Shown: piece after piece, positions 1 through 64,000 of the stretch
Layout of the letters: the number at the start of each line of letters is the position of its first letter
Numbering within the stretch: position 1 is the first letter of the stretch
Assembly: GCA_024919195.1 (NCBI GenBank)
Contig: CP103436.1
Coordinates: forward strand, 682,001 to 746,000
From: Methylophilaceae bacterium LSUCC0717
Lineage (GTDB): Bacteria > Pseudomonadota > Gammaproteobacteria > Burkholderiales > Methylophilaceae
DNA: 64,000 nt
Direction of reading: 5' to 3'
Translations under genes and position numbers: made by a program
Notes under the pieces: model-generated
What the model was told of the DNA's origin: nothing
Seen by the model: only the letters and a program-made list of their open reading frames with translations
Databases searched by the model: none

Positions 1-1
1 G

Positions 2-1339
2 ATTTCTGGAGCCACAGGGGCGTTGGCTGTAGTGATGGTGGGTTTAGTAGTTAATCATGGAGTTGAGTACTTATTTGCTACTGTTATTTTAATGGGTCTT
101 TTTCAGCTGGTCTTTGCTTTATTTCGTTTAGGTAAATTTATTCGTATGGTCCCCTATCCAGTGATGTTAGGATTTGTAAACGGATTAGCAATTGTGATTT
201 TTCTTGCTCAATTTAATCATTTTAAGATAACTGATGAGTCTGGAATCAGTCAATGGATGAGTGGCGTTGCTCTGTATACGATGGTAGGACTAACATTATT
301 AACAGCGTTATTAATCTATGTAATTCCAAAAGTGACAAAAATTATCCCAGCACCTCTGGGAGCAATCGGTATTGTTTCATTTATCACCATATTTTTTAAT
401 CTAGATACCAAAACCGTGGCCGATCTTGGAGCCATTGGCGGTAATCTTCCGATCTTTCAGATCCCTGTCTTAGATTATAATTTTGAGACTTTTCGAATCA
501 TCACTCCTTACGCCCTGCTTTTGGCCGCGATTGGTTTAATTGAAACCCTGCTCACATTAAATCTCATTGACGATATGACAGAAACGCGTGGCAGACCAAA
601 TCGAGAGTCTATGGCTCAAGGTGCAGCGAATATTCTCACTGGCTTTTTTGGCGGCATGGGCGGTTGCGCCATGATTGGTCAAAGCATGATCAACATCAAC
701 AATGGTGCCCTGAAAAGATTATCTGGCATCGCAACGGCTGTTTTTTTAGCATCCTTCATTCTTTTTTTATCTGACTGGATTGAAATGATTCCTCTGGCTG
801 CTTTAATTGGGGTAATGTTTGTCGTGGCTGAAAAAACATTTGAATGGGGAAGTTTAAGGCTGTTTGGCAAAGTGCCTAAAGAGGATATTATTGTCGGCCT
901 TCTAGTTGGTGGTATCACCATTATTGCTGACTTGGCTATTGCGGTAATTGTAGGTGTGATTGTCTCAGCTCTATTTTTTGCTTGGGATCATGCAAAAAAA
1001 ATTGATGTAAAAGAAAAAATAAATAAAAAAGGATGGAAGATTTATGAATTAAGTGGCACGCTTTTCTTTGCCTCTGTTCAAAATTTTCAAGACCTATTTG
1101 ACCATAAGAATGACCCGAAAGATGTGATCATAGATTTTAATAACTCAAAGGTGGCTGATCACTCCGCAATTATGGCAATCGATAACGTTGCAAATAAATA
1201 TAAGAAAGTCGGCAAAAAACTTCACTTAGTGCATTTGAGCCCTGAATGTTTGGAAATTTTAGACACCGCTAAAGACATGGTTGAAGTGAACCTGTTGGAA
1301 GATCCAAAATATCATATTGCCGATGACAAATTAGCTTAA
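2..1339 (+). CDS. SulP family anion transporter with STAS domain (5' partial)
   Basis: The reading frame is open from the left edge, so the start lies outside the window; a TTG at 23 is internal. The first residues (SGATGA-AVVMVG) fit the conserved early membrane region of SulP carriers, which move sulfate, bicarbonate or related anions across the inner membrane. About ten hydrophobic segments follow, including a GGMGGCAMIGQS stretch typical of the family. The last 100 or so residues form a soluble STAS domain (GTLFFASVQNF, then a DFNNSKVADHSA core). Substrate cannot be read from the sequence; bicarbonate and sulfate are both plausible. It ends about 75 bases before a tRNA gene that has its own promoter. 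Confidence 0.88.
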   Translation: MSGATGALAVVMVGLVVNHGVEYLFATVILMGLFQLVFALFRLGKFIRMVPYPVMLGFVNGLAIVIFLAQFNHFKITDESGISQWMSGVALYTMVGLTLLTALLIYVIPKVTKIIPAPLGAIGIVSFITIFFNLDTKTVADLGAIGGNLPIFQIPVLDYNFETFRIITPYALLLAAIGLIETLLTLNLIDDMTETRGRPNRESMAQGAANILTGFFGGMGGCAMIGQSMININNGALKRLSGIATAVFLASFILFLSDWIEMIPLAALIGVMFVVAEKTFEWGSLRLFGKVPKEDIIVGLLVGGITIIADLAIAVIVGVIVSALFFAWDHAKKIDVKEKINKKGWKIYELSGTLFFASVQNFQDLFDHKNDPKDVIIDFNNSKVADHSAIMAIDNVANKYKKVGKKLHLVHLSPECLEILDTAKDMVEVNLLEDPKYHIADDKLA

Positions 1340-1366
1340 ATTAAAACGTTTAAACTTAATAAAATA

Positions 1367-1396
1367 TTGGCACAACATAATAGTTTATAGTAGAAT
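1367..1396 (+). promoter_or_regulatory. Promoter for tRNA-Glu
   Basis: A TTGGCA box at 1367-1372 and a TAGAAT box at 1391-1396 are separated by 18 bases, and the tRNA starts 17 bases after the -10 box. This fits a sigma-70 type promoter. Confidence 0.6.
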
Positions 1397-1413
1397 ACCG
1401 TCTTCTAAATGAT

Positions 1414-1486
1414 GTCCCCATCGTCTAGAGGCCTAGGACACTGCCCTTTCACGGCGGCAACAGGGGTTCGAATCCCCTTGGGGACG
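1414..1486 (+). tRNA. tRNA-Glu (UUC)
   Basis: A full cloverleaf can be drawn: acceptor arms GTCCCCA (1414-1420) and TGGGGAC (1479-1485), anticodon stem CTGCC/GGCGG with loop CTTTCAC, and a GGTTCGAATCC T-arm. The anticodon TTC is at 1448-1450, so the tRNA reads GAA/GAG. The CCA end is encoded at 1487-1489. It lies alone between the SulP gene and the folate cyclo-ligase gene. Confidence 0.97.
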
Positions 1487-1554
1487 CCAATATCTTAATT
1501 TTTTCCCTTGTTTTATTGCCCTTTATTAATGGTACTATTTACCGGTATTCTTAA

Positions 1555-2151
1555 TTGTTTAAAAGACAGAATTTGAAAAAAGAAACAGCCAGGAAAAATT
1601 ATCAAAAAAAACGTCAAGAATTATCTTCTTTGCAATTTGAAGAAGATTCGTCTCAAATTATCCGCAACCTAATTGAGTTAATTAAAAAATTTAAGCCAAC
1701 CTGCATTCATTGTTTTTTAACAATTAATCAAAAAAGTGAAATTAACACAAAACCCATCATAGAATATTGCTGGGAAAATCATATCGATGTCGTTGTTCCC
1801 ATCACTGACTTCACAAACAATACGTTAAAAAATGCCAAATTTGACCCTAGCACCAAAACAGCACTCATAAAAAATAATATTCCGGAGCCGATTAATCCCA
1901 TATGGGCTAATGATAGCGATATTGAGTTAGTGATCACACCGCTTTTAGCTTTTGATGCAACAGGACATCGGGTTGGATTTGGCAGAGGATTCTATGACCG
2001 TCTTTTTTTATCTTTACATGATGAAGTAAAGAGAGTTGGGGTGAGTTTTTTTAAGCCTTGTGAACCTCTAGAGGATGTCGATAATTATGATGTTCCACTA
2101 ACCCATTGTGTGACACCACAAACGACTTATTACTTTAAAAAAGATAATTAA
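1555..2151 (+). CDS. 5-formyltetrahydrofolate cyclo-ligase
   Basis: The enzyme (5-FCL, MTHFS, YgfA/Fau family) converts 5-formyl-THF to 5,10-methenyl-THF using ATP and so returns a storage or inhibitory folate to the one-carbon pool. The 198 residues match the family length. The signature GFGRGFYDR is at about residues 141-149, preceded by the VITPLLAFD strand typical of the family. The first usable start is TTG at 1555, directly after an in-frame TAA; a second TTG at 1573 is an alternative. No ATG lies near the N-terminus and the ribosome binding site is weak. It faces panB convergently across a hairpin. Confidence 0.9.
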   Translation: MFKRQNLKKETARKNYQKKRQELSSLQFEEDSSQIIRNLIELIKKFKPTCIHCFLTINQKSEINTKPIIEYCWENHIDVVVPITDFTNNTLKNAKFDPSTKTALIKNNIPEPINPIWANDSDIELVITPLLAFDATGHRVGFGRGFYDRLFLSLHDEVKRVGVSFFKPCEPLEDVDNYDVPLTHCVTPQTTYYFKKDN

Positions 2152-2163
2152 TTTTTTAGATTA

Positions 2164-2189
2164 CAGGGAGCAAGAATGAATGCTCCCTG
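2164..2189. terminator. Bidirectional terminator hairpin between the 5-FCL gene and panB
   Basis: CAGGGAGCA (2164-2172) and TGCTCCCTG (2181-2189) form a perfect 9 bp stem with an 8-base loop. T-rich tracts flank both sides. It sits between two convergent stop codons, so it probably ends both transcripts. Confidence 0.8.
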
Positions 2190-2195
2190 AATTAT

Positions 2196-2999
2196 TTATT
2201 TCTTAGCAGGTGGGTACGTCTCAGCTTCCGAAGGAAATGCTCCGGAATGGACATCCGCTGCAAATTGATTAACTGCTTTGGTAATAAGCTCTGCGCCATT
2301 TAAATAGGTTCTCACAAACCTTGGTTTGAAGTCAGTACAAAAACCTAACATATCTGGAAGCACCAGTGCTTGACCGTCTACGTCAAGGCCAGCGCCAACA
2401 CCCACCACAGGAATCGCCACAGCATCTCGAACAGCCGCTCCAACATGTCGTGGCACAGCTTCCAGAACAATGGCAATGCATCCAAGCTCTTCTAGTGTTT
2501 TTGCTTCTTCGATAATTTTTAGTTCACTTTCTTTTGTCTTGCCTTGAGGTTTAAACCCACCAATCGCATTATGATGCGTTGGAGTTAAGCCAATATGGCC
2601 TATCGTAGGTATGCCTGATTCAGACAAATGAGCGTAGAGCTCTTCGTTGCCATCCACACCCTCAATCTTAAGAGCATTAGCACCCGCCTTCATTAAGATT
2701 TCGACATTATCTAAGGCGTCATACAAACCCTTTCTTGTACTCATAAATGGCATGGCAGCAATCAGAAATTTATCTTTTGCGCCCTTCTTTACCGCTCGGG
2801 TATGCATGGCGATAGTCTCGACATCACAGTTAATGGTATTTTCATTTCCATGAATAACCATAGACAGGTCATCACCGATCAGAATCCCGTTAATGTCTGT
2901 GTCATTGAGAATTTTTGCGCTCCAATACTCATATGACGTTACAACAACAATTTTCTGACCATCTGCTTTTAATTTTTTAAAAGATTCCAAAACACTCAT
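2196..2999 (-). CDS. panB: 3-methyl-2-oxobutanoate hydroxymethyltransferase (ketopantoate hydroxymethyltransferase)
   Basis: PanB transfers the hydroxymethyl group of 5,10-methylene-THF to alpha-ketoisovalerate, the first committed step of pantothenate and CoA synthesis. The TIM-barrel fold of the family is evident from the VVVTSYEYWSA start, the metal-binding GDDLSM loop, MPFMS, KIEG and the GHIGLTP segment. The ATG at 2999 (protein MSVLESF) is preferred over an ATG 24 bases upstream because an AAAGGA box lies at a good distance before it. At about 267 residues it matches the usual length. No panC or panD is in the window. The long structured gap upstream could hold a leader. Confidence 0.93.
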   Translation of the reverse strand: MSVLESFKKLKADGQKIVVVTSYEYWSAKILNDTDINGILIGDDLSMVIHGNENTINCDVETIAMHTRAVKKGAKDKFLIAAMPFMSTRKGLYDALDNVEILMKAGANALKIEGVDGNEELYAHLSESGIPTIGHIGLTPTHHNAIGGFKPQGKTKESELKIIEEAKTLEELGCIAIVLEAVPRHVGAAVRDAVAIPVVGVGAGLDVDGQALVLPDMLGFCTDFKPRFVRTYLNGAELITKAVNQFAADVHSGAFPSEAETYPPAKK

Positions 3000-3302
3000 A
3001 TTGCAGTCCTTTCTAAAATCCAATATTTATATTATCTGAATATTTAACTAGATGATAGATAACCATATATATTGAATGGTTTTTTTAAGGTATAATAACC
3101 TTACATATTTAATGGTTTTTTGCCATAAGCAGGTTGGCAAAAAAAGTGACGGTATCCACATACTGTTGCATCTCTGAGGCCCTACATCTCTCCTGGGCCT
3201 CTTTAAATTAAAAAAATAATTAATCTTTTTATACTCAATCGCACACAAAAAAATTATTTTCATTATGATTAATATGTCTAATAATTTACCAAGAATACTC
3301 AT
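3000..3302. other. 303-base divergent intergenic region with several inverted repeats
   Basis: No convincing protein gene is present. The region holds two near-identical 17-base units, ATATTGAATGGTTTTTT at 3069-3085 and ATATTTAATGGTTTTTT at 3105-3121, and AACCAT/ATGGTT arms (3061-3066, 3076-3081) followed by Ts. It also holds a perfect 10 bp A/T-based hairpin (3116-3125 with 3135-3144) and a 7 bp GC-rich hairpin GAGGCCC/GGGCCTC (3176-3182 with 3195-3201). It lies between divergent panB and the methyltransferase gene, where terminators for the flanking genes are not expected. Confidence 0.7.
3103..3210 (+). ncRNA. Candidate small RNA (orientation uncertain)
   Basis: A TATAAT box at 3091-3096 could start a plus-strand transcript near 3103. 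This would contain two stem-loops and end after GAGGCCC-loop-GGGCCTC followed by TTTAAATT. The 12-base loop of the last hairpin contains CTCTCCT, which can pair with Shine-Dalgarno sequences, a common small RNA feature. No good -35 box is seen and the T tail is weak. The same structures could instead form a minus-strand panB leader. No known RNA family was recognised. Confidence 0.28.
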
Positions 3303-4331
3303 ATGTCATTTGCTTTAAAACTTGCTGAAAAAAAATTAGTGCCGGACTGGTTAATAAGAATTGGAATTAGAAGCCTATTAAAAGATCGTTTAACCGAAAT
3401 TTGCTCTGATAGACCAGAAAATCTCCAAAAACACAAAATAAAATTTGTAAATGCGATGAATCGCTCCCCTATTGCGGTAGACACTAATTTAGCAAATGAC
3501 CAACATTACGAGGTACCAGCAGATTTTTATCATTACTCACTGGGTATGAATAAAAAATACAGCTCATGTTATTGGAACAACTCGACAAAAACTTTAAACG
3601 ACGCTGAACAATTAGCTTTGAAAAAGACTTGTGAACATGCGGAGTTAAAAAATGGTCACCGTATTCTTGAGTTAGGATGTGGATGGGGTTCGTTAACCTT
3701 ATGGATGGCAAAAAAATATCCTAAATCTAAAATTACAGCCGTTTCTAACTCCCACTCACAACGCAAATATATTGAGAGCCAGGCCAAACAAAGAAAGCTG
3801 ACTAATGTAAAAATTATTACCTGCAACATGACAGAGTTCGATACAAAATTAAAGTTTGATCGCATTGTGTCGGTTGAGATGTTTGAGCACATGAGAAACT
3901 TTGCTGCGTTATATGAAAAAATTTCAAACTGGCTAAAAAAAGACGGCAAATTCTTTAAACATATCTTTGTGCATAAAAGTGCGCCTTATTTGTTCCAGGT
4001 TAAAGATGACAATGACTGGATGAGCCAATATTTTTTTTCAGGGGGTATGATGCCGTCAATTGATCTTCCCCTTTACTTTCAAAATTCTCTTAAGATAGAG
4101 CAACAATGGCTTTGGGACGGAACTCATTATGCCAAAACAGCTCGAGAGTGGCTGAATAATACAGATAAAAATAAAACAGAAATCATAAATATCTTCAAAG
4201 ACTGTTATGGGTCTGATCAAGCAGAACTTTGGCTACAAAGGTGGAGGATATTTTTTATGGCCTGTGAGGAACTTTGGAATTACGACCAAGGTCAAGAATG
4301 GATGGTTGCTCATTACCTTTTTTCTAAATGA
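3303..4331 (+). CDS. SAM-dependent methyltransferase, CFA-synthase family (coclaurine N-methyltransferase-like subgroup)
   Basis: The 342 residues contain a class I SAM-binding core: ELGCGWGS at residues 123-130, the AVSNSHSQ motif near 147, and the FEHM motif at 194-197. The family includes cyclopropane fatty acid synthase. However, the YSSCYW motif at 86-91, the DDW segment and the FFSGG-MPS segment fit the plant coclaurine N-methyltransferase-like branch better than E. coli Cfa, which has YSCAYW with the active Cys one position earlier. The substrate is therefore open: an unsaturated acyl chain or an unknown small molecule. It is the first gene of a tight five-gene cluster and overlaps the next gene by 4 bases (ATGA). 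Confidence 0.82.
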   Translation: MSFALKLAEKKLVPDWLIRIGIRSLLKDRLTEICSDRPENLQKHKIKFVNAMNRSPIAVDTNLANDQHYEVPADFYHYSLGMNKKYSSCYWNNSTKTLNDAEQLALKKTCEHAELKNGHRILELGCGWGSLTLWMAKKYPKSKITAVSNSHSQRKYIESQAKQRKLTNVKIITCNMTEFDTKLKFDRIVSVEMFEHMRNFAALYEKISNWLKKDGKFFKHIFVHKSAPYLFQVKDDNDWMSQYFFSGGMMPSIDLPLYFQNSLKIEQQWLWDGTHYAKTAREWLNNTDKNKTEIINIFKDCYGSDQAELWLQRWRIFFMACEELWNYDQGQEWMVAHYLFSK

Positions 4332-4825
4332 AACATAAGCTAATAAACTTTGTTCTGTTTCAGAGTATCTGGTTTATCTTTATTCTCTCCGCTGCTCATG
4401 ACTCGTTATATGGCGCACTGTTGGGTTTTTGTTTATTAACACTCCAATATCTCCACGGTAAAAAATTATTTGCTGACTGCGTCCTGATTGTTTTAGCGAT
4501 CGTTATTGGATTCATTCATGATGGACTTCTAAAATACTTTAATTTTATTTTATATAATATTGTTTTTATTGATTTTTATTCTCCTATTTGGATCATTGGT
4601 TTATGGATATCTTTTGCTTTAACCATTAACCATTCTCTTGCCTGGTTGCAAAATAAACCTGCACTTCAAATCTTTTTTGGTCTTATCGGTGGACCTCTGG
4701 CTTATCTGGCTGGAGAAAAAATAGGAGCAATTACTCTGAGTCATGAATACACCCTATATATTTTAGCTTTGAGCTGGGCTGTAGTAACGCCAGTTTTATT
4801 TAAATTTTATGCAAAAGGCAAATAA
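4328..4825 (+). CDS. DUF2878 family membrane protein
   Basis: The 165-residue protein is almost wholly hydrophobic, with about six membrane segments. The conserved core fits the DUF2878 family: PIWIIGLWISFALT, then a SLAWL segment and GGPLAYLAG-KIGA. The function is unknown. Homologues commonly sit beside CFAS-like methyltransferases and DUF1295 proteins in other proteobacteria, some under ECF sigma control. It starts within the stop codon of the methyltransferase gene and ends directly against the next start, so translation is probably coupled. Confidence 0.75.
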   Translation: MKHKLINFVLFQSIWFIFILSAAHDSLYGALLGFCLLTLQYLHGKKLFADCVLIVLAIVIGFIHDGLLKYFNFILYNIVFIDFYSPIWIIGLWISFALTINHSLAWLQNKPALQIFFGLIGGPLAYLAGEKIGAITLSHEYTLYILALSWAVVTPVLFKFYAKGK

Positions 4826-5593
4826 ATGAACGTTTATTTAGACGCATTACTATTTTCTTTGTTGTTTGGCTTGGTAGGATGGATTTATTCCTTCGTAAAA
4901 ACTAATGTAAACATTGTTGACTCCATGTGGAGCCTATTCTTCATCATCAACATCGCCTGTTTTGCCCAAACTAATAGTATTTCTGATAACCAGTGGATGA
5001 TCTATGTATTGCTTGTTATCTGGGCGGTGCGATTGTCTGCTTATTTATGTATCAGAAATGCAAATAAGCCTGAAGATTCCCGTTATCAAGATATACGCCG
5101 TAATTACTCACCTCATTTTCATTTGAAAAGCTTATTTATCATCTTCATCTTCCAGGCTTCTTTAGCGCTAATCATTTCTTATCCACTGTATTACATATTC
5201 AATCCCATACATGAGCAAGGGTGGAATTTTCTGATGCCTCTGAGTTACCTTATGATAGCTATTGGCATACTTTATGAGACCATAGCTGATTACCAACTGT
5301 ATAAATTCAAAAAAACCAACGCGTCAGGCGAGGTGTGTAATTCAGGCTTGTGGAGATACTCGAGACATCCTAATTATTTTGGTGAGTTGTTAATCACATG
5401 GGGAATTTTTGTTAATGCAATTCAATTTGGACATATTTTTATCATCATTTCTCCCCTTTTAATGACCTACTTCCTCTTTAAGTTTTCTGGAGCAGGTTTA
5501 ATGGAAGAAACCATTATTAATCGTAAACCAAAATATAAAAAATACATTCAATCCACTAATTCAATCCTGCCATGGTTACCCAAAGAGTCATAA
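4826..5593 (+). CDS. DUF1295 family membrane protein (steroid 5-alpha-reductase/ICMT-like fold)
   Basis: The 255-residue protein has about six membrane segments and the motif GLWRYSRHPNYFGE near residues 173-186. That motif is shared by DUF1295 proteins, steroid 5-alpha reductases and isoprenylcysteine methyltransferases, enzymes that act on lipids inside the membrane. A reductase or methyltransferase role on a lipid substrate is a reasonable inference but is not shown by the sequence. It starts immediately after the preceding stop codon and overlaps the next gene by 22 bases. Confidence 0.78.
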   Translation: MNVYLDALLFSLLFGLVGWIYSFVKTNVNIVDSMWSLFFIINIACFAQTNSISDNQWMIYVLLVIWAVRLSAYLCIRNANKPEDSRYQDIRRNYSPHFHLKSLFIIFIFQASLALIISYPLYYIFNPIHEQGWNFLMPLSYLMIAIGILYETIADYQLYKFKKTNASGEVCNSGLWRYSRHPNYFGELLITWGIFVNAIQFGHIFIIISPLLMTYFLFKFSGAGLMEETIINRKPKYKKYIQSTNSILPWLPKES

Positions 5594-6207
5594 GTTTTTT
5601 TTCTATGATGCTATTGTGCTGTAGCGTCTATGCTGATCAAATAAATTTCCAAGTCCAATTGAATGACAAGGATATTGGTTTTCATGAATTTAATGTACAA
5701 AACGATACGATTAGTAATAAAGCTCAATTCGACGTGAAGTTATGGTTTATTCCGGCCTATAAGTACCGTCATACAGCAACAGAAGTATATAAAGATAATT
5801 GTCTAGTTCAATTAGAAAGCGAAACTCAAGATGGCGCAGATTTTTTTGAATTATCAAGCCTTGCGGACTCTGCATTTTTCAAAATTAAGGTAAATGATAA
5901 AGATTACAATCACCCAGCATGTTCACAAACCTTCCGGTATTGGGATATTCAATTTACAGAACAGAATCTTGCTATCAATCCTCAAGATGGTGAAATTTTT
6001 AAATTATCATTCTCAAAGGATGAAGACGAAGAAGTGAAGACCAAAACAAATACGTTTTTAGCCAATAAATTCACCCTTCGTGCCATTAATGATCAGGATG
6101 AAAAATTTCACATCGAACTTTGGTACGAACAAAATTCAAAAAAATGGATCAAACTTAAATCTTATTTAAAAGATGATAACGTCATCACCTACATACTAAA
6201 TGACTAA
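5572..6207 (+). CDS. Exported protein, DUF6134-like
   Basis: The N-terminus carries a signal peptide (VTQRVISFFSMMLLCCSVYA, cleavage predicted before DQ), so the mature protein is probably periplasmic. The remaining 190 residues are beta-rich. They contain YKYRHTATEVYKD-CLVQLES and a later FRYWD segment, resembling DUF6134 proteins of unknown function. The chosen ATG overlaps the previous gene by 22 bases; an ATG pair at 5605-5610 would shorten the signal peptide and is less likely. Its place in the cluster suggests work on, or sensing of, envelope lipid. Confidence 0.6.
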   Translation: MVTQRVISFFSMMLLCCSVYADQINFQVQLNDKDIGFHEFNVQNDTISNKAQFDVKLWFIPAYKYRHTATEVYKDNCLVQLESETQDGADFFELSSLADSAFFKIKVNDKDYNHPACSQTFRYWDIQFTEQNLAINPQDGEIFKLSFSKDEDEEVKTKTNTFLANKFTLRAINDQDEKFHIELWYEQNSKKWIKLKSYLKDDNVITYILND

Positions 6208-6460
6208 ATCAACAATGAATCCAGAAGATCTATCTCGACTTATCGAAATGGCCTGGGAAGACAGAACCCCGTTTGATGCTATTTTCAAACAATATGGCTT
6301 AACTGAAAATGAAGTCATGCGTCTCATGCAAAAAAATCTCAAACGATCTTCTTATATTTTGTGGAGAAAAAGAGTCAAAGAGATTGGTTTAAAGCACCAA
6401 AAAAAACGTGGATTTTTGACTTCTAATGCATATGCGAGCAATCAATACAAGCCAAAGTAA
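6200..6460 (+). CDS. TIGR03643/DUF2805 family small protein
   Basis: This 86-residue basic protein has the family's conserved segments: MAWEDRTPFDAI, then QYGLTENEVMRLM and a LWRKRVK region. The middle part looks like a helix-turn-helix. The function is unknown, although homologues often accompany CFAS-like and photolyase/cryptochrome genes. It overlaps the previous gene by 8 bases and ends 6 bases before the convergent fumarase gene, leaving no room for a terminator. Confidence 0.75.
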   Translation: MTKSTMNPEDLSRLIEMAWEDRTPFDAIFKQYGLTENEVMRLMQKNLKRSSYILWRKRVKEIGLKHQKKRGFLTSNAYASNQYKPK

Positions 6461-6466
6461 CATAAC

Positions 6467-7954
6467 TTATTGAGAAATGATTCTCCATTGTTTGGGGCCA
6501 CTCGTATGAATTGAATTTCCTTCTTGATCGACAGCCACAGTAACAGGCATATCTTTGACCTCAAATTCATAAATAGCCTCCATACCAAGTTCTTCAAAAG
6601 CTATTTTTTGTGCTTTCTTAATAGCTTTGGAAACTAGAAATGCTGCGCCACCAACCGCAATCATATAAATCGCTTTATTTTTCTTAATCATCTCAATCGT
6701 TTGCTGACCTCTTTCGGCTTTGCCAATCATACCGATCACCTCTTGATTAAGAATAGATTCAGTAAATTTATCCATCCTGGTTGCCGTTGTCGGACCTGCT
6801 GGGCCGACTGCCTCATCTTGAATGGGATCTACTGGGCCAACATAATAGATCACTCTATTTTTTAAATCCACTGGAAGCTGATCACCATTAGCAATCATAG
6901 ACTCAATCCGTTTATGTGCGGCATCTCTAGCGGTAAGAATTTTTCCATTAAGCAATAAAGTATCGCCTACTTTAAATTGACTCATCCGCTCTTTTGTTAA
7001 TGAATCAAGATCAACTGCAATCGCATTCTCATTTGCTTGCCATTCTTCTTTTGGGTAAAAGTCTAACTTGGGGGGAACAAACTCTGCAGGACCATTTCCA
7101 TCGAGTTTAAAGTGAATGTGTCTTGTGGCTGCACAATTTGGAATAATAGCAACTGGAAGCGATGCAGCATGTGTTGGAAAATCATTAATTTTTACATCCA
7201 AAACAGTGGTGAGGCCACCTAGGCCTTGAGCCCCAATTCCAAGCTGATTAATTTTTTCATACAATTCAAGTCGTAATTCATCCACCCTTGATTTGGCGCC
7301 TTTATCTATTAACTCTTGGATATCAATGGATTCCATTAAAGACTCTTTCGCCATAATCACAGCTTTTTCCGCAGTGCCGCCAACACCTATTCCAAGAACA
7401 CCTGGTGGACACCAGCCAGCACCTAAAGTAGGAATGAGATCAAGAATGTAACCCACCAGATCATCAGATGGATTCATCATTTTTAAATGCGCTTTATTCT
7501 CTGACCCTCCTCCCTTGGCTGCAATCTTAAAGTCTATCGAGCGACCTTTAACTAGTCGAGTATGAATCACGGCAGGTGTATTATTCTTCGTATTTTTCCT
7601 TAACCCTAATGGATCCTCAACAATTGAAGCCCTTAGGGGATTTTCAGGATTTAAATAAGCCTCGGCAACACCTTGATTGATTAAATCATCGATTGTCTGG
7701 TCACCCTCAAATTCCACATCCATGCCGACCTCAACAAAAATAGTCACAATACCAGTGTCTTGACACAGAGGTCTCTTGCCTAAAGCTGATAATTTTGAAC
7801 TCGTTAATATTTGCAACATGGCATCTTTAGCTGGTTTTGATTGTTCCTTCTGGTATGCTGCAGTCATCGCTTGAATGAAATCTTCGGAGTGATAATAGGA
7901 TATGTACTGCAGCGCGTCACTGACGCTAGAAATAATATCTTGGTTTTTAATCAT
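6467..7954 (-). CDS. Fumarate hydratase, class I (4Fe-4S), possible mesaconase
   Basis: The protein is a single-chain class I fumarase of 495 residues, the iron-sulfur type, hydrating fumarate to malate. Family motifs include CQDTGI near residue 60, a GAGWCPPGVLGIGVGG region, PNCAATRH, and a C-terminal VGPAGPTTATRMD and IGKAERG. The three cluster cysteines can be placed in the CQD, GWCP and NCAA segments. Class I fumarases are also known to interconvert mesaconate and citramalate, which matters here because the operon carries a CoA ligase and CitE-like lyases. It is the last gene of the leftward operon, 3 bases after the ligase gene. Confidence 0.93.
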   Translation of the reverse strand: MIKNQDIISSVSDALQYISYYHSEDFIQAMTAAYQKEQSKPAKDAMLQILTSSKLSALGKRPLCQDTGIVTIFVEVGMDVEFEGDQTIDDLINQGVAEAYLNPENPLRASIVEDPLGLRKNTKNNTPAVIHTRLVKGRSIDFKIAAKGGGSENKAHLKMMNPSDDLVGYILDLIPTLGAGWCPPGVLGIGVGGTAEKAVIMAKESLMESIDIQELIDKGAKSRVDELRLELYEKINQLGIGAQGLGGLTTVLDVKINDFPTHAASLPVAIIPNCAATRHIHFKLDGNGPAEFVPPKLDFYPKEEWQANENAIAVDLDSLTKERMSQFKVGDTLLLNGKILTARDAAHKRIESMIANGDQLPVDLKNRVIYYVGPVDPIQDEAVGPAGPTTATRMDKFTESILNQEVIGMIGKAERGQQTIEMIKKNKAIYMIAVGGAAFLVSKAIKKAQKIAFEELGMEAIYEFEVKDMPVTVAVDQEGNSIHTSGPKQWRIISQ

Positions 7955-7957
7955 AGT

Positions 7958-9577
7958 TTAGCGAACCGTTGATTGAGAGACTGCAATAGATTTATCAATA
8001 TTTTTTCTTAATATTTTACCATTTTTGGTTTTAGGAAATTCATGGGCAATGTAAATGGTTTTTGGAGCCTTGTAAGCGGCTAAATGATTTTGTCCAAACT
8101 TAAGAAGATCATTAGGATCTGGCTGTTTGCCTTCATGTGGCAGAATATAAGTCACTACTAATAATTTATCTTTTTCAATTTCTTCCCCAATCGCTGCACA
8201 ATCAGCCACATCAGGATGAGATTTAAATACACGCTCAATTTCATATGGAGATACACGATAACCAAAGCTTTTAATTATGTCGTCTTTTCTTCCTAAAAAC
8301 CAAATATAGCCATCCTCATCATATTTCGCATAATCGCCTGTAAAGAACCAACCGCTATGTAAATGCTTATCCGTTTCTTCGGGTAAATTCCAATACCTTA
8401 AAAATAAACCTGGGTCACTATCAGGAACACATATCATCCCCTCTTCTCCTGTTTTAACCTCTTCTAAGGTGTCAGGATTTATTAATTTAATATCATGTCC
8501 TGGTTGAGGAAAGCCTGCTGAGCCTGGACGGATGGGGTTATATTTATTCTCAGAAAGATAATATGAAAATTCTGACATACCTACCGCTTCAAATATATCT
8601 TGGTTAAATCTACCTCTCCATTGATTTAGCACCTCATCAGATAAATGCTCACCAGCGCTCATACAATACCTTAATGACGGAACATTCTCAGCCTTAAAGT
8701 CGGTCTTTTGTAAGATCTGTCGATAAATCGTTGGAACACCAATAAAAATTGTAGCACTGTGTTTTTGGATCAACTTCATCCATGTGTCAGCATGATTTTT
8801 TCCTTCATACACCACGATGGTTTTTCCTAGATGTAGTGGATCCATCAATCCAGATCCCAAAACATATGTCCAATTAAATTTTCCTGAGTGAACAATACGA
8901 TCATCTTTGCCCTCAAAGTCGAACCAATATTGGGATGCAGGCTTTCTCCCAATAATAGCTCGATGCGCATGTAAAACTCCCTTTGGATAGCCTGTAGTGC
9001 CTGAGGTATAAACTAGGTATGCCGGATCATTCGCCTTGGTATTTACAGAAAAATTAATTTTTTTTATCTTATCGATTTCTTGTTGCATATCAAAAATATG
9101 AAATTTATCTGACTCTTCTACATCCCCAACCCCTGTCAAGAAAATGTATTTCAGCTGTGGAGGAAGATTATGCTCTTGTAACGATTTCCACATGGATTTA
9201 TCCGTGACCAAAGCCGTTGCTTGAGAATCATTAGCTAAGTAAACGACCTCTTCCGCTGTTAATAAAGTTGATGTCGGTACGGAAACATACCCTGCCTTCA
9301 TGGCGCCTAAAAAAGAGATGGGGTAGTCAAGAGAATTTGGAAGGCGAATAAGAACTCTGTCTTCACTTTGTAAGCCTAAATTGATCAGACATTGAGCAAA
9401 CTGATCCGTCTTTATAGCCAATTCTTTAAAGCTAATTTGGTCAGTGCCAAGCTCATCATTCTCAACAATCATGGCCAACTTATTTTCAAATTCCGTTCCA
9501 AGATGAATGGACGAACATAGCTGACCAATATTTATTTCCTCAGGAACATTCCATTCCCACTCAAACTTTTGAATCAT
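7958..9577 (-). CDS. AMP-forming acyl-CoA synthetase (substrate unknown; possibly a C3-C5 acid)
   Basis: This is an ANL-superfamily ligase that activates a carboxylic acid with ATP and joins it to CoA. The P-loop-like YTSGTTGYPKG is at residues 190-200. A GMSEFSY motif, the FTGDYAKYDEDGY hinge region, GRKDDIIKSFGYR and the catalytic Lys521 in KNGK are all intact. Overall it resembles the benzoate-CoA ligase and medium-chain acyl-CoA synthetase group. The start codon overlaps the upstream CitE-like stop (TAATG). From context (mesaconase-type fumarase, mesaconyl-CoA hydratase, PrpC), candidates are mesaconate, citramalate, propionate or acetate. That assignment is inference. Confidence 0.85.
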   Translation of the reverse strand: MIQKFEWEWNVPEEINIGQLCSSIHLGTEFENKLAMIVENDELGTDQISFKELAIKTDQFAQCLINLGLQSEDRVLIRLPNSLDYPISFLGAMKAGYVSVPTSTLLTAEEVVYLANDSQATALVTDKSMWKSLQEHNLPPQLKYIFLTGVGDVEESDKFHIFDMQQEIDKIKKINFSVNTKANDPAYLVYTSGTTGYPKGVLHAHRAIIGRKPASQYWFDFEGKDDRIVHSGKFNWTYVLGSGLMDPLHLGKTIVVYEGKNHADTWMKLIQKHSATIFIGVPTIYRQILQKTDFKAENVPSLRYCMSAGEHLSDEVLNQWRGRFNQDIFEAVGMSEFSYYLSENKYNPIRPGSAGFPQPGHDIKLINPDTLEEVKTGEEGMICVPDSDPGLFLRYWNLPEETDKHLHSGWFFTGDYAKYDEDGYIWFLGRKDDIIKSFGYRVSPYEIERVFKSHPDVADCAAIGEEIEKDKLLVVTYILPHEGKQPDPNDLLKFGQNHLAAYKAPKTIYIAHEFPKTKNGKILRKNIDKSIAVSQSTVR

Positions 9578-10701
9578 TATAGTATTGCTCCATAAGGCCA
9601 GTTTTCACGAATTACTTGAGCTGGTAATTTATTCAAAACACTAATTGCAAAATCTGTATCTTCTTGATTTAAAGCTCTGAGTGCATGCGCTCTTAAAAGT
9701 GTCTGCAATGCTTTACCAAACATCGGAGGATCAAGCATTTCCCCCTCAAATTTAATTGCACCACCAAGCAATGCATCCGCTTCAATTGCAGCTTTTAATA
9801 CTCTTATTCTAAGATTAATTTCTGTTGGGGATGGAGTGTATGCTACTTTACACAGATGAATGTGTCCTGGATGAATCACCTGTTTTCCTGTCAATCCTTT
9901 TTCTGCTTCAGTCACTGCGTGACGATAAACGATGCGTGACTCATCATCCCCGTGCAAATCTAACCAGCGGCGAACATCATGTGGCTCAATAAATTTTTCT
10001 GGCATGATATGTTCACCAATTAAAGTTTCGACTCCTCCAATAACACCTTTACCAGCGATTCGAGCTTCAAACATAATTTGATTTAAAAAATAAGTCAGTT
10101 CCTCAATCCAATTGGTAGGTGTAATATTGATGCCCATGGCTTTGGAGAAATCATGAATACCAAACACCACATGTTTTACCGTGTTATAAGACATTAGGTC
10201 AGGAACGATTTTTAATGATCTTGGATGTTCAATAATTGGCTGAATCGTAATTTTTGGATTTAGGTCCAAGAGAATACTTGATAAATCTCTCACTTCAGCA
10301 GAGCCATAGGCTTCACCTGCTTTAGCCAGCATGACCACATCAACATAATCAGACACCACTTTTAATAAAGTAATATCTTTTTCAAACTCCGTTGTTCTGA
10401 ATGGATTGATTCGGATAGCAATTTGCACATCCGGTCTAGATTTTCTTAAACCACCCAGTTCTAATTTTAATAACTCTCGACTTAATTCTTTTTTACTACA
10501 TCCATCTTCCAAGTCAAAAATTAGAGTGTGAGCAATAGTTTGGTGAGCATGTTTCTTAAACCTAGTTGACGCAGCATCTAAATCCTCATAAGTGCTATTA
10601 GAGGGTGAATATTTCACAGGAGGATAATACAGCTGGATTCCAGGCCAAAACCCACCAAATAAATCTGACTCTATTTTTGAGATATTTTTTTCATTAATCA
10701 T
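9577..10701 (-). CDS. HpcH/HpaI aldolase, CitE-like acyl-CoA lyase
   Basis: The protein belongs to the CitE/malyl-CoA lyase family, which cleaves or forms beta-hydroxyacyl-CoA or malyl-type thioesters using Mg2+. Family features are present in order: LIFDLEDG, the Arg-containing IRINPFR, a metal-ligand Glu in PIIEHP, the metal-ligand Asp in FGIHDF, and GKQVIHPGHI. At 374 residues it is longer than the usual 290-residue CitE. It could be a malyl-, citramalyl- or methylmalyl-CoA lyase. The ATG at 10701 has a strong GAGGTGA box. It overlaps sdhE by 8 bases and the ligase gene by 1, so it is firmly inside the sdh operon. Confidence 0.85.
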   Translation of the reverse strand: MINEKNISKIESDLFGGFWPGIQLYYPPVKYSPSNSTYEDLDAASTRFKKHAHQTIAHTLIFDLEDGCSKKELSRELLKLELGGLRKSRPDVQIAIRINPFRTTEFEKDITLLKVVSDYVDVVMLAKAGEAYGSAEVRDLSSILLDLNPKITIQPIIEHPRSLKIVPDLMSYNTVKHVVFGIHDFSKAMGINITPTNWIEELTYFLNQIMFEARIAGKGVIGGVETLIGEHIMPEKFIEPHDVRRWLDLHGDDESRIVYRHAVTEAEKGLTGKQVIHPGHIHLCKVAYTPSPTEINLRIRVLKAAIEADALLGGAIKFEGEMLDPPMFGKALQTLLRAHALRALNQEDTDFAISVLNKLPAQVIRENWPYGAIL

Positions 10702-10912
10702 CACTCACCTCTTCTTTGATCAACTCTCTTAAATTTCGTGTAGATAAAATATTCCAAAGATCATTGTCTTGTTTTTTTAATATTTTTAATAAAGCGTTCT
10801 TCTCAATTAACGACAATGACTCATATTCGTTTTGATAAAAATCTCCCAACACAAGATCAAGCTCTAGCAAGCCTCTTCTGCTTTTATATCGAATAACATG
10901 ATCAATGTTCAT
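10694..10912 (-). CDS. sdhE: Succinate dehydrogenase assembly factor SdhE (FAD assembly)
   Basis: This 72-residue protein belongs to the SdhE/DUF339 family that promotes covalent FAD attachment to SdhA. The hallmark RRGLLELD motif is at residues 12-19 (RRGMLELD in most homologues), followed by the acidic helical tail. It overlaps sdhB by 4 bases (ATGA), the position expected for an SDH assembly factor. Confidence 0.92.
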   Translation of the reverse strand: MNIDHVIRYKSRRGLLELDLVLGDFYQNEYESLSLIEKNALLKILKKQDNDLWNILSTRNLRELIKEEVSDD

Positions 10913-11646
10913 GAAGACTCCTTTTTAAGTGAAAATATTTTCTTCACAGATGATTTTTTTCTTTTAAACTGCAATTCCTTGATACCAGATATTGCTTTTG
11001 CGGGACTTAATCCTTTAGGGCAAACATCAGCGCAATTCATAATGTTATGGCAACGAAACAAACGATCTTCATGGTCTAAAAATTCTAAACGCTCCTCGCC
11101 ACCTTGATCTCGAGAATCCGCTAAGAATCGATAGGATTGCAGCAATGCAGCAGGTCCCATAAATTTATCTGGTCCCCACCAGAAAGATGGGCAGGATGTG
11201 GTACACGCACCACACAAAATACATTCGTATAAGCCATCTAGCTTTTTACGATCTTCAGGGGATTGAAGTCTTTCAGTTTTGGGGGTCTCTTCATTGTTAA
11301 TGAAATATGGCTTCACATCATGGTAGTTTTTAAAAAATTGATCCATATCCACAATTAAATCTTTAATCACAGGAAGTCCTGGCATCGGGCGAATCACAAC
11401 TGGCTCTTTCAAATCCTTTAATTTGGTAACACAGGCTAAACCATTTTTTCCATTAATATTCATCCCGTCAGATCCACATACACCTTCGCGACACGATTTT
11501 CTTAAGGCTAAGGTTTCATCTTGTTGTTTTATCTTCATCAAGGCATCTAATAGCATCTGATCACCATCATCTAGATCAACCTCATATTTTTTCATGTAAG
11601 GTTTTTTATCAACTTCAGGGTCAAATCGATATACTGAAAACTTCAT
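10909..11646 (-). CDS. sdhB: Succinate dehydrogenase iron-sulfur subunit
   Basis: SdhB carries the 2Fe-2S, 4Fe-4S and 3Fe-4S clusters that pass electrons from SdhA to quinone. The N-terminal ferredoxin-like cysteines are in SCREGVCGSDG, and the C-terminal pattern CILCGACTTSCP and CHNIMNCADVCPKG is complete. It is 245 residues long, about normal for a proteobacterial SdhB. It lies 2 bases after sdhA and is translationally linked to sdhE. Confidence 0.96.
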   Translation of the reverse strand: MKFSVYRFDPEVDKKPYMKKYEVDLDDGDQMLLDALMKIKQQDETLALRKSCREGVCGSDGMNINGKNGLACVTKLKDLKEPVVIRPMPGLPVIKDLIVDMDQFFKNYHDVKPYFINNEETPKTERLQSPEDRKKLDGLYECILCGACTTSCPSFWWGPDKFMGPAALLQSYRFLADSRDQGGEERLEFLDHEDRLFRCHNIMNCADVCPKGLSPAKAISGIKELQFKRKKSSVKKIFSLKKESS

Positions 11647-11648
11647 AA

Positions 11649-13400
11649 TTAATACACCCTTTTTTTAAGTGGAAAAGTTTCCACTGTTAATGGTTTTAAA
11701 TTTACCGGACGATAACCAATGGTATTGGTTTGTGAGTAGTACAAGGTATGTTTTAACCATTGCTCATCATTTCTATCTTCAAAATCAGACCGGCAGTGAG
11801 CACCTCGACTTTCCTCACGCGCATGAGCAGATTCTATGGTGGCTTTAGCGACCTCAATTAAATTTTTTAATTCCAGAGCATCAATTCTTGCTGTATTAAA
11901 GACATTGCTGGTATCTGAAATTTGTAACCTTTCAGAACGTTCCGCAATATCGTGAATTTTTTTCACCCCTTCTTTTAGTAATTCTGGGAATCTAAATACG
12001 CCGCAATGCTGTTGCATAGTGGAGCGTAAATCATTTCCTAGTTGGACAATATTTTCAGAACCTTTGCTTTGTGTATTCAAGGACGCCACTCTTTGTTGAG
12101 TAAATTCAACAGCTTCTTTAGGTATGTCAGGATATTTTGCTTTTTGATCAATAGAATCAATCACATGCAGCCCAGCAGCTCTGCCAAAAACAATTAGATC
12201 AAGCAGTGAATTAGAGCCTAATCGATTAGCTCCATGAACAGAAACGCAGGCACATTCACCGACGGCATAAAAATTTTCAACTCGATCGCCAGAATCATTT
12301 TTTCTGACCTGGCCATGTAAGTTTGTTGGAATACCACCCATCATATAATGGACAGTCGGCACAACAGGAATGGGGTCTTTGATTGGGTCGGCATTAGCAA
12401 ATTTAATTGCGATCTCACGTATGCCGGGCAATTTCTCATTAATTTTATCTTCTCCGAGGTGGGCTAGTTGCAAATAAACAGCATTTTTATTTTTTCCAAC
12501 ACCCTTGCCATTTTTTATCTCTGTGGCAATTGCTCTAGATACAACATCACGGCTCGCAAGATCTTTAGCATTTGGCGCGTATCGTTCCATAAAACGCTCG
12601 CCATCCGAATTTTCAAGATACCCGCCCTCACCACGACAACCCTCTGTCACCAACACTCCAGCTCCCGCAATCCCAGTCGGATGGAACTGCCAGAATTCCA
12701 TGTCTTCTAAAGGAATGTTTGCTCGAGCAGCCATGCCCAATCCATCCCCTGTATTAATATAAGCATTAGTGCTTGCCTCAAATATTCTGCCCGCACCGCC
12801 AGTGGCAAAGATTGTTTTTTTGGCCTGAAAGATGGCTAACTGACCCGTGGCCATCTCATACGCAATAACCCCTAGCACCTCATCATCCTTTGTCTTAATC
12901 AGGTCTAGCGTGCTCCATTCAATGAAAAACTGAGTGTTATTCTTTACATTTCTTTGATACAACGTATGCAGCATCGCATGACCGGTACGATCAGCAACGG
13001 CACAGGTGCGTGACATGGCAGACTCACCAAAATTTTTAGTCATTCCACCGAATGGACGTTGATAGATTTTGCCATCTGAGTTTCGATCAAATGGCATGCC
13101 ATAGTGTTCTAACTCATAGATTGCATCAGCCGCATTCTTACACATATATTCAATCGCATCCTGATCACCCAAGTAATCTGATCCTTTAATCGTGTCATAC
13201 ATGTGCCAGATCCATTTATCTTCCGTCACATTCCCAAGTGCTGCAGCTACTCCTCCCTGAGCTGCAACAGTATGAGAACGTGTCGGAAAAACTTTTGACA
13301 ACACAGCAACATTTAATCCTGCATCTGAGAGCTGCAGAGCACTTCTTAAACCAGCTCCACCAGCACCCACAACTAAGACATCAAATTTAAAATGCTGCAT
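11649..13400 (-). CDS. sdhA: Succinate dehydrogenase flavoprotein subunit
   Basis: SdhA oxidises succinate to fumarate. The FAD-binding [10 protein letters not shown] motif is at the N-terminus, followed by the SHTVAAQGG segment that includes the His for covalent FAD. The substrate region includes [15 protein letters not shown], and [13 protein letters not shown] lies near residue 390. It is 583 residues long, typical of the family. It sits between sdhD and sdhB with 2 to 3 base gaps, and the assembly factor is two genes downstream. Confidence 0.97.
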
Positions 13401-13403
13401 CTG

Positions 13404-13751
13404 TTAAATATCCAAAAGAAATAAAACTAAAAAAATAATCTGTAAAACCATACTAAAAAGTAAAATTAAATATATGGTCTGATTCATCCATTTATTTTTA
13501 ATGTAATCATCAATCACATGCTGAACCCCTATCCAGCCATGGAAAAAAGTAATTAAAAATAAAATAGTAATAATTGAGCGGTGAATGATGGATTCAAAAA
13601 AATCCACCCAGGCTTGATAATCCAAATGGTCAATTTGGGCCCAATTAAAAATAAGATAGCCAATAAAAAAATATAAACAAAATGCCGAGAATCTTTGGTA
13701 AAGCCACTGTGTCATTCCGCCAAACAAGTTGAAAAAAGGATTTTTTACCAT
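13404..13751 (-). CDS. sdhD: Succinate dehydrogenase membrane anchor subunit
   Basis: This 115-residue protein has three membrane segments and the conserved pattern QRFSAFCLYFF near the first helix and HGWIGVQHVIDDY near the third, as in SdhD. It binds heme b and quinone together with SdhC. The ATG at 13751 has an AGGGA box upstream and is preferred over TTG at 13757. It overlaps sdhC by 7 bases. Confidence 0.9.
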   Translation of the reverse strand: MVKNPFFNLFGGMTQWLYQRFSAFCLYFFIGYLIFNWAQIDHLDYQAWVDFFESIIHRSIITILFLITFFHGWIGVQHVIDDYIKNKWMNQTIYLILLFSMVLQIIFLVLFLLDI

Positions 13752-14119
13752 AACCAAATCCCTGCAATAAATGTCAGAAGGAAACTCACCACCAAAACAA
13801 TCTTACTGGTCATCCGCGCAATAATCAGATCAACACCAAAATGCAAATCAAGCAGGAGGTGTCTTGTGCCAGCGATCAAGTGGTGAATAATGCCCCATAA
13901 CATGAGGCACTTGATTAACTTAAATAACGTCGTATCAAATAACAAAAGAACCCAGTTAAAGATATTTTCATTTTTTAATGACCAGTAGAGCGATATTGTC
14001 AACAATGGCATCAACACAAACAAAACAACACCGCTCACCCGGTGCAAAATCGAAACCATAGCAGGCACAGGAAATCGAATGGTGAATAGATTTAAATTTT
14101 TTGGATTTCTATTTTCCAT
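13745..14119 (-). CDS. sdhC: Succinate dehydrogenase cytochrome b556 subunit
   Basis: The 124-residue membrane protein has the SdhC signature: an N-terminal NRNPKNL segment, ILHRVSGV in the first helix and the heme-binding HHLIAGTRHLLLD region in the second. Three membrane helices are present. It overlaps the end of the malic enzyme gene by 11 bases and sdhD by 7, so the complex is produced from one transcript with malic enzyme. Confidence 0.94.
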   Translation of the reverse strand: MENRNPKNLNLFTIRFPVPAMVSILHRVSGVVLFVLMPLLTISLYWSLKNENIFNWVLLLFDTTLFKLIKCLMLWGIIHHLIAGTRHLLLDLHFGVDLIIARMTSKIVLVVSFLLTFIAGIWLW

Positions 14120-15314
14120 GAAATTCCTTTAAAGCCGCCAGGCGAACACTTTCTGCTACATACTCTTTTAATCTTGGATCAAATGGTTTAGGGATTATGT
14201 AGTCAGGTCCAAATTTTAATTCCTTCACTTGATAGGCATCCAGCACGGACTGTGGAACCTCCTCTTTCGTTAATTTAGCCAATCCCTCAGATGCGGCTAA
14301 CATCATATTCATTGAGATCTGTGGCGCTCTTGCATCCAAAGCCCCTCTGAATAAAAAAGGAAAACCCAGTACATTATTTACTTGATTTGCATAATCAGAT
14401 CTTCCTGTTGCCATGATGACATCATTTCTTACAGATCTAGCTTCAACTGGTGTGATTTCAGGATCAGGATTGGCTAGAGCAAAAACAATCGGATCTCTTT
14501 TCATTTTTAATAAGTATTCTTTTGGAAATAAATTTGCCCCAGATAAGCCGATAAATACATCCGCATCTTCAATAATTTCTTCCAATGTGGTTGCTTTGGT
14601 GTCACTTAAAAATTCTTGGTTATAGATATTGGCATCATCTCTTGATTTATTTAATACCCCTTTTCGATCAACGAGATGGATGTCATTTACCCCCAAATGT
14701 CTGATTAAACGCGCACAGGATAACCCAGCAGCGCCAGCACCAAGAAATACCACCTTAATATCAGTAATTTTTTTATTAACAATTTCTAATGCATTTTGTA
14801 ATCCTGCAGCCACGATCACTGCTGTTCCATGTTGATCATCATGAAACACAGGAATGTTAAGACGCTTTTTTAATTCATCTTCAATATAGAAACATTCTGG
14901 AGCCTTAATATCTTCAAGATTGATACCACCAAAGGTAGGTGATATCGCAGCAACAGTTTCTATAAACTGATCAGGATCAGATAAATCGATCTCAATATCG
15001 TATACATCTATATCGGCAAATTTTTTAAAAAGGATGCCCTTGCCTTCCATGACTGGCTTACTGGCAAGCGCTCCCGTATCTCCAAGACCTAAAACAGCAG
15101 TTCCATTGGAAATAACCGCAACCAAATTTCCTTTGTTGGTAAATCGATAGGCATTGTCTTTATCGTTTTGAATGGCTCTGACTGGCTCTGCCACTCCTGG
15201 TGAATAAGCGAGAGATAAGTCATAGGCTGTGTTACACTGCTTTATCGAAGCAATCTCAATTTTTCCAGGCCTTGGATGCTCGTGATAATTGAGCGCTTCA
15301 TCTTTTAAAGACAT
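14109..15314 (-). CDS. Malic enzyme, short form without phosphotransacetylase domain
   Basis: Malic enzyme decarboxylates malate to pyruvate with NAD(P)+. The malic N-domain carries YSPGVAEPV and the FHDDQHGTA metal and catalytic region. The NAD-binding domain carries [12 protein letters not shown]. At 401 residues it lacks the C-terminal phosphotransacetylase-like domain of MaeB. The start is the ATG at 15314 ([11 protein letters not shown], the family's usual beginning), with GGAG upstream. A longer frame to 15413 would run into the GntR gene and adds no family sequence. It starts 1 base after the regulator's stop. Cofactor preference cannot be decided from the sequence. Confidence 0.92.
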
Positions 15315-15315
15315 A

Positions 15316-16026
15316 TTATTCAAGCTCCGTCTGATAATGATAATTTTCAGTGAGGCACAATCCCAACCTCCACTCAACAGGCTTCTCACCATAGGTATAT
15401 GAGAGTCTCTCAATGCTTAATAATGGTGTTTTTTTTGGGATGCTTAATAATTTAGAAACCTCATCTCCTGCGGCTACCGCCTTAATTTTTTCATTTGCCT
15501 TAAGCATTTGAACCCCATAGCGTGATTCATAAAGTCGATATAGGGACCCTTTTTTTTGATTAATCATCTCCTCGTTTAATCCTTTAAAGGCAGATGATGA
15601 AATATAAATTTCATCAAGGATAAGGGGTTTTTTGTCAAACGTAAGTAATCTCTTAATCTGAAATACAGGTGAGCCTGGGATAAGGTTTAATTGTTTAGCC
15701 ACATAGCTTGAAGATCGTATTTTCTTAAAAGAAAATAATTCACTTTCCAGTTTTTCTTTATGGCCTTTGGTTGAAGTTAGTCTTAAAAATCGTAATTGGA
15801 TCTGCTCTTCATCATGAGTGGTTACATAGGTCCCTTTTCCTTGACGACGAACTAATATTTTCTCATTTGAGAGAGCATCAATGGCTTTTCGAACGGTTCC
15901 TTGGCTGACTTTAAAATCATTCGCCAATTCAATCTCACTTGGAATCATGTCCCCTGCTCTCCACTTACCAGAAACTAACTCTTCCGTGATTCTTTGTTTA
16001 ACCTGTACATATAAAGGTATGTTCAT
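15316..16026 (-). CDS. GntR-family transcriptional regulator with UTRA domain
   Basis: An N-terminal winged helix of about 70 residues (PSEIELANDFKVSQGTVRKAIDAL, then RRQGKGTYV) is followed by a UTRA ligand-binding domain, so this is a HutC-type GntR repressor or activator. It is the first gene of the leftward operon and is divergent from the lyase/prp operon. It probably controls both and responds to an acid or CoA-thioester intermediate. ATG at 16026 is preferred; a TTG at 16032 adds two residues. The gap upstream contains repeated TATATAAGAC motifs that are candidate operators. Confidence 0.88.
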   Translation of the reverse strand: MNIPLYVQVKQRITEELVSGKWRAGDMIPSEIELANDFKVSQGTVRKAIDALSNEKILVRRQGKGTYVTTHDEEQIQLRFLRLTSTKGHKEKLESELFSFKKIRSSSYVAKQLNLIPGSPVFQIKRLLTFDKKPLILDEIYISSSAFKGLNEEMINQKKGSLYRLYESRYGVQMLKANEKIKAVAAGDEVSKLLSIPKKTPLLSIERLSYTYGEKPVEWRLGLCLTENYHYQTELE

Positions 16027-16057
16027 ACTCAATAAATAAAAATTTAACTTATATATA

Positions 16058-16074
16058 TCTTATATAAGACTAAA
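16058..16074. promoter_or_regulatory. Candidate GntR operator, regulator-proximal
   Basis: A perfect 12-base palindrome TCTTATATAAGA (16058-16069) overlaps a TATATAAGACTAAA unit at 16061-16074. The same 14-base unit recurs at 16172-16185. It is close to the GntR start, as expected for autoregulation. This is inferred from sequence and position. Confidence 0.5.
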
Positions 16075-16171
16075 TAAAAAAGCAACAAGAAATTAAAAAA
16101 AAATATTTTTAACTAAGTTATTGATTTTATTTGTATATATATAAAATACATATAAATTTATAGATTAAACA

Positions 16172-16185
16172 TATATAAGACTAAA
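16172..16185. promoter_or_regulatory. Candidate GntR operator, prp-side
   Basis: TATATAAGACTAAA is repeated exactly from 16061-16074. It ends 7 bases before the -35 box of the rightward promoter, so a bound regulator could block or assist RNA polymerase there. Confidence 0.5.
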
Positions 16186-16192
16186 AATAATA

Positions 16193-16220
16193 TTGACATA
16201 TTTTTTTTATTATTTAGAAT
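16193..16220 (+). promoter_or_regulatory. Sigma-70 promoter of the lyase/hydratase/prp operon
   Basis: A consensus TTGACA at 16193-16198 and TAGAAT at 16215-16220 are 16 bases apart. Transcription would start near 16227, about 29 bases before the ATG at 16256. Confidence 0.7.
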
Positions 16221-16255
16221 GTAGTACTAATTAATAATTTATTCACATTGATACG

Positions 16256-17137
16256 ATGAATACAAATACTTACAAACCAAGACGTTCGATGTTGTATGTA
16301 CCTGGATGCAACAAAAGGTATCTAGAAAAAGCAAAAGAATTAAGAGCAGATACAATTATTTTGGATCTCGGGGACCCTATCTTGCTGGATGCTAAAATCC
16401 AATCAAGAGATAACGTGATTGAGATGCTTCAAGAAAGAGGTTATGGTAAAAGAGAGGTTGTCGTTCGTGTTAATGATTTTGACTCACCCTGGGGTTTGGA
16501 TGACATCAAAGCAGTTGCCCCACTTCAACCTGATGCAATATTGTTTCCAAATATTGAATCTAAAGAAGATATCCTTAATTGTATTGCCGAGTTAGATCGA
16601 TGTGGAGGTCAAGATATCTCAGTCATGGTGATGATTGAAAGTCCTTTGGCTGTTTTAAATGCAAAAGAAATTGCAAGTGCATCAGATCGGATTATTTGTA
16701 TGGTCTTAGCAACATCAGATCTCATATCCCAAATGTATGCTAGGACCACGCAAGATCGAATCGCACTCACCACCAGTCTATCATTAGTCATTTTGGCAGC
16801 ACGCGCTTATGGCTTGTCAGTGATTGATGGTATTCATAGCAATCTTAAAGATACTGCTTCCTTTGAGTATGCCTGCCGAATGGGTAGAGATATGGGTTTT
16901 GATGGAAAATCCTTAGTCCACCCAGATCAGCTGGCTTACGCCAATGATGCTTACACACCGAAGCCTGCTGAAATTGAACAAGCCAAAGCTATCATTAGTG
17001 GGCTTGCAGAAGCTAACGCTTCAGGAAGAGGAACAGTTGTTGTCGATGACAAATTAGTAGAGCACCACCATGTTACCGCTGCAAAAAGATTACTGGTGCA
17101 GTATGAAATGATGGAAGAATTGGAAAATAATATATGA
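16256..17137 (+). CDS. CitE-like CoA lyase (malyl/beta-methylmalyl/citramalyl-CoA type)
   Basis: This 293-residue protein is of normal CitE length and fold. It begins with RRSMLYVPG, has the catalytic Arg in VVVRVND, the metal Glu in MIESPLAVLNA, the metal Asp in ATSDL and ends the barrel with GKSLVHPDQL. One oddity is the strand that usually reads DLEDAV or DLEDSV, which here reads DLGDPI, losing the acidic Glu. It is the first gene of the rightward operon and overlaps the mesaconyl-CoA hydratase gene by 4 bases (ATGA). This pairing suggests beta-methylmalyl-CoA as substrate, from glyoxylate and propionyl-CoA. The substrate is inferred. Confidence 0.85.
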   Translation: MNTNTYKPRRSMLYVPGCNKRYLEKAKELRADTIILDLGDPILLDAKIQSRDNVIEMLQERGYGKREVVVRVNDFDSPWGLDDIKAVAPLQPDAILFPNIESKEDILNCIAELDRCGGQDISVMVMIESPLAVLNAKEIASASDRIICMVLATSDLISQMYARTTQDRIALTTSLSLVILAARAYGLSVIDGIHSNLKDTASFEYACRMGRDMGFDGKSLVHPDQLAYANDAYTPKPAEIEQAKAIISGLAEANASGRGTVVVDDKLVEHHHVTAAKRLLVQYEMMEELENNI

Positions 17138-18195
17138 GCCAACATCAAGGAAATTTTTTAGAGGATTTTTCACCTAACCAGGTATTTCAGCACGCTATTC
17201 CTAGAACGATTTCTGACGGAGATGTGTCGATGTACCTCGCTCTTGTAGGTAATCGCAATCCCCTGCACTGCTCTATTTTAACTGCAAATAATATTGGTTT
17301 AAATGCCGCCCCAATCGACGATATGTTGCTTTTCCATATCGCATTTGGTCGAACAGTGAATGATATCTCTCTAAATGCGGTAGCTAATCTAGGCTATGCA
17401 AATATTCAGTTTAAGAGAAATGCTTATGTTGGAGATACTATTCGCTCAGAGTCTCAAGTTATAGGCGTAAAAGAAAATTCAAATAAGTCGACGGGTGTAG
17501 TTTATGTGAGGTCAACAACATTCAATCAAGATAATGAGGAAATACTATCCTGGATTCGCTGGGTAATGGTTCCAAAAAGAAATAATGACTCAAAAATAAA
17601 TGAACTCATCCCAAATGATTTACCAGAGATTTCAGATTTATCTCAGATTCATCGCAATGACGTCTCATTTGCGGATTTCAATCCTATAGATACCGGATCA
17701 GATTTATTATTTGAGGACTATGAAATTGGTCAGGTCATAAATCATTCTTCTGGAATGACTATTGATGAAACAGACCATACCCTTGCAACGAAACTCTATC
17801 AGAATAATGCAAAACTGCACTTTGATGCTCACATGATGAAATCTACCCCATTCAAAAGACGTTTAATTTATGGAGGACACATTATCTCATTATGCCGGTC
17901 ATTATCATTTGAAGGTCTAGAAAATGCTCTGCAGGTGGTGGGTGTAAATTCAGGTGTTCATTCAAATCCAACATTTGCTGGAGATACCATTTACACAAGA
18001 ACAGAAATTATCGATAAATTTGAGCATGACAATTTTCCAGGTGCTGGAATTTTAAGGTTACGACAATTTGGCATAAAAAACACACCTAGTGCTCTTATTG
18101 AAAATGTTACCAGTGAGAAAAATGGGAAAAAAATTTACAATCCAAGCATAGTTCTTGATATTGATTATTTTGTAGTAATTCCAAAAAGGAAATAA
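17134..18195 (+). CDS. mch: Mesaconyl-CoA hydratase (beta-methylmalyl-CoA dehydratase)
   Basis: The protein has two MaoC-like hotdog domains and matches mesaconyl-CoA hydratases of the ethylmalonyl-CoA and 3-hydroxypropionate pathways along its length (353 residues; the Rhodobacter enzyme has about 343). Shared segments include GNFLEDF near the start, PRTISDGDV, APIDDMLLFHIAFG, NLGYA, then in the second domain LYQN-AKLHFD, YGGHIISLCRSLSF and NSGVHSNPTFAGDTIY. It interconverts mesaconyl-CoA and beta-methylmalyl-CoA. It lies between two CitE-like lyases and upstream of prpBCD. No ethylmalonyl-CoA genes are in the window. Confidence 0.9.
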   Translation: MSQHQGNFLEDFSPNQVFQHAIPRTISDGDVSMYLALVGNRNPLHCSILTANNIGLNAAPIDDMLLFHIAFGRTVNDISLNAVANLGYANIQFKRNAYVGDTIRSESQVIGVKENSNKSTGVVYVRSTTFNQDNEEILSWIRWVMVPKRNNDSKINELIPNDLPEISDLSQIHRNDVSFADFNPIDTGSDLLFEDYEIGQVINHSSGMTIDETDHTLATKLYQNNAKLHFDAHMMKSTPFKRRLIYGGHIISLCRSLSFEGLENALQVVGVNSGVHSNPTFAGDTIYTRTEIIDKFEHDNFPGAGILRLRQFGIKNTPSALIENVTSEKNGKKIYNPSIVLDIDYFVVIPKRK

Positions 18196-18197
18196 TT

Positions 18198-19187
18198 ATG
18201 GCTTTAACTCATCCTAACGAAGCATTATTTACAGGTGAAAAACCTTTTCCAATGATTCCTGTGTGTGAACACTTTGCAGGTAGTGAAAAATTAATTACTA
18301 AGGCACTCGGTTTGCAAGAAACATTAGGCCCTATTTTTAATATTACCTGTGACTGCGAGGATGGTGCTGCTGCTGGCCAGGAGCAGGAACACGCTGAGAT
18401 GATTGTTCGTATTCTCAATTCTGAAGCTAATCAATTTAAGATGGCTGGCTCAAGGATTCATGACTATACTCATCCTCATTGGAAAAAAGATGTGGATATC
18501 CTCGTCGCTGGCGCAGGAAACGTTCTCAGTTATATTACGATTCCAAAATCTACCAATGCGGAGCAGCCAAAAGAGATGATTACTTACATTCAAAAGGTGG
18601 CCAAAGAGAATAATATTAATCGTGAAATTCCAATTCACGTGCTTATTGAAACCCATGGAGCTCTCGCTGACGTGCAAAACATTGCAAAACTTCCTTGGCT
18701 TCAAGTGTTAGATTTTGGGCTTATGGATTTTGTCAGTGGTCACCATGGTGCTATCCCTGCATCGGCAATGCGAAGCCCAGGTCAATTTGATCATAAATTA
18801 CTAGCAAGAGCTAAAAGCGAGGTGGTTGCGGCGGCAATAGCCAATGGCGTAGTGCCTGCACATAACGTCACATTGGATTTAAAAAATACCGAGACCACGT
18901 TCTCTGATGCGAAAAGAGCACGTGATGAGTTTGGTTTTATGAGAATGTGGAGTATCTATCCAACGCAGATCACAGCAATTGTCGATGCGATGAAACCAAA
19001 TTTTAATGAAATTCAAGATGGAGCTGAAATATTGATACTCGCCCAAGATGCAGACTGGGGGCCGATACAATTTAAAGGTGAGCTGCATGATCGAGCCACT
19101 TATCGGTACTTCTGGGAAATCCTTCAAGCTGCAAAACAAACAGGTCAAGACATTCCTAAGGAAGCTGACCAGAGATTTTTTTCATAG
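18198..19187 (+). CDS. CitE-like CoA lyase, long form (L-malyl-CoA/beta-methylmalyl-CoA lyase type)
   Basis: This 329-residue HpcH/HpaI family protein differs from its neighbour at 16256. The acidic strand reads CDCEDGAAAGQE, the Arg is in GSRIHDY, the metal Glu in VLIETHG, the metal Asp in FGLMDFVSGHHG, and the closing motif is MWSIYPTQI. The insertions resemble malyl-CoA lyases more than citrate lyase subunits. It starts 2 bases after the hydratase gene. Substrates may be malyl-CoA, beta-methylmalyl-CoA or citramalyl-CoA. A function paired with the hydratase is likely. Confidence 0.82.
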   Translation: MALTHPNEALFTGEKPFPMIPVCEHFAGSEKLITKALGLQETLGPIFNITCDCEDGAAAGQEQEHAEMIVRILNSEANQFKMAGSRIHDYTHPHWKKDVDILVAGAGNVLSYITIPKSTNAEQPKEMITYIQKVAKENNINREIPIHVLIETHGALADVQNIAKLPWLQVLDFGLMDFVSGHHGAIPASAMRSPGQFDHKLLARAKSEVVAAAIANGVVPAHNVTLDLKNTETTFSDAKRARDEFGFMRMWSIYPTQITAIVDAMKPNFNEIQDGAEILILAQDADWGPIQFKGELHDRATYRYFWEILQAAKQTGQDIPKEADQRFFS

Positions 19188-19199
19188 AAAGGTTATTTG

Positions 19200-20072
19200 A
19201 TGTCTGCCGGTAAAAAATTTAGAGATGCCCTTGCCCAAGAAAAACCTCTACAAGTAATTGGTGCGATTAATGCGTACCATGCTCTCCTTGCCACCCAAAC
19301 TGGGTATAAGGCCTTATATCTTTCCGGTGGAGGTGTTGCGGCTGGTTCATTAGGGATTCCTGACTTAGGTATATCAACCTTGGATGATGTATTAATAGAC
19401 ATCAGAAGGATTACAGATGTAACTGATACCCCCTTGCTTGTTGATATTGATACAGGCTTTGGTGGTGCATTAAATATATCTCGGACAATTAAGTCGACGA
19501 TTAAGGCAGGTGCGGCAGCTGTACACATTGAAGATCAGGTGCAAGCGAAACGATGTGGTCACCGCCCAAATAAGGCCATTGTTTCCCAACAGGAGATGGT
19601 GGATCGGATTAAGGCGGCAGTTGATGCTAAAACAGATCCAGACTTTGTCATTATGGCTCGAACCGATGCCTTGGCAGTAGAGGGCTTATCAAGCGCAATT
19701 GATCGGGCATGTGCTTGTGTCGAAGCTGGTGCAGACATGATCTTTCCTGAGGCCATGACAGAATTGTCCATGTATAAGGAGTTTTCTAATGCAGTCAAAG
19801 TCCCTGTTCTGGCAAATATTACGGAGTTTGGGTCTACCCCGCTCTTCACTAGAGAGGAATTGGCAGGTGCTGACGTCAGTCTTATCTTGTATCCATTAAG
19901 CGCCTTCCGAGCTATGAATAAAGCGGCCTTATCCGTTTATGAATCAATACGAAAAGATGGAACACAACAAAATGTAATTGAGCTGATGCAGACCAGAAAT
20001 GAATTATATGAGTTTCTCAATTATCATGCGTACGAAAAAAAATTAGACGAGCTCTTTGAGCAGGAAAAATAG
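19200..20072 (+). CDS. prpB: 2-methylisocitrate lyase
   Basis: PrpB cleaves 2-methylisocitrate to pyruvate and succinate, the last step of the methylcitrate cycle. The barrel has the active-site loop KRCGHR at residues 117-122 with its catalytic Cys119, the metal Asps in VDIDTGFGG and the VHIEDQ strand. Its 290 residues match the PrpB length. The ATG at 19200 is 7 bases after an AAAGG box, and a TTG three bases upstream is ignored. KRCGHR plus the neighbours prpC and prpD separate it from isocitrate lyase and PEP mutase. Confidence 0.95.
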
Positions 20073-20089
20073 ATTACGAGGGAGGATTT

Positions 20090-21235
20090 ATGAATAATGT
20101 TGCTGAAAAAAAAGTAAAAAAAGGAGTTGCCCTTGCAGGTGTAAATGCTGGAACAACAGCAGTTTGTACTGTTGGACACACAGGAAATGACCTGCATTAT
20201 CGTGGTTACGACATTTTAGATCTAGCAAAATATTCTAATTTTGAAGAAGTGGCTTATTTATTGATTCATGGTGAATTACCAAATTCTGATCAATTATCAG
20301 CATACAAAGATAAACTTAAGACTCTTCGAGATATTCCTGATGCTGTGAAGATTGCGTTAGAGCAACTTCCAAAAAATGCACATCCAATGGACGTGATGCG
20401 AACAGGATGCTCTGTCCTAGGAACAATTGAACAAGAAGGTGAAGATCGTGATATTGAAAATACAAAAAATATTGCTGATCGCCTTATTTCTTGTTTTGGT
20501 TCAATGTTGATCTATTGGTATCATTTTTCACATAATGGAAAGAAAATAGATTGTGTATCTGAGATGGATTCCATAGCAGGACATTTTCTATACTTATTGC
20601 ATGGCAAAGCTCCATCAGAGCTTCATGAAAAGGCAATGAATACTTCACTTGTATTGTATGCAGAGCATGAATTTAATGCATCTACTTTTACCTCTCGTGT
20701 CATTGCAGGAACCCTGTCCGATATGTATTCAGCGATCACAGGGGCTATTGGCGCACTTCGTGGACCGAAACATGGTGGCGCTAATGAAGCAGCGATGGAA
20801 ATTATTGCACGCTACAAAGATGCTGATGATGCTGAAAATGATATCCGTGAACGCATGGCAAGGAAAGAAATCATCATTGGTTTTGGACACCCTGTTTACA
20901 CTATTGGTGACCCAAGAAATGAAAGTATCAAATCTGTTTCAAGGGCATTATCAGAAGATGCTGGGGACATGAATTTATTTAATATCTCAGAAAGAATTGA
21001 GAAAGTAATGTGGGATGAGAAGAAAATGTTCCCTAATTTAGACTGGTACAGCGCATCAAGCTACCATCTGATGGGTATCCCTACTTCTATGTTTACTCCA
21101 ATTTTTGTAATCTCAAGAACAACAGGTTGGGCAGCTCATGTGATTGAGCAAAGGATTGATAATAAAATTATCAGACCAAATGCGGAATATACCGGCCCAG
21201 ATAACAGACCGTACACACCAATAAATCAAAGATAA
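20090..21235 (+). CDS. prpC: 2-methylcitrate synthase
   Basis: PrpC condenses propionyl-CoA with oxaloacetate. The citrate synthase fold is clear, with [13 protein letters not shown] (substrate His) near residues 220-233 and [13 protein letters not shown] (second His) near 265-277. It is 381 residues long, as in PrpC and shorter than the housekeeping GltA. A strong GAGGGAGG box precedes the ATG. The location between prpB and prpD supports methylcitrate synthase, although acetyl-CoA may be a side substrate. Confidence 0.94.
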
Positions 21236-21248
21236 AGAAAGGTAAAAA

Positions 21249-22709
21249 ATGTCTTCACACATTTCTAATGTAAGGCCTGAGCCCGATCAGGTCATCGTAG
21301 ATATAGCAAAATATGCAAATGAGTATGAAATTAACAGCGATGAGGCTTTAGATACCGCAAGATATTGCTTAATGGATACATTAGGATGTGGTTTAGAAGC
21401 ACTGAGTTACTCAGCATGCACAAAACTTTTAGGGCCGATTGTTCCAGGAACCATTGTTCCCAATGGTGCGAAAGTTCCAGGAACTAATTATCAATTAGAT
21501 CCCATCAATGCTGCATTTAATATTGGCGCCATGATTCGATGGTTAGATTTCAATGACACCTGGCTGGCAGCTGAATGGGGTCATCCATCAGATAACTTGG
21601 GAGGTATTTTAGCGGTTGCAGATTGGCTATCAAGAACAAGGATTGCGGAGGGACAGTCCCCTCTCATTATGAAAGATGTGCTCATCGCCATGGTCAAAGC
21701 CCATGAAATTCAAGGAGTGATCGCTCTTGAGAATAGTTTTAATCGAGTCGGTTTAGATCATGTGCTTTTAGTGAAAGTAGCCTCAACAGCTGTCGTTGCA
21801 AAGATGCTGGGAGCCACATATGAGCAAATCATTGATGCTGTTTCAAATGCATGGTTAGATGGACAAAGTCTTAGAACCTACCGCCATGCACCCAATACAG
21901 GTTCCCGAAAATCATGGGCTGCGGGTGATGCGACCAGCCGTGCTGTGAGATTAGCGTTAATGGTTATGAAGGGTGAAATGGGATATCCATCCGCACTCAG
22001 TGCTAAAACATGGGGCTTTTATGATGTTCTATTTAAAGGCAAACCTTTTGAATTTACTCAGGCATACGGTTCCTATGTGATGGAAAATGTTCTCTTTAAA
22101 ATATCCTTTCCAGCTGAGTTTCATGCTCAAACCGCAGTGGAATGTGCCCTAGCTTTACATCCGAATAATATTGGCTTAATAGATACTCTAGAGAAGATTG
22201 ATTGTATTGATCGAATTGAAATTACTACACATGAATCAGCGATCAGGATTATCGATAAAACAGGTCCCCTAAATAACCCTGCCGATCGTGATCACTGCAT
22301 ACAGTATATGACTGCAATTGGTTTACTCAAAGGCAATCTTACCGCGCAAGATTATGAAGACGAGGTAGCAAATGATCCAAGAGTGGATGCACTTCGGGAA
22401 AAAATGACCTGTATTGAGAAACCAGAATATACCAAAGATTATCTTGATCCCGATAAAAGATCGATTGCCAACGCAGTACAAATTTTTTACAAAGATGGCT
22501 CATCTTCTGAACAGGTCGCGGTTGAATATCCGATTGGGCATCGACGACGCCGAAGCGAAGGTATTCCTGAATTGATTAAGAAATTTGAGATTAACCTGAA
22601 GCGTGAATTTGATAATACTCAGTCTGAGAAAATCATGAATCTTAATTTAGATATTGATTTACTGCAAAAAACACCAGTAAATGAATATGTCGATCTATAC
22701 ACTAAGTAA
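21249..22709 (+). CDS. prpD: 2-methylcitrate dehydratase
   Basis: PrpD dehydrates 2-methylcitrate to 2-methyl-cis-aconitate without an iron-sulfur cluster. The 486 residues match the MmgE/PrpD family: [14 protein letters not shown] near the start, [18 protein letters not shown], a [15 protein letters not shown] core and [15 protein letters not shown]. The hydration step to methylisocitrate needs an aconitase (AcnB or AcnD), which is not in this window. It is the last gene of the operon and overlaps the convergent small gene by 8 bases. Confidence 0.95.
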
Positions 22710-22941
22710 GCTCAGACTGTATTGCTCTTAATTCATCTAACGGATCTTGATATTCATCATATTCATGATCTGTTTGAGCATACCAATAACGACTATTAGA
22801 TTCATCTCCCTCAATTTTATGAAGGACTGCATGGATCCAATTCGAATGATTTGAATGCATCTCTTGTACAATTTTGTGAGATGCATCCCATTCATCATTA
22901 ATTGCAAACTCGAGGGCCTTGATTAAATTATCATTACCCAC
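22702..22941 (-). CDS. Conserved hypothetical protein, 79 residues
   Basis: The protein is small, acidic and helical, with the segment [25 protein letters not shown] similar WIHA-LH-EGD-NARYWY pattern occurs in small uncharacterised proteins of other betaproteobacteria; no function is known. The start is GTG, sharing one base with the stop of the upstream zinc-finger gene (TAGTG), with AAAGGA upstream. It overlaps the end of prpD by 8 bases on the opposite strand. Confidence 0.7.
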
Positions 22942-23099
22942 TAATTGGATTCCTTTTGCTTTCTGTATTCACAATCAGGTAAATGATTTTCCAGTAATCC
23001 ATTAATTGTTAAAGTGGAGACTTTACAAAATTGACACTGGTAATTATTTACACCCTCCTCAACTCTTTCTTGTGGGTAGTCGATAAAATATTTATTCAT
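22941..23099 (-). CDS. Small zinc-finger-like protein, 52 residues
   Basis: Translation of the minus strand gives MNKYFIDYPQERVE at the start, then YQCQFCKVSTLTI and a later NHLPDCEYR. The spacing C-x2-C followed by H-x3-C suggests a zinc-binding site. It starts inside the end of cutA (8-base overlap, GGAGAC upstream) and its TAG overlaps the GTG of the next gene, so cutA and the two small genes look translationally coupled. The function is unknown. Possibilities are a nucleic-acid-binding or metal-handling protein, the latter suggested only by the cutA neighbour. Confidence 0.65.
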   Translation of the reverse strand: MNKYFIDYPQERVEEGVNNYQCQFCKVSTLTINGLLENHLPDCEYRKQKESN

Positions 23100-23418
23100 T
23101 AACATCAGTCTCCTTTATCATCCATTCTAAATATTTTTGCTCTGCATGTACATTAAGTACAATTAGCTCTGGTGTTTCGTATGGGTGATTTACTAGAAAA
23201 AAATTTTTTATTCCTTTGATTTTGTTTTTTGTGGTTTTCATCATCACTATTGTTTCAGAGTCTGTAGTGATTTTATTTTTCCACCAATACATCGACTGAA
23301 CATTATCAATGACGTTGGCACACGCAATCAATCTTTGATTTAGTAATTCACTAATGAAAGGCTTACATTTTTTTTTGGGTAATGTAGTTATGATTAGTTT
23401 AGGTCTATTAAACAACAT
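23092..23418 (-). CDS. cutA: Divalent-ion tolerance protein CutA1
   Basis: CutA is a small trimeric protein linked to copper and other metal tolerance, although its exact role is unsettled. The family features are ITTLPKKKC near the start, LLNQRLIACANVI, the SMYWWKNKI segment and the HPYETPELIVL motif. The ATG at 23418 (MLFNRPKLIITT) is preferred to TTG at 23433. It heads a three-gene operon and is divergent from the DUF6356-like gene across 46 bases. Confidence 0.92.
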   Translation of the reverse strand: MLFNRPKLIITTLPKKKCKPFISELLNQRLIACANVIDNVQSMYWWKNKITTDSETIVMMKTTKNKIKGIKNFFLVNHPYETPELIVLNVHAEQKYLEWMIKETDVNE

Positions 23419-23464
23419 AAAAAAACTATTCAAATTAATTTCAATACATTATAGTTGGAATCAT

Positions 23465-23668
23465 ATGTTATTTAAAAAACATTTAACAGAAGCTGGAAAA
23501 CCATACTGGAAACATTTTATGTTTGCTTTTAGGGCTGGATTCCTACTAATCTATGCTGGAATTACTTCAATTATCCATGCGTTAATTCCCTCTTTATTTC
23601 CTTTTGTAAGTCAGAAAATTGTCCAAAAGTTAATTAAAGAATCTGAACAAGAAAGAAGATCAAAATGA
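23465..23668 (+). CDS. DUF6356-like small membrane protein
   Basis: The 67-residue product has one hydrophobic segment of about 25 residues (FAFRAGFLLIYAGITSIIHALIP) framed by basic ends, and resembles DUF6356 proteins. Its function is unknown. The ATG at 23465 is chosen because a longer frame back to 23354 would overlap cutA on the other strand and adds no family-like sequence. It overlaps the peroxiredoxin gene by 4 bases (ATGA), so the two are probably coupled. Confidence 0.65.
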   Translation: MLFKKHLTEAGKPYWKHFMFAFRAGFLLIYAGITSIIHALIPSLFPFVSQKIVQKLIKESEQERRSK

Positions 23669-24489
23669 AATATTTACTCATCCCCCTTTTAATCTTATTT
23701 AATTGTATCGGTCATGCATTACAAATTGGGGATGTGACTCCTGACTTTAATGCCAGCACAACGAAAGGTGATCTTAATTTTTACAAATGGTCTAAAGACA
23801 GTTGGGTGGTATTATTTTCTCATCCGGGAGACTTTACACCGGTCTGCACAACTGAGCTCGCATACGCTGCTTTTCTTCAACCCGAATTTGCTGATAAGAA
23901 TGTCAAGCTTATCGGTCTTAGTGTCGATTCACTAGAAGACCACAAGGAATGGATCCCGCACGTCAATGCTTATAAAGATAAGATTAAAACAGAATTTTCA
24001 CTTGAAAAATCTTTGGATAAGTTTAGCGATGTATTTAAAAGTCGTCCTAATGTGGATTACCCAATCGTCGCCGACACCTCAATGGAGATTGCAAAAATAT
24101 TTGATATGATTCACCCGAATGCCAACCCTAATGAAAGTGCCTTTGGGATTAAACATAAAGCCACCATACGATCTGTGTTTATTATTTCCCCTGATAAAAA
24201 AGTCCAAACCATCCTCACCTACCCCATGCACGTCGGAAGAAACTTTTATGAAATTCTGAGAACGGTTGAAGCCCTTCAAGTCGCAGATAAATATAAAGTG
24301 TCTACACCAGCAAATTGGAATCCTGGGGATGAGGTGATTGTTCCAACCTACATTACTAACGACATGATTGAAGAACATTATTCAACTAGTGAATTTACCG
24401 AACATCAAAAATATTTAAGGATGATCGAACAGCCAGGTTTTTATCAAGGAAATAAAAATAGAAATAAAAGCCGGATATATAAAAAATGA
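23665..24489 (+). CDS. 1-Cys peroxiredoxin (Prx6 family), exported
   Basis: The enzyme reduces peroxides with a single peroxidatic Cys. The signature DFTPVCTTEL places it at Cys61, and the sequence continues with the Prx6-type VKLIGLSVDS, DYPIVAD and GRNFYEILR segments. No resolving Cys is visible. Unusually, an N-terminal signal peptide (KYLLIPLLILFNCIGHA) precedes the enzyme, so it probably works in the periplasm. The C-terminus extends with a basic tail. Its last base abuts the stop of the convergent beta-propeller gene. Confidence 0.9.
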   Translation: MKYLLIPLLILFNCIGHALQIGDVTPDFNASTTKGDLNFYKWSKDSWVVLFSHPGDFTPVCTTELAYAAFLQPEFADKNVKLIGLSVDSLEDHKEWIPHVNAYKDKIKTEFSLEKSLDKFSDVFKSRPNVDYPIVADTSMEIAKIFDMIHPNANPNESAFGIKHKATIRSVFIISPDKKVQTILTYPMHVGRNFYEILRTVEALQVADKYKVSTPANWNPGDEVIVPTYITNDMIEEHYSTSEFTEHQKYLRMIEQPGFYQGNKNRNKSRIYKK

Positions 24490-25308
24490 TTAATTCACAT
24501 CAAGAATTGTTAGTGTGCCTGCCTTCATGTCAGGGATGTAAACTTTTTTGTTATCTTGACTTAGGCTAATATCGGCAGCCGCTTCAAATTTATCACTTAC
24601 GAGTTCAGCTTTACCAGCAATTAGCTTGTAAAGTTTCCCTTCTAACCAACTACTTAAAAAGAAGGTATCCTTCACTTTTGCAATTCCATCGCCACCATTA
24701 AATCCCTCAGCTATTTTCTTGAAAGATTTTTTATTTAAATCAGCCTCAAAAAACTCACCGGCCCAGTCCAAAACATAGAGTGTGTCTCCATCCAGAAGAA
24801 GGCCGTTGGGAGCTTTAACTAAATTTCTCTCATCCTCGAATATAGTTTCTATTTCACCTGTGGTCTTAATTATAAAGATCTGGCCAGTGCTCTTGAAATC
24901 TCCTGAGTCAGAGACGTATAAATTTCCCTTATCATCCACGTCAATGTCATTCAAAAAGACCGGACTTCTTGGAAATTGCATTGTTCCTGCGAAAACAGCG
25001 GACGTTTTATTTTCAATATCTACCTCAACAACAACATCCCGATCAGTCACGTAGATTTTGTTATCAAACAATACCAAACCTTTTGGATCATATAAGTCAT
25101 CAACGATTGTAGTTAAATTTCCACTTTTATCAATCATTGTAATTTTCCCGTCTTTATCAACATCTCGTTCGCCTATTTCTGAGACATAAATATTACCGTC
25201 TTTGTCTTGAGCAACTGACTCAGGCATTTTGAAACCCTGAATGACAACATCAGCAAATACTGAACTAGATAACAAACTTAAACTTAATAAAATCCAAAGC
25301 AATCTCAT
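24490..25308 (-). CDS. Exported NHL/SMP-30-like beta-propeller protein
   Basis: A signal peptide (MRLLWILLSLSLLSSSVFA) is followed by about 255 residues of repeated blades with motifs such as DKDGNIYVSEIG, DDKGNLYVSDSGD and NGLLLDGDTLYVLDWAG. This fits the SMP-30/gluconolactonase-like or NHL propeller group. The catalytic role is uncertain; a lactonase acting on the product of the neighbouring sugar dehydrogenase is one possibility. ATG at 25308 is chosen because an AGGA box lies 8 bases upstream. It follows the dehydrogenase gene by 15 bases. Confidence 0.75.
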   Translation of the reverse strand: MRLLWILLSLSLLSSSVFADVVIQGFKMPESVAQDKDGNIYVSEIGERDVDKDGKITMIDKSGNLTTIVDDLYDPKGLVLFDNKIYVTDRDVVVEVDIENKTSAVFAGTMQFPRSPVFLNDIDVDDKGNLYVSDSGDFKSTGQIFIIKTTGEIETIFEDERNLVKAPNGLLLDGDTLYVLDWAGEFFEADLNKKSFKKIAEGFNGGDGIAKVKDTFFLSSWLEGKLYKLIAGKAELVSDKFEAAADISLSQDNKKVYIPDMKAGTLTILDVN

Positions 25309-25323
25309 AATCATTCCTAACAA

Positions 25324-26454
25324 TTAACGTGTTAATTTCCAAACTGGTGATTTTCTTAGATCAGTAATTAAATAGATATCTCCATCTTGATCAATCTCAA
25401 AATCACGTATACGACCTATATCACCACCCAGGATAACTTCCTCACCAACAATGTCTCCATCTTCAAAATCCAATCGAATAAGACTTTCCCCATTTAGAGA
25501 GCAGACAATTAAATCACCTTGCCACTCAGGAAAGGTTTGTCCTGAATAAAATTGTACACTGCTGATTGCCATCGAAGGTACCCAGTTCAGTTTGGTTGAG
25601 GTAAATTGTTCATCAAATGATGATTTACCAATCTTGATACCCGTATACTCACTCCCACCCCATGATATATGTTTCCAACCAAAATTTGCTCCAGGCTGAG
25701 CGATCGCAATATGATCACCACCTCTGGGACCGTGACTCGAAAATAAAACATCATTTTCTGGTGTCAAAGTAATTCCTTGTGGATTTCTTACACCGATGGA
25801 ATATATTTCAGGTAGCCAATCAGGATGAGATGTAAAGTGGGGGTTATCACTTGGGACAGACCCATCTGTGTTAATTCGAATAATGCTGCCAGGATGGGTT
25901 TTGGGATCTTGTGCAATCATCTCGCCCCCTCGCTCGCCAAAACCAGCATATAAGTGATTATCTTTAATTACGATGCGTGACCCATAGTGCCTATTTTCTT
26001 TTAACTTAGGTATGGCAATCAAAAGATTTTGAAAATCTGTAATATTATTAGCCTGAAGCTTTCCCTTGGCAATCGCTGAACTTGAAGATTTACCATCATG
26101 ATCATAGCTATAAGTGAAATATAAATATTTATCATTTGGATTGAAATAAACGTCCAACAAACCACCCTGCTTCCCTCCAGGTTTATATTCAATGTGTTGG
26201 ATATTATGATTAATTTGAGTTTTTTCGGCAGTTTTTTTATTGAATTTAAATAAACTGCCCCCTTTTTCTGAAATGATCATTTCTTCATTATCAATTGAGG
26301 TAATACCCCAAGGGTGTTCAAATGAAACATCAAGTTTTTGTAATTTATATTCTGAATTAGTTTTAGGGTAGTTTTTATAATCACTTATTTTTGGTTCTGC
26401 TATAACAAAAGAAATATAAAAACTAATAATAAGAAAGATAATTTTTTTTAACAT
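25324..26454 (-). CDS. PQQ-dependent aldose sugar dehydrogenase-like protein (YliI/Asd family), exported
   Basis: The protein has a signal peptide (LKKIIFLIISFYISFVIA) and a six-bladed propeller of the soluble glucose dehydrogenase/YliI type. Typical segments are HPWGI near the start, a GGLLDVYF stretch, the RNPQGI motif, GPRGGDHIAI, GANFGWKHISWG and WQGDLIVCSL. Such enzymes oxidise aldoses in the periplasm with PQQ. This agrees with the pqqBCDE genes at 60162-63304, though substrate and PQQ dependence are inferred from the family. ATG at 26454 is chosen over TTG at 26460. Confidence 0.88.
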   Translation of the reverse strand: MLKKIIFLIISFYISFVIAEPKISDYKNYPKTNSEYKLQKLDVSFEHPWGITSIDNEEMIISEKGGSLFKFNKKTAEKTQINHNIQHIEYKPGGKQGGLLDVYFNPNDKYLYFTYSYDHDGKSSSSAIAKGKLQANNITDFQNLLIAIPKLKENRHYGSRIVIKDNHLYAGFGERGGEMIAQDPKTHPGSIIRINTDGSVPSDNPHFTSHPDWLPEIYSIGVRNPQGITLTPENDVLFSSHGPRGGDHIAIAQPGANFGWKHISWGGSEYTGIKIGKSSFDEQFTSTKLNWVPSMAISSVQFYSGQTFPEWQGDLIVCSLNGESLIRLDFEDGDIVGEEVILGGDIGRIRDFEIDQDGDIYLITDLRKSPVWKLTR

Positions 26455-26609
26455 GATCAAACTTTAATATGATTATGTTTTTTAGATATTGTTACCAACA
26501 AAAGTTTCAGTAAAGTCGATATTTCTAAAAACCAAACATGTTTTTTGTCATATTTGTTTCATGCGAATCCAAGATAATCGAGGAATCTTAAATTATTGTG
26601 GAAATAAAT

Positions 26610-27380
26610 ATGAAAAATATTGATGTTGGTTTTGTTAACTTCAAAACACCCAAACTAACTAAAATCTGTTTAAAGTTTTTAAAAAAAAATGTTTTAGATG
26701 AAGTAAATAAAATTTTTGTAGTTGATAATAATTCGAACGATAAAAGTCTACAACTTCTCAAAAAAACAAAATTTATTGACCTAATTGAAAGAAAAGAAAT
26801 TGATGATAATAGCTATCAAGCTCATGGAAGAGCTTTAGATGCTATTGTAAAAGCATCTTCAGCTGACTATCTACTTATAATTCACTCTGATACTTTTATA
26901 TTCAGCAATGAATTAATACCTACAATGCTTAAAGACATGAAAAAAAATGAAAAGAATTTTGTTGTTGGGTGCCTCCAGCAAACAAAAAAAAGTTTGATAA
27001 GAAAATTTTCAAGACTAATCAAAAAGTTTTTCCGCAAATACACCAGACTAATATTAAATTTATTTGGCTCTAATTATCGCATATCAAATTTTAAGGAAGT
27101 GCACATAAAGTCTTTTTGTGCGCTCTACAACTTAAAATTAATTAAAAAATATAATTTGAGTTTTTATAACGATATAAATGAGACTCCCTCCTACCATATG
27201 CAAGATTATTTGGAAGAAAAAAAATTTAAAAGAGTTGTATGGTCTGATAAAAAAATGTTTTCATTTTTAGACCATGTAGAAGAAGGAACGAGAGCTGAAG
27301 GAGGAAAAGTTTTTAAAAGACCAAAAAGGTTTTTGAGATACCAAAGTCTTATTAACTCAGGATTTGTAAAGACAAGTTGA
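26610..27380 (+). CDS. Glycosyltransferase family 2-like protein
   Basis: The N-terminal half resembles a GT-A fold: NIDVGFVNFKTP, VVDNNSNDKS (nucleotide-sugar site), and IIHSDTFIF in place of the usual DxD. The C-terminal half is very basic. Codon use is notably A/T-rich (many AAA, ATT and TTT codons) compared with its neighbours. The gene stands alone, with no polysaccharide genes beside it, which suggests recent acquisition or a remnant of a surface-glycan cluster. ATG at 26610 is preferred; a GTG at 26598 is possible. Donor and acceptor are unknown. Confidence 0.75.
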   Translation: MKNIDVGFVNFKTPKLTKICLKFLKKNVLDEVNKIFVVDNNSNDKSLQLLKKTKFIDLIERKEIDDNSYQAHGRALDAIVKASSADYLLIIHSDTFIFSNELIPTMLKDMKKNEKNFVVGCLQQTKKSLIRKFSRLIKKFFRKYTRLILNLFGSNYRISNFKEVHIKSFCALYNLKLIKKYNLSFYNDINETPSYHMQDYLEEKKFKRVVWSDKKMFSFLDHVEEGTRAEGGKVFKRPKRFLRYQSLINSGFVKTS

Positions 27381-27411
27381 GACATGTGTGAACTACATTA
27401 AGAGTAAATGG

Positions 27412-27498
27412 CGGAAGAGGTGAGATTCGAACTCACGGTGGGCGCGAACCCACGTCGGTTTTCAAGACCGGTGCATTAAACCACTCTGCCACTCTTCC
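27412..27498 (-). tRNA. tRNA-Ser (UGA)
   Basis: On the minus strand the acceptor GGAAGAG/CTCTTCC closes the molecule. A long variable arm (GTGGGTTCGCGCCCAC) marks a class II tRNA. The anticodon TGA (27462-27464 complement) reads serine UCN codons. CCA is encoded at 27409-27411. Confidence 0.97.
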
Positions 27499-27536
27499 GT
27501 GGTGCAGATTTTATCATAGGTTTGAAATCTACAAAA

Positions 27537-28049
27537 CTAATCTTTAAATATTTCTTCATGAAAACCAAAGTATCTATAATCCTCAATTTTCATTGGATAT
27601 AAAATACCATCTAAATGATCGCATTCATGCTGAACGACGCGAGCGTGAAAATCTTCTACTTCCCTTTCAATTTTATTACCCTCAGCATCATATCCCTCAT
27701 ATTTGATATGATTAAACCTCGGCACGACTCCTCTAAGACCAGGGACGGACAAGCAACCCTCCCAGCCATTTTCTTGTTCATCTGACAATGGTGTAATGAT
27801 TGGATTAATAAGGACGGTAAATGGAACAGAACCTGCCTCTGGATAACGATCGTTTGTATCAAACCCGAAGATGACTAGGCGCTTAAAAACCCCAATCTGA
27901 GGCGCAGCTAAGCCAGCGCCATCATTGGCTTTCATGGTCTCTTTCATATCCTCAATAAGAGTTGTAAGGTCATCCTTTTTAAAGTCTACCGGCTCACTCA
28001 CCTTGAGGAGATCAGGATTACCCATTTTAAGAATATCTCTAATAGCCAT
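27537..28049 (-). CDS. def: Peptide deformylase
   Basis: Def removes the formyl group from nascent peptides. The three metal-site motifs are present: [10 protein letters not shown] near residue 44, EGCLSVPG near 97 and the HECDHLDG helix near 140. It is 170 residues long, which is normal. It overlaps mtnP by 11 bases, and the tRNA-Ser gene follows about 40 bases downstream. Confidence 0.96.
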
Positions 28050-28785
28050 ATGTTTTTACAAGATGAATAAGAATATCGATGGTGTTTTTAATGGTCTGCT
28101 GTGAGCTGTGATTTAGCATGGCAGACGAGATTCCCTCAGCACTTTCTCCCCTTCCAGCCGCATGATTCGCCACTGGACAGATTGCTACATAGCTTAAATT
28201 TAACTCACGTGCCAACACTGCCTCTGGCATCGCCGTCATCCCCACAATCGTTGCTCCATCTTTTTCATAACGATCAATTTCAGCCGCTGTTTCCAATCGA
28301 GGTCCTTGGGTTGATGCATACACCCCTTTGGTGACAAAGTTGTATGTTAATTTTTGAACAGATTGAATAATAATTTCCCTTAAACTCATGTCATAGGGAT
28401 AGGTAAAATCAATGTGTTTCACCGGATTATCTATTCCATCAAAGAAAGTATTATTTCTTCCATAAGTGTAATCGATTATCTGATGAGGTATAACAAAATC
28501 TCCAACCTTGATTGATTTTTCAATAGACCCCACTGAGGCAATTGAGATAATAGATTTAACACCTACAGACTGAAGGGCCCAAATATTTGCTCGATAATTA
28601 ATATGGTGAGGGGCTAAAGTATGATTGGCACCGTGTCTGGCTAGAAAAATAACCTCTTTTCCACCTAGATTACCAAAAATCAATGGTTCTGATGGCTGGC
28701 CGTAAGGGGTTCTGACAATTTCACGACGAATTATTTCCAGCCCCTCAATATTACATAACCCAGATCCACCTATTATTGCTAGCAA
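28039..28785 (-). CDS. mtnP: S-methyl-5'-thioadenosine phosphorylase
   Basis: The protein belongs to the purine nucleoside phosphorylase/MtnP family and splits 5'-methylthioadenosine, a by-product of polyamine synthesis, into adenine and methylthioribose-1-phosphate. Markers are IIGGSGL at the N-terminus, [38 protein letters not shown] and [16 protein letters not shown]. These fit MtnP or methylthioinosine phosphorylase more than PNP. It is divergent from hpnC with only 27 bases between starts. Confidence 0.88.
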
Positions 28786-28812
28786 AATAATTTATCCTTA
28801 TATAATGATTAA

Positions 28813-29652
28813 ATGAGATCAAGTAATTATACAAGTCTAAAAGATAATCGAGTAATCAAAAAGCATTATGAAAACTTTTCTATTGCTAAATTTTTACCTA
28901 AAGAAAATAAAAATGCCATTATTACCATTTATGCTTTCGCTCGTATTGGTGACGATATTGCAGATGACGAAAATCTTTCAGTAAAAGGAAAACAAGATCA
29001 ACTTAAAAAAATAAAATCTCAGTTAGATGTGATAAAAAAACACAGAATGCCAAGTGAACCTTTGTTTGTGGACTTATTTCACCTTATTAAAACTTACAAA
29101 CTGAATATTCAATACTTCTACCAACTCCTCGATGCTTTTTTTCAGGATACAACCAAAAAGAAATACAAAAATGAAAAGGAGTTATTTGATTATTACGAAG
29201 ATGCGGCAAATGCTGCTGGGAAGTTATACCTTCAAGTCAACCAACTTGATTCAAAAGAAACCTATTATTATGCAAATCATGTTTGTTCTGCTTTTGCGAT
29301 GATAGACATGATTCAAGATATCCAGGAAGATCTTAATAAAGATAGGGTTTATCTTCCAGAATCATTGATCAAACAATACCAAATAGATGTTTCAGCACTT
29401 AAAAAAGGTCAATTTCATGGAGATTGGCATAATTTTAAAAATTATTGGACCGATCAAATCAATAATCGCTTAGTATTGGGAAAAGGTATTCTTAACTATG
29501 GTAATTGGCGTTTTAGGTTAGAAATGAAATTATTAATATCAGCTGGTCTCATGCTTAGTCAAAAAATCAAAAAAAGGGGAAACCCGTTCAACATAAAAAT
29601 GGGCCCAATAAGTTGGTTTATTGTTTTTACAAAGGCAATTTTTCTTCGATGA
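28813..29652 (+). CDS. hpnC: Squalene/phytoene synthase family, HpnC-type
   Basis: The protein belongs to the trans-isoprenyl diphosphate head-to-head synthase family. The N-terminal HYENFSIAKFLP is characteristic of HpnC. The first Asp-rich motif reads DDIADDE and the second reads DMIQDIQEDL. HpnC is thought to turn presqualene diphosphate into hydroxysqualene on the way to squalene and hopanoids. The hpnD gene follows with a 4-base overlap. HpnE and squalene-hopene cyclase are not in the window. Confidence 0.82.
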   Translation: MRSSNYTSLKDNRVIKKHYENFSIAKFLPKENKNAIITIYAFARIGDDIADDENLSVKGKQDQLKKIKSQLDVIKKHRMPSEPLFVDLFHLIKTYKLNIQYFYQLLDAFFQDTTKKKYKNEKELFDYYEDAANAAGKLYLQVNQLDSKETYYYANHVCSAFAMIDMIQDIQEDLNKDRVYLPESLIKQYQIDVSALKKGQFHGDWHNFKNYWTDQINNRLVLGKGILNYGNWRFRLEMKLLISAGLMLSQKIKKRGNPFNIKMGPISWFIVFTKAIFLR

Positions 29653-30491
29653 CCCCTGATCAATATTGCAAAAACAAACTTAAAGAAAGCAAAACCAATT
29701 TCGCTTTACCTTTTATCTTTCTCAATCCCCAAAAGAAAAAGGCTCTCATTGCGTTATATGCCTTTTGCCGTGAGGTAGATGATATCGCTGATAATTGCAT
29801 AGAGTACGAGGTTGGTTTAGCTAAATTAAACTGGTGGCACTCCGAAATTAACAATTTATATCAAGATAATCCGCAACACCCTGTAACTAAAGCCCTGCTA
29901 GAGCCTGTACGTAAATATAATCTAAATCAAAATTACTTTATAGAAATCATTGATGGAATGAAGATGGATCTAGATTTCAATCGATATGAGGATTTCAAAC
30001 AACTTCAGTTATATACCTATCGAGCAGCCTCAGTGGTAGGTATTTTAGCGGCACATATATTTGGGTTCGAGAACAAAAAAACTCTAGATTATGCCCATAA
30101 CCTAGGTATCGCATTGCAGCTAACCAATATTATTCGTGATGTGGGTGAGGATATTCGAAGAAATAGAATTTATATCCCATTAAATGATTTAAAACTATTT
30201 AAGATTGATGAAAACGATTTTAAAGGCCATGCAGACCCTAAAAAACTTATTAATTTAATGGAATATCAAATTGAGCGAGCTAAATCATTTTACAGTAAGG
30301 CTTTTTCACTGCTCCCAAAAGAAGATAAGAACAAGCAACTCCCTGGAATGATGATGGGTTATATTTACTATGATTTATTGTTATCGATTGAGGAAGGTAA
30401 TTTAGCTAATATTCTTAATGAGCGAACTCAGCTCACGCCAATAAGAAAATTTTATATAATAATAAAAACTATATTAAAAATAATAACTTAG
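29649..30491 (+). CDS. hpnD: Presqualene diphosphate synthase, HpnD-type
   Basis: This second head-to-head prenyl synthase has YAFCREVDDIADN near residue 40 and LTNIIRDVGEDIRRNRIYIP near 155-175, matching the two Asp-rich motifs of HpnD and phytoene synthase. It should join two farnesyl diphosphates. ATG at 29649 overlaps the hpnC stop codon (ATGA). The pair with HpnC favours HpnD over a carotenoid CrtB, and the next gene (radA) is convergent. Confidence 0.82.
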   Translation: MTPDQYCKNKLKESKTNFALPFIFLNPQKKKALIALYAFCREVDDIADNCIEYEVGLAKLNWWHSEINNLYQDNPQHPVTKALLEPVRKYNLNQNYFIEIIDGMKMDLDFNRYEDFKQLQLYTYRAASVVGILAAHIFGFENKKTLDYAHNLGIALQLTNIIRDVGEDIRRNRIYIPLNDLKLFKIDENDFKGHADPKKLINLMEYQIERAKSFYSKAFSLLPKEDKNKQLPGMMMGYIYYDLLLSIEEGNLANILNERTQLTPIRKFYIIIKTILKIIT

Positions 30492-30518
30492 AATAATAAT
30501 TTAAATTAAATTATTATT
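30492..30518. terminator. A/T-only hairpin between convergent hpnD and radA
   Basis: AATAATAATTT (30492-30502) pairs perfectly with AAATTATTATT (30508-30518) around a 5-base loop. The 11 bp stem has no G or C, so it would be weak as a terminator, but it is the only structure between the two convergent stop codons. Confidence 0.35.
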
Positions 30519-31881
30519 ATTGTATAGCTGCATTTAAAGCGTTTTTGATATTATCAACAGGGATTAATTCGACATCATTAATGGTCTTTTTAGGTAGATT
30601 CTTTCTAGGCAAAATGATACGTTTAAAGCCTAATTTTATGGCTTCTTGAATTCGCTCCTGCCCTCGCACAACAGGCCTTACTTCACCTCCCAAGCCCACC
30701 TCTCCAAAAATAAGAGTTTTACTGTGAATTTGTTTTTCTTGTAATGAAGAAGCGATTGCGATCAACACAGCCAAGTCAACTCCGGGTTCAGAAATTTTAA
30801 CCCCTCCCACCGCATTTAAAAAAACATCATGGCTATGACAGGATAAACCCAGGTGTTTATTTAAGACGGCTAAGATCATTGATATTCTATTATTTTCCAA
30901 GCCAACAGATAGCCTCTTTGGAGAAGACTGTTTTGACTCATCTACTAATGCCTGAAGTTCGATTAGAATTGGTCTGGTTCCCTCCTGCATGACCGTAACC
31001 ACTGAACCAGCTTGATCAAAAGAGGTTTCAGATAAAAATATAGCTGAGGGGTTTAAGATCTCTTTCAAACCCTTTTCAGTCATTGCATAAATACCCAATT
31101 CATTGACTGCACCATATCTATTTTTAATTGACCTTACCAAGCGATAAGATGAATTTGACTCCCCTTCAAAATATAAGACTGTATCGACAATATGTTCAAG
31201 CACTCGCGGACCAGCTATAGAGCCTTCTTTAGTCACATGGCCTACAAAGATCATACTGACATCATTCGCTTTAGCCACCCGTGTTAATTGCGCAGCGCAC
31301 TCCCTTACCTGTGATACCGATCCTGGAGCTGAGTTGAGCTCCTCAGAGAAAAGGGTTTGTATAGAGTCAATCACTACCACGCTAGGTTTCTCTTTTTCAA
31401 TAACAGTAATAATATTGCCCAAATTTATTTCCGACAGTACCAAAAGATCTGAGACCTCTAAATCTAACCTTCTTGCTCGCATTGCAACCTGTTCAATAGA
31501 TTCCTCACCCGTTATATAGATTGCAGTAATTTCTTGATTTGGATTTTTTGTCAGAGAAGATAAAGCCTGAATCAACAATGTAGATTTTCCAATGCCTGGA
31601 TCCCCACCAATCAATGTCACGCCTCCCGGGACAAGACCTCCTCCTAAGACTCGATCAAGCTCACCATTGTTGGTTGGATGCCTAAATATCTCATTAATTT
31701 CTACTTCATTGATATTAATGAGGTTTGATTTTTTATTTAATGACTTAAAACGTGATGTTGATGTCTGCAATACCTGCTCTTCCAGACAATTCCACTCAAA
31801 ACAATGTGGACACTGGCCTTGCCACTTTGAAGAATGACCACCACATTGTTGGCACTGGTATAAGGTCTTTGATTTAGCCAT
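30517..31881 (-). CDS. radA: DNA repair protein RadA (Sms)
   Basis: RadA is a RecA-like, DnaB-type branch-migration helicase in recombination. The N-terminal zinc finger has CQQCG and CPHC (residues 10-27). The Walker A motif GGDPGIGKST is near 92-101, the RadA-specific KNRYG motif follows, and a Lon-like C-terminal domain (VGGVKISEPGVDLAVLIAI) completes the protein. It is 454 residues long, which is normal. It overlaps alr by 8 bases. Confidence 0.97.
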   Translation of the reverse strand: MAKSKTLYQCQQCGGHSSKWQGQCPHCFEWNCLEEQVLQTSTSRFKSLNKKSNLININEVEINEIFRHPTNNGELDRVLGGGLVPGGVTLIGGDPGIGKSTLLIQALSSLTKNPNQEITAIYITGEESIEQVAMRARRLDLEVSDLLVLSEINLGNIITVIEKEKPSVVVIDSIQTLFSEELNSAPGSVSQVRECAAQLTRVAKANDVSMIFVGHVTKEGSIAGPRVLEHIVDTVLYFEGESNSSYRLVRSIKNRYGAVNELGIYAMTEKGLKEILNPSAIFLSETSFDQAGSVVTVMQEGTRPILIELQALVDESKQSSPKRLSVGLENNRISMILAVLNKHLGLSCHSHDVFLNAVGGVKISEPGVDLAVLIAIASSLQEKQIHSKTLIFGEVGLGGEVRPVVRGQERIQEAIKLGFKRIILPRKNLPKKTINDVELIPVDNIKNALNAAIQ

Positions 31882-32947
31882 AATTTATATCAATTGGTAC
31901 CCTTGATGCTGATGAGATTGCACACAAGAGCTCATAGCCAACTGTTTTCGCATTGTTAGCCACTTCATCAACACTCAACTGCTCTCCCCATAACTCAACC
32001 ATAGATCCGTAATTTACATTTCCTAGATCAGTAATATCAACCGCCAGCATATCCATAGATACCCTGCCCACAGTTTTTGTTTTTATTCCATCAATCACCA
32101 CAGGTGTTCCAGTCGGCGCATGCCTTGGATAACCATCTGCATACCCGCAAGCCACGGTTGCAATCCTCATATCCTTGCTAGCAACAAAATCTTCACCATA
32201 ACCAACACCTTGTCCTTTTTTGATTTCCTGAATAGAAATGACCTCTGAACGAAGAGTCATGACTGGTTTTAAGTCAGGTATCTTTTGTGAAAAATCAAAA
32301 GGAGTCGCACCGTACAACATAATGCCCGGTCTAACCCAGTCTGCATGAGTCTTATTGTCTGAAATCAGCGCTGCAGAATTTGCAATAGAGAATGGCTCGT
32401 TGAAGTCATTCATTAGTTTTTCAATTAATTGATATTGTCCATCAGTGCCGTTAGTTTTATCAGCATTTGCAAAATGACTCATAAATACAATTTCATTGAT
32501 ACGATCATCATTTTTTAGTTGCTTATAAACTTTATTAATGGCATTTATTGAAAAACCAAGACGATTCATGCCGGTATTAATTTTTAAATGAATATCAATC
32601 TGCTTGTCATGAGGAAGCTGTCTAATTAATGCCAACTGATAGTCATTGTGGACCACCAAATCAAAATGATAAGCCGCAGCAATCCTTAGATCTTCTTCAT
32701 CAAAAGCACCCTCTAGCAACAGTATTTTTTTATCAAACCCAGCTTCTCTCAGCTCAATTGCATCTTCAATGGTAAGCACAGAAAAAGCATCTGCCTCATT
32801 AAAGGCACCAGCCATAAGAGTTAAGCCATGCCCGTATGCATTAGCTTTGAGTGTCGCCATAATTTTTGATGAAGGGGCTAGAGATCTCACATAATTTAAA
32901 TTATGTTTCGCATTATCAATATTAATGAGAGCTTTTAGAGGACGCAT
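31874..32947 (-). CDS. alr: Alanine racemase
   Basis: Alr makes D-alanine for peptidoglycan. The PLP lysine is in LKANAYGHG near residue 33. The remaining barrel has MKAN-type strands, FMSHFANAD, RPGIMLYGATPF and the C-terminal VSMDMLAVDIT region. It is 357 residues long, as in the family. It overlaps dnaB by one base, forming a dnaB-alr-radA chain. Confidence 0.96.
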   Translation of the reverse strand: MRPLKALINIDNAKHNLNYVRSLAPSSKIMATLKANAYGHGLTLMAGAFNEADAFSVLTIEDAIELREAGFDKKILLLEGAFDEEDLRIAAAYHFDLVVHNDYQLALIRQLPHDKQIDIHLKINTGMNRLGFSINAINKVYKQLKNDDRINEIVFMSHFANADKTNGTDGQYQLIEKLMNDFNEPFSIANSAALISDNKTHADWVRPGIMLYGATPFDFSQKIPDLKPVMTLRSEVISIQEIKKGQGVGYGEDFVASKDMRIATVACGYADGYPRHAPTGTPVVIDGIKTKTVGRVSMDMLAVDITDLGNVNYGSMVELWGEQLSVDEVANNAKTVGYELLCAISSASRVPIDINYG

Positions 32948-34323
32948 TATTCTGGAATATCATAGCCGATTGGGTTAGCGTAATTTTCAAATTTGGTAAA
33001 TTCACCCAAAAATGTTAATTTCACCCTGCCTACAGGACCATTTCTCTGCTTTGCTAGAATAATTTCAGCTATGCCCTTGTCCGGTGTTTCTGGGTTATAA
33101 ACTTCATCACGATAGATAAACATAATGACATCCGCATCTTGTTCAATCGCGCCTGATTCTCTTAAATCTGACATAACCGGGCGCTTGTCTGGTCTTTGCT
33201 CCACACTTCGATTCAATTGAGATAAAGCGATAACTGGGACGTTAAGTTCTTTAGCTAATGCTTTCAAGGATCGTGAAATTTCAGATATCTCAGTCGCTCT
33301 ATTTTCAGTCGAACCAGCGGAGCCCATTAATTGAAGATAATCAATCACTATTAGACCTAATCTGCCGCACTGTTTATGGAGTCTTCTCGCTCGAGCGCGA
33401 ACTTCATATGGGTTTAAGGCGGACCCTTCATCAATAAAAATTGGTGCTTCATTTAATTGACCAAGAGCATAAGATAATTTCTCCCAATCGTTATCATCAA
33501 GTTGCCCTGTTCTCATTTTATGTTGATTTAACTTGCCCACAGAACCAATTAATCTGGAAACAAGTTGTGTTGAAGCCATCTCCATAGAAAAAACTGCTGT
33601 TGGCAAACCAGTGTCAACAGAAACATACTCGCACATGTTCAATGCAAGAGAAGTTTTACCCATGGATGGACGACCTGCAATAATAATTAAATCGCCCGGC
33701 TGCAAGCCTGAGGTCATCATGTCTAGATCTTTATAACCAGTCGGAATTCCAGTCACATCGGATGGATTATCTCTTTGAAATAATTGGTCAATTCTTTCGG
33801 CTACCTGAGGTAATAGCTCTTTAATGTCAGTAAAACCGATACGATCATTTTTGCCAGCCTCAGCAATTTGGAAAATTTTTGACTCAGACTCATCTAGTAA
33901 TTGTTGAGCATCTCTTCCTTGTGGAGATAGGGCATTGTCAACAATATCCGTACCAACTTCTACTAGATTGCGCATGATTGATCGCTCTCTAATAATCTGA
34001 GCATATCCTCTGATATTTGCAGCCGTAGGTGTGCTTTCAGCAAGAAGGCCCAAATACTCAAGGCCGCCAACCGTATTTAATTCAGAATTCGATTCGAGAG
34101 ACTCACCCACGGTGACTATATCAGCGGGCTGTGATCTTTCGATGAGTCGATGGATATGTTGATAAATAATTTGATGATCTTGTCGATAAAAATCCTTAAC
34201 CGAGACTAAATCAGCGACTTTATCTAGCGCCTCATTATCAATCAATAAACCTCCAAGTAAGGATTGTTCAGCCTCTAATGAGTGGGGTGGGAGTCTTAAT
34301 TTACTAATTGAATCGTCGGCCAT
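32947..34323 (-). CDS. dnaB: Replicative DNA helicase
   Basis: DnaB unwinds DNA at the replication fork. The N-terminal domain starts with LRLPPHSLEAEQSLLGGLL. The RecA-like domain has Walker A GRPSMGKTSLAL near residue 217, and LGLIVIDYLQLM and SDLRESGAIEQDADV motifs. It is 458 residues, normal, with no intein. The start lies only 18 bases downstream of a strong terminator, so the gene depends on read-through or a promoter inside that short stretch or inside rplI. Confidence 0.97.
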   Translation of the reverse strand: MADDSISKLRLPPHSLEAEQSLLGGLLIDNEALDKVADLVSVKDFYRQDHQIIYQHIHRLIERSQPADIVTVGESLESNSELNTVGGLEYLGLLAESTPTAANIRGYAQIIRERSIMRNLVEVGTDIVDNALSPQGRDAQQLLDESESKIFQIAEAGKNDRIGFTDIKELLPQVAERIDQLFQRDNPSDVTGIPTGYKDLDMMTSGLQPGDLIIIAGRPSMGKTSLALNMCEYVSVDTGLPTAVFSMEMASTQLVSRLIGSVGKLNQHKMRTGQLDDNDWEKLSYALGQLNEAPIFIDEGSALNPYEVRARARRLHKQCGRLGLIVIDYLQLMGSAGSTENRATEISEISRSLKALAKELNVPVIALSQLNRSVEQRPDKRPVMSDLRESGAIEQDADVIMFIYRDEVYNPETPDKGIAEIILAKQRNGPVGRVKLTFLGEFTKFENYANPIGYDIPE

Positions 34324-34340
34324 TTATTGATTATAAACGA

Positions 34341-34367
34341 TAAAAAAAAGGCTGCCAGTGGCAGCCT
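34341..34367 (-). terminator. Rho-independent terminator after rplI
   Basis: On the minus strand AGGCTGCC-ACT-GGCAGCCT is followed by eight Ts. The perfect 8 bp GC-rich stem and U tract make a strong terminator for the rpsF-priB-rpsR-rplI operon, ahead of dnaB. Confidence 0.93.
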
Positions 34368-34381
34368 AAAAAAAATAATTT

Positions 34382-34834
34382 TTATTCAGTTTCTCCGAGA
34401 ACAGAGACTGTAATTTCAACCACAACATCGGCATGAAGAGCGATTGATACTTTGTGATCGCCAACAATCTTAAGTGGACCGTCAGGCATTCTAATTTCTG
34501 ATTTTGTAACTTCATGACCAGCCTTAACTAGTTCTTCAGCAATGTCAAAATTCGTTACAGAGCCAAATAATTTCCCATCCACCCCTGCTTTTTGGGTTAC
34601 TTGCAATGTGAAACCATCTAATTTTTTAGCACGATCTTGTGCTGACTTAAGTAAAGCTGCCTGTTGCTTTTCAAATTCAGCTTTTTTAGCCTCAAATTCA
34701 GCCATGTTAGACTCTGTTGCTCTTTTTGCTTTGCCTTGAGGAATTAAAAAGTTTCTTCCATAACCATCTTTAACTTTAACAACATCACCAAGGTTACCTA
34801 AGTTAGCAATTTTTTCTAATAATATAACTTGCAT
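34382..34834 (-). CDS. rplI: 50S ribosomal protein L9
   Basis: L9 is recognised by its N-terminal [31 protein letters not shown] region and a long central helix rich in Lys and Glu, followed by the C-terminal domain with KLFGSVT. It is 150 residues, standard. It ends the rpsF operon and is followed by a strong terminator. Confidence 0.98.
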
Positions 34835-34844
34835 GCCTATCTCC

Positions 34845-35072
34845 TTAATGTTTGTCAGTATATGGAAGAAGAGCTAGAAATCGCGCGCGTTTCACTGCAG
34901 TTGTTAACTGTCTTTGATAGCGAGCTTTTGTACCAGTAATTCTAGCTGGAATAATCTTACCATTCTCTAAAATAAAGTCTTTTAGTAAATCAACATCTTT
35001 ATAATCAACTTCTTTGATACCTTCAGCTGAAAAGCGACAGTATCTTCTTCTTCTTATCATATCTCTTGCCAT
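34845..35072 (-). CDS. rpsR: 30S ribosomal protein S18
   Basis: The 75-residue basic protein has the S18 pattern [42 protein letters not shown]. It binds S6 in the 30S platform, and its gene is in the usual place after priB. Confidence 0.98.
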
Positions 35073-35073
35073 A

Positions 35074-35361
35074 TCATTTACTCCTTAACTTGAATTCTTG
35101 AATGTTAAATAGCAGTTGATTCGATTTTTTTGACTTTCTATCTAAAAAACCTCTAAATTGGTAAGTTTCGTTAATCGTCAAATCTTCTTTTACCAAATCA
35201 CCTATCACTACAGCATTTATCTCAAATTCAACAAATTTAAAAAAAATTTTTTTACTTAAATCTTCAAAATGAATCGTTAAATTTCTGATTGGAACATTTG
35301 CTGGCGTGTATCTAATATCATCGAGACTGGACACCGCTCCAACCAACACTAATTCATTCAA
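35074..35361 (-). CDS. priB: Primosomal replication protein N (PriB)
   Basis: PriB is a small single-strand-DNA-binding OB-fold protein that helps restart stalled forks. The 95-residue protein starts NELVLVGAV and has the [12 protein letters not shown] segment, as in beta- and gammaproteobacterial PriB. Its position between rpsF and rpsR is diagnostic. It overlaps rpsF by 4 bases. Confidence 0.93.
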
Positions 35362-35744
35362 GATTCGCTAGTTTCCTCTTCCTTGCTATCAACTGACTCT
35401 TGATCGCCAACGATTGTTTTAGATTTTTCTTCTTTCATCATTGGGGATGGAGTTGTTACTGCATCTTTGGTTGCGAAAGTAAGGTGTCTTAAAACAGCAT
35501 CATTAAATTTGAATGATGTCTCTAGCTCTTCAAGTGTTTTCTGGTCACATTCAATATTCATTAAAACATAATGAGCTTTATGAATTTTTTGAATTGGATA
35601 AGCTAACTGTCTTCTTCCCCAGTCTTCAAGACGGTGAATGTTGCCAGAGTTTGTTTTTAGGAGGGTTTGATATCGCTCGATCATCGCAGGAACTTGTTCG
35701 CTTTGATCAGGATGAACGATAAATACAACTTCGTAATGTCGCAT
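35358..35744 (-). CDS. rpsF: 30S ribosomal protein S6
   Basis: S6 starts [24 protein letters not shown] and has the [16 protein letters not shown] segment. The C-terminus has a tail of about 30 residues rich in Glu, Ser and Lys, as in several proteobacterial S6 proteins that are tailed with glutamates. It is the first gene of the operon. Confidence 0.97.
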
Positions 35745-35800
35745 AGTGTTTCCTCTTGGTTATAGCCTCCAGTCAAATGCTGTGAGGCAAGGATAAAAAA
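35745..35800 (-). promoter_or_regulatory. Candidate S6:S18 autoregulatory leader
   Basis: In the minus-strand leader before rpsF, GCCTC and GAGGC arms (complement of 35783-35787 and 35765-35769) enclose ACAGCATTTGACTG. S6-S18 complexes are known to bind an rpsF leader hairpin in many bacteria. The fit to that motif was judged by eye and is only suggestive. Confidence 0.4.
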
Positions 35801-35806
35801 ATGTAG

Positions 35807-35834
35807 ATTATACTAACATTTCAGAGAATATCAA
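35807..35834 (-). promoter_or_regulatory. Promoter of the rpsF-priB-rpsR-rplI operon
   Basis: On the minus strand TTGATA (complement of 35829-35834) and TATAAT (complement of 35807-35812) are 16 bases apart. Transcription would start near 35800, leaving a leader of about 55 bases. Confidence 0.7.
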
Positions 35835-35851
35835 TAAAAAACAAATTGAAT

Positions 35852-37900
35852 TTATGACATATGATCTTTTAGATTGGGTCCGTACACCTTTACTTTTAAA
35901 AACTTTATTTCGTCCCTAATCTCAGCTGCTTTTTCAAATTCTAAATTTTTTGAAAACTTCTGCATACTTTTTTCAAGTTTAGAAATTTCTTTAATAAGTT
36001 TTGGTTCGGTTAAATCTTCATATTTTCTATATTTTTTACGTTCACTTTGATTAATTTTAAAAGATTCTGTGTCCATTTCTTTTTCAATAATATCTTTAAT
36101 TTTTTTTCGAACTCCAGCTGGGGTGATGTTATTTTCTGTATTGTAGGTAATTTGTCGCTCTCGCCTGCGAGTCATTTCCTTGATGGCAGACTTCATACTC
36201 TTAGTTTCAGTATTTGCATAAAATATCACCCTTCCATCTAGGTTTCTTGCTGCTCTCCCCGCTGTTTGAATTAAAGAGCGCTCAGACCTCAAAAAACCTT
36301 CTTTATCTGCATCTAAAACAGCAACCAAACCAACCTCAGGGATATCAAGACCTTCTCTCAGAAGATTAATGCCAACAAGAACATCGAATTCTTTTAAGCG
36401 TAAATCGCGAATAATCTCAACACGTTCCACAGTGTCAATATCTGAATGTAAATATTTCACCTTAATGCCATTTTCAATTAAATAATCAGTTAAATCTTCT
36501 GCCATCCTTTTTGTAAGTGTGGTGACTAACACCCTGTTCTCCTGTTCAATGGTTTTTTTTATCTCGCCTAGAAGATGATCAACCTGCGAATCAGCAGGAT
36601 AGATCTCTATCGCAGGATCCACCAAGCCGGTTGGTCGAGCAACCTGTTCCACAATGATTTTTGAATGCTTATCTTCATAATCTGCTGGAGTTGCCGAGAC
36701 AAAAACACATTGCTTCATGAGATTTTCAAACTCCTCAAATTTTAATGGGCGATTATCCATGGCGGACGGCAATCTAAACCCAAAATCAACCAGATTCTCT
36801 TTTCTTGCCCTGTCCCCTTTGTACATCCCCCCAATCTGCGGAATAGTGACGTGACTTTCATCAAAAAACATTAAGGCATTGTCAGGTAAGTAATCAATTA
36901 ATGTTGGTGGCGCTTCTCCTGGGCCTCTTCCTGATAAATGCCTGGAGTAGTTTTCTATCCCCTTACAAAAACCAATTTCATTCAGCATCTCAATATCAAA
37001 TTTTGTTCTTTGCTCTATACGCTGTGCTTCAACCAGCCTTTTTTCTTTGAGGTAAAAATTCACCCGATCATGAAGCTCTACTTTAATCTTTTCAATTGCA
37101 TTCACCACAGTTTGTCGGGGGGTGACATAGTGACTAGATGGGTAAACCGTAAATCTTTTGATTTTATTAAATAGTTGACCAGTTAGCGGATCGAATAGAG
37201 TAAGACTCTCAACTTCATCGTCAAACATCGAGATTCTTAGCGCAGTTTCTGAGTTCTCAGCTGGGAATATATCAATCACATCTCCACGAACGCGAAATGT
37301 TCCTCTTGCGAAATCAAAATCATTTCGATCGTACTGCATCGAGACAAGTCTTTGCACAATATTTCTTTGCAAGATTTTTTCACCAGATTGAATATGCAGC
37401 ACCATTCCTTGGTAATCAACTGGGTCGCCAATTCCATAAATGGCTGAAACCGAAGCAACAATAATCGAATCATCTCGTTCTAAAAGTGCTTTAGTGGCAG
37501 AGAGTCGCATTTGTTCAATATGGTCGTTAATGCTCGAATCTTTTTCTATAAAAAGGTCTCTAGCAGGAACATAGGCCTCAGGTTGGTAGTAATCGTAGTA
37601 GGAAACAAAATATTCAACGGAATTATTTGGAAAAAATTCTTTAAATTCAGAATATAGTTGTGCTGCCAAAGTTTTATTTGGTGCCATCACAATGGCAGGC
37701 CTTCCAGTTTGAGCAATAACATTTGCAATTGTAAATGTCTTTCCAGAGCCTGTTACCCCAAGCAATGTTTGAAACTTCTCATTGCGATTAATACCATCTA
37801 TCAGTTGCTCAATAGCTTTTGGCTGATCTCCTGACGGCTCAAATGGAAGAGCTAACTCATAAGGACTGTTTGGATATTTTTTATATTCGACTTCATTCAT
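35852..37900 (-). CDS. uvrB: Excinuclease ABC subunit B
   Basis: UvrB is the damage-verification helicase of nucleotide excision repair. Walker A GVTGSGKT is near residue 48, the beta-hairpin region has [12 protein letters not shown], the helicase motif DESH follows near 342, QTAGRAARN is in the last helicase motif, and a UVR domain ([21 protein letters not shown]) ends the protein. It is 682 residues, normal. It is divergent from the protease gene. Confidence 0.98.
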
Positions 37901-37956
37901 AAACTATAAATATTATCAGCAAAAGAACTTTATAGTCTCAGTTCAGTCTTTAAAAC

Positions 37957-38940
37957 ATGAAAAAATTAATATTATCTCTCATTCTTTTATCAACAACCGC
38001 AGTCGCCTACGATCAAGCTGCATTAATGCACGCATACAATTCCGTGGTGATGATTAGAGGGTATCAGGAAAATGGTTCACTTGGGTATGGGTCCGGAGTA
38101 ATTGTTGGTGAAAATGAAATTGTTACGAACTGTCATGTACTTCGTGGTACAAAAAAACCTTGGGTATCTCAAGGTGATACCACTTACTCAATTGTTTCGG
38201 TTAAATCAAATACTTGGCACGACCTATGCTTATTGGAAGTTCATAATCTAAATCGAACTCCAATACCATTAGGTACTTCTTTGTTAAATAAAAATGATGA
38301 GGTAGTTGGTATCGGACACTCAAATGGTGCTCCTGTGCCATTAACTATCGGCGGATTAATCATTGCAACATATCCAAATCAAAATGGTAACCTTATTCTT
38401 TCCAGCGCTAAATTTCGCCTAGGTGCTAGTGGAAGTGGACTGTTTAATATGAATGGTGAATTGATTGGTATAAATACATTTAAGACCACAGGGTATGGAA
38501 CCTACTATGCTGTTCCTGTTGAATGGCTAAAAGAGCTCATAGCAAAGAAAGAGTATGATGACTTTCCGATTGACGGAAAGGCGCTGTGGGAGGAAGATGA
38601 GGACAAAAAACCATACTATTTAAGAATTGCTGTACCCAAAGCAAAAATGGAGTGGGAAAAAGTCGTACCGTTAGCTAAAGAGTGGACGAAAACAGAACCT
38701 AATAATACGGAAGCATGGTATGAGCTTGGGTATGCTTATTTGTCTATGGAAAAATATATTGAAGCAAAAGAGGCATTCATTAAATCGAATCAATGCGACA
38801 AAAATAATATTGATCCGTTATTTGAGTTAGCAAAATTGTTTAAAGAAGATGACCCTGCTGTAGCTTATGCATACTATCAAAAATTAAATCAAATAAATTT
38901 GGATAAGGCGCTAGAAATAAAAGATCTTTTTGAGAAATAA
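37957..38940 (+). CDS. Exported trypsin-like serine protease with C-terminal TPR-like repeats
   Basis: A signal peptide (KKLILSLILLSTTAVA) precedes a protease domain with His60 in NCHVL, Asp89 in HDLCLLE and Ser158 in GASGSG, so the catalytic triad is intact. No PDZ domain is visible, unlike DegP. The last 110 residues include NNTEAWYELGYAYLSMEKYIEAKEAF and a second similar unit, which are TPR repeats for protein contact. It probably acts in the periplasm. It is a single gene with its own promoter region. Confidence 0.82.
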   Translation: MKKLILSLILLSTTAVAYDQAALMHAYNSVVMIRGYQENGSLGYGSGVIVGENEIVTNCHVLRGTKKPWVSQGDTTYSIVSVKSNTWHDLCLLEVHNLNRTPIPLGTSLLNKNDEVVGIGHSNGAPVPLTIGGLIIATYPNQNGNLILSSAKFRLGASGSGLFNMNGELIGINTFKTTGYGTYYAVPVEWLKELIAKKEYDDFPIDGKALWEEDEDKKPYYLRIAVPKAKMEWEKVVPLAKEWTKTEPNNTEAWYELGYAYLSMEKYIEAKEAFIKSNQCDKNNIDPLFELAKLFKEDDPAVAYAYYQKLNQINLDKALEIKDLFEK

Positions 38941-39007
38941 TTCTTCACGCGTAGTCATTTATTTTGTAGAATCTTAATCTTTAAACACTTTAATTTTAGA
39001 ACTTACC

Positions 39008-40216
39008 TTGTCCGAAAATATTACTTTATCTTCTGCAGTCCAACGTATCAAAGAATCCCCTACTCTAGCTGTCACGGCAAAAGCCTCATTATTAAAATCA
39101 CAGGGAATAGATATTATTGGCTTAGCAGCAGGCGAGCCTGATTTTGATACTCCTGAGTTTATTAAACAGGGTGCTATCCAAGCCATCAATGATGGTAAAA
39201 CAAAATATACACCGGTTGGTGGCATACCCTCATTAAAAAATGCCATTGTGGATAAATTTAAAAATGACAACGGCCTAGATTACAAGGCAGAAGAAATTGT
39301 TGTCGGTGTTGGTGGTAAACAGTGTATTTTTAATTTATGTTTATCTGTTTTAGATGCTGGTGATGAGGTGGTGATTCCTGCACCGTACTGGGTTTCATAT
39401 GAAGACATTGCTGTCCTCACCGGTGCTGAAGCAAAAATTATTTCAACAACCATTGAAGATAATTTTAAAATCACCGCAGAACAACTCGATACAGCCCTCA
39501 CTGAAAAAACAAAGTTAGTTTTTTTAAACTCACCTTCGAATCCAACAGGGTCTGTTTACACAAAAGAAGAATTGGTTCAACTGGCAACAGTCCTTCATAA
39601 ATATCCTAACGTGATCATTGCCTCCGACGACATTTATGAACATATTAATTTAAATGATCAAGTTTTTAATAATATTGTGATGGTAGATCCTAGTTTAAAA
39701 GATAGGTCAGTCATTCTTAATGGTGTATCCAAAGCCTATTCTATGACTGGATGGCGAATTGGTTATGCTGCTGGACCAACAAAAATTATTAAAGCCATGA
39801 CGAAATTACAATCACAGTCAACTTCCAACCCGTCATCGATATCACAGGCTGCTGCTGAAACAGCCCTAAGAGGTAATAATGAATGCATTGCTGAAATGGT
39901 TAAGGAATTTAAGCTAAGACATACTTATGTTGTCGAAAATATAAATAGTATTAACGGATTAAGCTGCATTCCAGCAGAGGGTGCTTTTTATGCATTTCCT
40001 TATGCTCAAGATGCGATAGATCGGCTGTTTAAAGCGAATGTGATTTCAAAAAATAACGATATCGGATTGTGTGAATACCTATTAGATAAAGCCAATGTAG
40101 CTGTTGTTCCTGGATCAGCTTTTGGTGCTGAAGGTTATTTTAGGTTATCGTTTGCCACCTCTATGGAAAATTTAGTTGAGGCTATTTCACGAATTAAAAA
40201 AGCAGTAGAAATTTAA
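39008..40216 (+). CDS. Aspartate aminotransferase (PLP class I, AspC/AatA-type)
   Basis: The protein is a fold-type I aminotransferase of 402 residues: IGLAAGEPDFDTPEFIK near the start, NSPSNPTGSVY in the middle, SKAYSMTGWRIGYAAGP with the PLP Lys, and RLSFATS at the end. This subgroup usually moves amino groups between aspartate and 2-oxoglutarate, sometimes also prephenate. The start is TTG at 39008, since the protein begins with SENITLSSAVQRI, as expected, and no ATG is near. The tRNA-Asn gene follows 52 bases later. Confidence 0.87.
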   Translation: MSENITLSSAVQRIKESPTLAVTAKASLLKSQGIDIIGLAAGEPDFDTPEFIKQGAIQAINDGKTKYTPVGGIPSLKNAIVDKFKNDNGLDYKAEEIVVGVGGKQCIFNLCLSVLDAGDEVVIPAPYWVSYEDIAVLTGAEAKIISTTIEDNFKITAEQLDTALTEKTKLVFLNSPSNPTGSVYTKEELVQLATVLHKYPNVIIASDDIYEHINLNDQVFNNIVMVDPSLKDRSVILNGVSKAYSMTGWRIGYAAGPTKIIKAMTKLQSQSTSNPSSISQAAAETALRGNNECIAEMVKEFKLRHTYVVENINSINGLSCIPAEGAFYAFPYAQDAIDRLFKANVISKNNDIGLCEYLLDKANVAVVPGSAFGAEGYFRLSFATSMENLVEAISRIKKAVEI

Positions 40217-40228
40217 TTGTATTTCATA

Positions 40229-40257
40229 TTGACCAAAAGCTATTTTCTGTTTACCAT
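40229..40257 (+). promoter_or_regulatory. Promoter for tRNA-Asn
   Basis: TTGACC (40229-40234) and TACCAT (40252-40257) are 17 bases apart, and the tRNA begins 11 bases after the -10 box. Confidence 0.55.
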
Positions 40258-40268
40258 CTCACTTCTCT

Positions 40269-40341
40269 TCCCCAATAGCTCAGTCGGTAGAGCAACGGAC
40301 TGTTAATCCGTGTGTCCCTGGTTCGAGCCCAGGTTGGGGAG
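40269..40341 (+). tRNA. tRNA-Asn (GUU)
   Basis: The acceptor TCCCCAA/TTGGGGA, D-arm AGCTCAGTCGGTAGAGC, and T-arm CCTGGTTCGAGCCCAGG form a normal cloverleaf. The anticodon GTT is at 40302-40304. CCA is encoded at 40342-40344. Confidence 0.97.
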
Positions 40342-40350
40342 CCAAATTCA

Positions 40351-40378
40351 AAGCCACATCAGCTGATGTGGCTTTTTT
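40351..40378 (+). terminator. Terminator after tRNA-Asn
   Basis: AAGCCACATCAG and CTGATGTGGCTT form a perfect hairpin at 40351-40374, followed by more Ts. It ends the tRNA transcript, and its last bases meet the stop of the convergent antiporter gene. Confidence 0.9.
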
Positions 40379-41589
40379 TATAATACTTTCTGATAAAGTC
40401 GTTTAACAAAATTAAATCTAAACATCATCACCAATACTGCACAAAGAATAATACTGAAGACTACCACCATAGAAACAATATCAATGATCACTTCTGATCC
40501 TGGAACATTATAAGTTAACGGAATGGATGCTAACACCGCCGCAGCTAAACCTTTGGGAGCCATCATTGAAATATAGGATTTATCCGTAAAACTTGTTTCT
40601 TTAAATAAGATTTTTGTCATTGGAATTCTGAAGATAAATATGAAAAAAACTAAAACGATGGCAAAAGCGAGAAGATTATATTCCTTTATTTCGAACTGAA
40701 TTCCCAAAAAAATAAAAAAGAAGATCTTTAACAAAAAAACTAACTCTCTATAAAAATCTAATTCTGTTTTTGTGAGCGGCTTAATATCATGTTTAGCCAA
40801 AATAAAATTATTAATAAAGCCAAATGATTGATAATTAGTGAGAATTAAACCAAATGCCAATGCTGCAATTGGGCCAGAATAACCAAACAACTCAGTTAAT
40901 CCATAGACAATAAATAACCATGCAATGGTTGTTGTGAGAGTGTTCGGGAAGTTTTTTATTTTATCGATAATAATGAGCCACACTGTTCCTGCAAACAGGC
41001 CGAATACGATTGCCATTATAAAAGAAGCGCCAATGCTTGATATAAACTTAATGATATTAAAAGCCTGATCTTGTTCGTAAAATTCAACGAGTGAGAATAA
41101 GGTAAGGATGCAAAGTACGTCAGTTGCTGCTGATTCAAGTAGCAAGGTTGTTTTAGTGGTTGGCTCAATATCTAAAACGTTTGTAATTGGAACAACTACC
41201 GCTGAAGATGTGCCTCCTAAAATAACTCCCAGCATCAAGCTCGAAATAAAATTTAAATCTAAAAAACTTAATGAAAAAAAAGTAACAATAATTGTGGTTA
41301 CAATAAAACTAGCCAGGGTTAAAAAACCTGAAGTTTTAAATGAATTCATCAACACCCTGAAATTTAAAGAGCAGCCACTTTCGAAAAGAATAACCACCAA
41401 AGCAATCGTCGTAATCACCTGACCTATTTTTCCAAAATCTGAGGAAGAGACCAGATGAAGAACTGGACCAATTACGATACCAAAAATGATTAGAATTAAC
41501 ACATCTGGAATTAAGGTCTTTTTAAAAACAAAACTTAAGGCATGAGCAGCAAAAATAAGAAGTCCTACAGTGAGAATTATTTGGTACAT
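40378..41589 (-). CDS. Cation:proton antiporter (Na+/H+ exchanger, CPA type)
   Basis: The 403-residue integral membrane protein has 11 to 13 hydrophobic segments and motifs of Na+/H+ exchangers: FGIVIGPVLHL, ALVVILFESGCSLNF, LGGTSSAVVVP and LLESAATDVLC, which carries the acidic ion-site residue. There is no C-terminal regulatory domain. It would exchange Na+ or K+ for H+ at the inner membrane. It is divergent from mqo. Confidence 0.86.
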   Translation of the reverse strand: MYQIILTVGLLIFAAHALSFVFKKTLIPDVLILIIFGIVIGPVLHLVSSSDFGKIGQVITTIALVVILFESGCSLNFRVLMNSFKTSGFLTLASFIVTTIIVTFFSLSFLDLNFISSLMLGVILGGTSSAVVVPITNVLDIEPTTKTTLLLESAATDVLCILTLFSLVEFYEQDQAFNIIKFISSIGASFIMAIVFGLFAGTVWLIIIDKIKNFPNTLTTTIAWLFIVYGLTELFGYSGPIAALAFGLILTNYQSFGFINNFILAKHDIKPLTKTELDFYRELVFLLKIFFFIFLGIQFEIKEYNLLAFAIVLVFFIFIFRIPMTKILFKETSFTDKSYISMMAPKGLAAAVLASIPLTYNVPGSEVIIDIVSMVVVFSIILCAVLVMMFRFNFVKRLYQKVL

Positions 41590-41627
41590 AATTTTAAGAT
41601 TTTTAAATAATTACATATAATAACGCG

Positions 41628-43085
41628 ATGCAAAAAATTGTAAATGAAATTGATATCGCCTTGATTGGTGGTGGCATAATGAGTGCTACATTGGCAACAA
41701 TTCTTCATGAAATTGACCCAAAATTAAAAATCCACCTCTTTGAAAAATTACCTTCCTTTGGCGAAGAAAGTTCTGCCGCTTTAAATAATGCCGGCACGGG
41801 TCACGCAGGAAATTGTGAATTAAATTACACGCCTGCGAAAAATAATAAAATCAATCTCAATAAAGCCCTTTCAGTCTGTGAAATGTTCGAGCTGTCCTTA
41901 CAATTGTGGGCTTATATTGTGAAAAACGATAAGAGTATTGCTCCTGAAACCTTTATTACCAAATCTTCACATGCCAGTTTTGTATGGGATAAAAGGCATA
42001 CAGAATTTTTAGAAAAAAGATTTAAGCTTATAAGCAAGCAACCTCTTTTCAAGGGAATGACTTTTACAAAAGATGCACAAACAATTAAATCGTTATTCCC
42101 TCTCCTCATCAAAGGTCGAAAAAATGATGAGAACATCTCTCTTACAAATTATGAATATGGTACGGATGTAAATTTTGGTCAGTTAACATCTATCTTAATT
42201 AAAAGATTACTGAAGAATCCATCTTTCAAAATACATACCAATGAACACGTAACCAAAATCAAAAAAATGAATAACGGTTACCAATTTCAAACACAATTTG
42301 GTCAGGTACATACAAATTTTATTTTTTTAGGTGCGGGTGGTAATTCAATTAAAATTCTTCAGAACCTCAAATTACCTCAAGCCAAAGGTTATGGTGGTTT
42401 TCCAATAAGTGGTAAATGGTTGGTATGTGACAATCAAACTATCATAAAACAGCATAAAGGTAAGGTATATAGTCAAGCCGAGACAGGAGCACCTCCGATG
42501 TCAGTGCCTCATCTCGATATTCGTAACATCAACGGCAAACAATCATTATTATTTGGTCCATTCGCCGGTTTTACCTTTAAATTTTTAAAATCAGGCTCAT
42601 TTTTAGATTTTCCCAGCTCCATCAAATTATCAAATTTAAAAGAAATACTAACCGTTGGTATCAAAAATTTAAATCTTGTCTCCTACTTAGTAAAACAGGC
42701 CTTACAAAATCATACAAACCGAATGAAACATTTAAGGAAATTCTATCCCGAGGCAAAGTCATCCGACTGGAAATTAATATCTGCCGGACAAAGAGTGCAG
42801 ATTATCAAACCTTCAGATGGTTTGTTTGGTAAATTAGAATTTGGAACAGAGATTATTTATGATAACAATAAAAATCTGGCTGCCCTATTGGGCGCATCAC
42901 CAGGTGCATCAGTTTCTGCAGCATCAATGTTAGAGATTGTTGAAAAGTGCTTTTTGAATGGGAATCAGGATTATAGAAAAAAATTAAAGGCAATTTTCCC
43001 AAGCTATGGCATAAAATTGAATGACAATCCAAGCAAGCTACAAAAACTGAGGAGTTCCTACAGAAAAATCCTGAAGCTACTTTAG
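41628..43085 (+). CDS. mqo: Malate:quinone oxidoreductase
   Basis: Mqo oxidises malate to oxaloacetate at the membrane and passes electrons to quinone. The FAD motif IALIGGGIMSATLA is at the start, the signature NNAGTGHAGNCELNYTP near residue 52, and LLGASPGASVSAASM near the end. It is 485 residues, normal. In this window it provides a route from malate to oxaloacetate for methylcitrate synthase. It overlaps rlmB by 9 bases at the 3' end. Confidence 0.95.
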   Translation: MQKIVNEIDIALIGGGIMSATLATILHEIDPKLKIHLFEKLPSFGEESSAALNNAGTGHAGNCELNYTPAKNNKINLNKALSVCEMFELSLQLWAYIVKNDKSIAPETFITKSSHASFVWDKRHTEFLEKRFKLISKQPLFKGMTFTKDAQTIKSLFPLLIKGRKNDENISLTNYEYGTDVNFGQLTSILIKRLLKNPSFKIHTNEHVTKIKKMNNGYQFQTQFGQVHTNFIFLGAGGNSIKILQNLKLPQAKGYGGFPISGKWLVCDNQTIIKQHKGKVYSQAETGAPPMSVPHLDIRNINGKQSLLFGPFAGFTFKFLKSGSFLDFPSSIKLSNLKEILTVGIKNLNLVSYLVKQALQNHTNRMKHLRKFYPEAKSSDWKLISAGQRVQIIKPSDGLFGKLEFGTEIIYDNNKNLAALLGASPGASVSAASMLEIVEKCFLNGNQDYRKKLKAIFPSYGIKLNDNPSKLQKLRSSYRKILKLL

Positions 43086-43802
43086 CTTTCTTCTGATTTC
43101 AGATACACAAATCCCTGTGGCAACAGAGACATTCAAACTTTCAATAGACCCTGACATTGGGATTGAGAATGTTAAGTCACATTTATCTTTGGTCAACCTT
43201 CTAATCCCCTTGCCCTCAGAACCCATGACCAAGGCAACATTCCCAGAGAAGTTTTGATCATAAATTGACAACTCCGAATAACCATCAGCAGCATAAATAA
43301 AAAAGTTATGTTCTTTTAATAAGTCAATTGCTCGTGATAAATTTGTCACTGAAAAAAAAGGGATGTGATTAACTGCTCCACTTGCCACCTTTGAAACAAC
43401 CGGGGTGATCCCGACAGAATTATTTTTCGGTACAATTATCCCGCTTAAATCAAAGGCGCTGGCAATCCTAAAGCAAGCACCTAAATTATGTGGGTCTTGA
43501 ACTTCATCGAGGATCAAAAAAAAGTGTTGCTTAGTGTCTTCGACCAGAAAATCCTCAAGGCTCTGTTTTGAGGAAGAGTGATTTTTTTCCGATGCGGCTA
43601 TAAATTGGTGACTGTTATCACTAAAGTTTTTCTTAAACCATTGGGCATCCATAAAGCTTACAGGGATCTTATTTTTTTGAGCAACCTCAATGATTCTCGT
43701 CATTTTTTCTGAATTTCGATCTTTACAAACAAATAGTTGATCCACATGATTACTTCTAACGGCCGAATCAACTGAATGAATCCCATAAATTAAATTAGTC
43801 AT
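43077..43802 (-). CDS. rlmB: 23S rRNA (guanosine-2'-O-)-methyltransferase RlmB
   Basis: This SpoU-family methyltransferase modifies G2251 of 23S rRNA. The three SPOUT motifs are present: LDEVQDPHNLGACFRIA, VMGSEGKGIRRL and IPMSGSIESLNVSVATGI. The N-terminal substrate-binding domain (IYGIHSVDSAV) is present, giving 241 residues. It follows rnr directly, the usual rnr-rlmB pair. Confidence 0.95.
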   Translation of the reverse strand: MTNLIYGIHSVDSAVRSNHVDQLFVCKDRNSEKMTRIIEVAQKNKIPVSFMDAQWFKKNFSDNSHQFIAASEKNHSSSKQSLEDFLVEDTKQHFFLILDEVQDPHNLGACFRIASAFDLSGIIVPKNNSVGITPVVSKVASGAVNHIPFFSVTNLSRAIDLLKEHNFFIYAADGYSELSIYDQNFSGNVALVMGSEGKGIRRLTKDKCDLTFSIPMSGSIESLNVSVATGICVSEIRRKLK

Positions 43803-43803
43803 T

Positions 43804-45975
43804 CTATAAATTCTTTATATATGTAAAATCAATTTTTCCAAGTTCTAAATCCACTCGAATGAGTTTTACCGCTATCTCATCACCCAATCTAAATTTTTTC
43901 TTTGTTTTTTCACCTTCGAGCATCTGTTTTTCTTTATTAAAGACAAAGTAATCATTTCCGAGCTCCGTTACATGAACCAATCCTTCAATGTGTAAACGAG
44001 GAATTTCAACAAAAATTCCAAAATTTGTCACACTAGAAATAACAACATCAAATTTTTCACCAATCCTATCTTTCATGTAAAAACATTTCAACCAATTTTC
44101 TACATCCCGAGTTGCTTCATCTGCCCTTCTCTCAGTGGATGAGCAATGATTGCCAATAGCTTCTATATTATCTGTTTTAAGTTTCTTCTTATTTAAAAAA
44201 GATTTAATTAAACGATGCACAACCAAGTCTGGGTATCTTCGAATTGGAGAAGTAAAATGGGTATATTTTTCATACGCCAGCCCGAAATGACCCTTATTTT
44301 CGGCACCATAATTAGCTTGCTGCATTGACCGTAAAATCATGGTCTGCAACATTTGAAAATTTTCTTTATTTTTAATTTTATTGATTAGCTCTTCATAATC
44401 CTTCACATCCGGACTTAAACCACCTTCCATATGCACTTTGAAGTCTGATAAAACTGATTTTAAGATTTCAAGCTTTTCTTCTTTTGGTTTTTCATGATTT
44501 CTAAACAGTCCAATTTTTTTTGATAATAGATAATCAGCGGCACTAACATTTGCAGCAAGCATACACTCTTCGATTAATCGATGCGCCTCATTTCTTGCCA
44601 AAGGGACTATATCTTTAATTTTTCCACCCTCATCGAATAAAATTTGAGATTCAATTCGATCAAACTCAATTGCATGTCTCTTATTTCTAGCTTCACTAAG
44701 AACTTCATAAACTGACTTTAAGGTATTAAGGTGTTCGATTAATTCTTTTGGATACTTTTTTTGATTCTGTTTTTGAAAAATCAACTGGTCAACTAAAGTA
44801 TAGGTCAAGCGATATTTTGAATTAATTACCGCTGGGTAAAACTCATATGATTCAACCTCTCCTTTTTTTGTAATAACCATATCTGCAATCATGACCAATC
44901 GATCAACATGTGGATTGAGCGAACATAATCCATTTGAAAGCTTTTCTGGAAGCATGGGAATAACCCTACGAGGAAAATAAACTGAATTTCCCCTATCAAA
45001 AGCTTCTTTATCTAGAGCAGATCCCTCTTTGACATAGTGGCTGACATCTGCAATACCCACCAGCAACTTAAAGTACTCTTTGTGGTTTTCAGCATACACT
45101 GCGTCATCGAAATCTTTAGCTGTTTCACCATCAATGGTTACAAAGAAATTATCTCTCAAGTCAATTCGGTCTTTCAAATCGCCATCAGAAATCTCAGAAA
45201 TTTTCTCTAATTCTTTTTCAATTTTTTTATCAAACCTAAAAGGAAGGTTGTGTTTTCTAAGAGCGATTTCAATTTCGATACCACTGTCATCTAATTTTCC
45301 AATTATCTCAATGACCTGTCCCATTGGTTTTATATTCATGGCGGGTTGGGTAGTAATTTCTACCTCAACTATATCCCCTGGAACTGCCTCCATGTCTTTG
45401 CCATAAGGAATAATGATATCTTGATGAATTCTTTTGTCTTCTGCAGCGACGATGGTCACCCCATACGACTGAACCACACGACCAACCAAGACTGTATTAC
45501 ATCTCTCTAAAACTTCAACGATGGTTCCTTCAGCCTTCCCTTTACGATCCAAGCCAGAAATTTGTACCATCACCCGATCGTTATGAAAAACTTTACCCAT
45601 TTCTTTTTGATTTAAAAAAACATCATCATGTTCTGACTCATCTGGGATTAAAAAACCATAACCATCCGGATGACCCTGAACCTTTCCGGAGATGCAATTG
45701 AGTTTTTCTGCAATACAAAACACATCTTTTCTATTTTTTAAAATCTGACCGTCCCTTCTCATGGCTTTTAAACGGTGAGTTAAGGGTTCTTCTTCTGATT
45801 TTTTTATACGCAATAACTTAATGAGCTCATTTTTTTTAATTGGGGTGCCATATTTCTTCATGACATCAAGAATGAATTCTCGACTCGGAATGGGATGTGC
45901 GTACTTTTGAGACTCTCTCTTAAAAAACGGATCTTTTGACCTTTTATTTGATTTTGTTTTAGCTGTTTTTCGCAT
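43804..45975 (-). CDS. rnr: Ribonuclease R
   Basis: RNase R is a 3'-5' exoribonuclease that degrades structured RNA and works in quality control. It has two cold-shock domains (GYGFLIPDE), the RNB catalytic domain (TIDGETAKDFDDAVYAE, then GIADVSHYVKEGS and YFPRRVIPMLPE) and a C-terminal S1 domain. About 723 residues is slightly short because the Lys-rich tail is missing. ATG at 45975 has a GGAA box; a TTG at 45999 is less likely. It overlaps hpt by 17 bases. Confidence 0.96.
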   Translation of the reverse strand: MRKTAKTKSNKRSKDPFFKRESQKYAHPIPSREFILDVMKKYGTPIKKNELIKLLRIKKSEEEPLTHRLKAMRRDGQILKNRKDVFCIAEKLNCISGKVQGHPDGYGFLIPDESEHDDVFLNQKEMGKVFHNDRVMVQISGLDRKGKAEGTIVEVLERCNTVLVGRVVQSYGVTIVAAEDKRIHQDIIIPYGKDMEAVPGDIVEVEITTQPAMNIKPMGQVIEIIGKLDDSGIEIEIALRKHNLPFRFDKKIEKELEKISEISDGDLKDRIDLRDNFFVTIDGETAKDFDDAVYAENHKEYFKLLVGIADVSHYVKEGSALDKEAFDRGNSVYFPRRVIPMLPEKLSNGLCSLNPHVDRLVMIADMVITKKGEVESYEFYPAVINSKYRLTYTLVDQLIFQKQNQKKYPKELIEHLNTLKSVYEVLSEARNKRHAIEFDRIESQILFDEGGKIKDIVPLARNEAHRLIEECMLAANVSAADYLLSKKIGLFRNHEKPKEEKLEILKSVLSDFKVHMEGGLSPDVKDYEELINKIKNKENFQMLQTMILRSMQQANYGAENKGHFGLAYEKYTHFTSPIRRYPDLVVHRLIKSFLNKKKLKTDNIEAIGNHCSSTERRADEATRDVENWLKCFYMKDRIGEKFDVVISSVTNFGIFVEIPRLHIEGLVHVTELGNDYFVFNKEKQMLEGEKTKKKFRLGDEIAVKLIRVDLELGKIDFTYIKNL

Positions 45976-46486
45976 ATAAATTCCGGTGATTTCTATCAAT
46001 GCTATTACTATCTAATCCAAAACCATAGACATAGAGATTTGGCAGTTCCAATCCCTTAAAATCTGCATCAATTTTTGCTTTCGTATTGGGTTTATAAAAT
46101 AAAACACAGGAGGTAACCGTTTTAGCGCCCAGTCTTTTTAAAGTTGAAACACATTCATAAAGAGTTTTTCCCTCGTCAAGGATATCGTCAATCAATAATA
46201 CATGCTTATTCAGCACCTCATCTCTGCGGGGTTTATGAATCCAAAGACCATTTTCTATACCATTATTATCGATATATCTTGAGTAGTGTAAGTAATTTAT
46301 ATGAAGTACTTTATGGTTTAACAGTGGTAATAAATGCCCTGCAAAAACAAGGGATCCTGTCATTACCGGAGCGAAAACCATTTCCTTGGTCTTAGTTTTG
46401 GCGTTTATTTGATTAGCTAAATTGTTAATTGATGAGATGATATCTTCATATGTATAAAGACAGCGGTCCGTTATTGGAGAAATCAT
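45959..46486 (-). CDS. hpt: Hypoxanthine(-guanine) phosphoribosyltransferase
   Basis: This is a purine salvage enzyme of 175 residues. The PRPP-binding motif VLLIDDILDEGKTL is near residues 94-107, and the preceding APVMTGSLVFAGHLLP strand fits the hypoxanthine/guanine family. It overlaps both galU (4 bases) and rnr. Confidence 0.88.
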   Translation of the reverse strand: MISPITDRCLYTYEDIISSINNLANQINAKTKTKEMVFAPVMTGSLVFAGHLLPLLNHKVLHINYLHYSRYIDNNGIENGLWIHKPRRDEVLNKHVLLIDDILDEGKTLYECVSTLKRLGAKTVTSCVLFYKPNTKAKIDADFKGLELPNLYVYGFGLDSNSIDRNHRNLYAKNS

Positions 46487-47346
46487 TTAATTTCTCTTAT
46501 ATAAGCTTTTAATTCTTTACCAAATTCACTATTTTTGATTCCATAATCAATATTCGCCATCAAATAACCTAACTTTGAGCCACAATCATATCGCTTACCC
46601 TTGAATGTATAAGCAAAGACCTCCTCTTGTTTTAACATTAATTTAATGCCATCGGTTAACTGAATCTCGTTTCCAGCACCAAAAGAAGTTTTTTCTAAAA
46701 AAGACATCAATGTATTCGAAAAAATATATCGGCCGACAACCCCAAGGTTTGATGGTGCAAATTCTGGATCAGGTTTCTCAATGATATTACTTAATTTTAC
46801 TAAATCAGAATCAAAATTATTGGAGTCAATCATGCCATATTTTTTGGATTCCAACTTGTCTACATTTTGAACGGCAATCATGGACTTTTGCTGCTCATCA
46901 TACTGCTGAACTAATTGGGCCAAGACACCAGGTTGAGCATCGATCAAGTCATCTGCCAGAGATACCGCAAATGGCTCATCTCCAACAACTGGCTTAGCTT
47001 GCAAGATTGCATGTCCCAAACCAAGAGGTTCTCCTTGTCTGATATAGATACAAGAAACGTCTTTCGGAACAATTTGGTTCATCTCATCCATTAATTTTGC
47101 TTTTTTTTCATCTACATTGGAAAATCGCTCAAGGGTAGAATCAAAATGATCTGTAATTGCTCGTTTGGATTTACCCGTAATAAAAATGAGATCTTTAAAG
47201 CCAGCCTCAATGGCTTCTTCAACCGCATATTGTATTAATGGCTTGTCAACAATGGGTAGCATTTCCTTCGGTGTTGCTTTTGTTGCAGGTAAAAAACGAG
47301 AACCGAGTCCGGCAACAGGAAAAATAATTTTTCTTAATTTTTTCAT
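46483..47346 (-). CDS. galU: UTP-glucose-1-phosphate uridylyltransferase
   Basis: GalU makes UDP-glucose for envelope glycans. The nucleotidyltransferase signature FPVAGLGSRFLPATKATPKEMLPIVDKP is at the N-terminus, with FAVSLADDL and the C-terminal AGNEIQLTDGI motif. It is 287 residues, standard. It heads the galU-hpt-rnr-rlmB chain. Confidence 0.96.
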   Translation of the reverse strand: MKKLRKIIFPVAGLGSRFLPATKATPKEMLPIVDKPLIQYAVEEAIEAGFKDLIFITGKSKRAITDHFDSTLERFSNVDEKKAKLMDEMNQIVPKDVSCIYIRQGEPLGLGHAILQAKPVVGDEPFAVSLADDLIDAQPGVLAQLVQQYDEQQKSMIAVQNVDKLESKKYGMIDSNNFDSDLVKLSNIIEKPDPEFAPSNLGVVGRYIFSNTLMSFLEKTSFGAGNEIQLTDGIKLMLKQEEVFAYTFKGKRYDCGSKLGYLMANIDYGIKNSEFGKELKAYIREIK

Positions 47347-47444
47347 ATCTAAAATTTTATTAAAGTGAACCTTATATCATGCAAAGAATTCGTTGTTTTC
47401 ATAAATAAATTACATTAAATTATATAAATAAATAATTGATTTTA

Positions 47445-47897
47445 TTACCATTTATTTATTTTTTCATAATCTTTTATATTTGCATCCACCCAGGATTCAG
47501 ACTTTACTCCAATCTCTTTTTTCCAGAATGGTGCATCAGTCTTTAAAAAATCTATTATAAACTCACACGCCCTAAATGATTCTGTTCGATGTGCCGAAGT
47601 TACTGCAACCAATACAATCTCATCATTTAAGTTTAATTTCCCAAAACGGTGAATTATATTTACATCAAAAATATCCCATGTCCTTCTTGCCTTCTCCTCA
47701 ATTTCTAACAAGGCTTTTTCAGTCATGCCTGGGTAAAATTCAATTTCCATTGACGTCAGTGTATCAGACTTATCCTCTTTAAAATCACGTACATAACCAA
47801 CAAAAGTTACCAGGGCGCCAACACCACTTTCATCAGAACGTTTTATTTTCTTTACTTCAGAGTTAATATCAAAATCTTCTTGTTGAATTCTTACCAT
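47445..47897 (-). CDS. moaE: Molybdopterin synthase catalytic subunit
   Basis: MoaE forms the heterotetramer with MoaD that adds sulfur to precursor Z. The conserved GALVTFVGYVRDF near residue 27, the IIHRFGKL strand, VAVTSAHR and the WKKE motif are present. It is 150 residues. It follows moaD by 3 bases; moaA and moaC are not in the window. Confidence 0.94.
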   Translation of the reverse strand: MVRIQQEDFDINSEVKKIKRSDESGVGALVTFVGYVRDFKEDKSDTLTSMEIEFYPGMTEKALLEIEEKARRTWDIFDVNIIHRFGKLNLNDEIVLVAVTSAHRTESFRACEFIIDFLKTDAPFWKKEIGVKSESWVDANIKDYEKINKW

Positions 47898-47900
47898 AGC

Positions 47901-48146
47901 TTAACCCCCGGTAATCGGTGGGAAAAAAGCAACCTCATCACCATCCTTAAGACTTAAATCCCAGTCTAGCGCCAATTCTTGGTTGACAGCGGCCTTGATA
48001 TTTTTGACATTATCAATTTGCTGATATTCTTGTCGAAGATGGTTTATTAACTCTCTAATTGAGGCAACATCAGCCTTATATTCGACATCCAATTCATTGA
48101 TTTTTAATTCTTCACGAAGTTTTGCAAAAAACAACACCTTAATCAT
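47901..48146 (-). CDS. moaD: Molybdopterin synthase sulfur carrier subunit
   Basis: This small ubiquitin-like protein ends in the required double glycine (FFPPITGG), which carries the thiocarboxylate. The ATG at 48146 (MIKVLFFAKLRE) matches the family start better than GTG at 48161. It overlaps rmuC by 8 bases. Confidence 0.93.
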   Translation of the reverse strand: MIKVLFFAKLREELKINELDVEYKADVASIRELINHLRQEYQQIDNVKNIKAAVNQELALDWDLSLKDGDEVAFFPPITGG

Positions 48147-49443
48147 CTTCTTTTTGCTCACTTTTTTCTATCAAAGAGTCCTCAAACTCCAACAATTCAT
48201 TTGGATCATCCTGTAATTCAACTTTTTCTATCTGAGAAAAACGACGTGATATTTTTTGGGATGTGATATGAACATCTTGTGCATTTTCATGGGCCATTCT
48301 GATGTTATCAGCTAACTTCTTCATTCTCTGATCAAATCTTTCGAATTCCTTGCCAAGCTTTCCTAACTCTGCCTTGATAATATGCACCTGCTTTCTTGTT
48401 TCAACATCTTTTAATACAGCCCTTGCTGTATTTAATACAGCCATCAAGGTGGTTGGCGACACAACCCACACCTTGTGATTCAAAGAGTCCTGAATGAGTT
48501 CTGGGTGATAGGCGTGAATTTCGGCAAAAACCGCCTCTGCCGGAACAAACATCACTGCTCCATCCGAAGTTTCATCAGGAATTATATATTTAGTAGATAT
48601 ATCAGTAATATGTTTACGAACATCTAACTTAAATTGTTTTTCTGCTTTTATTTTTTCTGGCTCACTCAAAGAGCTATCAAACATTTTTTGATAATTTTCC
48701 ATGGGAAATTTAGAGTCAACTGCGACCGTACCTGTTGGCTCCGGGAGAAATAAAACACAGTCAGCGCGACTTCCATTCTTGAAGGAATGTTGAAAAGAAA
48801 AAGAATCAGGTGGTAGTATATTTTTAACTAAACTCTCAAGCTGCAATTCACCAAAAGCACCTCGTGACCTTTTGTCTCCCAACAACTCCTGCAGGCTAAC
48901 AACATTTGTAGTTAAACCATCAATTTTCTTTTGAGCCTCGTCAATTGTAGCCAACCTTTCCATAACGCTTAAAAAGGTCTCGTTTGTCTTTTTAAAACCT
49001 TCTTCAAGTCTTTCATGTACCTTGCCGGTTATTTCCTCAAGACGAGTATCGACAGATTTGGTGAGTGACTCAATTGACGCCAGAAGCTGCAATGTGGTGT
49101 TTTTAAGGGAGGATTGGATTGACTCTTGCTGAATCTTGCCCTGGTTCTGCAGTGCTTGATTAAGTTTCTCAACCACCTCGGCTTTTAATTGATTAATAAT
49201 CTCTTGCTGACTAACTTTTAAGTTTTCTAATACGTCACGATTATATTTAAACTCTTCACTAACAAGTTTATTAAATCGATCTGTAGTTTTGTTTAAAGAA
49301 TCATTAAAGTCTTGGAGTATTTTACGATGGTGCTCATTTAATTCTGAATTGATATCATTGTTGGCGGGTCGCTGTTTAGTTAGGACCATAAAAACTCCAA
49401 CAATAATAACGACTAAAGCACCTAGAATTAGATATTCAAACAT
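48139..49443 (-). CDS. rmuC: RmuC family DNA recombination protein
   Basis: The protein has an N-terminal membrane helix (LILGALVVIIVGVFMVL), then about 170 residues of coiled coil, and a C-terminal nuclease-like RmuC domain with GAFGELQLESLV, VAVDSKFPMENYQ and VMFVPAEAVFAEI. RmuC limits DNA inversions in E. coli. It overlaps the IMPACT-family gene by 8 bases and moaD by 8. Confidence 0.92.
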   Translation of the reverse strand: MFEYLILGALVVIIVGVFMVLTKQRPANNDINSELNEHHRKILQDFNDSLNKTTDRFNKLVSEEFKYNRDVLENLKVSQQEIINQLKAEVVEKLNQALQNQGKIQQESIQSSLKNTTLQLLASIESLTKSVDTRLEEITGKVHERLEEGFKKTNETFLSVMERLATIDEAQKKIDGLTTNVVSLQELLGDKRSRGAFGELQLESLVKNILPPDSFSFQHSFKNGSRADCVLFLPEPTGTVAVDSKFPMENYQKMFDSSLSEPEKIKAEKQFKLDVRKHITDISTKYIIPDETSDGAVMFVPAEAVFAEIHAYHPELIQDSLNHKVWVVSPTTLMAVLNTARAVLKDVETRKQVHIIKAELGKLGKEFERFDQRMKKLADNIRMAHENAQDVHITSQKISRRFSQIEKVELQDDPNELLEFEDSLIEKSEQKEDD

Positions 49444-50029
49444 GAATCATATCCAATTGATTAGCATTCAAAAAAGAATCTAGCTGCCGCTCTTCCCCCT
49501 TAGGTAACTTAAAATGTAGAGTCACATTATCATCAAACTCTTTTTCAACAACCTCACCTTTAACTTTAGAAACTAATTTAATAAATTGTTCTAAAATATT
49601 GTATTTTAATACTATTTTAAAAAAATTATACTCCACATATTGAATAAATTTACCCATATCAAGCGCCATTTGTGCCGCTTCGCTATATGCCTTCACCAAC
49701 CCACCAGTACCTAAATTTATTCCTCCATAGTAACGAACAACCAGCACTGCGGTATTAATCATAGCCCTTCCCTCTAAAATATTTAATAAGGGTTTACCTG
49801 CGGTCCCTGAAGGTTCACCATCATCAGAAAAGTATGCATCAATACCATGTTCATTCTTAGTTCTAAGGGCATAAACAATATGGCTCGCATTACCAAAAGG
49901 TTCTTTCCATAAAAAAGCTAACTTTTGCTTAAGCGAGCTCAGATTATCACAAGGTATAGCTTGGCTTAAGAATTTAGATTTATTAACCACTGTTTCTTTG
50001 AATTCCGTTTCCCTTTCAACAACAACCAC
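49436..50029 (-). CDS. yigZ: YigZ/IMPACT family protein
   Basis: The N-terminal UPF0029 domain is clear (SKFLSQAIPC, ASHIVYALR, DDGEPSGTAGKPLLNIL, VVRYYGGINLGTGGLVKAYSEAA), followed by a DUF1949 tail. The role is uncertain; in other bacteria the family is linked to translation or stress. The GTG start shares one base with the fhs stop codon (TAGTG). Confidence 0.92.
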   Translation of the reverse strand: MVVVERETEFKETVVNKSKFLSQAIPCDNLSSLKQKLAFLWKEPFGNASHIVYALRTKNEHGIDAYFSDDGEPSGTAGKPLLNILEGRAMINTAVLVVRYYGGINLGTGGLVKAYSEAAQMALDMGKFIQYVEYNFFKIVLKYNILEQFIKLVSKVKGEVVEKEFDDNVTLHFKLPKGEERQLDSFLNANQLDMIHV

Positions 50030-51678
50030 TAAAACAACCCTTCTAAAACACCCTTGGAGTTAACATCAATTGACTCAGCTGCTGGTTTAAGAGGTAGTCC
50101 TGGCATAGTCATAATTGGACCACAAATGATTACAATAAAGCCAGCTCCATTTTTTAGATCAAGATCTTTGATCTCCAAGGTATGATTCAATGTCGCACCA
50201 AGTTGCGCGGGATCAGATGAAAAAGAATAAGGTGTTTTAGCAATGCAAACAGGCATTCTTTTTACTCCACTTAAATTCTCAAATTCTTTTAATTTTTTTC
50301 TTGCTAACGCTGATAATTTAATTCCTTTTGCCCTATATATACTTTTAGCAACTGTTTCTATCTTGGTAAGAATCGGTTGATTTAATCCATACAAGGTACG
50401 TGCTTTATTTTTCTTCTGACATAACTTCACAATATCTTTAGCTAAATGAGTTGCTCCTGCTGCACCCTTCTCCCAATGCTCACACAAATGCATACTCACG
50501 CCCTCTGATTCGATTAGCTGTCTTAGTAATGAAATTTCCTTGGCAGAATCAAATTTAAATCTGTTGACCGCAACAACCACATTCATTCCAAACTGATTTA
50601 AACAATTTTGTATATGGCGTTGCAAATTCTCAAATCCCTTGTTAAGGGCATCAAGATTTTCTTTGTTTAATTTGTCTTTTGTAACGCCGCCGTGATATTT
50701 TAAAGCTCGTATTGTGGCCACAATTACCACTGCATCCGGCATGGATCCCAATGTTCGAGATTTGATATCCATAAATTTTTCAGCACCGAGATCAGCACCA
50801 AAGCCTGCCTCAGTCACAACATAATCAGCTAACTTCTGACCCGCACGAGTGGCCATTACGCTATTACAGCCATGGGCAATGTTTGCAAAAGGTCCTCCAT
50901 GGATAATGACTGGGGTCTCAAATATTGTTTGCACTAAGTTTGGTTTAAAAGCATCTTTTAATAGCGCTGTCATTGCGCCATGAGCCTTAATCTGTCTTGC
51001 ATAAATCGGCTTACCATCTTTACTAAAAGCGATCAAAATTTTACCGAGCCGTAGCTTTAAATCATCCATATCTTTGGCCAAACAAAATATTGCCATCACT
51101 TCTGATGCCACCGTAATATCAAACTTAGAATCTCGTTCATAACGAAGACCATCTTGATGAATTCTTCTCAATGAACGGTCGTTCATATCCAAACAGCGCC
51201 TTACTTGAATCTTTTTAATATCTATATTTAGCTTGTTGCCGTGGTAAATATGATTATCAATCATCGCAACAAGTAAATTATTTGCAGAGGTGATGGCATG
51301 AAAGTCTCCAGTAAAATGGAGATTAATTTCCTCCATGGGCAAGGCCTGAGAATATCCACCCCCAGTCGCACCACCCTTCATTCCAAAAACTGGACCTAGG
51401 GAAGGCTCCCTGAGGCATGCAATTGATTTTTTTCCTATTTTTCTTAGAGCGTCTGTGAGGCCCACTGTGGTGGTGGTTTTACCCTCACCGGCTGGGGTTG
51501 GACTCATGGCAGTAACTAGAATAAGTTTTGCGTTTTTTTTTCGGTTTGGGATGGAATTAATCTTTGCAATATGTTTACCAAACGTAGTTAAATCAGTGGA
51601 TTTTAAGTTTATTTTCTTAGCTATACTGATGATATCTCTTAGCTTTTTAGTCTGAGATATTTGCAAATCTGATTTCAT
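50029..51678 (-). CDS. fhs: Formate-tetrahydrofolate ligase
   Basis: Fhs couples formate to THF with ATP and gives 10-formyl-THF. It is important in methylotrophs for moving carbon between formate and the folate pool. The signature TPAGEGKTTTTVGLTDAL is near residue 62, then EPSLGPVFGMKGGATGGGYSQ and LHFTGDFHAITSANNLL. It is 549 residues, standard. It overlaps cysB by 4 bases at its start. Confidence 0.97.
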   Translation of the reverse strand: MKSDLQISQTKKLRDIISIAKKINLKSTDLTTFGKHIAKINSIPNRKKNAKLILVTAMSPTPAGEGKTTTTVGLTDALRKIGKKSIACLREPSLGPVFGMKGGATGGGYSQALPMEEINLHFTGDFHAITSANNLLVAMIDNHIYHGNKLNIDIKKIQVRRCLDMNDRSLRRIHQDGLRYERDSKFDITVASEVMAIFCLAKDMDDLKLRLGKILIAFSKDGKPIYARQIKAHGAMTALLKDAFKPNLVQTIFETPVIIHGGPFANIAHGCNSVMATRAGQKLADYVVTEAGFGADLGAEKFMDIKSRTLGSMPDAVVIVATIRALKYHGGVTKDKLNKENLDALNKGFENLQRHIQNCLNQFGMNVVVAVNRFKFDSAKEISLLRQLIESEGVSMHLCEHWEKGAAGATHLAKDIVKLCQKKNKARTLYGLNQPILTKIETVAKSIYRAKGIKLSALARKKLKEFENLSGVKRMPVCIAKTPYSFSSDPAQLGATLNHTLEIKDLDLKNGAGFIVIICGPIMTMPGLPLKPAAESIDVNSKGVLEGLF

Positions 51679-52601
51679 ACTCTATCCTCTAATTTTTGTT
51701 TTAAATCCTCTGGCTTCAATCCAGAAAATCGTTGAATAAAATCAAACACAAAGCTTCTTATAAAAAGATCTTTTCTTAATCCTAGCAATGTTGTGCTAGG
51801 TTCAAATAAATGACTCAAATCAATTGCTTTTAAATCAATATCTTTATTCTTATCGTATGCCATTTCAGCAACTAATCCAATCCCTAAATTGAGATTGACA
51901 TAAGTCTTAATCACATCTGCATCGATGGCTGTAAGGACTATATTGGGAGATAAATGGGCCTGCTTAAATGCTTTTGAAACACTAGTACTGCCAGTAAAAG
52001 CATAATCATAAGTGATAATAGGATACTGAGATAAATCATTTAAGGTAATCGTATTATCTAACTGATTCAAAGGATGATTCACTGGCGCGACTAAGATCCG
52101 ATTCCATTGATAACAGGGAATAGTAAAAATTTTGTCATTTAAACCAATTGATTCGGTGGCTATACCAATATCCGCCACCCCTTTTTCTACCTGATCCGTG
52201 ACTTGATCTGGATTTCCCTGATGGATATTTAATTTTATATTCGGATATTGTTTTACAAACCATTCAACAACCATAGGTAATTTATATCTTGCCTGCGTGT
52301 GTGTCGTCGCGATGGTGAATACACCATCTTCGGATGAGGCATAATTATCTGAAATATGCCTGATATTTTTTACTTTTTTTAAAATATCACCTATGGCCTC
52401 GTAAACATATTGACCAGGCTCGGTCAGGCCCACTAACCTCTTACCGTTTCTGACGAAAATCTTTACTTTAATTTCATCTTCAAGCAACTGAATTTGTTTA
52501 CTCACCCCAGGCTGAGAGGTATGCAGATTATCAGCCGCATGGGAAACATTAAAATTGCAATTTACAATTTCATATACACACCTAAGTTGCTGTAATTTCA
52601 T
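51675..52601 (-). CDS. cysB: LysR-type regulator CysB
   Basis: The N-terminal helix-turn-helix has MKLQQLRCVYEIV-NFNVSHAA and TSQPGVSKQIQLLEDE. The effector domain has the CysB-specific TTHTQARYKLPMVVEWF and HQGNPDQVTDQV segments. CysB/Cbl proteins activate sulfate assimilation in response to N-acetylserine, and the divergent cysI operon here is the expected target. It is 308 residues. It overlaps fhs, so the regulator also leads the fhs-yigZ-rmuC-moaDE genes. Confidence 0.93.
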   Translation of the reverse strand: MKLQQLRCVYEIVNCNFNVSHAADNLHTSQPGVSKQIQLLEDEIKVKIFVRNGKRLVGLTEPGQYVYEAIGDILKKVKNIRHISDNYASSEDGVFTIATTHTQARYKLPMVVEWFVKQYPNIKLNIHQGNPDQVTDQVEKGVADIGIATESIGLNDKIFTIPCYQWNRILVAPVNHPLNQLDNTITLNDLSQYPIITYDYAFTGSTSVSKAFKQAHLSPNIVLTAIDADVIKTYVNLNLGIGLVAEMAYDKNKDIDLKAIDLSHLFEPSTTLLGLRKDLFIRSFVFDFIQRFSGLKPEDLKQKLEDRV

Positions 52602-52691
52602 ATAACTTTTTTTTATATAAGTAGTTATTTATATTATTATTTTATATATAAAATCTGCTATAGTTCAAGCTGTTTTTTATAATTTTTTTTT
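52602..52691. promoter_or_regulatory. Divergent cysB / sulfate-assimilation control region
   Basis: This 90-base, almost entirely A/T gap separates cysB from the TauE/SafE gene. It contains repeated TTATATAAG- and TTTATATATAAA-like elements and a TATAGT box at about 52660-52665. CysB binding here is expected from family knowledge; no clear CysB consensus was identified. Confidence 0.5.
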
Positions 52692-53468
52692 ATGCTTTTC
52701 ACTTTATCTGGCTTTATTATAGGTTTACTCATCGGGCTCACAGGAGTTGGAGGTGGCTCATTAATGACGCCACTGCTCATGCTGTTCTTTAAAGTTCCAG
52801 CTGCGATTGCAGTTGGTACTGATTTACTCTATGCATCAATAACAAAATCTGTTGGTATCTTTAAACATCAAAAACTTGGTCATATTGAATGGCCGATTGT
52901 TAAAGACTTGATGACAGGGAGTGTACCTGCTGCAATATTAACAAGCCTCTTTTTGAGCTTTAACCTTGTGCAAGAAGGAAATATGACGAGCTTTATAGAA
53001 GTCTTTCTTGGGATAGCGTTAATCGTAACCTCTGTTGCCATTTTCTTTCAACCTTTAATTATTAATAAGTCCCTAAAGAGACCGTCATTAAGTGAAAAAA
53101 AACGAAAAAGCATAACCATTATCTTGGGTATAATATTGGGCTTTATTGTGACACTCACTTCAGTTGGGGCTGGTGCTATTGGGGTGACGATGCTTCTCAT
53201 TTTATATCCGAAGCTGCCAATAAAAAAAATTATTGGGACTGACATTGCCCATGCAGTTCCCTTAACACTAATTAGCGGTATTGGTCATGCATCTATAGGC
53301 ACTGTGGACTTGGAGCTTTTAATCGTTCTTCTTATTGGATCTATCCCTGGAGTTTGGCTAGGTGCTAAGCTCAATGCCAAAGCAAACGATGAATGGATCA
53401 GACTATTACTCGTTATTATTTTATTTGGAATTGCATTAAAACTATTAGGTAATCACATCAATGTATAA
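52692..53468 (+). CDS. TauE/SafE family membrane transporter
   Basis: The 258-residue protein has about eight membrane helices and the family GVGGGSLMTPLLMLFFKVP and VGAGAIGVTMLLILYPKLP repeats. TauE/SafE carriers move sulfite, sulfoacetate or related anions. As the first gene of a sulfate-reduction operon it may import a sulfur oxyanion or export excess sulfite. The direction is not shown by the sequence. It overlaps cysI by 8 bases. Confidence 0.85.
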   Translation: MLFTLSGFIIGLLIGLTGVGGGSLMTPLLMLFFKVPAAIAVGTDLLYASITKSVGIFKHQKLGHIEWPIVKDLMTGSVPAAILTSLFLSFNLVQEGNMTSFIEVFLGIALIVTSVAIFFQPLIINKSLKRPSLSEKKRKSITIILGIILGFIVTLTSVGAGAIGVTMLLILYPKLPIKKIIGTDIAHAVPLTLISGIGHASIGTVDLELLIVLLIGSIPGVWLGAKLNAKANDEWIRLLLVIILFGIALKLLGNHINV

Positions 53469-55110
53469 ATACGATCATTATGATAGAAAAATAGTTAATC
53501 AGAGAGTTGATCAGTATGAAGATCAGCTCAATCGTTACTTTAATAAAGAACTGACTGATGAAGAATTTAGGCCATTAAGACTTCAAAATGGTCTTTACAT
53601 TCAACGTCATGCTCCCATGCTTAGGGTGGCTATTCCTTATGGTCTCCTGTCATCAAACCAGTTAAGGACACTGGCTGATATAGCTGATGAATTTGATCGT
53701 GGATATGGCCATTTTAGTACCAGACAGAACATTCAATACAACTGGCCTAAGTTAGAAGATACGCCAAAAATTTTACGCAAACTAGCAGATGCAGAAATGC
53801 ATGCCATACAAACCTCAGGAAACTGCATTCGAAATATAACGACAGATCCTTATGCCGGCGTCACTCCAGATGAAATTGTCGACACCAGATACATCGCGGA
53901 AATCTTAAGGCAATGGAGTACATTTCACCCTGAATTTGCGCTATTACCTCGAAAATTTAAAATCTCAATCAGTGGATCAAAGCATGATCGTGCTCTGGTC
54001 AAAACGCATGACATAGGTTTGGAGCTAGTCAAAGAACAAGAAAATTTGTTCGTCAATGTATTTGTTGGAGGTGGACTTGGCAGAACCCCAGTGATTGGTC
54101 AGCTTTTAAAAGAAAAGTTACCAATTGAACATTTACTATCATACTGCGAATCTATTATTAGAATTTACAACCTGTACGGTCGCCGAGATAACATGTATAA
54201 AGCAAGAATAAAAATTCTTGTGAAAGCACTAGGTGTCGAATCATTCAAAAAACAAGTCGAGGACGATTGGAATAATGGAAAAAACTCATCCAATCATTTA
54301 AACGATAAAGAAATTAACCGTGTAAAACAGTTTTTTACAAGTCCAAATTATGAAACGGTTGAATCAATTGATCTTGAAGATCAATTTAGGGACGATCATA
54401 ATTTTTTACATTGGATCAAAAGAAATACAAGGGAACATATAAAAAATGGTTATCGGTCAGTGACCATTTCCCTAAAAGGTAAAAAACAAACAGCTCCAGG
54501 TGACATACAATCAAGCGAAATGCGAGTTGTTGCTGATTTGGCAGACCAATATTCATTTGGAGAAATTCGATCCACTCATGAGCAAAATTTAGTTCTAGCT
54601 GATGTAAAAGAAAAAGATTTATATGATGTTTACTCTGCGCTTTGTGAGAATAATCTTGGTGAAGCAAATATTGGATTAATTACTGACATCATATGCTGTC
54701 CTGGTGGTGATTTCTGTAGTCTCGCTAATGCCAAAAGCATTCCCATTGCAAAAAGTATTGATAACCTTTTTGATAATTATGACTTTTTATTTGATATTGG
54801 AACTATTTCGTTAAATATATCAGGTTGTATGAATGCGTGTGGGCATCATCATGTTGGAAACATTGGTATTTTAGGGGTTGATAAAGACGGTTCAGAGTGG
54901 TATCAAATTACACTGGGTGGTCAGCAAGGTGTCAACGCAACATTGGGAAAAGTCATAGGTCCATCATTTTCTGCAGATGAAGTACCAGCTGTGATTAAAG
55001 AAATCTTAAATGTCTATGTTGCACAAAGAGACTCTGAAGAAGAATTATTTATAGACTGTTATAACCGCATAGGATTAGATCCCTTTAAAGAGGCAATTTA
55101 TAAAAATTAA
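53461..55110 (+). CDS. cysI: Sulfite reductase, hemoprotein-type (CysI/NirA-like)
   Basis: The enzyme reduces sulfite to sulfide on siroheme and a 4Fe-4S cluster. The siroheme/cluster cysteines appear in CCPGGDFCSLA and SGCMNACGHHHVG. The two-fold repeated NiR/SiR folds are present, with GHFSTRQNIQYNWP in the first half. At 549 residues it fits the one-subunit type. No cysJ flavoprotein is nearby, so ferredoxin (perhaps the gene at 58641) is a likely donor. DUF934 follows by 1 base. Confidence 0.92.
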   Translation: MYKYDHYDRKIVNQRVDQYEDQLNRYFNKELTDEEFRPLRLQNGLYIQRHAPMLRVAIPYGLLSSNQLRTLADIADEFDRGYGHFSTRQNIQYNWPKLEDTPKILRKLADAEMHAIQTSGNCIRNITTDPYAGVTPDEIVDTRYIAEILRQWSTFHPEFALLPRKFKISISGSKHDRALVKTHDIGLELVKEQENLFVNVFVGGGLGRTPVIGQLLKEKLPIEHLLSYCESIIRIYNLYGRRDNMYKARIKILVKALGVESFKKQVEDDWNNGKNSSNHLNDKEINRVKQFFTSPNYETVESIDLEDQFRDDHNFLHWIKRNTREHIKNGYRSVTISLKGKKQTAPGDIQSSEMRVVADLADQYSFGEIRSTHEQNLVLADVKEKDLYDVYSALCENNLGEANIGLITDIICCPGGDFCSLANAKSIPIAKSIDNLFDNYDFLFDIGTISLNISGCMNACGHHHVGNIGILGVDKDGSEWYQITLGGQQGVNATLGKVIGPSFSADEVPAVIKEILNVYVAQRDSEEELFIDCYNRIGLDPFKEAIYKN

Positions 55111-55111
55111 T

Positions 55112-55699
55112 ATGGATACACAATTAATAAAAAATAAAGAATTAATTCTAAATGATTGGTTTTGGGTTGTTCCTGACACCAGCAATGAAGAGGTAAAAAA
55201 ACAAGCCGGTAAGGTTGTTCAATTTAAGTTAACAGGAGAAGATTTTCCGAGCGATGGCACATTACATAATGTGACATTTCCAGAAGCTGAAAAAGTAATC
55301 GTTCCTTTACGTCTTTATTTATTAAAAACTGATGAAATTAAAAAGAAATATAAGGAATATGGCATCTGGATATACTCACATGACGAATTAGATCTGTTCA
55401 ATCATCTGAAAGAGGATATTAATAGTTTTCCAGTGGTTGGTGTGTATGTTGAAAAATTTGCAGACGGCAGAATTTATTCGCTTGGTAATCTAATTCGCAG
55501 AAAATTATCCTATAAGAATGACCTTCGCGCCCTTGGTGACGTCTTTAAAGATCAATTATTTTATTTGGCTCGATCAGGGTTTGATAGTTTCCTTATAAAA
55601 GAAGGCTACGATGCAAAAAAAGCTCTACTTGGTCTAGATGATTTTTCATACAGCTACCAAGGCACGCTTAATCAAATGCCGTTATGGAATGAAAGATAA
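55112..55699 (+). CDS. DUF934 family protein, sulfite-reduction accessory
   Basis: The 195-residue protein has the DUF934 pattern: ILNDWFWVV near the start, VIVPLRLYL, FPVVGVYVEKFADGRIYSLGNLIRRKL and ALGDVFKDQLFYLARSGFDSF. In many bacteria it lies next to cysI and is thought to support sulfite reduction, but no activity is established. It is located between cysI and cysH. Confidence 0.88.
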   Translation: MDTQLIKNKELILNDWFWVVPDTSNEEVKKQAGKVVQFKLTGEDFPSDGTLHNVTFPEAEKVIVPLRLYLLKTDEIKKKYKEYGIWIYSHDELDLFNHLKEDINSFPVVGVYVEKFADGRIYSLGNLIRRKLSYKNDLRALGDVFKDQLFYLARSGFDSFLIKEGYDAKKALLGLDDFSYSYQGTLNQMPLWNER

Positions 55700-55704
55700 T
55701 CGAT

Positions 55705-56436
55705 ATGAATAAGGTTCCAATGAAGATTGAGACAATTAATATCACTGAGTCGCTTCGTAATGTTGTAACAGAAAAAGAAAAATCACTCTTGCAATTAATG
55801 AGTGAACTTTCAAATCAATATAAGGCGATTACATTTGCAACAAGTATGGGTGCAGAAGATATGGTAATTACCCATGCACTCAATAAAATTGATAGCCCAA
55901 TTGAGATATTTACTCTAGATACCGGCAGGCTTCATCAAGAAACATATGAACTTATCTCTGAAGTAAATCAAAATTATTCAACACAAATTAAGGTGTACAG
56001 CCCATCATCAAATGATGTTGAAAATTATGTTTCCGAATATGGCATCAATGATTTTTATAACTCTTTGGAGTCAAGGAAAGAATGTTGCCGAGTGAGAAAA
56101 ATTGAGCCTTTAAAGAGAGCTTTAAATGGTAAAGACGCGTGGATTACTGGAATTCGATCCGAGCAGTCTATAACTAGATCAGATACCAAGTTAATTGATA
56201 GAGATCCGACTTTTAATCTTGATAAAATCAGTCCCCTACTCGATTGGACTGAGGATGAAGTGTGGGTATATATCAAAATGAATGATGTCCCATACAACAA
56301 ACTCCATGATCATTTTTTCCCAAGTATTGGATGTGAGCCTTGTACACGAGCAATCTCTGTGGGTGAGGATGTCCGTGCAGGTAGGTGGTGGTGGGAAAAT
56401 CCAGAACACAAAGAGTGTGGGCTACATAAAAAATAA
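55705..56436 (+). CDS. cysH: Adenylylsulfate (APS) reductase, iron-sulfur type
   Basis: CysH reduces adenylylsulfate to sulfite. Two cysteine pairs, CC at residues 127-128 and C210/C213 in GCEPC, bind the 4Fe-4S cluster, and a C-terminal ECGLH holds the catalytic Cys. These features mark the APS-specific branch rather than the cluster-free PAPS reductase. No cysC (APS kinase) is in the window, consistent with direct APS reduction. It is 243 residues. Confidence 0.92.
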   Translation: MNKVPMKIETINITESLRNVVTEKEKSLLQLMSELSNQYKAITFATSMGAEDMVITHALNKIDSPIEIFTLDTGRLHQETYELISEVNQNYSTQIKVYSPSSNDVENYVSEYGINDFYNSLESRKECCRVRKIEPLKRALNGKDAWITGIRSEQSITRSDTKLIDRDPTFNLDKISPLLDWTEDEVWVYIKMNDVPYNKLHDHFFPSIGCEPCTRAISVGEDVRAGRWWWENPEHKECGLHKK

Positions 56437-56445
56437 GGAAAATAA

Positions 56446-57348
56446 ATGCAAAATGAATTATCACATTTAGACTGGCTTGAAGCAGAAGCCATCCATATTA
56501 TGCGAGAGGTTGCTGGACAATGCAGCAATCCCGTTCTTTTATTTTCTGGGGGAAAAGATTCTTTATGTTTATTAAGAATCGCCGAGAAGGCTTTCAGGCC
56601 AGGAAAGTTTCCATTTCCATTAATGCATATTGATACCGGTCACAATTATCAGGAAGTAATTGACTTTCGAGATAGAAAAGTTACAGAACTGAATGAACGC
56701 TTGATTGTAAGATCAGTTGAAGATTCAATGGCAAAAGGTACGGTGAAGCTAAATTATGAATTAGAACCCAGAAATAAATATCAATCCATCACATTGTTGG
56801 AAGCTATTGATGAATTTGAATTTGACTGCTGCATTGGTGGTGCTAGAAGAGATGAAGAAAAGGCACGAGCAAAAGAAAGGATCATGAGTTTTCGAGATAG
56901 TTTTGGACAATGGGATCCAAAAAATCAAAGGCCTGAACTTTGGGATCTTTACAATGCGATGACTCATAAAGGAGAAAATATTAGAGCATTTCCAATCTCA
57001 AACTGGACAGAGATGGATGTATGGCAATATATTGAAAGAGAGCAATTAGAGCTTCCTTCTATCTATTTCGCTCACAAAAGAGATATTATTCGACGCGATG
57101 GTGCAATAGTCCCTGTTACTGAAGTGACGCCCCCTAAAGATGGTGAGATTGTAGAAAATATAATGGTGAGATTTAGGACAGTTGGTGATATTACATGTAC
57201 CGCTCCCGTGGAGAGTCATGCCGATGATGTACAAAAAATTATTATTGAAACAGCTGAAACAAGAATTTCAGAAAGAGGTGCGACTCGTTTAGATGACCAA
57301 ATGTCTGAAGCGTCAATGGAGCAAAGAAAAAAAGAAGGGTATTTTTGA
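56446..57348 (+). CDS. cysD: Sulfate adenylyltransferase subunit 2
   Basis: CysD is the catalytic half of ATP sulfurylase and makes APS from sulfate and ATP. The PP-loop FSGGKDSLCLLRIAEKAF is near residue 29, followed by PLMHIDTGHNYQEVIDFRD and GGARRDEEKARAKERI. It is 300 residues. Its stop overlaps the cysN start by one base (TGATG). Confidence 0.97.
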   Translation: MQNELSHLDWLEAEAIHIMREVAGQCSNPVLLFSGGKDSLCLLRIAEKAFRPGKFPFPLMHIDTGHNYQEVIDFRDRKVTELNERLIVRSVEDSMAKGTVKLNYELEPRNKYQSITLLEAIDEFEFDCCIGGARRDEEKARAKERIMSFRDSFGQWDPKNQRPELWDLYNAMTHKGENIRAFPISNWTEMDVWQYIEREQLELPSIYFAHKRDIIRRDGAIVPVTEVTPPKDGEIVENIMVRFRTVGDITCTAPVESHADDVQKIIIETAETRISERGATRLDDQMSEASMEQRKKEGYF

Positions 57349-58631
57349 TGGATAAAACAGATTCTTTATTAAGGTTCATTACCTGTGGTAGTGTAGATGA
57401 TGGAAAGAGTACGCTTATTGGTCGTTTACTGTATGACTCAAAAACTATTTTATCTGACACTTTAAACCAAATTGAAAAGACATCTCATAAACGAGGTTTG
57501 AGCGCGGTTGATCTATCCCTTCTGACAGATGGCTTACAGGCAGAGCGTGAGCAAGGGATTACCATCGATGTTGCGTATCGCTATTTTTCAACACCCACAA
57601 GAAAATATATCATTGCTGATTCACCAGGGCATGAGCAATACACAAGAAATATGGTCACGGCAGCCTCAACAGCTCAGGCCGCAATTATTCTGATTGATGC
57701 AAGAAAAGGCATTCTTACTCAAACCAAGAGACATACATACTTATCAAAACTTTTAGGCATTAATCAATTTGTAGTTGCAGTAAACAAAATGGATCTCGTC
57801 AATTACGATCAAGAAACTTTCAATTCTATAGTAAAAGAGTATAAAGCTTTATTCGACGCAATATCTGTTAATGAAAATAATCAGTTCACTATAAACTTTA
57901 TCCCCATGTCAGCTCTAAATGGAGACATGGTTGTTGAGAGGTTAGACAATATGAATTGGTATCAAGGAGATACACTCCTTGAAATATTAGAGAACGCGGA
58001 TTCACAATCAACTAATAGCAATCTTGCATTTAGATATCCTGTTCAATATGTTTGCAGACCAAGAGACTCAGAAAACAAGGAATTGCATGATTTCAGAAGT
58101 TTCATGGGGCGTATTGAATCAGGAAGAATTAAGGTGGGTGACAAAATCAAATCTCTCCCGAGCAACCAAGAGTCAACTATTAAAGCGATTTATATCGGAG
58201 ATCAAGTGGTAAATGAGGCTATCTCACCACAGTCTGTTTCAATTTTACTGAATGACGAAATTGATATATCAAGAGGTGATATGTTAACTGAATTAACAAA
58301 TACACCTTCGATAACTAAAGATTTTAATGCAACCATCTGCTGGCTATCTGAAGAGCCATTAAACCAAGGCAGAGTTTATAAAATAATGCATACGAGCAAA
58401 ATCGCAAAGGCGAAAATATCATCAATATTTGATAAAATAGATGTAAATACTTTATCCTCAATTGAGGCTAACAAAATTGAGACAAATGATATTGCCAATA
58501 TAAGGATTGCTCTAGCTCAACCTATCATGTCCGATAATTATTTTGATAACAGAAAAACAGGTTCATTTATAATCGTCGATGACAGCACCAATCATACAGT
58601 CGCAGCTGGAATGATAAATAATATTAATTAA
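57348..58631 (+). CDS. cysN: Sulfate adenylyltransferase subunit 1 (GTPase)
   Basis: CysN is the GTPase that drives ATP sulfurylase. The G1 motif GSVDDGKSTLIGRLLYD, the effector GITIDVAYRYF, DSPGHEQYTRNM and NKMDLV are all in place. At 427 residues it ends after the EF-Tu-like domains and has no APS-kinase (CysC) fusion. ATG at 57348 is used; TTG at 57345 is ignored. Confidence 0.96.
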   Translation: MDKTDSLLRFITCGSVDDGKSTLIGRLLYDSKTILSDTLNQIEKTSHKRGLSAVDLSLLTDGLQAEREQGITIDVAYRYFSTPTRKYIIADSPGHEQYTRNMVTAASTAQAAIILIDARKGILTQTKRHTYLSKLLGINQFVVAVNKMDLVNYDQETFNSIVKEYKALFDAISVNENNQFTINFIPMSALNGDMVVERLDNMNWYQGDTLLEILENADSQSTNSNLAFRYPVQYVCRPRDSENKELHDFRSFMGRIESGRIKVGDKIKSLPSNQESTIKAIYIGDQVVNEAISPQSVSILLNDEIDISRGDMLTELTNTPSITKDFNATICWLSEEPLNQGRVYKIMHTSKIAKAKISSIFDKIDVNTLSSIEANKIETNDIANIRIALAQPIMSDNYFDNRKTGSFIIVDDSTNHTVAAGMINNIN

Positions 58632-58640
58632 AGGAAAATT

Positions 58641-58967
58641 ATGACTTACGTAGTAACAGAAAATTGTATTCAGTGTAAATATACCGATTGTGTAGATGTT
58701 TGCCCTGTTGATTGTTTTGTAGAAGGTCCAAACTTTCTAGCAATTGACCCGGAAGAATGCATAGATTGCACTTTATGTGTTGCTGAATGCCCTGCGGAAG
58801 CTATTTTTGCAGAGGATGACGTACCAGAAGATCAACTTGATTTTATTGAAATAAATGCAAAATTAGCAAAGGTTTGGCCGATTATCTCTGAAAGAAAAGA
58901 CCCCCTTCCCGATGCTGATTCTTTTAATGGAAAAGAAGGTAAAAGGGAATTACTCATCGAGGAGTAA
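58641..58967 (+). CDS. fdxA: Ferredoxin (7Fe-type, FdxA)
   Basis: The 108-residue protein has [18 protein letters not shown] and [12 protein letters not shown], giving one 3Fe-4S and one 4Fe-4S site as in FdxA. Its place at the end of the cys operon, 9 bases after cysN, suggests that it supplies electrons to CysI and/or CysH. This role is inference. Its end overlaps the convergent MFS gene by 18 bases. Confidence 0.93.
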
Positions 58968-60146
58968 TTCCTCATCCTTCCACGCCTGAGTTTTTGTAAT
59001 TGTTACTAATCCTAAAGAGAAGATTACCAACATACCAATAGCCAAGGTGGCTAAAGATCCCCATATTATTGGTATTATTAGTCCTGCAACAACTGACGAG
59101 ACCAACATCTGACTAAAAGCCTGACCGGATGCAGCAGTCCCCCTCGCCTTTGGGAAACAATCTAATGCTTTTATTGAAATTAGTGGCATTGCAGCCGCCA
59201 TACCTATATTGTAAAGAGCAATCAATCCAATATTGATAAATATAATACTTTGGAAAAATAAACAGAAGATCATATTAAGTGATGTAATAAGCAACATCCA
59301 CAAATAAGCTATTTTTAACATTTTTGCTGGACTAATGATGCCTGCTGTTTTTTTTGAAATAAAAGATCCCAGTATCATCCCAGTCACCGTCGGTATAAAT
59401 AGGTAACCAAATTGCGATGAGCTAAGATTTAAATGCTGCATTAAAAATATTGGGCTTGATAACACATAGAGGAAGAAAGCAGAAAAATTGAATGAAACAG
59501 CGAGGATTAAAAAAATATAATTTTTATCAATCAATAAATCTCTGTACCTACTTAAAACGGATTCAAAATTAAAAGGAAGTTGATTGTGCTTACTAATTGT
59601 TTCTGGCAGAAAGTAGACTGAAAAAATAGTTATTAAGAGTGAGTAAATTATCAAAAAAATAAAAATAGCTTGCCAACTTATTCCTAACAATAAGCCACCG
59701 ACCATTGGTGCAATAGCAGGAGCAATACCAAAAATGATTTGAATTGTTGCCATTACTTTTTGTGCAGTTGCCCCACTGTAAAGATCTCTTACCATCGCTC
59801 GAGCCACTACATTACCAGCCCCGGCACCTACCCCCTGAATTAATCTGCTAATCCAGAGCATCTCGATACTGGTTGCAAATACACATCCAATTGAACCAAG
59901 AATAAATAGTGACATACCATATTTAATTGTCTTAATTCTTCCAATCGAGTCAGATATGGCTCCATGAAAAATCGTCATGATGGTATAAGGCACTAAATAA
60001 AAAGTTAGTGTTTGTTGGATAAAGTTAGAATTGGTTGCAAGGTCATCTTCCATAACCTCGAAAGCCGGAAGATAAGTATCAATTGCAAAAGGAGCTAGCG
60101 CAGTTAAGGATGCTAGAATGAGAATTCTTGGATTAAAGAAAAACAT
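58950..60146 (-). CDS. MFS drug-resistance transporter, Bcr/CflA type
   Basis: The 398-residue protein has 12 membrane segments and the DHA1 motifs DTYLPAF at helix 1, [16 protein letters not shown] in loop 2-3 and [17 protein letters not shown] in helix 4-5. It would export small drugs or metabolites with H+. It lies between the cys operon and pqqE on the minus strand, 15 bases after pqqE, so it may be transcribed with the pqq genes. The substrate is unknown. Confidence 0.88.
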
Positions 60147-60161
60147 AATTCATTATAAAGC

Positions 60162-61346
60162 TTATGGCATGGCTTTAAAATCTTTAAGTCTTTCTTTATG
60201 CTCTCCTTGAATTAACTCTTTTGAATTCTTATCGGTTCTAAAAATAATTGGTTGCGCCTGAAGTATTTCATTTTTTGAATCCTCAAGGGCTTGATCAATT
60301 AGATGTCTATGAGGTGATTTTGTACATATCGGATCAGCACCTTCCGCATCGCCAGAAAGTAAGTAAGCTTGGCATCGACAACCACCTAAATCATTTTCTT
60401 TTTCAGAGCATGATCGGCAAGGTTCTTTCATCCAATCATCCCCGCGATACTTGTTAAATGCAGAAGAATCATACCAAATCTCGTTGAGCTGATAATTTTT
60501 AACATTTGGGAAGTCTATGTTAGGAAGCACTCTAGCAGAATGACATGGAAGCACATCGCCATTGGCTGTGACAATCATAAATACTTCACCCCATCCATTC
60601 ATACATTTTTTTGGTCTTTCAGCATAGTAATCAGGAACAACAAAAAAGATTTTCATCTTGTTACCGATGTACTCTCTAAACTCATTGGTAATTTTTTCAG
60701 CCTCATCGATCTGTTCTTTCGTAGGCATTAACTGATTTCTGTTAATAAGCGACCAGCCGTAATACTGTGTATTGGCTAATTCAACATAATCTGCACCAAG
60801 CTTCTCAGCCATTTCTAGGATTTCCTTGATATGACCGATGTTATAGCGATGAATAACAACATTAAGGACCATCGGATAGCCACGGTCTTTAATCATCGCT
60901 GCAACTTTCTGTTTTAATTTAAAGGTTTTCGTGTCAGTAACAAAATTAGAAATCTCTTCGGTAATATCGTGCATCGATAACTGAATATGGTCTAACCCAC
61001 CTGCCTTAAAGGCATCAATTCTCTTTTCTGTTAAACCAACGCCAGAGGTAATTAGATTAGAATAGTATCCCAATTGATTAGCTTCAGTCACGATATCCTC
61101 AATATCGTCTCTTAAAAGTGGTTCCCCTCCCGAAATTCCAAGCTGTAAAGCTCCCATTTTTCTGGCATCTCTAAGTACCTTAATCCACTCATCAGTATTC
61201 AATTCGTTTTTTGTATGATCTGCATAATCTGTTGGGTTGTAGCAAAATGCACAATGGAGTGGGCACCGATATGTAATTTCAGCTAACAACCATAACGGTT
61301 GAGTTTGAGTAATGTTTGCTTCAACGCCATTATTGAGAGTTGTCAT
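60162..61346 (-). CDS. pqqE: PQQ synthesis radical SAM enzyme PqqE
   Basis: PqqE joins the Glu and Tyr of the PqqA peptide. The radical SAM triad is Cys28, Cys32 and Cys35 in CPLHCAFC. The C-terminal SPASM cysteines appear in CRSCSEKENDLGGCRC and other positions. It is 394 residues, standard. It follows pqqD by 2 bases. Confidence 0.96.
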   Translation of the reverse strand: MTTLNNGVEANITQTQPLWLLAEITYRCPLHCAFCYNPTDYADHTKNELNTDEWIKVLRDARKMGALQLGISGGEPLLRDDIEDIVTEANQLGYYSNLITSGVGLTEKRIDAFKAGGLDHIQLSMHDITEEISNFVTDTKTFKLKQKVAAMIKDRGYPMVLNVVIHRYNIGHIKEILEMAEKLGADYVELANTQYYGWSLINRNQLMPTKEQIDEAEKITNEFREYIGNKMKIFFVVPDYYAERPKKCMNGWGEVFMIVTANGDVLPCHSARVLPNIDFPNVKNYQLNEIWYDSSAFNKYRGDDWMKEPCRSCSEKENDLGGCRCQAYLLSGDAEGADPICTKSPHRHLIDQALEDSKNEILQAQPIIFRTDKNSKELIQGEHKERLKDFKAMP

Positions 61347-61348
61347 TA

Positions 61349-61630
61349 TTATTCCTTAGAAATCCAAGCTTTGTTAAGAGCAAATTCAAACATCGAAATA
61401 ATATCTTTTTCAATGTCGCCAGCATCTTTAAACTTTTCTTTTAATAAAGTTACTACATTTTCTACGCTATTTTTACCATCAACAAGATTTAAAATTTCAC
61501 CAGCACTAGGATTGAGCTTAATCATTCCTTCAGGGAATAAAATGACATAGCAATTTTGTGCTTCTTCCCATTGGAATCTGTGGTGAGGCGCTATTTTATA
61601 AATATCTGTTAATTCAATTTTTTGTGTCAT
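61349..61630 (-). CDS. pqqD: PQQ synthesis chaperone PqqD
   Basis: The 93-residue peptide-binding protein presents PqqA to PqqE. Recognisable parts are HHRFQWEEAQNCYVILFPEGMIKLN near the start and a helical C-terminus. ATG at 61630 starts immediately after the pqqC stop codon; a longer frame from 61666 would run inside pqqC. Confidence 0.92.
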   Translation of the reverse strand: MTQKIELTDIYKIAPHHRFQWEEAQNCYVILFPEGMIKLNPSAGEILNLVDGKNSVENVVTLLKEKFKDAGDIEKDIISMFEFALNKAWISKE

Positions 61631-61631
61631 A

Positions 61632-62369
61632 TCAATATACCGGTTGTTTGAGATACTCTCTGCCATCCATAGTGATTTCTGATGACTGGAGCATAATTGA
61701 GTCTGCGATTACCCATAAAATATTTAACTTAAACTGAAGAATATCTAAAGCCTTCTCTTGCATTTCTCGTGATTGGCTAAAATAATCCAAAGTTACATTT
61801 AAGCCTTGCTCAACATCCCGTCTTGCTTCTGTTAATCTTTTTTTGAAATACTTTAAACCCGACTCATCAATCCAAGGATACATTTCTGGCCATGAACTAA
61901 TTCTTTGCTGATGGATATGAGGTGCAAATAACTCAGTCAATGAAGAACACATCGATTCTTGCCAAGAACGTTGTTTGCAAAAATTAACGTATGCATCAAC
62001 AGCAAATTTCACACCAGGAGAAACATGCTTGAGCGACATTACATCTTCCCTGGATAATCCAACAGCACTGCCTAATTCGACCCAGGCTTCAATACCACCA
62101 TAAGCATTTTCCATTGTTCCATCATGATCTGTGATTCGAACTATCCATTGTTTACGAGCTTCAACATCAGGACAGTTTGATAATATTGCTGCATCCTTTA
62201 GGGGGATACTGATCTGATAATAAAAGCGATTTAACACCCATGCTTGCAACTGCTCTTTGCTTAGTTTGCCCTCATACATGGCAACGTGAAATGGATGGTA
62301 AATATGATAACCCTGCCCCTTAGTCCTAAGTTTTTGTTCGAACTCTTCTCTACTCCATGGTGCTTCCAT
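61632..62369 (-). CDS. pqqC: Pyrroloquinoline-quinone synthase PqqC
   Basis: PqqC catalyses the final ring closure and eight-electron oxidation to PQQ. The helical-bundle family shows [36 protein letters not shown], and [22 protein letters not shown]. It is 245 residues. It lies between pqqB and pqqD with a short gap. Confidence 0.96.
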
Positions 62370-62389
62370 TTAAAACCTTTCTTGTATAT

Positions 62390-63304
62390 CTAGATAATTA
62401 TATCCATACCATCATAGGACACTTCAATACCATGAGAATTCAAAACTTGCCTCTCAGGAGAGTCCTCGCGAAGGATTGGGTTTGTGTTATTAATATGAAT
62501 CAATATTTTTCTTGGCTTTTCAAGCGAGGTGAGCGTATCGATAATTCCACCTTTGCTGGATTGATCCAAATGACCCATCTCACTCGCCAACTTATCATTT
62601 ATTCCAAAACGGGACATCTCATCGTTTGTCCAAACAGTTCCATCTACAAGAATAACATCAGCATTTTTCATGAAATCATATACATGGTCTTCAATTACCC
62701 CAAGGCCTGGAGCATAAAATAAATTTTTCCCTGTTTTTTTATCTAAAACACGGTAACCGACATTATCTCCAGGGACTGTATTGTGTCTGTGTGGTGAGTA
62801 TGGTGGCGCTTCACTTTTTAGAGGGACTGCAGTAAATTCTAGATCATCAGCTTTAGGAATTTCAAAAGGCTTCAGATCAGTTTTAACTTCATGCCAATTA
62901 ACTCCCCTAAAGTGACCTAAAATATTAAAGATTGGAAAACCTGTGGTCATATCCTCATGGACAGACTTTGTACAATATATATCCCACGGTTTATCATGTT
63001 CTCTTAGTATTAATAATCCCGTTGTGTGATCAATTTGTCCATCACAAATAATTATTGAAGCAATTCCGGTGTCTCTCACTTTTCTTGCTGGCTGAAGAGG
63101 TGGAAATGACTCAATTTGAGCCCGGATATCTGGAGATGCATTAAAAAGAATCCAATCTTCACCATTACTACTCACAGTAATCGATGACTGTGTTCGAGCA
63201 GAAGATTTTATGCTGTGCTGCCTTAAACCTTTACAATTTTCGCAATTACAATTCCACTGAGGAAAACCTCCTCCAGCACCAGAACCTAGAACCCTTATAT
63301 GCAT
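62390..63304 (-). CDS. pqqB: PQQ biosynthesis protein PqqB
   Basis: PqqB is a metallo-beta-lactamase-fold hydroxylase in PQQ synthesis. It starts HIRVLGSGAGGGFPQWNCNC, has the DGQIDHTTGLLILREHD motif, and MGHLDQSSKGGI near the end. It is 304 residues. An AAGGG box lies 7 bases before the ATG. No pqqA-like gene precedes it. Confidence 0.96.
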   Translation of the reverse strand: MHIRVLGSGAGGGFPQWNCNCENCKGLRQHSIKSSARTQSSITVSSNGEDWILFNASPDIRAQIESFPPLQPARKVRDTGIASIIICDGQIDHTTGLLILREHDKPWDIYCTKSVHEDMTTGFPIFNILGHFRGVNWHEVKTDLKPFEIPKADDLEFTAVPLKSEAPPYSPHRHNTVPGDNVGYRVLDKKTGKNLFYAPGLGVIEDHVYDFMKNADVILVDGTVWTNDEMSRFGINDKLASEMGHLDQSSKGGIIDTLTSLEKPRKILIHINNTNPILREDSPERQVLNSHGIEVSYDGMDIII

Positions 63305-63374
63305 ACAATACCCTTAAAAAAATTTAGTGATGAGTATGAAGTATATTTGATTTAAAACTTAGGCATAAATATGC

Positions 63375-63399
63375 AAAAAAAACTCATGGAATTCATGAG
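63375..63399 (-). terminator. Terminator after DAHP synthase gene
   Basis: On the minus strand CTCATG-AATTC-CATGAG is followed by eight Ts. It lies 6 bases beyond the synthase stop codon and before pqqB. Confidence 0.85.
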
Positions 63400-63405
63400 A
63401 TCAAA

Positions 63406-64000
63406 TTAGATTTTTCTATTTAATATGGACGCAATTTGAGTTAATTCAGACATTAATGTTTTTAATTCACTTGGGTCAATTGCTTGATCAGCATCACACC
63501 ATGCCTCACAGGGAGTAGGATGCATTTCAACCAACAACCCATCCGCTCCAGCAGCTATTGCCGCTCGGGCAAGTGATGGAACCATCCATGCTTTTCCACC
63601 AGCATGGGATGGATCAATAATTACTGGTAAATGAGTTTCACGTTTCAATACAGGGACTGCAGTTACATCCATTACATTTCTATAGGATGTCTCAAAAGTT
63701 CTGATACCTCGCTCACAGAAAATAATATTGTGATTACCTCCTGAGGCAATGTATTCAGCTGCCATGAGCCACTCAGATATCGTTGCAGACAATCCACGTT
63801 TTAATATAACAGGGACATGTACTTTTCCAACCTCTTTGAGAAGCTCAAAATTTTGCATATTGCGTGTACCGATTTGAATGACATCAACCCCTTTTTCAAG
63901 GAAGGTATCCAGATGTCTTACATCTAGAAGTTCGGTCACTATAGGAAGATCTTGAGCACTGGCTGCTTCTTTAAACATATCCAAACCTTCAAATCCTATT
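63406..64000 (-). CDS. 3-deoxy-7-phosphoheptulonate (DAHP) synthase, C-terminal part (partial)
   Basis: The frame is open through the right edge, so only the last 198 residues are present. The sequence LPIVTEL, DVIQIGTRNMQNFELLKEVG, VILKRG, FCERGIRTF and VIIDPSHAGGK with the final LLVEMHP-P fits type I-beta DAHP synthases, the first step of the shikimate pathway. These are related to KDO8P synthases, but the CERGIR and DPSHAGGK motifs favour DAHP synthase. A strong terminator follows. Confidence 0.9.
   Translation of the reverse strand, partial: IGFEGLDMFKEAASAQDLPIVTELLDVRHLDTFLEKGVDVIQIGTRNMQNFELLKEVGKVHVPVILKRGLSATISEWLMAAEYIASGGNHNIIFCERGIRTFETSYRNVMDVTAVPVLKRETHLPVIIDPSHAGGKAWMVPSLARAAIAAGADGLLVEMHPTPCEAWCDADQAIDPSELKTLMSELTQIASILNRKI

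Follow-up and report, generated by a model that had tools for sequence, protein, structure and literature searches.

The window that we analysed, 64,000 nucleotides of contig CP103436.1 from the marine methanol user Methylophilaceae bacterium LSUCC0717, carries an intact gene island at 6467-22709 in which two gene sets diverge from one control region (Table 1). All of the genes that the preliminary description of this DNA had named are present around that region: our ORF list and profile searches found each as an intact ORF with matches to the expected family. The malate:quinone oxidoreductase (Mqo), which the same description drew into its circuit, is also encoded in the window. In the whole genome, cyl1, cyl2 and cyl3 are the only PF03328 matches (E ≤ 0.001), and the island's sdhA is the sole match over the TIGR01816 cut-off. 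The malic enzyme aligns with the N-terminal half of PRK12861 and no further. Aconitase (acnB) is absent among the island genes; published work on OM43 places acnB outside the cluster. The fumarase has three Cys residues conserved in 71/71 aligned rows, and class I fumarases are reported to hydrate mesaconate (PMC4682846).

Table 1. Genes and predicted sites of the island, with Mqo, in window coordinates
Feature	Position	Strand	Family or match
Class I (Fe-S) fumarase, candidate mesaconase	6467..7954	-	PF05681+PF05683
AMP-forming acyl-CoA ligase (LIG), candidate mesaconate or citramalate/malate ligase	7958..9577	-	
cyl3, CitE-like, full catalytic set	9577..10704	-	PF03328
SdhE (Sdh5), 72 aa	10694..10912	-	PF03937 2.5e-14
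sdhB, sdhA, sdhD, sdhC	10909..14119	-	
Malic enzyme, short form	14109..15314	-	PF00390+PF03949; PRK12861 7-403/764
GntR/UTRA regulator	15316..16026	-	PF00392+PF07702
Predicted GntR operator	16054..16075	+	palindromic core TCTTATATAAGA at 16058-16069
Sigma-70-like promoter, TTGACA-16-TAGAAT, before cyl2	16193..16220	+	11/12 bases
cyl2, CitE fold, thioesterase-type (probable)	16256..17137	+	PF03328
Mesaconyl-CoA hydratase (Mch), two-domain MaoC type	17134..18195	+	8hgn 3e-93; PF19315
cyl1, CitE-like, 3qqw/3r4i subfamily	18198..19187	+	PF03328
PrpB, methylisocitrate lyase	19200..20072	+	548 bits, cut-off 353
PrpC, methylcitrate synthase	20090..21235	+	679 bits, cut-off 550
PrpD, methylcitrate dehydratase	21249..22709	+	883 bits, cut-off 575
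Mqo, outside the island	41628..43085	+	TIGR01320 560 bits, cut-off 550

The island corresponds to a cluster described in Methylophilaceae under the name "methylcitric acid cycle" (mmol_0748-0766, m301_0686-0703), which is listed as containing prpCBD, cyl1, maoC, cyl2, gntR, mdh, sdhABCD, cyl3, prpE and fum (PMC4109929); all of the listed genes lie here in one divergent cluster, in this case in an OM43-type genome. The published accounts of the cluster describe its order as conserved and report it for OM43 as well (PMC4109929, PMC3728764, PMC6794327, PMC5120137). The passages that deal with it name the CitE-like proteins cyl1-3 and give no role for the cyl or maoC products. In Methylotenera, the methylcitrate-cycle genes are reported to be strongly expressed under in situ conditions, and the metabolite processed, the cluster's substrate, is there called unknown (PMC3728764).

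Control region and predicted operator

The palindromic core of the predicted operator, with one mismatch allowed, matches twice in the window against 0.40 expected, and at least two matches arose in 3/100 shuffles; a weaker copy of the operator lies near 16165. The control region holds two sigma-70-like sites, a number not above that in shuffles (mean 3.9). The best match to the predicted operator reaches at least 17/22 bases in 80/80 gntR-cyl2 spacers, a set that includes near-copies, amounts to 21 distinct sites and also trained the matrix. Beyond the training set, the site recurs in two gntR-cyl2 loci (L237, L238), in a prpB-gntR/maeB/sdh locus (L235), and in L102 and L120, where it lies between acetyl-CoA synthetase and cyl3-ligase-fumarase; the flanking gene in these last two scores as AcsA over the cut-off. 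The site-matrix search of the loci found no such site in L049, L131 or L062, and none before the prp operon in Gallionellales (0/10 loci). We predict that one palindromic operator adjoining the GntR/UTRA gene joins the parts of the island, in two genomes also in trans; the island is probably a single regulon under GntR, for which this site would serve as operator.

Order and distribution in relatives

The preliminary description proposed a search of related genomes for the divergent order: from fumI to prpD, this order is kept in 13/20 fetched loci, so that the genes are not confined to unrelated places. Three other loci are cut by contig ends and four differ; among the 13, sdhD or sdhE is sometimes undetected, and in L041 cyl2 is in two pieces. 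Mch is flanked by cyl1 and cyl2 in 63/65 loci. Among 80 named loci, those of Gallionellales and a few others carry cyl1-mch-cyl2/cyl3-ligase with no prp, sdh or fum beside it. The genes for cyl1, Mch, cyl2, cyl3 and the ligase form a conserved, separable five-gene module. PrpB accompanies the module, or part of it, in 33/33 panel genomes (above the cut-off in 32, and divided between two contigs in the remaining one) and exceeds the cut-off in 0/5 module-less controls, in a panel that includes many MAGs whose completeness is not given.

A midpoint-rooted tree places cyl3 of Methylophaga within that of Methylophilaceae (fork support 95/90). Transfer seems to have brought the module into Methylophaga, which is thus no independent case, and we dropped the idea that the extended cluster arose there separately. 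We also dropped the lack of sdh in Methylophaga as proof of malate formation from malyl-CoA, as ORFs of one such genome (G083) resemble, by eye, another SdhA/SdhB type. In three Methylophaga loci, the ligase is followed by a ppsA-like gene (by eye), which would consume pyruvate, and L062 and L111 have PrpE-like ligases (best match, below cut-off) close to the module. Within 5 kb of the module in 19 minimal or variant loci, the neighbouring families that occur in three or more loci are limited to two Methylophaga genes and an acs/prpE-like ligase; transporters do not recur to that extent.

CitE-fold proteins, hydratase and ligase

Of the "three CitE-like lyases" of the preliminary description, the three CitE-like proteins stand and the third lyase probably does not. 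In cyl2, the catalytic Asp is replaced by Glu (Glu269) in 83/83 aligned rows, and the same position is Asp in cyl1 (80/80) and cyl3 (95/95), near-copies being included in all three counts. Glu in place of the catalytic Asp299 is reported to mark the malyl-CoA thioesterase clade only (PMC3832036). Because cyl2 has this thioesterase-type Glu, we read the set as probably two lyases and one hydrolase, the latter likely of malyl-CoA-thioesterase type. Gly39 of cyl2 replaces Glu44 of MCLR, and this Gly is found in 81/83 rows; since Glu44 is a second-shell residue of the superfamily, which Mch-adjacent cyl2 homologues keep in 11/11, the activity of cyl2 may have drifted. A role of cyl2 solely as a stand-in for malate synthase is not supported, as it also occurs in six genomes that have malate synthase.

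In other proteobacteria, a cyl2-like gene adjoins mch in 11/29 loci, often accompanied by sdh, and all 11 have the thioesterase-type Glu; this synteny is suggestive of Mcl2 kinship for cyl2. Such loci would also fit the idea that the Mch and cyl genes are relics of the ethylmalonyl-CoA pathway, or of a proteobacterial cyl2-mch-sdh cluster, and carry no present flux. We regard this as very improbable: crotonyl-CoA carboxylase/reductase (Ccr) was not found in the panel, the catalytic residues are conserved over 80-95 rows, the DNA site is conserved, and the genes are kept in streamlined genomes.

The other CitE-like proteins give mixed indications of their substrates. The Trp of malyl-CoA lyases is kept in cyl1, and Gln275 of cyl3 is as in the human citramalyl-CoA lyase CLYBL. 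On the other hand, the position preceding the Mg-binding Asp holds Met in cyl1 (Met176, 80/80 rows) and His in cyl3 (95/95), where malyl-CoA lyases keep Ala and where bulk is reported to hinder propionyl-CoA/beta-methylmalyl-CoA; these residues would argue, in part, against propionyl-CoA as a substrate. Mch matches the solved chain 4e3e over nearly its full length (2e-99) and the beta-methylmalyl-CoA dehydratase 8hgn over residues 3-351. For RipB and RipC of itaconate degradation (RipABC/Ict-Ich-Ccl), the best scores were 125 and 137 bits against curated cut-offs of 340 and 375.

The ligase follows cyl3 in 75/75 loci with room for it. Although it was published as prpE (PMC4109929), its best NCBIfam score, 320 bits, is below both PrpE model cut-offs (827 and 955) and also far below that of AcsA; its pocket motifs, compared by eye, allowed no substrate assignment. 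In a search that covered, among CoA-transferases, those of class III, neither these nor other alternatives were found, which leaves the ligase as the likeliest activator of the C5 acid; further candidates for this step would be class I CoA-transferases and succinyl-CoA synthetase, an enzyme reported to be able to activate itaconate (PMC12290011). If the published name were right, the ligase could activate propionate (or mesaconate/itaconate) that reaches the cell from dissolved organic matter (DOM), with the methylcitrate cycle doing the work and cyl1, Mch and cyl2 as accessory or repair enzymes. Higher expression of OM43 methylcitrate-cycle genes with high-molecular-weight DOM (PMC5120137) would suit such plain propionate or C5-dicarboxylate catabolism. 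We nevertheless consider it improbable, given the ligase scores, the want of a recurring transporter beside the module, and the strict linkage of the cyl genes and Mch, which are retained even in a 1.27 Mb genome.

A candidate circuit and its direction

The preliminary description joined these enzymes into one circuit. That proposal is chemically coherent, all of its assigned genes are present, and our searches of the genome for alternative enzymes (isocitrate lyase, malate synthase, Ccr, class III CoA-transferase and full-length glycolate oxidase) gave none; cyl2 as a lyase is the part that probably gives way. We tentatively favour, with confidence a little short of even, a bridge between acetyl-CoA plus pyruvate and propionyl-CoA plus glyoxylate that feeds the methylcitrate cycle, for which we infer both the substrates and a lean towards the forward direction. 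One part would be the methylcitrate cycle with succinate and malate clean-up (PrpCDB, Sdh, fumarase and malic enzyme, with Mqo elsewhere); the other, the five-gene module, would pass through (S)-citramalate and mesaconate as free acids, apparently needing no class III CoA-transferase. In the forward direction, cyl3 would join acetyl-CoA and pyruvate into (S)-citramalyl-CoA, and cyl2 would hydrolyse this thioester (and malyl-CoA), pulling an unfavourable condensation. Fumarase would then convert citramalate to mesaconate, the ligase would form mesaconyl-CoA, Mch would hydrate it to beta-methylmalyl-CoA, and cyl1 would release glyoxylate and propionyl-CoA. Propionyl-CoA would yield pyruvate and succinate in the methylcitrate cycle, while a lyase and cyl2 would turn glyoxylate and acetyl-CoA into malate for malic enzyme or Mqo. 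On this view, the methylcitrate cycle would draw from the module the propionyl-CoA for which a source has been missing, and the module would also be a route for C2 assimilation or oxidation in cells that lack 2-oxoglutarate dehydrogenase and the glyoxylate cycle.

In this genome, 2-oxoglutarate dehydrogenase was not found, PF00463 (isocitrate lyase) matches PrpB only, and PF01274 (malate synthase) has no match. Isocitrate lyase proper occurs in no panel genome with cyl3-ligase; because the module-less controls lack it too, its absence counts for little as evidence. Ccr exceeds its cut-off in 0/38 panel genomes, and we rejected the ethylmalonyl-CoA pathway on this ground. No class III CoA-transferase (PF02515) was found in 31/38 panel genomes, this one included, and we rejected for this genome a 3-hydroxypropionate bicycle or methylaspartate cycle that operates by such transfer. 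Full-length glycolate oxidase has no match in this genome, and none across the four OM43-type genomes. Malate synthase without isocitrate lyase in five genomes (G073, G074, G080, G085, G086) was dropped as a sign of module-made glyoxylate because all five have GlcD matches (518-572 bits), so that glycolate can explain it.

The forward lean draws on the co-occurrence of PrpB and the module, on the failure to find Ccr, isocitrate lyase, glycolate oxidase and, in 31/38 panel genomes, class III CoA-transferase, on AcsA beside the predicted operator, and on the mesaconate activity reported for class I fumarases. The Met of cyl1 and His of cyl3 tell against it, as do the equilibria of MCL, which favour citramalyl-CoA cleavage. 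The invariant cyl3-ligase adjacency and the fusion AB1918 reported from Arcobacter would fit a ligase that makes the substrate of cyl3, as in the reverse direction. It is quite possible, though somewhat doubtful, that the route runs in reverse: cyl1 would join propionyl-CoA and glyoxylate, Mch would dehydrate the product, cyl2 would free mesaconate, fumarase would give citramalate, the ligase would activate it and cyl3 would cleave it to acetyl-CoA and pyruvate. The ligase and cyl3 would perhaps supply glyoxylate from malate, and the route would give the cell, besides the methylcitrate cycle, another way to consume propionyl-CoA; it would resemble the glyoxylate half of the 3-hydroxypropionate bicycle, with free acids as intermediates. 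Neighbouring genes match consecutive steps of this sequence (cyl1-mch-cyl2; cyl3-ligase-fumarase), cleavage is thermodynamically favoured, and the CLYBL-type Gln of cyl3, the ppsA-like gene in Methylophaga and the PrpE-like ligases near L062 and L111 are all in keeping with it; the reverse direction is also the one proposed for A. butzleri. Against it stand the supply of glyoxylate, with no full-length glycolate oxidase or isocitrate lyase match in OM43-type genomes, and the methylcitrate cycle, which by itself already consumes propionyl-CoA; moreover, action of a CitE-fold thioesterase on mesaconyl-CoA, which offers no hydroxyl to Mg, would be chemically less likely.

A broader form of the forward bridge, which we think unlikely as a whole, would make the island a complete alternative central cycle of streamlined obligate methylotrophs without detected 2-oxoglutarate dehydrogenase, isocitrate lyase or malate synthase. 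Together, a lyase and the diverged CitE-fold thioesterase would behave like an (S)-citramalate synthase and a malate synthase. The ligase and Mch would take mesaconate derived from citramalate on towards glyoxylate and propionyl-CoA, and closing the cycle would fall to the methylcitrate cycle with Sdh, malic enzyme and pyruvate dehydrogenase. The net result would be acetyl-CoA oxidation or its conversion to C4 acids, under one GntR regulon that was also transferred to Methylophaga.

The idea of such a circuit is not new, since nearly the same one, joining citramalate and methylcitrate chemistry, was put forward in 2007 for ab1917-ab1921 of Arcobacter butzleri (PMC2147049). As described there, those genes encode CitE, acyl-CoA synthetase, enoyl-CoA hydratase, CitE and class I fumarase, and the same interconversion was proposed, with a mesaconyl-CoA synthetase and fumarase as mesaconase. 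Arcobacter differs in that synthetase and CitE domain form one fused protein (AB1918), prpB/prpC are accompanied by acnD/prpF, and 2-oxoglutarate oxidation is encoded. The citramalate cycle proposed for Rhodospirillum rubrum likewise runs from acetyl-CoA and pyruvate through citramalate, mesaconate, mesaconyl-CoA and methylmalyl-CoA to glyoxylate and propionyl-CoA, but is described with a carboxylase/mutase route for propionyl-CoA and a malate synthase step (PMC8307300), whereas the island has the methylcitrate cycle and malate synthase was not found in the genome. The haloarchaeal methylaspartate cycle shares the steps from mesaconate via mesaconyl-CoA and beta-methylmalyl-CoA to glyoxylate and propionyl-CoA, and reportedly uses the class III CoA-transferase not found here (PMC5592240). 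In the glyoxylate half of the 3-hydroxypropionate bicycle, propionyl-CoA and glyoxylate likewise become acetyl-CoA and pyruvate, with Mct and Meh in place of the free acids, fumarase and ligase. The ethylmalonyl-CoA pathway with Mcl1/Mcl2/Mch is alike in that Mch and an Mcl2-type protein stand side by side, and differs by Ccr; of the glyoxylate cycle, neither isocitrate lyase nor malate synthase was found in this genome.

The cluster in Methylophilaceae and OM43 and the joined circuit in A. butzleri are already in print; what we add is the separable module, the predicted operator, the thioesterase mark of cyl2 and the alternatives not found in the genome. The bridge gives the island a definite chemistry to test and a regulon to expect, accounts for cyl1-3, maoC and the ligase travelling together, and brings the island's function within reach of a handful of enzyme assays and a single labelling experiment. 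If true, abundant marine and freshwater methylotrophs would own a route from C2 units to glyoxylate and malate that standard annotation has missed. In the OM43 strain NB0046, genes with citrate lyase and CoA ligase annotations beside a 'Neut_0862' gene are reported to be expressed highest with high-molecular-weight DOM; by order and annotation, we take these three to be cyl3, the ligase and sdhE.

Gene content of the island and its published counterparts

The genome that carries the island is a single contig of 1,271,458 bases (99.9% complete); its size and a window GC of about 0.32–0.42 help to place it with the OM43-type Methylophilaceae. Every gene ascribed to the island in the preliminary description was found intact, on both strands, and a PF03328 profile (E ≤ 0.001) recovered cyl1, cyl2 and cyl3 as the only CitE-like proteins of the genome. 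Elsewhere in the window lie a gene run resembling pqqE, pqqD, pqqC and pqqB (60162–63304), as expected of a methylotroph, and a sulfate-assimilation-like run of sulfite reductase, cysH, cysD, cysN and ferredoxin (53461–58967), all named by eye.

Features of the island, with positions in the window
Feature	Position	Strand
gntR, malic enzyme, sdhCDAB, sdhE, cyl3, AMP-forming ligase, class I fumarase; intact	within 6467–22709	-
cyl2, mch, cyl1, prpB, prpC, prpD; intact	within 6467–22709	+
cyl2, residue 39 = lost second-shell Glu44	16256–17137	
Predicted GntR operator (score 32.4)	16054	

The island is the published Methylophilaceae ‘methylcitric acid cycle’ cluster, which in the excerpted text of PMC4109929 comprises prpCBD, cyl1, maoC, cyl2, gntR, mdh, sdhABCD, cyl3, prpE and fum, plus one gene printed ‘can’. 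According to extracts of PMC3728764, the cluster is strongly expressed in situ, its gntR gene is among the most over-expressed, and the metabolite it processes is called unknown; passages of PMC6794327 describe OM43 as having the cluster and Ca. Methylopumilus as having lost it. Passages of PMC5120137 record prpBCD in 4/4 OM43 genomes of that survey, and raised methylcitrate-cycle transcript levels in the presence of high-molecular-weight DOM; a consecutive citrate lyase-like gene, CoA ligase and small ‘Neut_0862’ gene in its table also peak with DOM, and are taken, by their order and annotation, as cyl3, ligase and sdhE. The circuit that the preliminary description drew for the island is partly supported by our results, but as an idea it is not new: the relevant part of PMC2147049 (2007) proposes nearly the same circuit for Arcobacter butzleri ab1917–ab1921. 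Among the papers listed in searches of the CC0, CC BY and CC BY-SA literature, no account linked this proposal to the Methylophilaceae cluster. What the present study adds is the DNA site, the finding that the module is separable, the thioesterase mark of cyl2 and the failure to find alternative routes.

The cyl–mch–ligase module and its predicted operator

Probing the genome collection with cyl3 revealed an encoded relative in 272 of 295 candidate stretches, and the best 80 of these 272 loci were compared. Among them, the ligase follows cyl3 in 75/75 with room, cyl1 and cyl2 flank mch in 63/65, and sdhA is nearby in 61/80 (summed). Ten loci (eight labelled Gallionellales and two ‘uncultured Nitrosomonadales’, which cluster with these in the cyl3 tree) contain cyl1-mch-cyl2, gntR and cyl3-ligase, while prp, sdh and fum are all missing from the sequence covered; the exception is L121, in which no cyl1 was seen, and malic enzyme follows the ligase in two. 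L131 and L049 have a single operon, cyl3-ligase-cyl2-mch-cyl1. In Methylophaga (Gammaproteobacteria; L085, L090, L108 and L115), the module is joined by prpDCB and malic enzyme; ppsR- and ppsA-like genes (by eye) come next in L085, L090 and L108, which reach far enough to show them; L115 does not. Because Methylophaga cyl3 nests inside Methylophilaceae, the module was probably acquired there by transfer.

Two contigs are probably misbinned: L056, from a ‘Bacteroidetes’ MAG (98% identity to the window’s cyl3), and L069, from a ‘Sulfuritalea’ MAG, nested among Methylotenera. An Mqo-like gene (by eye) lies within the cluster of G032, between cyl2 and gntR (L048:8580–10088), whereas mqo in the window is about 19 kb from prpD. 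A membrane protein gene separates ligase from fumarase in L102 (12887–13660; matching UPF0114) and L120 (8563–9342).

The predicted operator, a palindrome-centred site, TATATCTTATATAAGACATAAG, lies in the gntR-cyl2 spacer. Each of 80 such spacers has a best match of at least 17/22 bases (21 distinct sites), many of the spacers being near-copies and all having trained the site matrix. Outside the training set, the site recurs between gntR and cyl2 (L237, L238), between prpB and gntR-maeB-sdh (L235), between an acetyl-CoA synthetase gene and cyl3-ligase-UPF0114-fumarase (L102, L120), and beyond the prpD end (L236); these non-training loci score 21.6 to 35.9, against a maximum of 7.6 in shuffled loci. 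L102 and L237 belong to one genome and L120 and L238 to another; the site therefore joins in trans what the window has in cis. The matrix search found no site in Gallionellales prp loci (0/10) or in L049, L131 and L062.

Residue signatures of the CitE-like proteins

The preliminary description counted three CitE-like lyases. The catalytic Asp is indeed kept in cyl1 (80/80 rows, near-copies included) and cyl3 (95/95), but cyl2 has Glu (83/83). Within the CitE superfamily this Glu marks the malyl-CoA thioesterase clade only, according to sections of PMC3832036, and so cyl2 would not be an ordinary lyase.

Mch was detected at 1e-60 in 67 of 398 proteobacterial genomes drawn; a cyl2-like neighbour with Glu (11/11) occurs in 11 of 29 further Mch loci, several also with sdh. 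This is also the arrangement of R. sphaeroides mcl2-mch. The second-shell Glu44 (MCLR numbering), described as invariant among CitE-like enzymes, is Gly in the module’s cyl2 (81/83 rows), unlike in those 11 proteins. On account of this Gly, the module’s cyl2 is a diverged relative, and its hydrolytic activity is a prediction.

In cyl1, a Trp in register with the malyl-CoA lyases is kept (80/80); cyl3 has Gln there (95/95), as does human citramalyl-CoA lyase, and the bacterial citramalyl-CoA lyase RipC has Ala. These residues would fit a glyoxylate-type cyl1 and a pyruvate-type cyl3. Speaking against that pair, cyl1 has Met and cyl3 has His immediately before the Asp that binds Mg, versus an Ala in malyl-CoA lyases that admits the propionyl methyl group. 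Weak activity with propionyl-CoA and glyoxylate is described for the CitE-like enzyme Rv2498c in passages of PMC6689899.

Alternative routes and the direction of the proposed circuit

Our 38-genome panel consisted of 29 genomes identified by their cyl3 loci (completeness unstated), the window’s genome, G047, G050, G058, and five controls without mch (at least 91% complete). 2-Oxoglutarate dehydrogenase E1 occurs in 16/38 (ten Gallionellales-type, G085, G086, G087, G050, G047 and G058) and in none of the panel’s Methylophilaceae or Methylophaga. Malate synthase and class III CoA-transferase were each found in 7/38, and neither in the window’s genome; isocitrate lyase proper is confined to G047 and G058, whose partial modules have no cyl3-ligase pair alongside. 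Ccr exceeded the cut-off in 0/38, and GlcD gave only partial matches (≤ 79 bits) in the four OM43-type genomes. PrpB passed the cut-off in 32/38, is split over two contigs in one more, and is below it or absent in 5/5 controls. The prp genes lie beside module genes in 17/17 module genomes without 2-oxoglutarate dehydrogenase versus 4/16 with it, genes being on different contigs in some MAGs; this pattern is only a lead, because shared descent and one transfer explain much of it.

The stereochemistry of the two steps is compatible: (S)-citramalate is a substrate of class I fumarases, and (S)-citramalyl-CoA is one of CitE-type lyases. The malyl-CoA lyase MCLR synthesized citramalyl-CoA only to 1 : 2.5, with 200-fold pyruvate; a hydrolase or a ligase must therefore set the direction. 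Conversion of propionyl-CoA and glyoxylate to acetyl-CoA and pyruvate would account for the gene adjacency, the reported ligase-CitE fusion in Arcobacter and the ppsA-like gene in Methylophaga, yet we regard it as slightly less likely than the opposite flow. We lean, tentatively, towards that opposite flow, from acetyl-CoA and pyruvate via citramalate and mesaconate to propionyl-CoA and glyoxylate, which would explain both why the module is tied to PrpB, AcsA and malic enzyme and why no other glyoxylate source was found.
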